A DNA stretch of 35,354 nt from an uncultured Bacteroidales bacterium. GTDB lineage: Bacteria > Bacteroidota > Bacteroidia > Bacteroidales > Bacteroidaceae. This document shows positions 1 through 35,354 of the stretch, one piece after another (positions within the stretch are counted from its first letter, which is position 1; every line of letters begins with the position of its first letter). The stretch is from positions 1 through 35,354 of the forward strand of contig CACZBC010000043.1 in assembly GCA_902779315.1 (NCBI GenBank), read 5' to 3'. A program made the translations under genes and the position numbers. Below the pieces are notes generated by a model. That model was not told the DNA's origin and did not search any database. It saw only the letters and a list, made by a program, of their open reading frames with translations.

Positions 1-1
1 A

Positions 2-2461
2 TGCGCCTACAACTATGGTGCCTTCATCTATGCCAATGGCAACTACAACTACTACCACACACCATATACCGACTTGCTGACGGAGGAGGAGAAGGACACG
101 AACCCCAGCTACTATGGCGAGCGCTATGACGCAGATGGCAACTTGATGGGCTGGGGCCCCAACAGCTGGACCTCGCTCTGCTATGCTTTTGGCATGGGAC
201 ACTTCGAGAATCGCATTCTGGTGAATGTGACGGAAGGCGAACTGAAGCTGGGAGTGATGAACCTGGGTACCTACAACAAAAACAACGATACGTTCCTGAG
301 CAATACGCGCCTTTTCTATCATGGCAGCATCGACCAGGCTGGCGATATTCTTTCCTCCCAACTTGAGAATATGGTAGAGATAGCATCTCACATTCTTACA
401 GATTATTTCCCCGACAATAGCGACTATTATGCTGCTCCCAACTTCTCCGAAACTCTCAGGGCTGAACTCAATGAAGAAGTGACTCAGGCTGCCCAGGTGA
501 CAGCAGGCCAGCAGACCTATGACTTAATATGCCGCATGAGCCAGACATTCATGGACATCTACAAGACAAAGGATGCTTACATAAAGATGATGGCTGCAGT
601 CGAACTTGTTTACGATGCCGTTTGCAATATTGGAACTTATGAGGATATAGTAAACTTTGAGGACGCATATTATACACTAGTCAATGATGCATTCCTGGAA
701 GGAACCTTCTCTGCAGACGAGGCAAACAAGATAACTGACGAGTTGCTCCAAAGCAGTTACTATCTTCAGACCTATGGCGAGGAACCGGAACTGGTGGAAG
801 GCGAGTATGTGTGCTCTACTCCCTACCATTTGGTATGGATTTCGGATCAGGTGAACAGCGGCAGGAACAGAGGCCTCCACTTCGCACTGGCTAATGACAT
901 TGACATGAGCGAGATAGTCAACTTCAGCCCTATCGGAACATACATTGATGGTGGCAAGCAGAACACGTTCAACGGACAGTTCGATGGCCGCTGTCATGTT
1001 ATCCGCAATCTGAACATCGCCGTGGGGGATGCCACCGAAACGGGCTTCTTCAGCCGTGCCATCAACAGCACCATCAAGAACGTAGGTATCGTCAATGCCA
1101 ATATCATTAACGAAGGCGGAGCACGCGCTGGTGTCTTGGGCGGCGAACTGCATCTGTCTACTGTCAGAAACTGCTTTACTGCAGGCGAACTGAATGTGGA
1201 CACCAGCAACGAACAGTGCACTGGCTTTGCCGGTGAAACGGCCAGCTCGAGCGTCATTAACTGCTACACTACTCACCAGCTGCTGACCAATCAGGGTAGC
1301 CTGGAGAACTCCTTCTCTGCTGCCGATGGGTTGGATGCTGTCAGTGGCGAACTCTGCTACAACCTGAACGCAGGCTCGTTAACACCTGTCTATTATCAGA
1401 CTCTCGGAGAGGATGCATTCCCCGTGCTCGACAACACACATAGCATGGTCTACCTGGTGGGCGAACAGGCATGCGACGGCACTCCACTCGGCGACATCTC
1501 GTACACTAATGATGCTTCGGAATCTCGTCGTCAGCCTCATGAGTACGACGAGGATGGCTATTGTGCGAATTGCGGCGCGGACAAGGGAGAGAGCTTTGCC
1601 GACGAAAAGGGTGTCTATCACCTTACCTGCAATTATGGTCTCAGATGGTTCTCGAACCTTGTTAACAGCGGTAAGACGCAGGCTATGGCTGTCCTGGACG
1701 TTGATGTCGACATGACCGACGTCGTGATGCAACCCATCGGACGCTACTCCGATGACCACGAATTCGACGGAACCAACCGCACGTTCTATGGCAGCTTCGA
1801 CGGACAGGGACATGAAATCAGAAACCTCAACATCGTCATCGAGGACCGTCAGGAAGGCGGCCTCTTCGGTCGTGCTGCCGGAAGTGCGCAGATAAAGAAC
1901 TTCGGCATGGTCAATCCCACGGTTATCAATACCCACGCCAGGGGCTGCCGCTTGGGAGCTGTCTGTGGCGAGCTGAACGGAGCCACCATCAGCAATGTTT
2001 ATATCGTAGGCGACATCACCCTGCAGACAACCAATGTGCAGCTTTGCAGTTTTGCAGGCGAGGCGGCTCAGGGTAAGATAGAGAATTGCTATGCTCTGAG
2101 CGACCTGAGACTGAGCAATCTGGGCGCACACACCAACTGCTATTCCGGCGACGAGGCAAGGGAAATGGCTCCGACCGGCGAACTCTGCTACAAACTTAAC
2201 AATGGTGATACCGAGGCTCCTGTCTGGCGTCAGACTCTGAACGAAGACGGCTATCCTGTGCTTCGCGAAGACCATAAGATTGTTTACCTGGATAAAGGCT
2301 CCTACACTAATGATAATGAAGATGCTATCGAAACAGTTGAACAGACCTGGGCGGGCATTAAGGGTATATACACCATAACAGGTATGAAGGTTCTGGATGA
2401 GCCTCAGAACCTGAAGAGGGGCCTTTACATCATCGATGGCCGAAAGGTATTTATCCGATAA
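2..2461 (+). CDS. Large secreted GLUG-repeat surface protein, 5'-truncated by window edge
   Basis: The reading frame is open to the left edge (it begins CAYNYGAFIYANG), so the start lies outside the window. Numbering from the ATG at position 74, two homologous blocks of about 220 residues lie at roughly 244-460 and 512-738. Each begins with a W-[IF]-S-x-x-V-N-S-G segment, continues with a GLUG-type beta-helix stretch (FNGQFDGRCHVIRNLNI and FYGSFDGQGHEIRNLNI) and ends with a G-E-L-C-Y-x-L-N motif. A short Cys pair (GYCANCGA) links the blocks, an arrangement common in GLUG adhesin-like proteins. The C-terminus (GIYTITGMKV, then GLYIIDGRKVFIR) resembles a T9SS type A sorting tail, so surface export is likely. 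The first 240 residues are not recognised. Ligand and function are unknown. The next gene starts 30 nt downstream on the same strand. Confidence 0.8.
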   Translation, partial: CAYNYGAFIYANGNYNYYHTPYTDLLTEEEKDTNPSYYGERYDADGNLMGWGPNSWTSLCYAFGMGHFENRILVNVTEGELKLGVMNLGTYNKNNDTFLSNTRLFYHGSIDQAGDILSSQLENMVEIASHILTDYFPDNSDYYAAPNFSETLRAELNEEVTQAAQVTAGQQTYDLICRMSQTFMDIYKTKDAYIKMMAAVELVYDAVCNIGTYEDIVNFEDAYYTLVNDAFLEGTFSADEANKITDELLQSSYYLQTYGEEPELVEGEYVCSTPYHLVWISDQVNSGRNRGLHFALANDIDMSEIVNFSPIGTYIDGGKQNTFNGQFDGRCHVIRNLNIAVGDATETGFFSRAINSTIKNVGIVNANIINEGGARAGVLGGELHLSTVRNCFTAGELNVDTSNEQCTGFAGETASSSVINCYTTHQLLTNQGSLENSFSAADGLDAVSGELCYNLNAGSLTPVYYQTLGEDAFPVLDNTHSMVYLVGEQACDGTPLGDISYTNDASESRRQPHEYDEDGYCANCGADKGESFADEKGVYHLTCNYGLRWFSNLVNSGKTQAMAVLDVDVDMTDVVMQPIGRYSDDHEFDGTNRTFYGSFDGQGHEIRNLNIVIEDRQEGGLFGRAAGSAQIKNFGMVNPTVINTHARGCRLGAVCGELNGATISNVYIVGDITLQTTNVQLCSFAGEAAQGKIENCYALSDLRLSNLGAHTNCYSGDEAREMAPTGELCYKLNNGDTEAPVWRQTLNEDGYPVLREDHKIVYLDKGSYTNDNEDAIETVEQTWAGIKGIYTITGMKVLDEPQNLKRGLYIIDGRKVFIR

Positions 2462-2491
2462 GGGAAGTCTCTAAACGAAAGAACCAGAAAT

Positions 2492-3901
2492 ATGAAAATA
2501 GGACTGATGGGAATAGGCCTGAAAACGTATTGGACACAGTACGAGGGCCTATTCCCTAGGCTTTGCGCTTACTCCGACAAGATACATAGCCGGATGGTGG
2601 CGATGGGTGGAGACGTGGTCAACGTCGGTTTCGTGGATTGTCCGGAACGGGCGATGCAAGCGGTCGAAGAGTTCAATCATGAACGGATAGGATTGCTCTG
2701 TGTGTATGTCTCCACCTACGCCCTTTCCTCCACGGTGCTGCCAGTGGCACAGGCAGCGCATTGCCCTGTGCTGCTGCTCAACGTGCAACCCACTTCCGCC
2801 ATCGACTACGGGCGCATCAATGCGATGGGCGACAGAGCGTTGATGACAGCCGAATGGCTGGCTAACTGTCAAGCATGTACCGTCCCAGAGCTGGCTTCTG
2901 TCCTTGCAAGGGCAGGCATACAGTACGATATTCTGACGGGCCATTTGCACGATGAGCAGATGTGGAGGGAACTGGAGGAGTGGACCAGGGCGGCTGCGGT
3001 GGTAGATGGCTTGAGGCAGAACCGTATGGGACTGCTTGGGCATTACTATTGCGGCATGCTCGATGTCTATTCCGACCTTACCCGACTGTCTGCCACCTTT
3101 GGCACACACTTCGAAATAGTGGAGATGTGCAAGCTGAAGGTCTTGCGAGACCAAGTGACAGCCCAGGATGTGGAGAAGAAGCTCGAAGAGTTCCGACAGG
3201 CATTCTCCATCGATCCGCTCTGCCCGAAGGACGAGCTGAGGCATGCTGCCGTCACTGCCGTAGCCCTGGATCGTATGGTGGAGCAGTACCGGCTGGGCAG
3301 CGTGGCCTATTACTACGAAGGCACTCCCGCAAGCGACTACGAGAACATTATTACCACGTTGATTCCTGCTGGCACGTTGCTCACAGCTCGAGGCATTCCC
3401 ATGGCCGGCGAGTGTGAGGTGAAGAACGCGCATGCCATGAAGATAATGTCGTTGCTGGGTGCAGGCGGAAGCTTCTCAGAGCCTTATGCTATGGACTTCA
3501 ACGACGATGTAGTGCTGTGGGGACACGACGGCCCAGGGCATTGGAAGATGGCGCAGGATGGGGTGCGGCTGGTGCCTCTGTCCGTATTCCACGGCAAGCC
3601 TGGACGGGGCATCGGCATACAAATGAGTGTCCGCCAAGGACCAGCCACATTGCTTTCCGTCTGCGAAGGCAAGGATGGTGTCCATCTGCTCGTGGCCGAG
3701 GGCGAGAGCGTGGAGGGCGAGACGCTGCACATTGGCAACACCAATAGCCGCTACCGCTTCCCGCTGCATGTCAAGGAATTCATCGAGCGCTGGAGCAAAG
3801 GCGGTCCCAGCCATCATTGTGCCATTGGCGTGGGGCACGTGGCTTCGCGCATCGAGAAGGTGGCTGCCTTGCTCGGTATTCCTGTCATAAGGGTATGCTG
3901 A
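2492..3901 (+). CDS. L-arabinose/L-fucose isomerase superfamily protein
   Basis: A 469-residue cytosolic protein with no signal peptide. It resembles the AraA/FucI superfamily of metal-dependent aldose-ketose isomerases. The order and spacing of AraA metal ligands are kept: E307 in MAGECEVK, E330 in GGSFSEPY, H345 in VVLWGHDG and H442 in [10 protein letters not shown]. These line up with E306, E333, H350 and H450 of E. coli AraA from memory of that sequence. The remaining sequence is not close to classical AraA, so the sugar could be L-arabinose, L-fucose, L-rhamnose or a related deoxysugar. It lies 30 nt after the GLUG protein and 30 nt before a GH106-like hydrolase, so it may process the monosaccharide that hydrolase releases. 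That link is inference. The start is the first ATG in frame. Confidence 0.75.
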
Positions 3902-3931
3902 GAAATAATGAAATAATAAAATAATGAAAGA

Positions 3932-6900
3932 ATGAAGAAAGTATATTACGTGGCTGTTCTGCTGGCTTGCTGTCTGCAAATGTTTGGAGAAAAGCAGAAG
4001 TTCGAGATGCATCTTTCCCGGCTGCAAGGGCAGTTCCAAAATCCATCGGCAGAGTTCCGCACGGCACCCCTTTGGGTGTGGAACACCGATGTCACCACGA
4101 CCGACATTGACCGCATGCTTCTGGAACTGAAGGAGCAGGGCTTTGGCGGCGCATTGGTACATCCCCGCCCCGGACTCGTGACGGAATACCTGTCGCCCGA
4201 GTGGTTCAGCCTGTGGCGTTACGCTTTGCAAAAAGGCAAGGAACAGGGGTTGCTCATCAACATCTACGACGAGAATTCCTATCCCAGCGGCTTTGCCGGA
4301 GGTCATGTCCCCAATGAGATGCCCGAGTCGTACAACCAAGGGCAGTGTCTGCTGGGCGAACTATGCCATGTGGCTCCTCAGGCGGGCGATTGCTATCTGT
4401 GTGTCCTCCGAACAGGCGACGAGTTCGTGGATATCACCGACCGCCTTGCCGATTATCAAGGAAAGCAGGGCACCTACTACGTTTACCGCTTGGGATTCTA
4501 CGGCAGCAGCAGCTGGACGGCAGGCTTCCCGTATGTTGACCTGATGGCCAAGGGTGTGACAGAGAAGTTCATCGACGTTACCATGGGAGCCTACGAGCGA
4601 GCGCTGGGGAGCGAGCTGGGCAGGAGTGTCAGGCTGGTCTTCAGCGACGAGCCTAACATTGCCTCGCCCGACGGAAGACACTGCCGCTGGACTCCCGACC
4701 TGTTCGACACCTTCCAGCAGCTTTGGGGCTACGACCTGCGCCCCTGCTGGCCCTTGCTGGGCGAGGAGGCAGGTCCTTGGCAGAAGGTGAGGCACGACTA
4801 CAATGCTACGCTCCTGCATCTCTTCATCGAGCGATGGTGCAAGCCTTGGCACGATTATACCGAGCGTAAGAACATGCTCTGGACGGGACACTACTGGGAA
4901 CACAACTGGCCCGACCTCTCGCAGGGCCCCGACAATATGGCTATGTACGCATGGCACCAGATGCCGGGCATCGATATGCTCTTCAATCAGTACAACGACG
5001 AGGCGTGCCAGGCTCAATTCGGCAACGTGAGGAGCGTGAAAGAGCTCGCCAGCGTGGCCAACCAAATGGGCTACGTGCGGACACTAAGCGAGACCTATGG
5101 CGGCGGCGGATGGGACGAGACGTTCGCTGACTTCAAGCGGCTGGGCGACTGGGAGTGCGCCCTTGGCGTCAACTTCATGAACCAGCACCTCTGCCACATG
5201 ACCATCACCGGAGCCCGCAAGTACGACTACCCTCCTGTCTTTACCTCCGTCTCTCCCTGGTGGAAGGACTATGGGATACTGAACGACTATTTTGCCCGCC
5301 TCTCGCTGCTGCTCAGCCAAGGGCAGCAACTTAATGACTGGCTGATACTGGAGCCCACGACAAGCCTGTGGCTGCACTATTCGCAGGTGGCCGGAGGCGA
5401 ACCGCTCTGGCGCATCGCAAATGCCTTCCAGCAATTCGTGACACATCTGGAGAAAGCCCAGGTGGAATACGATCTGGGATGCGAGGACATCATCAAGCGG
5501 CATGGGCGCGTGGAGAAGAACCGCTTCTGCATCGGTCAGCGCAGCTACTCTACCGTTGTGCTCCCGCCAGAGATGGTCAATCTGGAAGGTTCTACCAAAG
5601 CGCTCCTGAGCCGGTTCGTGGCTGGTGGCGGAAGGGTGATTGCGATGTCATGTCCGACGAAAGTGGACGGCACGGATGACAGTACCGTGAGCGAGATGCT
5701 GCGCAGTGGCTCTCACGTGCTCATGCCAAGGGATATAGCCGACGTCATCAGCCTCTCGGGCAGCGAAGCACTCCTGAGCATCAAGTGCAGCGGCTCCCGC
5801 GACCTCTATCATCATCGCCGCAAGTACAAGGACGCAGAACTGCTCTTCCTTGCCAACTGTTCGCTGACGGACGATGCTGCCGTCGAGGTGACGTTGCCCG
5901 GCAGATATCTGTACGAGATGGATGCCTTTACCGGCGATATCAGACTTGTGAAGGAGGCTCCGGGGCAGCTCTCAACAGAGACCTGCATCGCCCCTGCCGG
6001 CAGCTGCATCTATGTGGCTTCGGCGCGTGCCATCTTCCCGCAAGCAGCAAAAGCCGAGGCAGCCAGCAAGCCCACCGGCACACTGATGCCTGCCGACGCA
6101 CTTCGCATCGTCCCCACGCACCCCAATGCCATGAACCTGGACTTCTGCCGCCTGACCATTGGAGGAAAGTCTTTGGGCACGATGTACACACAAAAGGCCA
6201 ACGGCACTTTGTGGCGGCACTTCGGGATGGCTGACCCGTGGGAAACAGCTGTGCAGTTCAAGCGCGAGATGCTGGAGCGCGACACATTCCATGCCGAACC
6301 GATAGACATCATCTACCCCTTCTTCATCGGGAAAGGCACGAGTTTGAAGGGCATGAATGCCATCATCGAGCGCCCCGATGTGTTCCATGTCCTTGTCAAT
6401 GGGAAGTCTGTCACGACCTATCGCCCGGACAGCCTGCTGGATGTGCGGATGGGGGTCTTCTGCCTCGACGAATATGTGCACGAAGGGGCAAACGACATCA
6501 CCTTGCACCTCGACACGATGCGGATAATGGCCGAGGTGGCACCTGTCATCCTCACGGGCAACTTCTGCCTGTCCGATGCCCTCTACAGCTTCAGCCTGTC
6601 GCCTGAACGGCAGCTGGAACTGGGCAGTTGGAAGAAGCAAGGTCGGCAGATGTACGCATGGGGCGTGGACTATCGTCATCGCTTCGAGATAAGCGACCTC
6701 TCGCGCCACTATCGCGTAGAGCTGGGCGCGTGGAGCGGCACGGTGGCAGAGGTATGGGTGAACGGCACGAAGGCGGCCATCATCCTGACCAGACAGACTC
6801 CCGACATTACAGCCCATCTGCACAAAGGCAGCAACGAGATTGCAGTCCGCATCATTGGGTCGCTGAAGAACCTCTATGGCCCGCATTACGTGAACAGCCG

Positions 6901-7009
6901 TGGCATCATGTCGCCTTGGATGTGGAATGGTGTGGAGAAGGAGCGTCCCGGAGCCGACTACGACCTGCTCGATTACGGTATGCAGCAGGACTTCAAACTT
7001 ATCTATTGA
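3932..7009 (+). CDS. GH106-like secreted glycoside hydrolase (putative alpha-L-rhamnosidase-type)
   Basis: A 1025-residue protein with an N-terminal signal peptide (MKKVYYVAVLLACCLQMFG; the LLAC site could also serve as a lipobox). The N-terminal TIM-barrel region carries GH106-type hallmarks: PLWVWNTDVT, then VHPRPGLVTEYLSPEWFSLW, then YDENSYPSG at 112-120. Candidate catalytic acids are E240 (FSDEPN), E323 (GHYWEHNWP) and E387 (LSETYG); I cannot assign them individually. The C-terminal ~150 residues look like a galactose-binding beta-sandwich (AEVWVNGTKAA, GSNEIAVRIIG). GH106 enzymes remove alpha-L-rhamnose from plant polysaccharides in the Bacteroides periplasm, but this broad family also holds members without a known substrate. 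It probably shares a transcript with the upstream isomerase. No SusC/SusD pair is in the window, so any parent polysaccharide locus would lie to the left. Confidence 0.75.
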   Translation: MKKVYYVAVLLACCLQMFGEKQKFEMHLSRLQGQFQNPSAEFRTAPLWVWNTDVTTTDIDRMLLELKEQGFGGALVHPRPGLVTEYLSPEWFSLWRYALQKGKEQGLLINIYDENSYPSGFAGGHVPNEMPESYNQGQCLLGELCHVAPQAGDCYLCVLRTGDEFVDITDRLADYQGKQGTYYVYRLGFYGSSSWTAGFPYVDLMAKGVTEKFIDVTMGAYERALGSELGRSVRLVFSDEPNIASPDGRHCRWTPDLFDTFQQLWGYDLRPCWPLLGEEAGPWQKVRHDYNATLLHLFIERWCKPWHDYTERKNMLWTGHYWEHNWPDLSQGPDNMAMYAWHQMPGIDMLFNQYNDEACQAQFGNVRSVKELASVANQMGYVRTLSETYGGGGWDETFADFKRLGDWECALGVNFMNQHLCHMTITGARKYDYPPVFTSVSPWWKDYGILNDYFARLSLLLSQGQQLNDWLILEPTTSLWLHYSQVAGGEPLWRIANAFQQFVTHLEKAQVEYDLGCEDIIKRHGRVEKNRFCIGQRSYSTVVLPPEMVNLEGSTKALLSRFVAGGGRVIAMSCPTKVDGTDDSTVSEMLRSGSHVLMPRDIADVISLSGSEALLSIKCSGSRDLYHHRRKYKDAELLFLANCSLTDDAAVEVTLPGRYLYEMDAFTGDIRLVKEAPGQLSTETCIAPAGSCIYVASARAIFPQAAKAEAASKPTGTLMPADALRIVPTHPNAMNLDFCRLTIGGKSLGTMYTQKANGTLWRHFGMADPWETAVQFKREMLERDTFHAEPIDIIYPFFIGKGTSLKGMNAIIERPDVFHVLVNGKSVTTYRPDSLLDVRMGVFCLDEYVHEGANDITLHLDTMRIMAEVAPVILTGNFCLSDALYSFSLSPERQLELGSWKKQGRQMYAWGVDYRHRFEISDLSRHYRVELGAWSGTVAEVWVNGTKAAIILTRQTPDITAHLHKGSNEIAVRIIGSLKNLYGPHYVNSRGIMSPWMWNGVEKERPGADYDLLDYGMQQDFKLIY

Positions 7010-7266
7010 GCTCGTCCTGCAAAGCATAAGCGTACGTCTGAATGTTACCGCTCTTATAATGTTGTCCGCTAAAGATGGCCTCGAGTTTGATGACATCTTG
7101 AACAACGAGGACGGATGCAGGAGCCAACAGTCTGCTGATAAGCAGACAACGACTTGGAATGACTTCCGCCATCACTACATTGGCATCAGCTTCGCATACC
7201 ATTTGGACACAAAGAAAAACGAATGAGGGAAATCTACATAGGAAAATTGTGAAAGAAATCAAAAAC

Positions 7267-7414
7267 ACTCATCACTCGTCAGGTTTGGGGGTTAACACAA
7301 AGAATCTCAACAACATAGAACATGACGAGTGCATGATGAGTCGTCATGCACTCGTCAGGGTATTACTTGTTTGGTTATCAAGACTTTAGGATAAGAATAT
7401 GATGAGTGATGAGT
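7267..7414. repeat. 148-bp nested inverted-repeat element (MITE-like)
   Basis: The outer ends are a perfect 11-bp inverted repeat: ACTCATCACTC at 7267-7277 and GAGTGATGAGT at 7404-7414. Inside is a perfect 14-bp stem, TGACGAGTGCATGA (7323-7336) and TCATGCACTCGTCA (7344-7357), with a 7-nt loop. CACTCGTCAGG also occurs as a direct repeat at 7273-7283 and 7349-7359. The element codes for nothing visible. It could be a small non-autonomous element, or a structured terminator for the two converging transcripts. No clear target-site duplication was seen. Confidence 0.5.
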
Positions 7415-7473
7415 AAAAGCAAAAAAAGCAAAAACTACCTACGATTTGATTCCAAACGACCCTCAGTTAAAAT

Positions 7474-7561
7474 GCAAACGTAACACGTTAAGTTGGTCAA
7501 CTTCACACGTGAAGTTTGCAAATTACACACGTGAAGTTTGGCAACGACACTGCAGTCGTTT
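7474..7561 (+). repeat. 22-bp-period degenerate direct-repeat array, locus A
   Basis: Core sequences begin at 7488 (TTAAGTTGG), 7510 (TGAAGTTTGC), 7532 (TGAAGTTTGG) and 7554 (AGTCGTTT), exactly 22 nt apart. The middle two are preceded by CACACG. A core in the opposite orientation (GCAAACGT, 7474-7481) sits just to the left. The array ends 4 nt from the stop codon of the Lrp gene. It belongs to the same family as the arrays near 14240, 20023 and 27615, but uses TGAAG in place of TGACG. Confidence 0.7.
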
Positions 7562-7564
7562 TTA

Positions 7565-8032
7565 TTAGCTCAACGGAAGCTGGTGCGAGTTCTTGACCTC
7601 GCCGAGGACGAAGAACGAGTTGAGTGAGCCGATGCAGTCGAGGTCGCCAAGAATTCTGAGCACGAATTCCTGGTAAGCCTTCATGTCTGAGACGTAGATT
7701 TTAAGCATGAAGTCGTAGTCTCCGCTGATGTTGTAGCACTCCACAATCTCAGGAATTTGCTGCACTGCCTCCATGATACGGTGCGCGTTCTCGTGGGAAT
7801 GTTGCTTCATCCGCAGGTTGCAAAAGGCGATGAAGCCTCGGTTAATCTTCTCCGCATCTAGCACAGCCATGTATTTTTTGATGTAACCTTCGCGTTCGAG
7901 GCGTTTCACGCGTTCGAATGTGGGAGTGGGAGAGAGGTGAATCTTCGCTGCTAACTCCTTGTTAGTCAATCTGGAATCGTCCTGCAAAAGGCTTAGAATT
8001 CGCAGATCTGTTTCGTCAAGAATGTTCGTCAT
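7565..8032 (-). CDS. Lrp/AsnC family transcriptional regulator
   Basis: A 155-residue protein. The chosen start is the ATG at 8032 (MTNILDETDLRILSLLQ), where Lrp homologs begin; an upstream in-frame ATG at 8068 would add 12 unlikely residues. An N-terminal helix-turn-helix (ELAAKIHLSPTPTFERVKRL) is followed by a C-terminal AsnC/RAM ligand-binding domain (IVECYNISGDYDFMLKIYV). The family binds amino acids or related metabolites and forms octamers or similar oligomers. The gene is divergent from metY-cysK across a 203-nt region, so it probably controls sulfur amino-acid synthesis as well as itself. The effector cannot be read from the sequence; methionine, cysteine or O-acetylhomoserine are plausible. 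Confidence 0.92.
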   Translation of the reverse strand: MTNILDETDLRILSLLQDDSRLTNKELAAKIHLSPTPTFERVKRLEREGYIKKYMAVLDAEKINRGFIAFCNLRMKQHSHENAHRIMEAVQQIPEIVECYNISGDYDFMLKIYVSDMKAYQEFVLRILGDLDCIGSLNSFFVLGEVKNSHQLPLS

Positions 8033-8106
8033 TTGAGTTAAAGAATCTTTTACCTGCAGAAGGGGCATTTCTTATCCTTTGTCAGGTGTTTTTATCTGTT
8101 ATGCGA

Positions 8107-8116
8107 TGCAAAGTTA
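8107..8116 (-). promoter_or_regulatory. -7 box of the Lrp-family gene promoter
   Basis: Read on the minus strand, the sequence is TAACTTTGCA, containing the Bacteroidota -7 box TAnnTTTG at 8116-8109. It lies 77 nt upstream of the regulator ATG. No good -33 TTTG was found at the usual spacing, so the promoter may be weak or need an activator. It forms a perfect 10-bp inverted repeat with the metY -7 box at 8168-8177. Confidence 0.55.
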
Positions 8117-8141
8117 GTAATTATTTCTAAATATTTCATTC

Positions 8142-8153
8142 TTCTTGGAAGAA
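8142..8153. promoter_or_regulatory. Candidate operator between the divergent lrp and metY promoters
   Basis: TTCTT-GG-AAGAA is a dyad that overlaps the probable metY -33 element (CTTG, 8144-8147). It sits midway between the two -7 boxes, where an Lrp-type protein could control both directions. This is inferred from symmetry and position only. Confidence 0.35.
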
Positions 8154-8175
8154 ATTTCATGTTGCCGTAACTTTG
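8144..8175 (+). promoter_or_regulatory. Promoter of metY-cysK
   Basis: The -7 box TAACTTTG is at 8168-8175, and a CTTG -33-like element ends at 8147, 20 nt upstream. The predicted transcript has a leader of roughly 55 nt before the metY ATG. No known riboswitch fold was recognised in that leader. Confidence 0.65.
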
Positions 8176-8235
8176 CACCGTCGAAAGGACATAAAAACGC
8201 ACGAAAAAAAACGTAACAATACATTATTTAATATT

Positions 8236-9522
8236 ATGAGTACGCAGAAACAACACCTCGAGACCATTGCCTTGCATGCAGGACAAGTGGCAGACCCAAC
8301 AACAGATTCATGTGCAGTGCCTATCTATCAGACTGCAAGTTATGTATTTCACAATGCCCAACACGCAGCAGATCGTTTCGGACTCCGTGATGCGGGAAAC
8401 ATTTACGGACGTTTGACGAACTCCACTCAAGGCGTTTTGGAAGAACGTATTGCAGCTCTGGAAGGTGGTGTGGCAGCCCTCGCAGTCGCTTCTGGTGCTG
8501 CTGCCATCACTTACGCCCTGCAAAATATTGCTCAAGCAGGCGATCATATCGTGGCAGCAGACAACCTTTATGGAGGCTCTTATAACCTTATCACCCACAC
8601 CCTCGCTGCTTCAAAAATCGCCCATTCCATCGTAAAAATCAATGATCTTGAAGCTTTGGAAGCCGCCATTCAACCCAACACAAAAGTCATCTACGCGGAG
8701 ACTTTGGGCAATCCGAACAGCGACGTGCTGAACATAGAAGGTGTGGCTGAGGTGGCACATAGGCATGGAATCGTCTTTATCGTCGATAACACCTTCGCTC
8801 CGTTGTTGATTCGTCCCTTGGAACATGGCGCAGATATCGTCGTACATTCAGCCACGAAGTTTATTGGCGGACATGGAACTACCCTTGGCGGCGTGATTGT
8901 TGATGGCGGTAAGTTCGACTGGAAAGCTAATGCAGACCGTTATCCTTCGATAGCAAAGCCCGATGCCAGCTATCACGGTGCAGTCTTTGCCGATGTTGCA
9001 GGACCAGCTGCTTTCGTGACTCGCATTCGTGCCGTCATCCTTCGCGATACTGGAGCAGCTATTTCGCCATTTAATGCATGGATTCTCTTGCAGGGAGTCG
9101 AGTCGTTGCCTTTGCGAATCGAGCGTCATACAGAAAATGCCTTGAAGGTTGTTGATTACCTTTCGAAGCATCCTTTGGTAGCGAAAGTGAATCATCCGGC
9201 ACTTGCTTCTCATCCAGATCATGCTCTTTATGAGAAGTATTTTCCAAAAGGAGGAGCCAGCATCTTTACCTTTGAGATTAAAGGCGGACAGGAAGCAGCA
9301 TGGAAATTCATCGATGCGTTGAAGATTTTCACTTTGCTTGCGAACGTGGCTGACGTGAAGAGTCTCGTCATTCATCCTGCCACAACGACTCATTCGCAAC
9401 TATCCGAAGAGGAACTTGCCGAGCAGCACATCACCCCGAGCACAGTCCGTCTGAGCATCGGTGTTGAGCATATCGACGACATCATAGCAGACCTAGAACA
9501 GGCTTTCAATGCAATAAAATAG
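8236..9522 (+). CDS. metY: O-acetylhomoserine sulfhydrylase (O-acetylhomoserine aminocarboxypropyltransferase)
   Basis: A 428-residue PLP enzyme of the Cys/Met metabolism family. The start is the ATG at 8236 (MSTQKQHLETIALHAGQ), which matches the usual N-terminus; an open frame extends upstream but looks non-coding. The PLP-binding lysine is K208 in SATKFIGGHG. Other family signatures are YGRLTNSTQ, an aromatic-glycine stretch DNLYGGSYNLI, and the VADVKSLVIHPATTTHSQL motif near the C-terminus. Members of ~430 residues with this signature convert O-acetylhomoserine and sulfide to homocysteine; methionine gamma-lyase and cystathionine gamma-synthase are usually shorter. It is co-transcribed with cysK, 40 nt downstream, and probably controlled by the divergent Lrp-family regulator. 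Confidence 0.92.
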   Translation: MSTQKQHLETIALHAGQVADPTTDSCAVPIYQTASYVFHNAQHAADRFGLRDAGNIYGRLTNSTQGVLEERIAALEGGVAALAVASGAAAITYALQNIAQAGDHIVAADNLYGGSYNLITHTLAASKIAHSIVKINDLEALEAAIQPNTKVIYAETLGNPNSDVLNIEGVAEVAHRHGIVFIVDNTFAPLLIRPLEHGADIVVHSATKFIGGHGTTLGGVIVDGGKFDWKANADRYPSIAKPDASYHGAVFADVAGPAAFVTRIRAVILRDTGAAISPFNAWILLQGVESLPLRIERHTENALKVVDYLSKHPLVAKVNHPALASHPDHALYEKYFPKGGASIFTFEIKGGQEAAWKFIDALKIFTLLANVADVKSLVIHPATTTHSQLSEEELAEQHITPSTVRLSIGVEHIDDIIADLEQAFNAIK

Positions 9523-9562
9523 GCACTCAATACGTTAATATTAATAGAAAAAAGGAAATATT

Positions 9563-10492
9563 ATGGCAATCTACAATTCAATTACTGAACTTATAGGCAA
9601 GACGCCGTTGGTTCAACTCAGCACATTTGCACAAAATCGCGACCTGAAAGCAAACGTCATAGCTAAAGTGGAGTTCTTCAACCCTGGTGGAAGCGTCAAG
9701 GATCGTATTGCTCTCAGCATGGTACTCGATGCAGAGAAGAAAGGCATCCTCAAGCAAGGTGGCACCATTATCGAACCTACTAGTGGCAATACGGGTGTCG
9801 GACTCTCGCTTGTGGGTGCAGTTCGTGGCTATAAAGTCATCCTGACGATGCCAGAGACGATGAGCATAGAACGTCGCAAACTGGCTCAGGCTTATGGTAC
9901 AGAAATCGTTCTCACACCTGGCAGCGAGGGCATGAAGGGTGCTATCCGAAAGGCAGAAGAGTTGCGCGACAGCATTCCTGGAGCCGTCATTCTGCAGCAG
10001 TTCGAGAATCCCGCCAATCCCGCTATTCATGTTAAGACGACGGGCGAGGAGATTTGGAAAGACACAGAAGGCAAGGTCGATGTCTTCGTAGCTGGAGTAG
10101 GAACTGGTGGAACTGTTTCTGGTGTTGCCAAGGCGCTGAAGGCTCACAATCCCAATGTCTATGTTGTTGCTGTTGAGCCAGCCTCGAGTGCAGTTCTTTC
10201 TGGCCAACCTTCTGGCGCTCACAAGATTCAAGGCATTGGTGCAGGTTTCGAGCCAAAGAACTTCGACCGCCCTCTCATTGATGAGATTTTGCCTGTCAGC
10301 AACGAAGATGCCTTTGCCACCTCAAGAGCCGTTGCCAAGGAAGAGGGTATTTTCGTTGGCATCTCCTCTGGTGCAGCAGCTTTTGCAGCAAGTGTAGTAG
10401 CTCAACGTCCTGAGTTTGCAGGCAAGAATATCGTCGTTCTTTTGCCCGATACAGGCGAACGCTATCTCTCAACGGCTTTGCTCGAAGAATAA
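9563..10492 (+). CDS. cysK: Cysteine synthase A (O-acetylserine sulfhydrylase)
   Basis: A 309-residue fold-type II PLP enzyme. The PLP lysine is K46 in NPGGSVKDR, followed by the substrate loop EPTSGNTG and the phosphate-binding GVGTGGTVSG. It makes cysteine from O-acetylserine and sulfide in the cytosol. It has the normal CysK length and lacks any N-terminal haem-binding or C-terminal CBS domain, so it is not a cystathionine beta-synthase fusion. It lies 40 nt after metY without an intervening promoter, giving a two-gene sulfide-assimilation operon. Confidence 0.95.
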   Translation: MAIYNSITELIGKTPLVQLSTFAQNRDLKANVIAKVEFFNPGGSVKDRIALSMVLDAEKKGILKQGGTIIEPTSGNTGVGLSLVGAVRGYKVILTMPETMSIERRKLAQAYGTEIVLTPGSEGMKGAIRKAEELRDSIPGAVILQQFENPANPAIHVKTTGEEIWKDTEGKVDVFVAGVGTGGTVSGVAKALKAHNPNVYVVAVEPASSAVLSGQPSGAHKIQGIGAGFEPKNFDRPLIDEILPVSNEDAFATSRAVAKEEGIFVGISSGAAAFAASVVAQRPEFAGKNIVVLLPDTGERYLSTALLEE

Positions 10493-10533
10493 AGAAAAGC
10501 GGTCATTCTCTTTTTTGTTTGCAGATAATTTTG

Positions 10534-10541
10534 TACTTTTG
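10534..10541 (+). promoter_or_regulatory. -7 box of the hydrolase-fucosidase operon
   Basis: TACTTTTG fits TAnnTTTG and lies 34 nt before the ATG at 10575. A TTTG at 10514-10517 is 16 nt upstream, shorter than the ideal 19-20, so the -33 assignment is weak. Confidence 0.5.
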
Positions 10542-10574
10542 TCTCTCGAAGGATGATATAATCGCGAGAAACGT

Positions 10575-12746
10575 ATGAAATTATCTGCATCTTTTTTCTT
10601 TTTCTTCTTTGCTCTGACTGTTTCGGCTCAGGCACAGGAAAAGACTACCTTTCAGACTTTAGGGCCTTGGAAGCCAGTCACAGACATTCGCTCCGACCTC
10701 GTGATGGTCTATGGAGCCAACGATAACCGGCGAATGACTTTCCGCGAGAGAGTGGAGTCATGGCGACAGAGAGGTTATACCGCCCACTTTATGACCGGTA
10801 TTGCCTGGGGCGACTATCAGGACTATTTCACAGGCAAATGGGATGGAAGATGGCACTTCGACGAAGGGCAGAAGACGATGCAGGGCGACACAATCTGGCA
10901 CGGCCGCCTCATTCCTTATATTATTCCCACAAAGAACTACCTCGCTTATTTCAAGGAACGTCATATAAAACCAGTCATTGATGCCGGCATCGACGCCATT
11001 TTCCTCGAGGAGCCTGAGTTTTGGGCAAGAGCCGGATACAGCGAGGCTTTCAAGCGCGAGTGGCAAGACTATTATGGTTTTCCTTGGCGTCCTCAACACG
11101 AAAGTGCGGAGAACACTTATCTCTCCAACAAACTGAAGTACCACCTCTATTATCGTGCTCTGGATGAGGCTTTTACGTATGCCAAGCAATATGGTCGCGA
11201 GAAAGGGATGAATGTCCGCTGTTATGTTCCGACACATTCGCTCCTCAACTATTCGCAATGGCAGATTGTTTCGCCCGAAGCCTCACTCGCCTCGATGGAG
11301 AGTTGCGACGGCTACATTGCTCAGGTATGGACGGGTACTTCCCGCGAACCGAACTATTTCAACGGCAAAGCTAAGGAGCGTGTCTTCGAGACGGCTTTCC
11401 TGGAGTATGGTTGTATGGAGTCCATGACGCGACCAACCGGCCGCAAGATGTTCTTCTTGACAGACCCCATCGAGGACAGGGCAAAGGATTGGGAGGACTA
11501 CAAGCGTAACTATCAAGCCACCTTCACGGCTCAATTGCTCTATCCTCAGATAGCCGATTACGAGGTGATGCCTTGGCCAGACCGCATCTATGAAGGCCTG
11601 TACAAGGTGAGTGCGAATAGCAACGAGAAGGCACATATTCCGCGTTTCTATTCCACACAGATGCAAGTGATGGTCAACACACTCAACTTCATGCCACTCT
11701 CCGAAAACCGAGTCAGCGGGTCGCAAGGCATTTCCGTACTGATGGCGAACTCCCTGATGTTCCAACGTTCACCAAGACCTGTGGAGGGTTATGACGACCC
11801 ACAACTCTCCAATTTCTACGGCGAGGCATTGCCTTTGTTGAAGCGAGGCGTACCTGTCAGCATCACGCACATCGAGAACGTAGGTTATGCCGAAACGTGG
11901 AAAGATGTGAAAGTGCTTTTGATGTCTTACAGCAACATGAAGCCCCTCTCGCCCGAAGCACATACTTGTTTGGCAGAATGGGTGAAAAAGGGCGGTTTCA
12001 TCGTATATTCTGGCAGAGACAACGACCCCTATCAAGGTGTGCAAGAGTGGTGGAATCAGGACGAGATGCACTATGCTGCACCTTCTCAGCACCTCTTCTC
12101 CTTGATGGGTATTCCAGAGAGAGCCGAGGAGGGCGAATATAAATATGGTAAAGGCAAGGTATTTGTGCTGAGGCACGACCCAAAGGAATATGTCCTCAAG
12201 AAGGGTGGTGACAAGAAGTTCGTGGAGGTTGTCGAGAAGGCTTACGGCAAGTTGGAGCAGAAGAACTCCTTCTATCTGGAGCGCGGCCCATATACCCTTG
12301 TCGCTGTACTCGACGAAGGTGTCGTGAACAACAATCCTTATACAATAAAGGGCGATTTCATCGATCTTTTCTCGCCAGAACTTACTTATTATTCCGAGAC
12401 AAGCATTTTGCCAGGTCAGCAAGGTTTCTTCTTCGATTTGAGAAAGATTGACAAGAAACGTCCGCAAGTTATTGCAGCAGCCTCGCGTCAGTATGACGAG
12501 AAGATTACCGGCGAAGGCTTCAGCTTCACCTGCAAGTCGCCACTCAATACCACAAACATCGTTTGCCTTTACTTGCCCAAAGACTACAAATCGGGCAAAT
12601 TCACCCTGACTGATGCGGAAGGCAATACGGTCAACCACGAAATGAGGGTCATAACGGCTCCCACCAACACCCTTGCAGGACGATTGTTCTGGCTCAAGTT
12701 CGAGAACTCACCCGATGGAATCAATGTTCAAATCAAGAAAAACTAA
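10575..12746 (+). CDS. Secreted TIM-barrel glycoside hydrolase-like protein, uncharacterised
   Basis: A 723-residue protein with a clear signal peptide (MKLSASFFFFFFALTVSAQAQ). The first ~330 residues look like a TIM barrel: SDLVMVYGAND, MTGIAWGDYQDY, then DAIFLEEPEFWARAGYSEAF with a pair of acidic residues where GH42-like enzymes place the acid/base. The middle region (KVLLMSYSNMKPLSPEAHTCLAEWVKKGG) resembles the glutamine-amidotransferase-like trimerisation domain of GH42 beta-galactosidases. The C-terminal ~150 residues are probably beta-sandwich. I cannot assign a CAZy family or substrate. It lies 7 nt before a GH29 fucosidase, so it probably acts on the same fucosylated glycan. No SusC/D, sulfatase or regulator accompanies the pair. 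Confidence 0.6.
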   Translation: MKLSASFFFFFFALTVSAQAQEKTTFQTLGPWKPVTDIRSDLVMVYGANDNRRMTFRERVESWRQRGYTAHFMTGIAWGDYQDYFTGKWDGRWHFDEGQKTMQGDTIWHGRLIPYIIPTKNYLAYFKERHIKPVIDAGIDAIFLEEPEFWARAGYSEAFKREWQDYYGFPWRPQHESAENTYLSNKLKYHLYYRALDEAFTYAKQYGREKGMNVRCYVPTHSLLNYSQWQIVSPEASLASMESCDGYIAQVWTGTSREPNYFNGKAKERVFETAFLEYGCMESMTRPTGRKMFFLTDPIEDRAKDWEDYKRNYQATFTAQLLYPQIADYEVMPWPDRIYEGLYKVSANSNEKAHIPRFYSTQMQVMVNTLNFMPLSENRVSGSQGISVLMANSLMFQRSPRPVEGYDDPQLSNFYGEALPLLKRGVPVSITHIENVGYAETWKDVKVLLMSYSNMKPLSPEAHTCLAEWVKKGGFIVYSGRDNDPYQGVQEWWNQDEMHYAAPSQHLFSLMGIPERAEEGEYKYGKGKVFVLRHDPKEYVLKKGGDKKFVEVVEKAYGKLEQKNSFYLERGPYTLVAVLDEGVVNNNPYTIKGDFIDLFSPELTYYSETSILPGQQGFFFDLRKIDKKRPQVIAAASRQYDEKITGEGFSFTCKSPLNTTNIVCLYLPKDYKSGKFTLTDAEGNTVNHEMRVITAPTNTLAGRLFWLKFENSPDGINVQIKKN

Positions 12747-12753
12747 ATAAACC

Positions 12754-14226
12754 ATGAAACAAGTCTTTTTATTCTTCATTCTTCACGCTTCGTTCTTCAC
12801 TCTCTTGGCTCAGAAGAATGCGCCAGAGCCGATTGGTCCGCTGCCTTTGCCAAAGCAGGTCGAGTGGCAGAAGATGGAAACCTATGCCTTTGTCCACTAC
12901 GGACTGAACACCTTTACCGACAAGGAATGGGGTTATGGCGATGCCGACCCCAAGACGTTCAACCCTTCGCGAATGGACGTGGAACAATGGGTGAGGACGT
13001 TCAAGCAGGCTGGCATGAAGGGTGTCATCATCGTGGCCAAGCATCACGACGGATTTGCGATGTGGCCCTCGCCCTTGACTGACTATAATATCACGAAGTC
13101 CTCTTACGATGGGCCGAAGAACAAGGATGGAAAAGTTGATGTCCTTGCTGAGGTGCGAAAGGCATGCGACAAGTATGGACTGAAGATGGGAGTGTATCTC
13201 TCGCCTTGGGATAGGAATCATGCTGAGTATGGACGTCAGGCCTATGTGGATTACTACCACAAGCAACTCGAGCAACTGACGACAGAATACGGGCCGCTCT
13301 TCGAGGTTTGGCTGGATGGCGCGAATGGTGGCGACGGCTACTATGGTGGGGCTCGAGAGACGCGCAAGATAGACCATCGCAACTACTACAACTTCCCCAA
13401 GATTCATTCTATCATTGAGAAGAACCAACCTCAAGCCATCATTTTCAGCGACGGAGGACCTGGTTGTCGTTGGGTTGGCAATGAGAACGGTATTGCGGGA
13501 ATCCCTAACTGGTCGTTCCTCAAGAAGGATAAGGTCTATCCAGGAATGCCGAACAACGAAGTGCTGGGTAGCGGTTTCCCTGACGGCGACATTTGGGTGG
13601 CTGCAGAATGCGATGTGTCCATTCGTCCGGGCTGGTTCTACCATCCTGAAGAGGACGGCAAGGTGAAGACGCCTGAGCAACTTGCCGACCTCTATTATAA
13701 GTCTGTGGGAAGGAATGCGACATTCTTGCTCAACTTCCCTGTCGACCGAGAGGGTAGGGTGAATGCTATCGACAGTGCAAATGCGGTTCGCTTCCGTCAG
13801 ATTATCGACGAGGACTTGAAGACGAACCTCCTGCGAAAGGCTAAGGTTGCAGCCAGCAGCGAAAGAGGTAAAAGCTTTAGTGCCAAGAAGTTGAACGACG
13901 GCAAGTGGGACACTTACTGGGCGACTCCAGACGGTATTGATATAGGTTCGGTCACCTTTACCTTCAGCAAGCCGACCAAAGTGAACAGGCTTCTTTTGCA
14001 AGAATACATTCCTTTGGGACAGCGAGTAAAGTCCTTCGTTGTGGAAGTTCTGGTGGATGGCGAATGGAATCAGATAGATCCAGGCGAGCCCTTCGGAAAC
14101 ATCGGCTACAAACGCATCTTGCGTTTTCCCACTGTTGAGGCGAAAGCCATTCGAGTTGGGATAAACGAAAGCCGAGGTCCTCTCTGCATCAACAACATCG
14201 AGGCTTATTGTGCGAAGGGAAACTAG
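12754..14226 (+). CDS. Alpha-L-fucosidase, GH29, with C-terminal F5/8 C-like domain
   Basis: A 490-residue secreted enzyme with a signal peptide ending near FFTLLAQ. GH29 features are FVHYGLNTFTDKEWGYGD, then IVAKHHDGFAMWPS, then the nucleophile aspartate D188 in FEVWLDGANGG. The acid/base residue is not conserved by motif in this family and cannot be assigned here. After residue ~350, a discoidin-type beta-sandwich follows (AAPS-like start AASSERGKSFSAKKLNDGKWDTYW shortened: LNDGKWDTYWATPDG). Exo-alpha-L-fucosidases release fucose from host or plant glycans in the periplasm. The preceding hydrolase is 7 nt upstream. The 22-bp repeat array B starts 12 nt after the stop codon. Confidence 0.9.
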   Translation: MKQVFLFFILHASFFTLLAQKNAPEPIGPLPLPKQVEWQKMETYAFVHYGLNTFTDKEWGYGDADPKTFNPSRMDVEQWVRTFKQAGMKGVIIVAKHHDGFAMWPSPLTDYNITKSSYDGPKNKDGKVDVLAEVRKACDKYGLKMGVYLSPWDRNHAEYGRQAYVDYYHKQLEQLTTEYGPLFEVWLDGANGGDGYYGGARETRKIDHRNYYNFPKIHSIIEKNQPQAIIFSDGGPGCRWVGNENGIAGIPNWSFLKKDKVYPGMPNNEVLGSGFPDGDIWVAAECDVSIRPGWFYHPEEDGKVKTPEQLADLYYKSVGRNATFLLNFPVDREGRVNAIDSANAVRFRQIIDEDLKTNLLRKAKVAASSERGKSFSAKKLNDGKWDTYWATPDGIDIGSVTFTFSKPTKVNRLLLQEYIPLGQRVKSFVVEVLVDGEWNQIDPGEPFGNIGYKRILRFPTVEAKAIRVGINESRGPLCINNIEAYCAKGN

Positions 14227-14237
14227 GCACAGTTAAA

Positions 14238-14340
14238 TCGCAAACGTATAGTGTGACGTTGGCGATTAACTAGTGTGACGTTTGCATTTTACTAGTGTGA
14301 CGTTTGCATTTAACTAGTGTGTCGTTTGCAATCGTAACAC
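14238..14340 (+). repeat. 22-bp-period direct-repeat array, locus B
   Basis: Four cores begin at 14254 (TGACGTTGGC), 14276 (TGACGTTTGC), 14298 (TGACGTTTGC) and 14320 (TGTCGTTTGC), exactly 22 nt apart. The last three are preceded by CTAGTG, so each repeat carries the palindromic hexamer ACTAGT. An inverted core (GCAAACGT, 14240-14247) precedes the array. The array fills most of the space between the fucosidase stop and the thioredoxin promoter. Confidence 0.8.
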
Positions 14341-14379
14341 GAAATCTTTTCGCCAGACAATAAAAACAGACAGATTTAT

Positions 14380-14410
14380 TTTGTACTGTACTTGCTTATT
14401 CGTACCTTTG
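14380..14410 (+). promoter_or_regulatory. Promoter of the thioredoxin-DUF6029-Omp28 operon
   Basis: A TTTG -33 box (14380-14383) and a TACCTTTG -7 box (14403-14410) are separated by 19 nt, the ideal Bacteroidota primary-sigma arrangement. The -7 box ends 28 nt before the ATG. It lies 60 nt beyond repeat array B. Confidence 0.8.
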
Positions 14411-14438
14411 CATCCGAAAAACGATAATAGCAGGATAA

Positions 14439-14927
14439 ATGAAAAGACTGATACTCTTTCTGGTCGCGGCTTTTTGCCTTTCCATACATTATGTTCAGGC
14501 TCAGTTGCCGACCATCACCTTGAAGACGATGAACGGTGTAGAAGTGCGGACAGACACCCTTTCGAACGGTGGGAAACCCTTCATCGTGGATTTCTTCGCT
14601 ACTTGGTGCAAGCCTTGCAATCGCGAGTTGGACGCTATCAGCGAGGTCTATGAGGAATGGCAGGAAGAAACTGGCGTGAAGATTTTTGCCGTGAGTATCG
14701 ACCAGGCGCAAAACATCAATAAGGTGAAACCTTTGGTGGGCAATCACGGTTGGGAGTACGAGGTCTTGCTCGACCCAAACAGCGACTTTCTCCGTGCTGT
14801 TGGAGGGCAGATGATTCCCTACACGCTCATTGTCGATGGGAAGGGCAAAGTCGTGTATAAGCATAGCGGTTATACCGATGGAGCCGAAACGGAACTGATA
14901 GAGAAAGTGCGTGAGTTGCTGAAGTGA
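14439..14927 (+). CDS. TlpA/ResA-like periplasmic thioredoxin-family protein
   Basis: A 162-residue protein with a signal peptide (MKRLILFLVAAFCLSIHYVQAQ). A single thioredoxin-like domain carries the redox motif C57-K-P-C60 in DFFATWCKPCNREL. The cis-proline lies in QMIPYTLIVDGKG, typical of TlpA/AhpC-TSA proteins. It should reduce or shuffle disulfides in the periplasm. It is the first gene of an operon: the next gene overlaps its stop codon by one base. Because the downstream proteins have paired or multiple cysteines, it may serve them specifically; that is inference. Confidence 0.88.
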   Translation: MKRLILFLVAAFCLSIHYVQAQLPTITLKTMNGVEVRTDTLSNGGKPFIVDFFATWCKPCNRELDAISEVYEEWQEETGVKIFAVSIDQAQNINKVKPLVGNHGWEYEVLLDPNSDFLRAVGGQMIPYTLIVDGKGKVVYKHSGYTDGAETELIEKVRELLK

Positions 14928-16576
14928 TGAGAAGGTTTCTGGCATATCTTTCGTTGTGCCTGTGCTTCCTTTCTGCAAGTGCTTGGGAGCGTAAGGGCGT
15001 TTCGCTTTCTGGCAGCATACAGAGCGATATGCTTGTCCCTCGACACGATAGCGGAACGGGTGCCGAGAAGACTGGCAGTTTCCTCAACAACACATATGCC
15101 GACCTGCTTTTGCAAAGCAACTATCTCGATGCGGGAGTCCGTCTGGAGTTCCTAGAGTATCCTTTGCCCGGCTTTGAGAAAGATTTCGAGGGTTGGGGTG
15201 TGCCTCACTTTTGGATGAAGGGCAAGTTCGGCAAGGTGGAACTGACTGCGGGCACTTTCTACGAGCAGTTCGGCTCGGGTTTTATCCTCAGGACCTACGA
15301 GGAGCGTTCCCTTGGCATCGACAACTCCCTGCTGGGAGGTCGGGTTGTGGTGAAGCCTTTTACTGGCCTTACATTAAAAGCGCTTACGGGTGTCCAGCGT
15401 CGTTATTGGAGTTGGAACAAGTCGCTCATTAGTGGCACAGATGCCGAAATCGGTCTGGAAGAGTTCATCCCCTCGTTGAAGAAGCATGATGTAGGCATCG
15501 TGCTTGGCGGTTCGTGGGTGAACAAGTACGAGAAGAGCGACGAGAAGATTTACGCTTCTCCTGTTTATCGCTACCGTTTTCCGAAGTTCGTGAATGCCTG
15601 GGATGCCAGGATGGGCTTTAACAAAGGTGCCTGGAACGTGCTGGCCGAGTATGCGCAGAAGAGTGCAGACCCTTCTTTCGCGAATCAATACATCTACAGG
15701 AAAGGCTCGGCAGTCATGCTTTCGGGCTCTTATTCCGAGAAGGGACTGAGTGTCCTATTGCAGGCAAAAAGGTCGGAGAACATGTCGTTCAAGAGCACGA
15801 GTGAAGTTGCGAAAGCCATCGGCATCTCCTCTGCCATCAATCATTTGCCCGCCTTCACGCAAGACCAGACCTACGCCCTGGCAGCCCTTTATCCATACGC
15901 CACGCAGCTTGCAGAGGGGGAATGGGCCTATCAGGCCGAGGTGGGCTATAACTTTAGGAAGAAGACTTTGCTGGGAGGGAAATATGGAATGAATGTGAAG
16001 GCCAACCTCTCGTATGTCCGAGCTATCGACAGGCAGTTCTACGATACGGACGACCTTGTGCAGAAGACGAACGGCTACACGTCGAAGTTCTTCAATTGGG
16101 GAGACGAAACCTATTACAGAAGCTTCGACATCGCATTGACTCGCAAGTTGTCCAAGGCGTTCAAACTCAGCCTGATGTATGTCAACCAACAGTACAACAA
16201 GACCGTTGTCGAGGGACACGGAGGCATAGTCCATACTAACATCTATATTGCAGACGGAAAGTACCAGTTCTCTCCAAAGGTGACGCTTCGAGGCGAGTTG
16301 CAGTACTTGACGACCAAGCAAGACCAAGGCGACTGGGCATTCGGTTTGCTCGAACTCTCGTTGGCTCCGCATTGGATGTTTACTGTGAGCGATATGTGGA
16401 ATTGTGGCGAGACGGACCTGCACTACTATCAGGGGCTCGTGACCTACAACATCGGTCAGCATCGCATACAAGGCGGTTATGGGCGGACCAGGGCAGGCTA
16501 TAACTGCTCTGGAGGCGTTTGCCGCTATGTCCCAGCCTCTACGGGATGGACACTTTCGTACAACTATAATTTCTGA
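14927..16576 (+). CDS. DUF6029 family outer-membrane beta-barrel protein
   Basis: About 549 residues. The ATG at 14927 overlaps the preceding TGA and is preferred over a GTG one codon upstream. A signal peptide (MRRFLAYLSLCLCFLSASA) is followed by alternating aromatic beta strands through to the terminal Phe (TGWTLSYNYNF), as expected of an outer-membrane barrel. Features such as SGSIQSDMLVP at the N-terminus match DUF6029 proteins, whose function is not established. Three late cysteines (MWNCGE and NCSGGVC) could form a disulfide in an extracellular loop. It lies between a thioredoxin and an Omp28 lipoprotein and may form an envelope complex with them. Confidence 0.75.
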   Translation: MRRFLAYLSLCLCFLSASAWERKGVSLSGSIQSDMLVPRHDSGTGAEKTGSFLNNTYADLLLQSNYLDAGVRLEFLEYPLPGFEKDFEGWGVPHFWMKGKFGKVELTAGTFYEQFGSGFILRTYEERSLGIDNSLLGGRVVVKPFTGLTLKALTGVQRRYWSWNKSLISGTDAEIGLEEFIPSLKKHDVGIVLGGSWVNKYEKSDEKIYASPVYRYRFPKFVNAWDARMGFNKGAWNVLAEYAQKSADPSFANQYIYRKGSAVMLSGSYSEKGLSVLLQAKRSENMSFKSTSEVAKAIGISSAINHLPAFTQDQTYALAALYPYATQLAEGEWAYQAEVGYNFRKKTLLGGKYGMNVKANLSYVRAIDRQFYDTDDLVQKTNGYTSKFFNWGDETYYRSFDIALTRKLSKAFKLSLMYVNQQYNKTVVEGHGGIVHTNIYIADGKYQFSPKVTLRGELQYLTTKQDQGDWAFGLLELSLAPHWMFTVSDMWNCGETDLHYYQGLVTYNIGQHRIQGGYGRTRAGYNCSGGVCRYVPASTGWTLSYNYNF

Positions 16577-16589
16577 TTCGAGACAAGAG

Positions 16590-17360
16590 ATGCCAGGACG
16601 ATACACATCATACTTAATTGGTTGCCTCTGCTTGATGCTGTTTGGATGCGACCGTATTTCAGAGCCCGACCGACTGGTTTACGAGAAGCCTGAACCAGCC
16701 CGGCGTGTCGTGCTCCTGGAGGACTTTACGGGGCAGAGATGCACGAACTGTCCCAAAGCGACGGAGGTCATCGGGCAATTGCAAGAGACGTATGGCAGCG
16801 CGTTGGTGGCTGTCGGCATTCATGGAGGCCCTCTTGGCTTTGCAGGCAATGCCAGAATCGAAGGGCTTGCCACAGATACGGGCAACGAATACTACAACCA
16901 TTGGAACCTCGAATACCAGCCGGTCGGACTGGTCAACAGGCACGGACCGGTCAATTATCCCGAATGGGCTGCCGCGGTGAAAGAGGAGTTGGCAAAACCT
17001 GCGCCTTTGCATCTGAACGGCACTACTTTCACGGAAGGCAATTCCATATCCATACGGCTCACAGCCGAAGGTACTGACGGTACCGTGACTGGCAAGCTGC
17101 AGGTATGGCTTCTCGAGGATAGCATCCAGACGCTCCAGCTCATGCCGGACGGTACAGCCAATCAGGAATATGTCCACAACCATGTGTTCCGTACGGCAGT
17201 CAACGGCATTTGGGGCGAGGACTTCAGCATAGGGGAAGGAGAGACGGTGGAGCGGACATTCTCCCAGGTTCTAGAACCCGCTTGGAACAAGGACAAGTTG
17301 AGCGTCGTCGTCTTCGTCTATAACGATAATGGCGTGCAGCAAGCCGTCAGAATAAACTAA
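16590..17360 (+). CDS. Omp28-like lipoprotein with thioredoxin-type CxxC
   Basis: A 256-residue protein. The chosen ATG at 16590 gives a lipoprotein signal with lipobox LFG-C20; the frame is open further upstream, but that overlaps the barrel gene. The mature part opens with a thioredoxin-like segment, EDFTGQRCTNCPKA (C51 and C54), then a cis-Pro-like region (YQPVGLVNR) and a C-terminal beta-rich domain. Omp28-family proteins are abundant outer-membrane proteins of Porphyromonas and relatives; a redox role is suggested by the fold, not shown. It starts 13 nt after the barrel gene and is 9 nt ahead of the next. Confidence 0.8.
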   Translation: MPGRYTSYLIGCLCLMLFGCDRISEPDRLVYEKPEPARRVVLLEDFTGQRCTNCPKATEVIGQLQETYGSALVAVGIHGGPLGFAGNARIEGLATDTGNEYYNHWNLEYQPVGLVNRHGPVNYPEWAAAVKEELAKPAPLHLNGTTFTEGNSISIRLTAEGTDGTVTGKLQVWLLEDSIQTLQLMPDGTANQEYVHNHVFRTAVNGIWGEDFSIGEGETVERTFSQVLEPAWNKDKLSVVVFVYNDNGVQQAVRIN

Positions 17361-17369
17361 GGAATCGAG

Positions 17370-17963
17370 ATGTATATGAGAAAAATAACTACACTGATCG
17401 TCGCACTCGTGGCAGTTCTTTCCTTGCAGGCACAGGGCTTCGTGTTCCAGTTCCAAGGGGAGGACCTGACCGATGGGGAGACCGTCGTCATCACGGCCCA
17501 GGAGGACCTGTTCGGAGACTTGTCGTGCGAAACCAGCAGTCTGGTATTGACGCTGTTGAGGGGCACTACGGCCTCTGTGACTGCGACCTTGGAAGTAACC
17601 TCCAACAGCCTGAACGCAACGGCCCTGCAATGGTGTATGGGAGGCAATTGCCAGGTGTTCGAGACTTCGCTCACCAAGCATTTTGCGATGGGTTTCAGCG
17701 AGCTAGTGCAGTTCGACGCCATCGGCATCCAGAGCGAGGGCTACCTCAAGGCAACGCTGCGGGCAACGGTCGGCATCGAGTCGCACCAGGTCAACATCTT
17801 GTTTGTCAATGGCGATGTGGACGGCATCAAGCCGCTTTCGCAAAGGAGAGACGGAGCGAGAGCCGTCTATGACCTTCGTGGCAGACGGGTGCAGGGGCGT
17901 CTGCCTGCCGGTATGTATATCGTGACAGAAGGCGAGCGCGTCCGTAAAGTTGCAATAAAATGA
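17370..17963 (+). CDS. Small secreted protein with T9SS-like C-terminal tail
   Basis: A 197-residue protein of no family I recognise. A signal peptide (MRKITTLIVALVAVLSLQAQG) is followed by a predicted all-beta domain with three cysteines (LSCETSS, and LQWCMGGNC). The end is a short sorting-type tail: AVYDLRGRRVQG, then LPAGMYIVTEGERVRKVAIK. An ATG at 17376 is an alternative start; 17370 is better placed after AAGGA. Its position between two Omp28-like genes, and its cysteines, suggest it is a substrate or partner of the thioredoxin-like proteins of this operon. Confidence 0.75.
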   Translation: MYMRKITTLIVALVAVLSLQAQGFVFQFQGEDLTDGETVVITAQEDLFGDLSCETSSLVLTLLRGTTASVTATLEVTSNSLNATALQWCMGGNCQVFETSLTKHFAMGFSELVQFDAIGIQSEGYLKATLRATVGIESHQVNILFVNGDVDGIKPLSQRRDGARAVYDLRGRRVQGRLPAGMYIVTEGERVRKVAIK

Positions 17964-17995
17964 CATTTCCATATAAACTAAACAACAATAACATT

Positions 17996-19837
17996 ATGAT
18001 GAAACATCTACTTACAATGACGGCCGCCCTCTTGATGGCGGTCAGTGCGCAGGCACGAATCATCGAAGCTGGCGAAGGCCAGACATGGTGGGGTTACTTC
18101 AACGAAGGTGACTTCAGTACACGCGAGAGTATCATCGGCACGGGGTCGGCAATGGCTCTGATGGCGGGCATTTACATTCCTGAAAACCACCAGAGCCTGA
18201 AGGGAGCGACCATCAAGGCTGTCCGAGTGTACGTCAAGGGGACTGTTGTATCGAACCTCAGCGACATGAAGATATGGATTTCCAAAAAACTCCCCAACAA
18301 AGTGGACGATGCGGACTACGTTCAGAGCGACTTGGGCACGATAACTGCGGACGCCAACGACTTCAGCCTGACGACTCCCTACGAGATAGGCAGCGAGGGA
18401 TTCTACATCGGATACTATGTGAACAGTTCCACGGGCTATTTCCTCAGATGTGGCGGCACGGATGCGCGCAATTCCTTCTGGGTAGGTAATCCCACCTCGA
18501 ACATGAGTTGGCAGGACCTCTACGGCAATGGCTTTGGCAAGCTCGCTTTCCAGATTCTTGTCGATGGAGCCGTCTTCAACGATTGCTGTGCAACGGCCGA
18601 GGACTTCGGACCGAGCTATGTAGTCCAAGGAGAGGAATCCACAGTCCCCATCACCCTCACCAACCTGGGCAAGCAGGCCATCACCTCCATTTCCTACACG
18701 ATAGCCACCGAAGGCGGTGGCGTCACCCCCGAGAGAACGCTTGCTGTAGGGAATCTGGCCTTCAACAACTCCAGCGTCATCAACGTGCCCTTCACGGCAA
18801 ACGAGGAAGCCAGAAGGCACAAGTACACATTCACCATCACAAAGGTCAACGGAGAGGAGAATACGGCTCAGGACAAGAGCGCAGAGGGCGAAGTCATCTC
18901 CCTGACACAGAGATTCACCCAGAAGCCCGTCATCGAGGAATTCACGGGCACCTGGTGCGGATACTGTCCCCGAGGTGCAGTCGGAATGGAGAAGATACAC
19001 GAGCTGTATGGCGACCAAGTGGTGCAGATTGCTGTGCACAATGGCAATGGCAGCAAGAGCGATCCTATGACAATCAGCGCCTATAGTGATGTCATCAGAG
19101 ACTACGTGGACGGTTACCCCACTTCCGTCACAAACCGCCATTGGATAGCCGATCCGTCGTTCTCCTCCCTGAAGAATGTCATGTCTGTCGTCTTCAAGGA
19201 GACTGTGCCAGCTTCCATCGAATTGTCTGCCGAGTGGAAAACAGCCGAGCAGAAAGCCGTCATCTTCAACACGAAGACCAAATTCGGCTACAGCGAAGAC
19301 AACACCAAGTTCGGAATAGCCTTCGTCCTGACGGAAGACGGACTGACGGGAACAACCTCCAGTTGGGCCCAAACGAACTACTATAGTGGTATGAGCACTT
19401 CTCAGGCCGGTACGGACATGGCTTGGTGGTGCGGGCAAGGCTCTTCCGTGACGGGCGTCGAGTACAACCACGTGGCCGTGGCAGGGTGGAACCTGAGGAC
19501 CGGCGGCACCAACTCCGTCAGCGCGACAATCGATGCGACCGAAGAACAGGAGTATACCTACACAGGCACCATTCCCAGCACCTCGCTGTCTCTCATCCAG
19601 GACAAGACGAGGCTGAAAGCCATTGCTCTGCTCATCGACCGCACGAACGGCATCATCCTCAATGCCGCACAAACATCCATAGCAGAAGATGCGACGGGCA
19701 TCGGCGCCGTATCGTCGCAGAGCGAAGTGCCCGCAGCCATCTACTCCCTCGATGGCCGCAAACTCCCCAGTGCCGAGAAAGGCATCAACATCATCCGCAT
19801 GACTGACGGCACCGTCAAAAAAATTCTGGTTAAGTAA
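17996..19837 (+). CDS. Omp28-like surface protein with thioredoxin motif and T9SS tail
   Basis: About 613 residues. The start is taken at ATG 17996 (MMKHLLTMTAALLMAVSAQA); upstream in-frame codons would spoil the signal peptide. After an N-terminal beta-rich domain (~20-195) and an Ig-like stretch (~205-310), a thioredoxin-like domain begins with EEFTGTWCGYCPRG (C321 and C324), followed by a GYPTSVTNRHW cis-Pro region. The C-terminus (AIYSLDGRKLPS, then GINIIRMTDGTVKKILVK) is a type A sorting-like tail, implying export to the cell surface. It is the last gene of the operon; a hairpin follows 26 nt after the stop. Confidence 0.8.
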   Translation: MMKHLLTMTAALLMAVSAQARIIEAGEGQTWWGYFNEGDFSTRESIIGTGSAMALMAGIYIPENHQSLKGATIKAVRVYVKGTVVSNLSDMKIWISKKLPNKVDDADYVQSDLGTITADANDFSLTTPYEIGSEGFYIGYYVNSSTGYFLRCGGTDARNSFWVGNPTSNMSWQDLYGNGFGKLAFQILVDGAVFNDCCATAEDFGPSYVVQGEESTVPITLTNLGKQAITSISYTIATEGGGVTPERTLAVGNLAFNNSSVINVPFTANEEARRHKYTFTITKVNGEENTAQDKSAEGEVISLTQRFTQKPVIEEFTGTWCGYCPRGAVGMEKIHELYGDQVVQIAVHNGNGSKSDPMTISAYSDVIRDYVDGYPTSVTNRHWIADPSFSSLKNVMSVVFKETVPASIELSAEWKTAEQKAVIFNTKTKFGYSEDNTKFGIAFVLTEDGLTGTTSSWAQTNYYSGMSTSQAGTDMAWWCGQGSSVTGVEYNHVAVAGWNLRTGGTNSVSATIDATEEQEYTYTGTIPSTSLSLIQDKTRLKAIALLIDRTNGIILNAAQTSIAEDATGIGAVSSQSEVPAAIYSLDGRKLPSAEKGINIIRMTDGTVKKILVK

Positions 19838-19862
19838 GCAAAACCATAGACGAGCAAAGAGA

Positions 19863-19894
19863 GAAGCCCCTTGACAGCACAGTCGGGGGGCTTC
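19863..19894. terminator. Hairpin after the Omp28-like T9SS gene
   Basis: GAAGCCCC (19863-19870) pairs with GGGGCTTC (19887-19894). The plus strand lacks a good T tract (CTTCGTAG follows), so the hairpin may need a factor to terminate. On the minus strand it is followed by TCTCTTT. It is a near copy, inverted, of the hairpin at 20698-20725. Confidence 0.55.
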
Positions 19895-20022
19895 CTTCGT
19901 AGTGTGTCAAAATCGTCTGACCTTGGGGTGCGTTTTATCAGTAAGTCAATTTTTTCTTTTTGGGATAGGGATTCGCCGCTGCGTGTCCCCATTCATATAT
20001 GGTGTTCCGCGAAGGGAATCGT

Positions 20023-20082
20023 CACGTTTGACGTTTGCATTTGTCGCGTTTGACGTTTGCGTTTGTCACGTGTGACGTTCGG
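20023..20082 (+). repeat. 22-bp-period direct-repeat array, locus C
   Basis: Three cores begin at 20029 (TGACGTTTGC), 20051 (TGACGTTTGC) and 20073 (TGACGTTCGG), each 22 nt apart. They are preceded by CACGTT, CGCGTT and CACGTG respectively. Flanking sequence in register is degenerate, so further decayed units may exist on both sides. Confidence 0.75.
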
Positions 20083-20141
20083 CATCGTCGCGGCTTGTGT
20101 CAGCTTTCACATTGCAAAGGTACGACCTATTCAAAGAGCGT

Positions 20142-20167
20142 TGTCCGCTTTTGTCCGCATCTGTCCG
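20142..20167 (+). repeat. Three TGTCCG repeats with 10-nt period
   Basis: TGTCCG begins at 20142, 20152 and 20162, with a possible decayed fourth (TTCCG at 20174). A 10-nt period places every copy on the same face of the DNA helix, as in protein-binding clusters. Confidence 0.45.
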
Positions 20168-20201
20168 TTTTCCTTCCGCAAAAAGAGATTAATTGTGGTT
20201 G

Positions 20202-20341
20202 TGACAAAAATGACACTTGTGACAGTCACAAAAAGAGAGGTGCGGGTTCTATTATATTATATATTCAAGGAAATAATTACTTATTTATAATAATATATAT
20301 AGCATCGCCTTTTCTCTCAAATGACACTGTCATTTTTGTCA
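20202..20341. repeat. Inverted repeat with nested palindromes around an AT-rich core
   Basis: A perfect 14-bp inverted repeat, TGACAAAAATGACA (20202-20215) and TGTCATTTTTGTCA (20328-20341), encloses about 110 nt. Next to the left arm is a perfect odd palindrome, TTGTGACAGTCACAA (20217-20231). Overlapping the right arm is ATGACACTGTCAT (20321-20333). The centre is AT-rich (20250-20310). This could be a regulatory or replication-type site, or a remnant of a mobile element; nothing coding is visible. Confidence 0.5.
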
Positions 20342-20697
20342 TTTTGTCACAAACTTCCCGCAATCTCCATTTTTGCCCCCACTGAAGCCGCGATTTCCAC
20401 CTCGTTTTCATGCCAAATAGAATTGCCTGTCCCAGGACGGAATCCAGAACCCCTCTGATTTGCTCAGAAATGCCCCTAAAATCGCTTCAAACACCTCGGA
20501 TGTACATATAGCCACCGAGGCAAAAACTTGCGCTCTACGGTGTCTTAAAAAGAGAAATTAAAATTCTTTGAATTTTACCCCTCCGAAAAAAGCCCTGAAA
20601 CTTTGCCCTCAAGACCGCCAAGGATGGAACGCCGCAAACTGATAATGAAAACTCTCAACTGACTATTAACTCTAAACACTACACTCTAAACTAAGAA

Positions 20698-20725
20698 AGC
20701 CCCCTGACTGCATAGTCAAGGGGCT
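20698..20725 (-). terminator. Terminator of tRNA-Leu
   Basis: The arms 20698-20708 (AGCCCCCTGAC) and 20715-20725 (GTCAAGGGGCT) pair with one mismatch across a 6-nt loop. In the direction of the tRNA (minus strand) the stem is followed by TTTCTTAG, a modest T-rich tail. It begins 13 nt after the tRNA 3' end. Confidence 0.65.
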
Positions 20726-20737
20726 TCTCTTTGCTTG

Positions 20738-20823
20738 TGCCCGGAACGGGAATCGAACCCGTACGGCCATCACTGGCCAAGGGATTTTAAGTCCCTCGTG
20801 TCTACCAATTCCACCATCTGGGC
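20738..20823 (-). tRNA. tRNA-Leu (anticodon UAA)
   Basis: An 86-nt class II tRNA read on the minus strand. The anticodon arm has loop ACTTAAAAT with anticodon TAA. The long variable arm (TTGGCCAGTGATGGCC region) and the T arm GGTTCGATTCC are intact. CCA is not encoded. The acceptor stem GCCCAGA / TCCGGGC has an A5:C68 mismatch where most tRNA-Leu have a pair. There is no group I intron in the anticodon loop. Confidence 0.93.
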
Positions 20824-20846
20824 AGCCTTGCGGATTAAGAAAAAAA

Positions 20847-20874
20847 GTGAAAAGTGAAAAGTGAAAAGTGAAAA
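20847..20874. repeat. GTGAAAA heptamer microsatellite (4 copies)
   Basis: Four perfect tandem copies of GTGAAAA lie between tRNA-Leu and the end of cdsA. A comparable heptamer tract follows corA at 25541. Confidence 0.8.
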
Positions 20875-20916
20875 ATTATTCTTTATTCACTAATCTCTAA
20901 TCTTTAATCTGCAATA

Positions 20917-21762
20917 TCAGCACGTCAGCATGAAGTAGATGACGGAGGCGGGGATGGTGAGCAGCGCGCTGTCGAAGCGGTCGAGCATGCCACCGTGACC
21001 GGGCAGGACGTGCCCGCTGTCCTTGATGCCGAGCTGACGCTTGATGAGGCTCTCCACCAGGTCGCCCCAAGTGCCGAAAACCACGACTGTAAGGGCAAAA
21101 CCAATCCAGCGCCAAAGGGGCATCGTCTCGGGCTGCCACCGCCAAATGATGAAGGCTGCCAACAGGGTGAAGAGTCCGCCGCCGATGCTTCCCACCCACG
21201 ATTTCTTGGGCGAGATGCGGGGGAAGAGTTTATAGGGGATGTACTTCTGAAGCGTGCATCCGCAGAGGTAGGCGAAGGTGTCGTTCACCCAAAGGAAGAT
21301 GAACAGGGCAAGCGGATAGATCCAGTTGTAGGCCAAGGTCCCGGAACCTGCGTCGTAAACGATGCAGAGCAGGGGCAGCAGGGCAAAGGGTAGGGCGATA
21401 TAGAGTTGCGAGGCGAAGCAGAGCGCCCAGTCCTGGAGGGGTTTCTGGCTGTGCCTGTAGAGTCCGCTAATGATGATGTAGAGCATGAGTAAACCATATA
21501 GCGCGAACATCTGTGCCGTTTGCGGACTGGCGATGGCGCTGAGCCAAACGGCTGCCACAAGCACGACACCCGTCATCGCGTTGATGGGACGAGGCATCCT
21601 GGCTCCAAGATGTGTGTTCATCAGCGTGCCGAACTCCCACAACGTAGCCGCTGCAACGAGGGCAAAGAAGAAGAAGGCACTGACGGGACTATAGACTGTG
21701 CAGCCCACAAGCAGCAGGACATAAACTGCACCGGTCAGGGTGCGGATGATGAGATTCTTCAT
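20917..21762 (-). CDS. cdsA: Phosphatidate cytidylyltransferase (CDP-diacylglycerol synthase)
   Basis: A 281-residue integral membrane protein with about eight hydrophobic segments. The family signature is complete near the C-terminus: SPKKSWVGSIGGG, then FGTWGDLVESLIKR, then LGIKDSG, LPGHGGMLDRFDS. It converts phosphatidic acid and CTP to CDP-diacylglycerol, the branch point for phosphatidylethanolamine and phosphatidylglycerol, in the inner membrane. It is the last gene of the rsfS-ftsH-cdsA transcript, separated from ftsH by a 48-nt palindromic spacer. The ATG at 21762 is the first in frame. Confidence 0.95.
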   Translation of the reverse strand: MKNLIIRTLTGAVYVLLLVGCTVYSPVSAFFFFALVAAATLWEFGTLMNTHLGARMPRPINAMTGVVLVAAVWLSAIASPQTAQMFALYGLLMLYIIISGLYRHSQKPLQDWALCFASQLYIALPFALLPLLCIVYDAGSGTLAYNWIYPLALFIFLWVNDTFAYLCGCTLQKYIPYKLFPRISPKKSWVGSIGGGLFTLLAAFIIWRWQPETMPLWRWIGFALTVVVFGTWGDLVESLIKRQLGIKDSGHVLPGHGGMLDRFDSALLTIPASVIYFMLTC

Positions 21763-21771
21763 AAAATGCGA

Positions 21772-21810
21772 CCCCTTCCCGACCTCCCCGAGGGGGAGGA
21801 GAGAGTGGGG
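21772..21810. repeat. GC-rich palindromic spacer between ftsH and cdsA
   Basis: CCTCCCC (21783-21789) pairs with GGGGAGG (21793-21799) across a 3-nt loop, with outer CCCC (21772-21775) and GGGG (21807-21810) able to extend the structure. The type resembles GC-rich palindromic intergenic elements I have seen in Bacteroidales genomes (recollection, not checked). Within an operon it could stabilise the upstream ftsH message or weaken cdsA expression. Confidence 0.5.
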
Positions 21811-23805
21811 TTATTGGTTAGTATTCGTTTCTTCTTGGTTGGTCTCTTCTTCAGAAGCGGGCTTCGAGTCGAGCAACTCTTCCGTGCGGCTTGCCCAGGG
21901 ACGTGGGCCGAAGATGCGCTCCACATCTTCTGCGAAGATGACTTCGCGCTCGACGAGCAGTTGGGCAAGGGCGGCATGACCTTCGGCATTCTTCTGCAGG
22001 ATGTCCTTCGCACGGGCGTATTGCTCGGCTATCATGGCCTTTGTCTCCTCGTCGATGAGCTGTGCCGTCGCTTCGGAATAGGGGCGCTGGAAGCCGTATT
22101 CCTGGTTGTCGTAGTAGCAGAGGTTGGGCAGTTTGTCGCTCATGCCCATATAGGTTATCATGCTGTAGGCCTGCTTGGTGACGCGCTCCAGGTCGTTCAT
22201 GGCGCCGCTGCTGATGTGACCGCAGAAGAGTTCCTCGGCAGCACGGCCTCCAAGGGTAGCGCACATCTCGTCGAGCATCTGTTCGCGTGTCGTGATCTGT
22301 CGCTCTTCGGGCAAGTACCAGGCAGCACCAAGGGCACGGCCTCGCGGCACGATGGTGACCTTGACGAGCGGATTGGCATATTGCAGGAGCCAACTGATTG
22401 TGGCGTGACCCGCTTCGTGGAGGGCGATGGTGCGCTTCTCCTCGGCCGTCATCACTTTGGTCTTCTTCTCCAGTCCGCCGATTATACGGTCCACAGCGGC
22501 CAGGAAGTCGTCCTTGTCGACCGCCTTCTTGCCGTTTCGAGCCGCGATGAGAGCCGCTTCGTTGCAGACATTTGCGATATCCGCACCGCTGAAACCGGGT
22601 GTCTGACGGGCCAGGAAGTCGATATCGAGCGTACTGTTGGTCTTGATGGGTTTCAGGTGCACCTGGAAAATTTCCTTGCGCTCGTTCACATCGGGCAGCT
22701 CGACATGTATCTGGCGGTCGAAGCGACCTGCACGCAGCAGGGCCTTGTCCAGGATGTCGGCGCGATTGGTGGCGGCCATGATGATGACACCGCTATTGGT
22801 TCCGAAACCGTCCATCTCGGTGAGGAGCTGGTTGAGCGTGCTCTCGCGTTCGTCGTTGCCTCCCACTTGCATGCTGCGGCTACGGGCACGGCCCACAGCA
22901 TCAATCTCGTCGATGAAGATGATGCAGGGGGCTTTCTCTTTAGCCTGACGGAAAAGGTCGCGAACACGACTGGCTCCGACGCCCACAAACATCTCGACAA
23001 AATCGCTGCCCGACATGCTGAAGAAAGGCACATCGGCTTCGCCGGCAACGGCCTTTGCCAGCAGGGTCTTACCCGTTCCCGGAGGGCCTACGAGCAGAGC
23101 GCCTTTGGGAATCTTGCCGCCCAGTTCGGTGTAGCGTTGGGGGTTCTTGAGGAACTCCACGATTTCCTGCACCTCGAGTTTTGCGCCTTCCTGACCGGCC
23201 ACATCGGCAAAGGTCACCTTGTTGTTGTCGTCCTTCTCGAAGAGTTTGGCGCGGCTCTTGCCGACATTGAAGATGCCCATCGGCCCGCCTCCGCCTTCGC
23301 CTCCGCCACTCATTCGTCGCATCAGGAAAATCCAGAAGAAAACGATGAGGATGAGCGGACCGAAACTCCAGAAGAAGTGCATGAAGTCGTCTTCTCCCTG
23401 GCGGTACTCAATCTCGCCCTTGAAGTTCTCGAGGGCCTGCTGCTCGCTGATGAAGTCCTCCAGCTTGTCGGCCGAGGGGACTTGCACCACGACATAGGGG
23501 CGCGTGCCCTGGTTGACCTTCTGCTCCTTGAAGACATCGCGGATATGGCTGGGCTCGACATACATCTGCAGGGCGCCCTCCTTCTTGTTGACAACGATGC
23601 GCGAGGCAAAACCCTGTTGCACATAGCTCTTGAACTCGCTATAAGTGGCGTTTCGCGAAGAGCCTCCGGAAAGGAGGGAACTGTCGCCACTCAGGAACAT
23701 CCAACCCAGCACGAAGGCAATAATCAGATAGATCCAGGTAAGACTGATTTGCGAACCGGGTTTCTTGTTCTTGTTGTTTTTGCTATTCTTGTTGTTTTCG
23801 TTCAT
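21811..23805 (-). CDS. ftsH: ATP-dependent zinc metalloprotease FtsH
   Basis: A 664-residue AAA+ membrane protease. The ATG at 23805 ([15 protein letters not shown]) is chosen over a TTG two codons upstream. An Asn/Lys-rich cytosolic tail leads to TM1 ([15 protein letters not shown]), a periplasmic domain, then TM2 ([17 protein letters not shown]). The AAA module has Walker A GPPGTGKT (K246), Walker [12 protein letters not shown], and an SRH region ([20 protein letters not shown]). The zinc site is H463-E-A-G-H467. It degrades membrane and short-lived cytosolic proteins. It starts 2 nt after the rsfS stop, so the two are translationally coupled. The Gln/Asn/Glu/Thr-rich tail ends just before the palindromic spacer. 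Confidence 0.97.
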
Positions 23806-23807
23806 AT

Positions 23808-24170
23808 TCAATCCAGGTTAGGAATGCTTTGCAAGTCGGCATCGGCCCATAGGTGTTCGATGTCGTAGAACGAGCGTAGTTCGGGCACGAAGATGTGCAC
23901 GATGACCTCGGCATAGTCCATCGCCACCCAAACGGCATTGTGCAATCCGCTGACGGCAATGGGTTTGGCAGCCGCCTTTTCGCGGCAAGTGTCTCCCACG
24001 GAATGCGCCAGGGCGGCAACCTGCAAAGGCGAACCGCCCGTACAGATGACAAAGTAGCGGCAAACGGCATCGGGGATTTCCGTCAGGTCGGCCACCACGA
24101 TGTCCCGTCCCTTCTTATCCTGCAATCCTTCTACTATGGCTTCTACCAACTCGTTCTTCTTTTTCTTCAT
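23808..24170 (-). CDS. rsfS: Ribosomal silencing factor RsfS
   Basis: A 120-residue cytosolic protein. The ATG at 24170 (MKKKKNELVEAIVEGLQDKKG) is the start; an open frame runs further upstream through the promoter but is not homologous. Family features are KGRDIVVADLTEI, YFVICTGGSPLQVAALA and the DYAEVIVHIFVPELRSFYDIEHLW block. RsfS binds uL14 on the 50S subunit and blocks subunit joining during starvation. Two promoters lie upstream; ftsH and cdsA follow in the same transcript. Confidence 0.93.
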   Translation of the reverse strand: MKKKKNELVEAIVEGLQDKKGRDIVVADLTEIPDAVCRYFVICTGGSPLQVAALAHSVGDTCREKAAAKPIAVSGLHNAVWVAMDYAEVIVHIFVPELRSFYDIEHLWADADLQSIPNLD

Positions 24171-24209
24171 TCGCAATATATTATAATATGTATTATACCT
24201 AATTGGCTG

Positions 24210-24240
24210 CAAAGATACGAATAAGTGAGCGAAAAACAAA
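24210..24240 (-). promoter_or_regulatory. Proximal promoter of rsfS-ftsH-cdsA
   Basis: On the minus strand, -33 TTTG (24240-24237) and -7 TATCTTTG (24217-24210) are 19 nt apart, the ideal spacing. The -7 box lies 39 nt before the rsfS ATG. Confidence 0.75.
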
Positions 24241-24295
24241 AGGAAACGTAAGTTTTCTTTTTTATTTCCGAACGAAAGTGTCTTCGAGCAGAGGT

Positions 24296-24326
24296 CAAAG
24301 ATACGAAGAAGCATGCAAAATGCAAA
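24296..24326 (-). promoter_or_regulatory. Distal promoter of rsfS-ftsH-cdsA
   Basis: A second consensus pair on the minus strand, -33 TTTG (24326-24323) and -7 TATCTTTG (24303-24296), again with 19-nt spacing. It is 86 nt upstream of the proximal promoter, with the same -7 octamer. Confidence 0.65.
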
Positions 24327-24352
24327 ATAAATTAGTTTTTTTTGGCAAATTA

Positions 24353-24384
24353 TTTGGTCAGTTTACAAAAAAGCCATACCTTTG
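24353..24384 (+). promoter_or_regulatory. tRNA-type promoter now reading into the corA leader
   Basis: -33 TTTG (24353-24356) and -7 TACCTTTG (24377-24384) are 20 nt apart. The -7 box ends 9 nt before the tRNA-like 5' half at 24394, as expected for a tRNA gene promoter. The next gene downstream is corA. Confidence 0.75.
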
Positions 24385-24393
24385 CAGCGCAAT

Positions 24394-24423
24394 TGGGCTA
24401 TGGTGTAATGGTAACACTGCAGA
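24394..24423 (+). pseudogene. tRNA 5' half (tRNA-Gln-like), truncated in the anticodon loop
   Basis: The sequence has a tRNA 5' acceptor strand TGGGCTA, T8-G9, a D arm GTGT-AATGGTA-ACAC with the invariant GG, and an anticodon 5' stem GCAGA. Beyond this, pairing stops: the expected TCTGC strand, T arm and TAGCCCA acceptor strand are absent in the next 200 nt. The T at position 1 and overall sequence point to a tRNA-Gln ancestor. The promoter is intact, so the fragment is probably transcribed as the start of the corA leader. Confidence 0.65.
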
Positions 24424-24611
24424 TCTGAGGAAGTGCGGCCTTTTTCAAACATAAAAACGGAGAAACAAAGCATTTCATAACAACAATGGACGACTATCAC
24501 GCGGATAATTACAGTTCTTAGTGCTCTGGAGTCTGCATCGCATTGCACGCTCCACGAAGGAGCCAAGGATTTCTGTGCAAGTACCCCAAACAAAAACGGA
24601 GGAAAAAGACG
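24424..24611 (+). promoter_or_regulatory. Long untranslated leader of the CorA-family gene
   Basis: The 188 nt between the tRNA half and the corA ATG hold a hairpin GCTCC-ACGAA-GGAGC (24549-24563) and two similar purine-rich stretches (AAAAACGGAGAAAC near 24455 and AAAAACGGAGGAAAAAG near 24593). The second provides a strong GGAGG ribosome-binding site. A tiny ORF at 24486-24521 (MDDYHADNYSS) lacks a clear ribosome-binding site. No known Mg2+ riboswitch was recognised. Confidence 0.45.
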
Positions 24612-25538
24612 ATGCGAACTTACTGGAACACTACGAATGGTCTGCGTACCATTAAGGAATGGCAGCCTGGCTGCTGGGTGCAAGTTACCTGCCCAACCGA
24701 GGAAGACAAGAACTTCCTGGAAGAAACCCTCAAAATCCCCGATTATTACGTAAGCGACATTGCCGATACGGACGAACGTGCCCGTTACGACATCGACGAA
24801 GGCTGGGTGCTCATCATCCTGCGTATCCCCTATGTCAAGGAAAACAAGAGCCGCACTCCCTACACCACGATTCCCCTGGGTATCATCATGAAGGGCGATG
24901 TCCTCATCACGGTCTGCAACTTCGAGACAAACATGATGATCGACTTCGTCTCCTATCAACAGAAACGCGGTCTCGGCTTTGTCGATTCCGTGGATATGAT
25001 ATTCCGTCTGTTCCTCTGTTGTGCCGTCTGGTATCTGAAACGACTCAAGCAGATAAGTACCCGCATCGATAAGGCCAAACAGAACCTCGACCACAAGATC
25101 AGTAATGCCGACCTTATTGCTCTGAGCCGTTTGCAGGACAGCCTGACCTACTTCGTCACATCCATTCGTGGCAACGAGAACTTGCTTTCGAAGCTGAAGT
25201 TCAAACTCCCCATCGATGAGCTCGACGCGGATATGATAGAGGACGTGAGCATCGAGATGAGTCAGGCTCGCGAGACCACAAACATCTACGCGAACATCCT
25301 CGACTCCACGATGGACACTTACGCCAACCTGATCAACAACAACATGAACTCGGTCATGAAGATGCTTACGAGCATCAGCATTATCCTGATGTTCCCGACG
25401 CTCATTGCCAGCCTCTTTGGCATGAACTTGGTGAACGGTATGGAGACGGTTTCGTGGGGCTTCCCGCTTGCGCTCGTCCTCTCGATTGGCGTGACCGTTC
25501 TCTTTATGTGGTATTTCAAGAGGAAAACGTGGATTTAA
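24612..25538 (+). CDS. corA: CorA-family divalent cation (Mg2+/Co2+) transporter
   Basis: A 308-residue protein. The ATG at 24612 (MRTYWNTTNGLRTIKEWQPG) follows GGAGG by 9 nt and is the family start; an upstream in-frame ATG at 24543 lies in the leader. A cytosolic alpha/beta domain and long helices (to ~245) lead to two C-terminal membrane helices. The pore signature G270-M271-N272 is present in LFGMNLVNGME, followed by the second helix and a basic tail (YFKRKTWI). It forms pentameric Mg2+ channels in the inner membrane. Its promoter and leader start appear to be taken from a broken tRNA gene. A terminator follows 66 nt after the stop. Confidence 0.88.
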   Translation: MRTYWNTTNGLRTIKEWQPGCWVQVTCPTEEDKNFLEETLKIPDYYVSDIADTDERARYDIDEGWVLIILRIPYVKENKSRTPYTTIPLGIIMKGDVLITVCNFETNMMIDFVSYQQKRGLGFVDSVDMIFRLFLCCAVWYLKRLKQISTRIDKAKQNLDHKISNADLIALSRLQDSLTYFVTSIRGNENLLSKLKFKLPIDELDADMIEDVSIEMSQARETTNIYANILDSTMDTYANLINNNMNSVMKMLTSISIILMFPTLIASLFGMNLVNGMETVSWGFPLALVLSIGVTVLFMWYFKRKTWI

Positions 25539-25540
25539 GT

Positions 25541-25566
25541 CATAGTTCATAGTTCATAGTTCATAA
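25541..25566. repeat. CATAGTT heptamer microsatellite after corA
   Basis: Three copies of CATAGTT (from 25541) and a partial fourth (CATAATT) follow the corA stop codon directly. It is the second heptanucleotide tract in the window, after GTGAAAA at 20847. Confidence 0.75.
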
Positions 25567-25604
25567 TTAAGAGTTGAAATTTCAAAAAACGCGATAAAAA
25601 TCGG

Positions 25605-25634
25605 GCCCTTTCCTTGCAGGTTAGGGCTTTTTTT
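25605..25634 (+). terminator. Intrinsic terminator of corA
   Basis: GCCCT (25605-25609) pairs with AGGGC (25623-25627), with possible inner pairing, followed at once by seven T residues (25628-25634). Confidence 0.75.
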
Positions 25635-25636
25635 AT

Positions 25637-25644
25637 TTACTTTG
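25637..25644 (+). promoter_or_regulatory. Possible -7 box of the DUF349 gene
   Basis: TTACTTTG differs from TAnnTTTG at one position and lies 34 nt before the ATG at 25679, directly after the corA terminator. No confident -33 element. Confidence 0.4.
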
Positions 25645-25678
25645 CGTCCACTATACCTATTTTTATTAAACAAACACA

Positions 25679-27604
25679 ATGATGGACTCTTTAGAGACTA
25701 ACGAAACCACTGCCCTTGAGCAGTCTTCTGAGATTAAGAACGAACAACAGGTAGAACCTACAGTTGAAGCAGTAGAACAAGTAGAAGCCGCAGAGCAGGC
25801 CGAACCCGAAGCAGAAGCTCCCCAACAAGAGCTTGAAGCAGAAGCACTTGAGCCCGAGCCCGAAGCAACCGAAGCAGAGCAGCACGTCGCCGAGCAGACC
25901 TTCAAGACGAAGGACGAGGTGGTGGCCCGAGTTCAGGAAATAGCGCAAAGCGGCGAAGCCGGCGACCGTACAGAGCTCAACCTCCTGAAGCAACTCTTCT
26001 ACAAGTTCCATAATGCCGAAGTGCAGGAAGCCTTCAAGGCTTTCGTCGAGGCAGGCGGAGAAGCAGAGAAGTTCATGCCCGAGATTGATCCCGCCGAGCC
26101 TGTTTTCCGCGAAGCAATGCAGACCATTCGCGACCGTCGCGCTGCCATCCAGGAAACATTGGAGAAGCAGAAGCAGGACAACCTGAAGCGCAAGCTCGAG
26201 ATCCTGGAGCGCATCCAGCAACTTGCCTCTACACCCGAGGAAGCCAACAAGAACTTCGACGAGTTCAAGGCTCTCCAAACCGAGTGGAAGGAAATCAAGG
26301 CCGTTCCCGCAGAAAAGGCTACGGAGCTTTGGAAGAACTACCAGCTCTACATAGAACAGTACTATGACTTGCTGAAGCTGGGACACGAACTCCGCGACTA
26401 CGACTTCAAGAAGAACCTCGAGACCAAGATGCGACTCATCCAGCAGGCTGAGGCTCTTGCCGAGAATCCCGATATACTGCAGGCTTTCAATCAGTTGCAA
26501 GCCCTCCATCAGGAATGGAAGGAGACTGGTCCTGTTGCCAAGGAAATCCGCGAAGACGTCTGGGCAAAGTTCAAGGAGGCCTCTACGGTCATCAATAAGA
26601 AACATCAGGCTTACTTCGACGCCCTTAAGGCTCGCGAGGAAGAGAACCTGACGAAGAAGACTGCACTCTGCGAACAGCTTGAAGCCTTCTCGACAGAAGG
26701 GCTCAAGACCTTCGCCGATTGGGATGCCATCACGCAGAAGATTAAGGAGTTGCAGGCTGAATGGAAGACGATTGGCTTTGCTCCGCAAAAGATGAACACA
26801 GCCATCTTCGAGCGTTTCCGCCAAGGTTGCGACGCTTTCTTCGAGAAGAAGAATGCCTTCTTCAAAGACCTCAAGGACGAACTTAACAGCAATCTTGCCA
26901 AGAAGAAGGAACTCGTGGAGAAGGCCGAATCGCTGATGGAAAGCACGGAATGGCGTTCCACAGGCGACATCCTCATCAACCTGCAGAAACAATGGAAAGA
27001 GATAGGAACCGTTCCTCGCAAGTATAGCGAAGACCTCTGGAAGCGCTTCACAGCCGCTTGCGACCATTTCTTCGAAGCCCGTCAGGTAGCGACTGCAGAC
27101 GTTCGCAACGAAGAAAAGGCCAACAAGGAACAGAAGCTCGGCATCATCGAACAGCTCAAAGAACTTGCTGAGACTCAGGGCGAAAACGTTATCGCTCAGG
27201 TCAAGGAGTTGCAACAGAAGTGGAGCGAAGTGGGCCATGTTCCTTTCCGCGACAAAGAGACGCTCTACAAGGAGTATCGCGGCCTTTGCGACAAGATCTA
27301 CGACGCTTATGGTGTAAGCCAGGCAAAACGCCGTCTGAACAACTTCCGCAAGAACCTTGCCGAGAAGGTGGAAAATGCAGGAGGTTCGCTCGAAAACGAA
27401 CGTCAGAAGATGCAGCGCGCTTACGAGCGGATGCTGGCTGAAATCAAGACCTACGAGAACAACATCGGCTTCCTCAATGCTGGCAGCAAGAAGGGCAACT
27501 CCCTCGTCGAGGCGATGAACAAGAAAGTGGAGAAACTTCGCGACGAACTCAACCTCTTGGCTCAGAAGATCAGGGCCGTCGACGATGAAATGAAGGAGGA
27601 TTAG
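25679..27604 (+). CDS. DUF349 repeat protein
   Basis: A 641-residue, mostly helical cytosolic protein. Residues ~1-75 are acidic, low-complexity and Glu/Ala/Pro-rich (VEAAEQAEPEAEAPQQ). The rest holds five DUF349 repeats of ~78 residues, recognisable by W-K-[ET]-[IT]-G-x-[VA]-P centres near residues 201 (EWKEIKAVP), 279 (EWKETGPVA), 360 (EWKTIGFAP), 437 (QWKEIGTVP) and 514 (KWSEVGHVP), each followed by a W/F-x-x-[FY] helix. DUF349 function is not established; the repeats suggest an extended coiled scaffold. ATG 25679 is followed by a second ATG; either could be used. The gene is monocistronic, with array D starting 13 nt after its stop. Confidence 0.9.
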   Translation: MMDSLETNETTALEQSSEIKNEQQVEPTVEAVEQVEAAEQAEPEAEAPQQELEAEALEPEPEATEAEQHVAEQTFKTKDEVVARVQEIAQSGEAGDRTELNLLKQLFYKFHNAEVQEAFKAFVEAGGEAEKFMPEIDPAEPVFREAMQTIRDRRAAIQETLEKQKQDNLKRKLEILERIQQLASTPEEANKNFDEFKALQTEWKEIKAVPAEKATELWKNYQLYIEQYYDLLKLGHELRDYDFKKNLETKMRLIQQAEALAENPDILQAFNQLQALHQEWKETGPVAKEIREDVWAKFKEASTVINKKHQAYFDALKAREEENLTKKTALCEQLEAFSTEGLKTFADWDAITQKIKELQAEWKTIGFAPQKMNTAIFERFRQGCDAFFEKKNAFFKDLKDELNSNLAKKKELVEKAESLMESTEWRSTGDILINLQKQWKEIGTVPRKYSEDLWKRFTAACDHFFEARQVATADVRNEEKANKEQKLGIIEQLKELAETQGENVIAQVKELQQKWSEVGHVPFRDKETLYKEYRGLCDKIYDAYGVSQAKRRLNNFRKNLAEKVENAGGSLENERQKMQRAYERMLAEIKTYENNIGFLNAGSKKGNSLVEAMNKKVEKLRDELNLLAQKIRAVDDEMKED

Positions 27605-27614
27605 AAACGACCCC

Positions 27615-27760
27615 AGTGTCGTTGGCTATTATCACGTGTGACGATTGCGATTTACTAGTGTGACGTTTGCATTTAACTAGTGCGACGTTTGCGATTTACT
27701 AGTGTGATGTTTGCGATTATCACGTTTTACGTTTGGAATCTTCCCACGTGACGTTTCCTT
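27615..27760 (+). repeat. 22-bp-period direct-repeat array, locus D (seven units)
   Basis: Cores begin at 27617 (TGTCGTTGGC), 27639 (TGACGATTGC), 27661 (TGACGTTTGC), 27683 (CGACGTTTGC), 27705 (TGATGTTTGC), 27727 (TTACGTTTGG) and 27749 (TGACGTTTCC). Every step is exactly 22 nt although the units differ. Left of each core is either CTAGTG or CACGTG/CACGTT. A core is followed by an AT-rich linker (GATTTA or ATTTAA). The period is not a multiple of three, so it is not coding. It is the longest of the four arrays. Confidence 0.85.
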
Positions 27761-27851
27761 CCGCCACCAATCAAATTTATGCAAACGCCTGCTTTGGAAT
27801 CATTTCCCTGAGCAGGTAGTTTGCTTTTTTGTGTCCCTTATTTCAACTTTT

Positions 27852-27905
27852 TGCGACCAAAAACACTTATTCTCTTGCGAAAAAGAGAACAAAGTCGCAT
27901 TTTTA
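27852..27905 (+). terminator. Nested hairpin terminator
   Basis: Outer arms TGCGAC (27852-27857) and GTCGCA (27894-27899) enclose an inner stem TTCTCTT (27870-27876) / AAGAGAA (27883-27889). The structure is followed by TTTTTATT. It could end the DUF349 transcript about 250 nt after the stop codon. Confidence 0.55.
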
Positions 27906-27940
27906 TTGTCCTAAATAGTGCAATTTCGTGTAAAAATTTG

Positions 27941-27948
27941 TACCTTTG
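27941..27948 (+). promoter_or_regulatory. -7 box of the GNAT-ketosynthase operon
   Basis: TACCTTTG matches TAnnTTTG exactly, 50 nt before the ATG at 27999. The -33 region lacks a good TTTG, so the promoter may be regulated. A perfect palindrome TAGTGCGCACTA (27957-27968) lies at or just after the expected transcription start. Confidence 0.65.
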
Positions 27949-27956
27949 CAGCCGAT

Positions 27957-27968
27957 TAGTGCGCACTA
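27957..27968. promoter_or_regulatory. Perfect 12-bp palindrome at the operon start
   Basis: TAGTGCGCACTA is followed at once by TGCGCGCA (27969-27976), also palindromic. Lying just downstream of the -7 box, it is a candidate operator for the lipid-type operon. No regulator gene is nearby to pair with it. Confidence 0.4.
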
Positions 27969-27998
27969 TGCGCGCACGTATTTATAAGGAATATTAGT

Positions 27999-29135
27999 AT
28001 GAAATGCACCGTTAAGGCCGTTCAGACAAAACGTCAGATGGATGACTTTGTGAAGCTTCCCCGGAAGATTTACAAGGGCAATTCGTGCTATGTTCCCGAT
28101 ATGGAAAGCGACGTTCGAGGCTGGTTCGACCCCAAACACAATCCGGGCTTGCAGCACAGCGAAGTGGCTCCCTTCGTGGCTTACGACGAGAGGGGAGAAG
28201 TGGTGGGCCGCATCGTAGGCATCATCAACCGCAAGGCCAACGAGATTTGGAACGGCTCGTGTGTCCGCTTCGGCTGGATCGAGTTCGTGGACGACACAGA
28301 TGTCTCTGCAGCCCTGCTGAAAGCGGTGGAGGACTGGGGACGCTCGAAGGGGATGGACTCCATTCAAGGACCTCTCGGCATCTCGGACTTCGACAAGGAA
28401 GGAATGCTCATCGAGGACTTCGACAAAATGGGTTCCGCCATCACCATCTACAATCCTCCCTACTATCCGCAGCATATGGTTCAGCACGGCTTCGATAAGG
28501 AAGTGGATTGGATTCAGGTGAAAATCGAGATTCCGAAAGAGGTGCCGGCCCGCTTTGCCCGCGTACAGAAACTCGTGGAGGAAATGTACGGACTGAAAGT
28601 GAAGAAACTCACGCCCAAAGAAGTCTTCAAGGAAGGCTACGGACGCAAGATCTTCCGACTCCTCAACGAAGCCTACAGCCAGCTCTTCGGCTACACACCT
28701 CATTCCGATGAGGAAGCCGATGCCTTCGTCTCGCAGTACATCAAGATGCTCGACCTCAAGATGTTGCCGATGGTGGAGGACGAGAAGGGCGACCTGATCG
28801 CTTGCAGCATCACGATGCCAAACCTGTCGAGAGCGCTCCAGAAGTCAAAGGGAAGAATGTTCCCACTAGGCTGGTACCACTTGCTTCGCGCCCTCAAGTT
28901 CAAGCACGAAGATGAAGTAGAGCTGCTCCTCATAGCCGTCCATCCCGAATGGCAAGCGTTGGGCATCAACGCGCTCATCTTTGCCGACCTCATTCCCGTC
29001 TTCAACGAGAAGGGATTCCGCAGCGCAGAGACAGGGCCAATGCTGGAGGACAACCTGAAAGTGCTGACACAATGGAAGGCGCTCAACCCGACAATCTATA
29101 AGCGTCGCCGTTGCTTCAGCAAGGAAATACAATAA
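27999..29135 (+). CDS. GNAT-fold acyltransferase-like protein
   Basis: A 378-residue soluble protein annotated in Bacteroidales generally as N-acetyltransferase. The N-terminal part has FVKLPRKIYKGNSCYVPDM and FVAYDERGEVVGRIVGIINRKAN, a GNAT beta-strand pattern; the C-terminal part has a second GNAT-like region (ELLLIAVHPEWQALGINALIF). This size and double-domain layout recall long-chain acyl transferases of the GNAT type, including those proposed as bacterial ceramide synthases; I cannot prove that link. It is the first gene of a six-gene operon with a ketosynthase and an acyl carrier protein, so an acyl-ACP or acyl-CoA donor is a reasonable inference. Confidence 0.7.
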   Translation: MKCTVKAVQTKRQMDDFVKLPRKIYKGNSCYVPDMESDVRGWFDPKHNPGLQHSEVAPFVAYDERGEVVGRIVGIINRKANEIWNGSCVRFGWIEFVDDTDVSAALLKAVEDWGRSKGMDSIQGPLGISDFDKEGMLIEDFDKMGSAITIYNPPYYPQHMVQHGFDKEVDWIQVKIEIPKEVPARFARVQKLVEEMYGLKVKKLTPKEVFKEGYGRKIFRLLNEAYSQLFGYTPHSDEEADAFVSQYIKMLDLKMLPMVEDEKGDLIACSITMPNLSRALQKSKGRMFPLGWYHLLRALKFKHEDEVELLLIAVHPEWQALGINALIFADLIPVFNEKGFRSAETGPMLEDNLKVLTQWKALNPTIYKRRRCFSKEIQ

Positions 29136-29164
29136 CAGAAAAACGTAAACAACATAATAAAAGA

Positions 29165-30385
29165 ATGGCAAATAGAGTAGTTATAACAGGCATGGGCATT
29201 TGGTCCTGCATCGGAACAAGTCTCGACGAAGTGCGCGATGCACTCTATCAGGGAAAAAGTGGCATCATTTTCAGCCAGGAACGCAAGGACGCCGGCTTCC
29301 GTTCGGCATTGGTGGGCAACGTCCCCAAAGTCGACCTCAAACCATACGTACCCCGCAATCTCCGCAACTTCATGCCCGAAGAAGCACAGTACGGCTACAT
29401 CGCAACCAAGCAGGCACTCGAAAATGCCGGCATCGACGAAGACTATCTCAACACTCACGAAGTGGGCATCATCTATGGCAACGACTCCGTAGCAGAAGCC
29501 ACAATGCAGAGCCTCGACAAGTTCCGTCAGGCAAACAGCACAGTGGCTTGCGGCAGTGGTGCCATCTTCCAGAGCATGAACTCCAATATCACCATGAATC
29601 TGGCTTGCCTCTTCAAACTTCGCGGCATCAACCTTACCGCCTCAGCAGCCTGCGCTTCAGGTTCGCAGAGTATCGGTCTGGCTGCACTCCTCATCTCTCA
29701 GGGCTTGCAGGATTGCGTAGTCTGCGGTGGTGCAGAAGAGAACAACATGTACGGCATCGCATCCTTCGACGGCATTCAGGCATTCTCCATTCGCGAGAAC
29801 GAACCCGAGAAAGCGAGTCGTCCCTTCGATGCCAGCCGCGATGGCCTTGTTCCAAGCGGTGGCGGCGCAACAGTTGTCCTGGAGAGCTATGAGCATGCTG
29901 TAAAGCGTGGAGCCAACATCATCGCAGAGATTGTGGGCTGGGGCTTCTCGGGCAATGGCGACCATATCTCTACGCCCAATGTGGCAGGCCCAGCCCGTTC
30001 GCTCGAGCTCTGCCTTCGTAATGGCGGCATCGACCCCAAGCAAGTGGGTTACATCAACGCTCATGCCACAAGTACTGTCATTGGTGACCGTCGCGAAGCA
30101 CAAGCCATCGCTCAGCTCTTCGGCGAACGCACAGTTCCCGTTACCTCGACGAAGAGCCAGACAGGACACGAGATGTGGATGGCCGGAGCCAGCGAAATCA
30201 TCTATTCTACCCTGATGATGAAGAACGGATTCATCGCCGGCAACATCAACTTCGAGAAGCCCGACGAGGAGACAGCCTGCATCAATGTCCTGCCCGAGAC
30301 AAAGGAGACGCACTTCGACATGTTCCTCTCCAACAGTTTCGGCTTTGGCGGCACCAACTCCACCATCATCGTGAAGAATGTATAA
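29165..30385 (+). CDS. Beta-ketoacyl-ACP synthase (FabF-type), pathway-specific
   Basis: A 406-residue thiolase-fold condensing enzyme. The ATG at 29165 (MANRVVITGMGIWSCIG) is chosen; an open frame upstream is not homologous. The catalytic triad is complete: C163 in SAACASGSQSIG, H300 in NAHATSTVIGD and H335 in KSQTGHEMWMAGASE, matching the FabF Cys-His-His pattern. It elongates acyl-ACP with malonyl-ACP. An ACP gene follows 38 nt downstream and is not beside fabD/fabG, so this is probably a second, dedicated ketosynthase rather than housekeeping FabF. Product chain length cannot be read. Confidence 0.88.
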   Translation: MANRVVITGMGIWSCIGTSLDEVRDALYQGKSGIIFSQERKDAGFRSALVGNVPKVDLKPYVPRNLRNFMPEEAQYGYIATKQALENAGIDEDYLNTHEVGIIYGNDSVAEATMQSLDKFRQANSTVACGSGAIFQSMNSNITMNLACLFKLRGINLTASAACASGSQSIGLAALLISQGLQDCVVCGGAEENNMYGIASFDGIQAFSIRENEPEKASRPFDASRDGLVPSGGGATVVLESYEHAVKRGANIIAEIVGWGFSGNGDHISTPNVAGPARSLELCLRNGGIDPKQVGYINAHATSTVIGDRREAQAIAQLFGERTVPVTSTKSQTGHEMWMAGASEIIYSTLMMKNGFIAGNINFEKPDEETACINVLPETKETHFDMFLSNSFGFGGTNSTIIVKNV

Positions 30386-30423
30386 GGAACATTATCTATA
30401 AACAATAACCAAATCAAAAGAAA

Positions 30424-30666
30424 ATGACAAGAGAAGAAATCATTGCTGAGATCAATGCCGAATTGGCAGAAGAGTTTGAAATCGACGAGGCTACAATCAC
30501 CCCCGATGCTCCCATCTACCAGACACTTGAGCTCGACAGCCTGAGTCTCGTGGACCTCATCGGTATCGTACAGACCAAGTATGGTGTGCTCATCTCTAAG
30601 GCAGAGCTCCCCACAATCAAGACTTTCGCTCAGCTCTACGACTACATCGAGCAGCACCAGAAGTAA
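30424..30666 (+). CDS. Acyl carrier protein, pathway-specific
   Basis: An 80-residue acidic protein. The phosphopantetheine serine is S39 in LELDSLSLVDLIG; helix II continues with VQTKYGV. It differs from the typical primary AcpP, which has a longer DSLDTVE motif. It sits between the ketosynthase and the FAD oxidoreductase; the next ATG starts immediately after its TAA, implying coupled translation. It probably carries the growing chain for this operon. Confidence 0.9.
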   Translation: MTREEIIAEINAELAEEFEIDEATITPDAPIYQTLELDSLSLVDLIGIVQTKYGVLISKAELPTIKTFAQLYDYIEQHQK

Positions 30667-32082
30667 ATGCACGATGTCCTGATTATCGGCAGCGGACTGG
30701 GCGGATTGGAGTGCGGAGCACTACTCGCCAAGCGTGGGTTCAAGGTACTCGTGCTGGAAGGTTCCAATCAACCTGGAGGCTGCATGCAAAGTTTCCGCAG
30801 AGGCGGACTGCATTACGATACGGGACTACATTATGTGGGCGGTCTGGCTCAGGGTGGGGCGATGCACAAAGCATTTGCTGAACTCGGGCTTCTTGACCTG
30901 CCTTGGCAAAGGATGGACGAGGACTTCGACCACGTCATAATAGGTGGCCGACATTTCGCTTTCCATCAGGGCTACGAAGCATTCGTCGAAGGACTGGCAA
31001 AGGACTTTCCCCATCAAAGGGAAGCGCTCCAAAGCTATGTCCAACGTTTGCAGAACATCACGGCTGAAGACATGGATGTCTGTGCCTACGAATACTTGCA
31101 AGAGACTTTTTCCGACGAATTGCTTTTGAATGTGGTGAGTGCTGCCGCCATGAAGACTGAGCTTCGCAAAGAATCGCTTCCCCTCTTCAATTTCGCCCAT
31201 ACCTGCTCCAGTTTCATTGAAAGCAGTTGGCGGCTTAAGGGAGACGGCAATCTGTTGGTGAGGAAACTCATCGGCACGATTGAAGAGGTTGGCGGAGAAG
31301 TGCGGACAAACAGCAAGGTGGTTCGCCTGACAGAGACAGACGGTCGCATTTCGAGCGCCATTTGTGCTGACGGGCTGACCTACGAAGCGGAGTACTTCAT
31401 CTCGGACATTCATCCTGCAGTCCTTTGTGATTTGCTCGAGGGGTGTCCATCAGTCCGCAAAGCTTTCCGCAGAAGGATGACCTTTGGCGAGAACACTTGC
31501 GGCATGTTTACAGCGCAGCTCAGCATCAAGCCTGAGTCTTTGCGCTATTTTGCCCACAATGTCTTTGTCTATGACAAACCGAATGTCTGGACGATGACAG
31601 AAGAGAACGACCCCGTAAAGGGTGTGATGATAAGTGCAAGGGTTCCTGAGGACGGCTCGGACAATCTCCGGCAGATAGACCTCCTCACACCCATGCCCTG
31701 GCACGAATGCCAAGCCTGGGCTGAGACCAAAGTAGGTCGTCGAGGCGAAGACTACAAAGCGTTCTGCCAGCAGAAAACAAAAGAATGCATCAGGTTGGCT
31801 GAGCAATACATTCCCGGTTTGAGCGAGATGGTGGAGCAATGCTATACAAGCACCCCTCTCACCTATCGCGACTATCTTGGAAGTCCGGAAGGCGGAGCCT
31901 TTGGAATGCGGAAAGACTGCCGATGCTCGATGCTCAGCTTCCATTCTGTGAGTACACCGTTGCCCAACCTTCTGCTCACGGGCCAGAGCATCATCCTGCC
32001 TGGAATCGAGGGTGTCACAATGACGGCTTTCGAGACTTGCAGAAAGATTAAACAAGACAACGAGACAAACAACGATATATGA
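30667..32082 (+). CDS. RetSat/CrtI-like FAD-dependent oxidoreductase
   Basis: A 471-residue flavoprotein. The N-terminal FAD site is IIGSGLGGLECGALLAKRG, with LVLEGSNQPGGCMQSF and HYDTGLHYVGG following. The C-terminal FAD-closing region is LLTGQSIILPGIEGVTMTA. This is the phytoene desaturase / retinol 13,14-reductase (saturase) superfamily, which adds or removes double bonds in polyene or isoprenoid chains. With an ACP and ketosynthase in the operon, the substrate may be an unsaturated acyl chain, but that is inference. It starts right after the ACP stop and its own TGA overlaps the next ATG by four bases (ATGA). Confidence 0.8.
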   Translation: MHDVLIIGSGLGGLECGALLAKRGFKVLVLEGSNQPGGCMQSFRRGGLHYDTGLHYVGGLAQGGAMHKAFAELGLLDLPWQRMDEDFDHVIIGGRHFAFHQGYEAFVEGLAKDFPHQREALQSYVQRLQNITAEDMDVCAYEYLQETFSDELLLNVVSAAAMKTELRKESLPLFNFAHTCSSFIESSWRLKGDGNLLVRKLIGTIEEVGGEVRTNSKVVRLTETDGRISSAICADGLTYEAEYFISDIHPAVLCDLLEGCPSVRKAFRRRMTFGENTCGMFTAQLSIKPESLRYFAHNVFVYDKPNVWTMTEENDPVKGVMISARVPEDGSDNLRQIDLLTPMPWHECQAWAETKVGRRGEDYKAFCQQKTKECIRLAEQYIPGLSEMVEQCYTSTPLTYRDYLGSPEGGAFGMRKDCRCSMLSFHSVSTPLPNLLLTGQSIILPGIEGVTMTAFETCRKIKQDNETNNDI

Positions 32083-34613
32083 CAAGAAAATTCTTTGCAA
32101 CCCTTGCTTTGCTCATGGCATTCTGCATGAATGTTCTGGGACAGAAGATAACTGGTGTCATCCTCGATGCTTCTACCGGTGACAGTCTTTCTCTTGCAGG
32201 CGTGACATACAAGGAGCGCAAGGTTTCCACCATAGCCGACTTGGACGGCATATTCTCCATTGCGCGTATCAATGGTGCCACGCTCACCTTCTCCTGTATG
32301 GGTTACAAGGACGAGACTGTGAACATCACCAAGGCAACGCCCAGCCGATTGACCATCAAGCTCAAGCCCGACACGAAGCAACTGGGCGAGGTGGTTGTCG
32401 AAGCGAAGAGGACGCGCTATGTCCGTAAGGACAATCCCGCTATCGAGCTCATGAAGCGTGTCATCGAGATGAAGAAGAGCACCAAGCTCGAGAACCACGA
32501 CTACTACATGTACAACAAGTACCAGAAGCTCTCGATGGCCCTGAACGACTACAAGGTGAAGGAGCTCGACAGTACGGACGTGGGCAAGGTGAAGTGGACG
32601 CAACAGGCTGAGCTCAGCCCATACAACAAGAAGATGGTTGTGCCCATCTCGCTCGACGAGACCGTCACCCAGCACATCTACCGCAAAGACCCGAAGACGG
32701 AGAAGGACATCATAACGGGCGAGCAGAGTTCCGGTCTGAACCAGCTCTTCGCTACTGGCGAGATGATCAACACCACCCTGAAAGAGGTCTTCCAGGATGT
32801 CGACATCTATGACAACTACATCAAGCTCCTGAAGTTCCCCTTCCTGAGCCCCATCGGAGCCGGAGCGACGTCTTTCTACAGGTACTACATCACCGATACC
32901 GTGCTCGTGGACCGCGATTCGTGCTATCATCTGACGTTCACGCCCAACAACCCTCAGGATATCGGCTTCAACGGCGACATCTACATCCTGAAGGACTCCA
33001 CCCTTCACGTCAAGAAGTGCCACCTCTCCATTCCCAAGAAGAGCGACGTCAACTTTGTCAGCTCGCTTCATATCGACCAGATATACAGCCAGCTTCCCAA
33101 CGAGGAATGGGCGCTGACGAACGACGATATGTGGGCCGAGATGACTTTGCTGGGCAAGAGCGTGCTGGTGGTCCGCAACACACGCCTTTCCGACTACAGC
33201 TTCGACCCCTTGCACAAGAACCTTTTCAAGGGGCAGGCGAAGGTGAAGCGCATGGCCGACTCGCGCAACCAGGACGAGGAATTCTGGGACAAGTACAGGG
33301 CTGTGGAGCTCTCGCAGAAAGAGGGCGGACTGGGTGACTTCATGACCGCCATGTCGAAGTCGAAGAACATGCGCATCCCCTTGCTGGTGGTCAAGACGCT
33401 CTTCGAGAACTACATCGAGACCTCCCGAGCCGGCAAGCCCAGCAAGTTCGACATCGGCCCCGTCATCAGTACCTTCTCGAGCAACTTCTACGACGGATTC
33501 CGTCTGCGTGCCGGCGGTCAGACAACGGCCGCCTTCAACAAGCACCTCTTCCTCGAGGGCCACTATACGCACGGCTTCAAGTCGGGTGGCAACTACTATG
33601 GCGGACAGGTCACCTATTGCTTCAACAAGAAGAAGAACTCCTACTTCGAGTTCCCGCAGCGAATGATAGTCTTCGAGAGCTCCTACGATGTCACCTCCGT
33701 CTCCGACAAGTTCCTGAAGAACAGCAAGGACAACCTCTTCGTCAACTTCAAGACCGAGACGGTGAACATGCTCTACAAGCAGAACATGCAGCGGTTGGGC
33801 TTCGTCTGGGAGACCGACTACGGACTGAACTTCACCACCAACATCGTGGCCGAGAGCAACCGGCCGGTCGGCGACCTCCACCTCGTTCACGTTAACGACG
33901 GCACGGAGGACTACAGGATGCGTACCACGGAATGGAACGCAGCCGTAACGTTCTGCCCCGGTCAGACCTACATCAACACGAAGCAGGACCGTTGGCCCAT
34001 CAACAAGGACCGTCCCGAGTTCACCATTCGCCATGCCATCGACTTCAAGGGCATTCTGGGCGGCCAGTTCGCCGCGAACCAGACTGAGGTGGGCATCTTC
34101 AAGCGCCAATGGTTGGGCAGTTGGGGCCGTATCGACCTCTATGCTTCGGGTGCCATGCAATGGAATAAAGTGCCGTTCCCGCTTCTCATCACACCGCCCA
34201 CCTGTATCTCCTACGTAGAGCAGGAAGGCACGCTCAACATGCTTCGCAACATGGAGTTCTTCATGGACCGTCGCGTATTCTGGTCTGTTTCGTGGAACAT
34301 GAACGGCAAGATATTCAACCGCATCCCGCTCTTCAAGAAGCTCAAGCTGCGCGAATACCTCGCATTCCGAGGCGTCTGGGGTACACTGACGGACAAGAAC
34401 AACCCCTTGCTCAATACGGGCGACGACATGCTCTACCAGTTCCCCGAAGGCTCCTACGCCATCGATGGCAGCAAGCCCTACATGGAGGTTGCAGTCGGCA
34501 TCCGCAACATCCTGAAGGTGTTCGGTGTGGACTATGTGCGCCGTCTCAACTACTTCGACCATCCCGGCGTCAAGAAGAACGGCGTCCGCTTCAACCTGAC
34601 CTTCTCCTTCTAA
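32079..34613 (+). CDS. DUF5686 outer-membrane protein with carboxypeptidase-regulatory-like domain
   Basis: An 844-residue secreted protein. A signal peptide (MTRKFFATLALLMAFCMNVLG) precedes a CarboxypepD-reg-like beta-sandwich, with GVILDASTGDSLSLAGVTY and IADLDGIFSIARINGATLTF, and a linker (LGEVVVEAKRTRYVRKDNPA). The rest matches DUF5686: IELMKRVIEMKKSTKLENHDY shortened to KRVIEMKKSTKLENHD, and a long C-terminal region of aromatic, alternating strands ending in a terminal Phe (VRFNLTFSF), as for an outer-membrane barrel. Function is unknown. Its ATGA overlap with the oxidoreductase ties it to the acyl operon, hinting at lipid placement or assembly at the outer membrane. Confidence 0.82.
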   Translation: MTRKFFATLALLMAFCMNVLGQKITGVILDASTGDSLSLAGVTYKERKVSTIADLDGIFSIARINGATLTFSCMGYKDETVNITKATPSRLTIKLKPDTKQLGEVVVEAKRTRYVRKDNPAIELMKRVIEMKKSTKLENHDYYMYNKYQKLSMALNDYKVKELDSTDVGKVKWTQQAELSPYNKKMVVPISLDETVTQHIYRKDPKTEKDIITGEQSSGLNQLFATGEMINTTLKEVFQDVDIYDNYIKLLKFPFLSPIGAGATSFYRYYITDTVLVDRDSCYHLTFTPNNPQDIGFNGDIYILKDSTLHVKKCHLSIPKKSDVNFVSSLHIDQIYSQLPNEEWALTNDDMWAEMTLLGKSVLVVRNTRLSDYSFDPLHKNLFKGQAKVKRMADSRNQDEEFWDKYRAVELSQKEGGLGDFMTAMSKSKNMRIPLLVVKTLFENYIETSRAGKPSKFDIGPVISTFSSNFYDGFRLRAGGQTTAAFNKHLFLEGHYTHGFKSGGNYYGGQVTYCFNKKKNSYFEFPQRMIVFESSYDVTSVSDKFLKNSKDNLFVNFKTETVNMLYKQNMQRLGFVWETDYGLNFTTNIVAESNRPVGDLHLVHVNDGTEDYRMRTTEWNAAVTFCPGQTYINTKQDRWPINKDRPEFTIRHAIDFKGILGGQFAANQTEVGIFKRQWLGSWGRIDLYASGAMQWNKVPFPLLITPPTCISYVEQEGTLNMLRNMEFFMDRRVFWSVSWNMNGKIFNRIPLFKKLKLREYLAFRGVWGTLTDKNNPLLNTGDDMLYQFPEGSYAIDGSKPYMEVAVGIRNILKVFGVDYVRRLNYFDHPGVKKNGVRFNLTFSF

Positions 34614-34625
34614 ATCCCCAGCCTT

Positions 34626-35120
34626 ATGAAGCAAACCATCCTCTGCACCCTGTTGTGTTCGTTGTTCTGCCTCGCGGCAAAGGGCGTCACCATCCCTCGC
34701 GACCACGTCTTCATCTTCGAGCGGAGCACCAACAGCAACTACGTCTGCTACGACGTCAACCTCGAGAAGGGGCAGCTCAGCCAGAAAGAGCCGCTCAAGG
34801 CCTATTGGGTGCTGGGCGGAGAGACGAGAATAGAGAACCTGACCTTCCTGGAGCGCAAAGTGGCGTTCGGCGTCAAGGTGGTCAGCACGAAGGAGAGCGA
34901 GGCCGTCGTGCACCTCACAGCCTACAAGGCGCTCCGCATCCGCGTCTGCAAGCGTGAAGGCAAGTGGGTGGGCATCGTCAATCTGAACGGCCACGAGATC
35001 GTGCTGCAGAAGATGTTCGCCCAGATGAAGCCCCCCATCAACGCGAAGTGCGAGTACGTCGAAATCTTCGGCACAGACCTCAAGACGGGCGAGAAGCGCA
35101 AGGAACGCATCACGCAGTAA
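34626..35120 (+). CDS. DUF4833 family secreted protein
   Basis: A 164-residue protein with a signal peptide (MKQTILCTLLCSLFCLAAKG). The core HVFIFERSTNSNYVCYDVNL, then KAYWVLGGE and ERKVAFGVKV, matches DUF4833, a small periplasmic domain of unknown function. It is 12 nt after the DUF5686 gene and closes the operon. A strong terminator lies 68 nt after the stop. Confidence 0.78.
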   Translation: MKQTILCTLLCSLFCLAAKGVTIPRDHVFIFERSTNSNYVCYDVNLEKGQLSQKEPLKAYWVLGGETRIENLTFLERKVAFGVKVVSTKESEAVVHLTAYKALRIRVCKREGKWVGIVNLNGHEIVLQKMFAQMKPPINAKCEYVEIFGTDLKTGEKRKERITQ

Positions 35121-35156
35121 AAGGGTAGGGTATATACATCTCTCTCTATCTTACAA

Positions 35157-35180
35157 GTAAGATTTGTAAGATTTGTAAGA
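35157..35180. repeat. GTAAGATTT 9-nt tandem repeat
   Basis: GTAAGATTT begins at 35157 and 35166, with a partial third copy (GTAAGA) at 35175. It lies between the DUF4833 stop and the terminator. Confidence 0.7.
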
Positions 35181-35188
35181 CAAAATAA

Positions 35189-35212
35189 GGCGGCAGGAAA
35201 CTGCCGCCTTTA
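35189..35212. terminator. Bidirectional intrinsic terminator with GAAA tetraloop
   Basis: A perfect 8-bp stem, GGCGGCAG (35189-35196) and CTGCCGCC (35201-35208), closes a GAAA tetraloop. TTTATTTCG follows on the plus strand and TTATTTTG on the minus strand, so it can end both the plus operon and a minus-strand gene entering from the right. Confidence 0.85.
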
Positions 35213-35230
35213 TTTCGTTTATAGAAGTTT

Positions 35231-35345
35231 CTACTTTATCAGAACTTTTGTCGTCTTTGATGTAAATGTCTCGAGCGGGTTTGCCAGGAACAGAGTTTTC
35301 GTATCTATAATTCAATAGCTGCCCCCTTTTTCTCTCCCCTAACAT
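35231..35345 (-). pseudogene. Decayed C-terminal end of a sorting-tail protein
   Basis: On the minus strand one frame reads NSVPGKPARDIYIKDDK and a second frame, shifted by one base at the A-run opposite 35246-35249, reads KVLIK then stop (35233-35231). Joined, they make a typical Bacteroidales sorting-type tail (IYIKDDKKVLIK-like). The simplest reading is a gene end entering from the right edge with a one-base frameshift. The body lies outside the window, so a natural out-of-frame end cannot be excluded. Confidence 0.4.
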
Positions 35346-35354
35346 ATATGTACC

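Follow-up and report, generated by a model that had tools for sequence, protein, structure and literature searches.

Intergenic tandem arrays with a strict 22-bp period in an uncultured rumen Bacteroidales bacterium

Introduction

REP/BIME elements are bound by IHF and Pol I. In the source passages used here, REP/BIME/REPIN elements are described as high-copy extragenic palindromes lying mostly between convergent or unidirectional genes, and the REPs of E. coli as gyrase targets (PMC3733652, PMC3116915). The CGTC REPs appear in passages of the first of these as short palindromes outside genes that have no transposase of their own, also present in Bacteroidetes (PMC3733652). The excerpted account of BrickBuilt in Porphyromonas gingivalis describes intergenic tandem 23-nt repeats without spacers, which gain and lose units at conserved loci and whose 19 copies lie within a MITE with a leader, a tail and terminal inverted repeats; the same excerpts cite, second-hand, 22-nt direct repeats in P. 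gingivalis W83 (PMC4596501). Repeats are usually recognised by sequence, and an element in which only period and symmetry persist escapes homology searches. Among the top-ranked matches in the open-access literature, we met no published description of arrays such as those reported here.

We analysed a contig stretch of 35,354 nucleotides (the window) from a rumen bacterium, an uncultured Bacteroidales whose genome (G000) is 84% complete. The comparison genomes include MAGs, and two RGIG MAGs are possibly identical or close to genomes G146 and G147. Genes were called with a codon-score ORF caller, and arrays were called where lag matching over 44 bp reached a threshold set between 0.62 and 0.68.

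Results

Sequence inspection and TRF bore out the original prediction of four arrays of one family, with an exact 22-bp period, in the window. TRF returned period 22 at 7483-7550, 14249-14330 and 20021-20079 and periods 22/44 at 27616-27735, and the start-to-start spacing of units was 22 within each array. The core GTGACGTTTGC, with up to two mismatches, occurred 31 times in the window, whereas 100 dinucleotide shuffles averaged 11.0 and never exceeded 18, and an exact 22-spaced core pair was found once against 0.00 expected. Array A carries GTGAAGTTTG in place of GTGACGTTTGC. Terminal units are degenerate, so the unit counts of the arrays are approximate. The features are as follows.

7474..7561, no strand assigned: array A, about 4 units, period 22
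7543..7560, plus strand: edge dyad of array A, AACGAC-ACTGCA-GTCGTT and then a T run, terminator-like
7565..8068, minus strand: Lrp/AsnC-type regulator gene, stop codon abutting array A; used in the orthologous-slot test
12754..14226, plus strand: alpha-L-fucosidase-like gene, upstream of array B
14235..14344, no strand assigned: array B, 4 clear units starting at 14247, 14269, 14291 and 14313, mostly ACTAGTGTGACGTTTGC
20010..20087, no strand assigned: array C, 3 units starting at 20022, 20044 and 20066
20737..20823, minus strand: tRNA-Leu(TAA); it and the gene upstream of array C are convergent
25679..27604, plus strand: gene for a DUF349 protein, upstream of array D; used in the orthologous-slot test
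27610..27763, no strand assigned: array D, about 7 units, starts from 27610 to 27742
27781..27830, plus strand: hairpin with T run past array D, resembling an intrinsic terminator; identified by eye

A few bases separate array A from the Lrp/AsnC-type gene on the minus strand, at its stop-codon end, and the array contains the 22-bp dyad CAAACTTCAC-AC-GTGAAGTTTG. Array B starts about 8 bp past the stop codon at 14226, and its orthologue in locus L021 consists of TATAGTG-type units. Array C, flanked by the end of a plus-strand gene and by the minus-strand tRNA-Leu, also has an orthologous array in L021. Array D starts about 5 bp past the stop codon at 27604 and has the hairpin and T run on its other side; this hairpin is absent from the output of the terminator scan, its long loop being beyond the range of the scan. 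By eye, similar hairpins follow the stop codon in several orthologues of the array D slot.

Hundreds of arrays per genome had been predicted, in a dispersed and non-coding system, and both expectations were upheld. The 11-bp core has 178 exact copies in G000 against 1 for the reversed control, and five 20-kb stretches of G000 outside the window (100 kb) hold 8 arrays; together these counts suggest about 200 arrays per genome, far more than the four to which the alternative would have confined them. Overlap with called genes was at most 40 bp in 64 of 65 sampled arrays, the lone exception lying in L064. With this siting, and 22 not being a multiple of 3, a coding origin was rejected. The arrays are intergenic, are close to stop codons and are found preferentially where neighbouring genes converge: an array was present in 13/24 convergent, 19/117 codirectional and 2/35 divergent gaps. 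The core ran in the direction of the gene 20 times and opposite to it 15 times, which indicates no strand preference. A DNA uptake sequence dialect for natural transformation would, by analogy, likewise be dispersed, dialect-like and close to gene ends, but we regard it as very improbable given that the arrays are tandem and phase-locked and differ within a single genome, and that 64/65 lie outside called genes.

Two turns of the DNA helix correspond to 22 bp. Loci L030-L089 of G000 were picked by exact core (60 of 69 clusters formed by the first 100 core places among 178); some overlap, and duplicates were taken out of the spacing count. In 61 G000 loci, successive cores were spaced by 22 (n=138), 44 (n=13) or 66 (n=3), and no other spacing up to 70 was seen, so that multiples of 22 made up 154/154. 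Neighbouring units differed by 547 substitutions in 138 pairs, or 4.0 per 22 bases, with no indels. CRISPR was rejected, as the units are contiguous and spacer-free with core spacings in multiples of 22. TRF indel percentages were uninformative (0% indels in 145/204 imperfect 22-bp arrays vs 62/91 at periods 13-21), and we therefore used a phase test based on 12-mer self-matches. All self-matches were in phase in 70 G000 arrays (3483/3483) and in 33 RGIG arrays (1710/1710). Among 75 other arrays, from congeners with at most one from another family, 3762/3923 were in phase; the remainder lay at −1 (152) or elsewhere (9), with none at +1. Helical phase predicts that 21-22 is preferred over 23. 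A neutral minisatellite with a mutational ruler, in which lineage-specific repair or replication duplicates 21-22 bp of whatever sequence in tandem and coding copies are purged, would also keep the period while leaving the sequence free, and nearly all arrays are indeed intergenic. Such an origin is nonetheless quite unlikely, as substitutions build up without indels, dyad symmetry is enriched, convergent gaps are preferred to codirectional ones, and units are common to different G000 loci.

The ACTAGT- and CACGTG-containing left flanks described in the original prediction are present, but rather than the only two kinds they belong to a set of inner-arm types numbering at least seven (ACTA, TCAC, TATA, TCTA, TAAC, ACAC, TGGC and others in 283 G000 units). 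These inner arms make up the left side of a dyad whose centre is mostly GT or AC. Likewise, the arrays do follow rules of their own, as had been proposed, but the invariant is spacing plus dyad and not sequence; the unit sequence is the dialect of one species or species group, and the same units recur at different loci within G000. Dyad symmetry at p≤0.05 against column-permuted arrays was detected in 26/106 arrays of G000 and RGIG, 39/78 of other congeners and 16/30 of other genera. The commonest G000 unit (ACTAGTGTGACG...) is weakly self-complementary, and 10/78 G000 consensus units passed a unit-level dyad test. An iterated PWM, which mixed both strands, brought out the dyad and is unfit for orientation calls. 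Loci L090-L119 were picked by CGTTTGC and are hence a biased sample, and a reversed-sequence control is uninformative for this motif, which reads the same backwards. The stretches termed unbiased are parts of long contigs with motif matches (plus five from G000), sited away from those matches. Weak/strong periodicity of 11 bp was not seen in the units (lag-11 z = −1.3 in 14 own/RGIG units and +1.0 in 50 other units), a result that speaks against simple wrapping or curvature; phased A-tract curvature is accordingly not supported. Neither is a serine-recombinase crossover at the central GT, the strongest linkage being across the centre and the weakest in the TTTGC joint.

Two yak-rumen MAGs carry arrays at the same orthologous places, with units swapped, gained, lost and once inverted. 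The expectation that loci are conserved while units turn over was thus borne out in 14 alignable array pairs, each at a locus pre-chosen for holding an array, and with two pairs sharing the G000 locus L042. At one orthologous place, array orientation is reversed (L042 vs L005 and L023). In congeners, the array D slot was occupied in 8/24 cases vs a background of 15/94 (p=0.028), a modest excess, and the array A slot in 6/13 vs 6/16, no excess. The alternative that the arrays are fragments of one recently inserted mobile element fails on the arrays at conserved places in other genomes and on their many copies; array B as query also gave no match in plasmid or phage collections.

Selfish REP/REPIN-like repeats, spread by a transposase and without host function, would be high-copy, extragenic, palindromic and dialect-forming, as these arrays are; gene 3′ ends would then be tolerated insertion sites, in keeping with the avoidance of divergent (promoter) gaps. 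The exact phase and the whole-unit turnover at a fixed place are, however, unlike transposition footprints. No Y1 transposase (PF01797) was found in G000 (84% complete), and PF01797 scored above cut-off in 53/139 genomes of the genus but in none of the dense G000, G146 and G147, the three densest genomes in one array-motif survey, which weakens a RAYT-driven REP origin. GTAG/CTAC tags occurred in 2/50 distinct non-G000 units, below the 7.4 expected from shuffles. We therefore consider selfish repeats unlikely. Genome G070 has two borderline PF01797 matches.

Other congeners and other Bacteroidaceae genera have intergenic arrays of mostly unrelated sequence that repeat every 21-22 bp and are often dyad-symmetric. 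Lags in intergenic DNA of the genus were 22 in 27 cases, 21 in 2 and 23 in 2; in other genera they were 22 in 13, 21 in 12 and 23 in 0. N runs are excluded from these counts; one place (L257 near 6800-6900) enters under both lags, 21 and 22, and a few family arrays of low complexity are included. Four of these other genera, sampled deeper, gave 10 cases at lag 22 (2 already in the earlier count) and at most 1 at every other lag. Almost no such arrays were found in a 240-kb sample of other families. The same period with mostly unrelated sequences across the family indicates that geometry is conserved and sequence is not. Lag 16 was raised too (7) in intergenic DNA of the genus.

The main rival reading is set at the level of RNA, with tandem 3′-UTR hairpins serving as bidirectional intrinsic terminators or as protectors of mRNA 3′ ends. 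Consistent with this, arrays lie at 3′ ends and in convergent gaps, and the edge dyad of array A is terminator-like. Mean fold z was −2.0/−2.3 on the two strands in 30 of 68 G000 arrays and −2.5/−3.3 in 30 of 69 other arrays (a pool that includes one G000 locus, L109), compared with +0.15 for 30 random 120-mers; foldability above shuffles on both strands is what an RNA mechanism predicts. T runs of at least 4 were found at the edges of 30% of 74 arrays and A runs of at least 4 at 26%, vs 1.9% and 1.7% in random 9-mers. Yet a series of hairpins needs no exact 22-bp spacing, whereas 154/154 core spacings are multiples of 22. Array D is followed by a separate terminator-like hairpin, the commonest unit pairs poorly, and outside terminators were similarly frequent with and without an array (4/15 vs 5/24 in G000, 7/23 vs 38/103 in the genus). 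On balance, an RNA-level role is a possibility that we doubt.

Discussion

We tentatively favour, at somewhat less than an even chance, the reading that the arrays are helically phased dyads that work at the level of double-stranded DNA, at the 3′ ends of genes, as a chromosomal structural element. This DNA-level explanation draws on strict spacing despite divergence, the excess of dyads, intergenic siting at 3′ ends, the lack of strand preference, unit turnover and the family-wide period. We infer both a factor that binds the arrays and their function. Tandem dyads spaced centre to centre by two helical turns (22 bp, or at times 21), at gene 3′ ends and above all in convergent gaps, would be filled successively on one helix face by a putative dimeric DNA-binding factor, or a topoisomerase. 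An occupied array may stop transcription, isolate the supercoils of neighbouring genes, or both. Unit sequence would drift and be homogenised by recombination into dialects, with selection holding the phase. Points against the DNA-level reading are the weakly self-complementary commonest unit, the lack of 11-bp periodicity, modest slot occupancy, RNA foldability and the raised lag 16.

A broader proposal, possible but less probable, is a family-wide element defined by its geometry, in which a putative reader of phase and dyad shape would act on fast-changing dialects and the arrays would serve as transcriptional and topological insulators at 3′ ends and convergent boundaries. If phase is under selection, the arrays would offer a handle on gene separation and supercoil handling in this gut/rumen family, and a route to the protein that reads two-turn dyads. 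The reading predicts that half-turn insertions abolish function and that arrays are interchangeable across species despite unrelated sequences.

Among described systems, BrickBuilt, as far as its excerpted account goes, resembles these arrays in occurring in Bacteroidales, in its intergenic, spacer-free tandem order and in unit gain and loss at conserved loci. It differs in that the arrays here have a 21-22 period and many unrelated unit sequences, and inspection by eye around the displayed and aligned orthologous arrays revealed no shared leader, tail or inserted element. The 22-nt repeats of P. gingivalis W83 are alike in repeat length and order, a likeness drawn from their partial, second-hand description. 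With the CGTC REPs, the G000 core shares CGTC on one strand; however, CGTC occurs in 9/50 other-species units vs a shuffled expectation of 7.7, which is no excess, and the source passages on CGTC REPs mention no phase-locked tandem arrays (PMC3733652). Like REP/BIME/REPIN elements, the arrays are short, palindromic, high-copy and extragenic. Unlike them, they run head-to-tail with an exact 22-bp period and no spacers, lack the GTAG tag, have no Y1 (RAYT) transposase found in G000, and change their unit sequence freely while the period stays. Our best reading is that these arrays work like REP/BIME elements without being members of that family.

Abundance of 22-bp repeat arrays in the window and its genome

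The four 22-bp repeat arrays described in the original prediction are all present in the window, array C facing a tRNA gene:
7474-7561, array A
14238-14340, array B
20023-20082, array C
20737-20823, minus strand, tRNA-Leu(TAA)
27615-27760, array D

At a tolerance of two mismatches, the window has 31 occurrences of the 11-bp core of the repeat unit (shuffled mean 11.0, maximum 18), and one exact 22-spaced core pair was detected against 0.00 expected. The genome that contains the window, G000 (2.83 Mb in 107 contigs, 84% complete), has 178 copies of the exact 11-mer GTGACGTTTGC and a single copy of its reversed control. A lag-22 test identified four arrays in the window and eight in five 20-kb G000 stretches outside it, for which TRF returned eight rows, two of them abutting. 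A density of eight per 100 kb corresponds to roughly 200 arrays in G000, an estimate with a large uncertainty and in agreement with the hundreds per genome that had been predicted. The window also contains 7-bp microsatellites at 20843-20874 (AAAAGTG) and 25540-25565 (TCATAGT); period 7 leads all single TRF periods in the G000 samples (11/43) and ranks behind only 22 in those of the genus (13/91).

Spacing is exact in G000 while sequence varies

Across 61 G000 loci (three duplicates removed), successive cores are 22 (138), 44 (13) or 66 (3) bp apart, with none at other distances up to 70 bp. Adjacent units differ at 4.0 of 22 bases, giving 547 substitutions over 138 pairs with zero length change. 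Self-matches of 12-mers, which are non-independent because many derive from one array, were in phase in 3483 of 3483 cases in 70 G000 arrays and 1710 of 1710 in 33 arrays of the yak-rumen Bacteroidaceae MAGs RGIG9745 and RGIG10220 (RGIG), and in 3762 of 3923 in 75 further arrays, all from congeners apart from at most one of another family. Off-phase matches in those 75 arrays lay at −1 (152), +1 (0) and other offsets (9). They exceeded 20% in nine arrays, lying at −1 in eight of these (from G036, G046, G052 and G070) and at a different offset in the ninth, L153. In two G036 stretches (L158, L168), 21- and 22-bp spacings are mixed within arrays (self-match lags 43 and 65); G000 is strictly 22.

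The repeat unit is a dyad

Unit anatomy was drawn from 283 G000 units in 84 chains. The centre is GT in 200/283 and AC in 52/283, flanked by left inner arms ACTA (118), TCAC (38), TATA (32), TCTA (14), TAAC (13) and others, and right inner arms GTGA (168), GTGT (17), GTTA (16), GCCA (14) and others. The ACTAGT and CACGTG hexamers of the original prediction represent the left arm joined to the centre; a full dyad in array A reads CAAACTTCAC-AC-GTGAAGTTTG. Column linkage in G000 units is highest across the centre and lowest at the TTTGC joint, indicating that the dyad is the evolutionary module. Dyad symmetry exceeded that of column-permuted arrays (p≤0.05) in 26/106 G000 and RGIG arrays, 39/78 from other congeners and 16/30 from other genera; under a stricter consensus-unit test, the G000 share was 10/78. 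This symmetry suggests a dimeric binder, which would occupy the dyads; naming gyrase, Lrp or any other protein as that binder is speculation on our part.

The first unit of arrays forms 5.8 of 10 complementary pairs (background 2.5). Among 74 G000 and RGIG arrays, edges carry T runs of at least 4 in 30% and A runs in 26%, compared with 1.9% and 1.7% in random 9-mers. The arrays are foldable as RNA on both strands, which keeps a model in which they act as bidirectional RNA hairpins viable, the exact spacing being the chief obstacle to it. Outside the arrays, terminators occur at similar frequency with and without an array, a result that favours neither model.

Arrays lie at gene 3′ ends and in convergent gaps

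In sampled G000 loci, 64 of 65 arrays overlap a called gene by at most 40 bp. Gene 3′ ends (n=69) lie at a median of 27 bp from the arrays, and 5′ ends (n=57) at 123 bp. Occupancy was scored in gaps of at least 100 bp, in stretches picked independently of arrays (the G000 set includes the window).

Gaps holding an array, by gene orientation
G000: convergent 7/8, codirectional 4/23, divergent 0/7
Genus: convergent 6/16, codirectional 15/94, divergent 2/28

Convergent and codirectional occupancy differ with both sets pooled (p=2e-4). Where the neighbouring genes are codirectional, the core shares their strand in 20 cases and is on the other one in 15. Placement near 3′ ends and between convergent genes suggests that the arrays may have a role in termination or supercoil handling.

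Positions persist while units turn over

Fifteen RGIG–G000 locus pairs could be aligned (83-95% identity); two lack an array in either genome and 13 yield 14 array pairs. Arrays occupy matching positions in 14/14 pairs (L010/L033 aligned at one flank only) and units turn over between them, the combination that the original prediction proposed to look for, but each aligned locus was selected for holding an array, so this agreement tests position, not presence. Unit types are swapped, as in the orthologue of array B, which has TATAGTG where array B has ACTAGTG, and gain or loss affects entire units (3 vs 5 units, L012/L087). One G000 array (L042 2444-2593) is inverted relative to those in the same intergenic slot of L023 (4639-4770) and L005 (3066-3192), where surrounding RGIG identity is ~95% and ~89%, respectively.

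Orthologous slots were tested with the best 29 orthologues per protein, of 131 (array D) and 107 (array A) genomes matched. After the DUF349 protein gene (array-D slot), a 22-bp array is present in 8/24 orthologues of at least 75% protein identity (nine control lags, 0/24) and in 0/5 below 75%. The 8/24 is a modest enrichment over the codirectional background of 15/94 (p=0.028). Several of these arrays have unrelated units, such as CAAAGACCTATACCTCTTTGCC in L163, and that in L170 is placed past a hairpin. Beside the Lrp/AsnC-type gene stop (array-A slot), arrays are present in 6/13 orthologues at or above 75% identity, without enrichment over the convergent background (6/16), and in 1/16 below 75%. 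Arrays there are nearly identical to that of G000 in two other species, in L201 (G052, one unit more) and L196 (G162), possibly through recent gene exchange, and strongly unlike it in L191, L195, L198 and L199.

The period outlives the sequence across the family

Exact core pairs were found by a search of genome_contigs in 29 stretches, all from RGIG, with G000 possibly outside the searched set. A looser pair (two CGTTTGC, 22 apart) is present in 28/139 genus genomes, densely in G000 (91), G147 (82), G146 (52) and G070 (24); the exact core alone is near control level across 119 other relatives except G036 (13 vs 1). TRF on 443 kb from 23 further genomes of the genus (23 stretches) gave period 22 in 24/91 arrays, 21 in three and 23 in two, with unit sequences mostly unrelated to one another. 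Intergenic lag 22 gave 27 arrays in the genus, the runner-up, lag 16, seven.

Sampling of 28 other genera of the family (38 stretches, 607 kb) gave 12 intergenic arrays at lag 21, 13 at lag 22 and a combined eight across the remaining lags between 15 and 30; coding DNA gave four and three at lags 21 and 22. Deeper sampling of four of these genera (480 kb, earlier stretches included) yielded 10 arrays at lag 22, of which two are among the 13 above, and no more than one at each remaining lag between 12 and 35. Other families of the order, sampled in twelve stretches (240 kb), contained one array at each of lags 21 and 22.

Period 21 replaces 22 in L225 (8725-8815) and L244 (12886-12983) of G192, whose units carry GTTTATATAAAC palindromes, and in L239 and L257 of G214. 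In L266 (4743-4889, G193), the unit family switches mid-array from ..GGTAAACATATACGTTTGAT.. to ..CTAAGTATAATACTTAGG.. with the 22-bp phase intact.

Mechanism and relation to known repeats

The arrays are best explained by a constraint that acts on duplex DNA across two turns of the helix, because the spacing withstands base changes but no insertions, permits 21 and scarcely ever 23, is strand-blind and outlives near-total sequence change. No 11-bp weak/strong signal was found in the units, which speaks against simple curvature.

Repeats of 22 nt in P. gingivalis W83 are mentioned, with no particulars, in a passage of PMC4596501, and passages of PMC5771137 add none. Among known repeats, the arrays come closest to REP/BIME elements (PMC3733652, PMC3116915) and BrickBuilt (PMC4596501). 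They would work in a REP-like way, but do not pass the test for GTAG, the REP tag, or, in the 84%-complete G000, that for RAYT, the Y1 transposase of REP elements.
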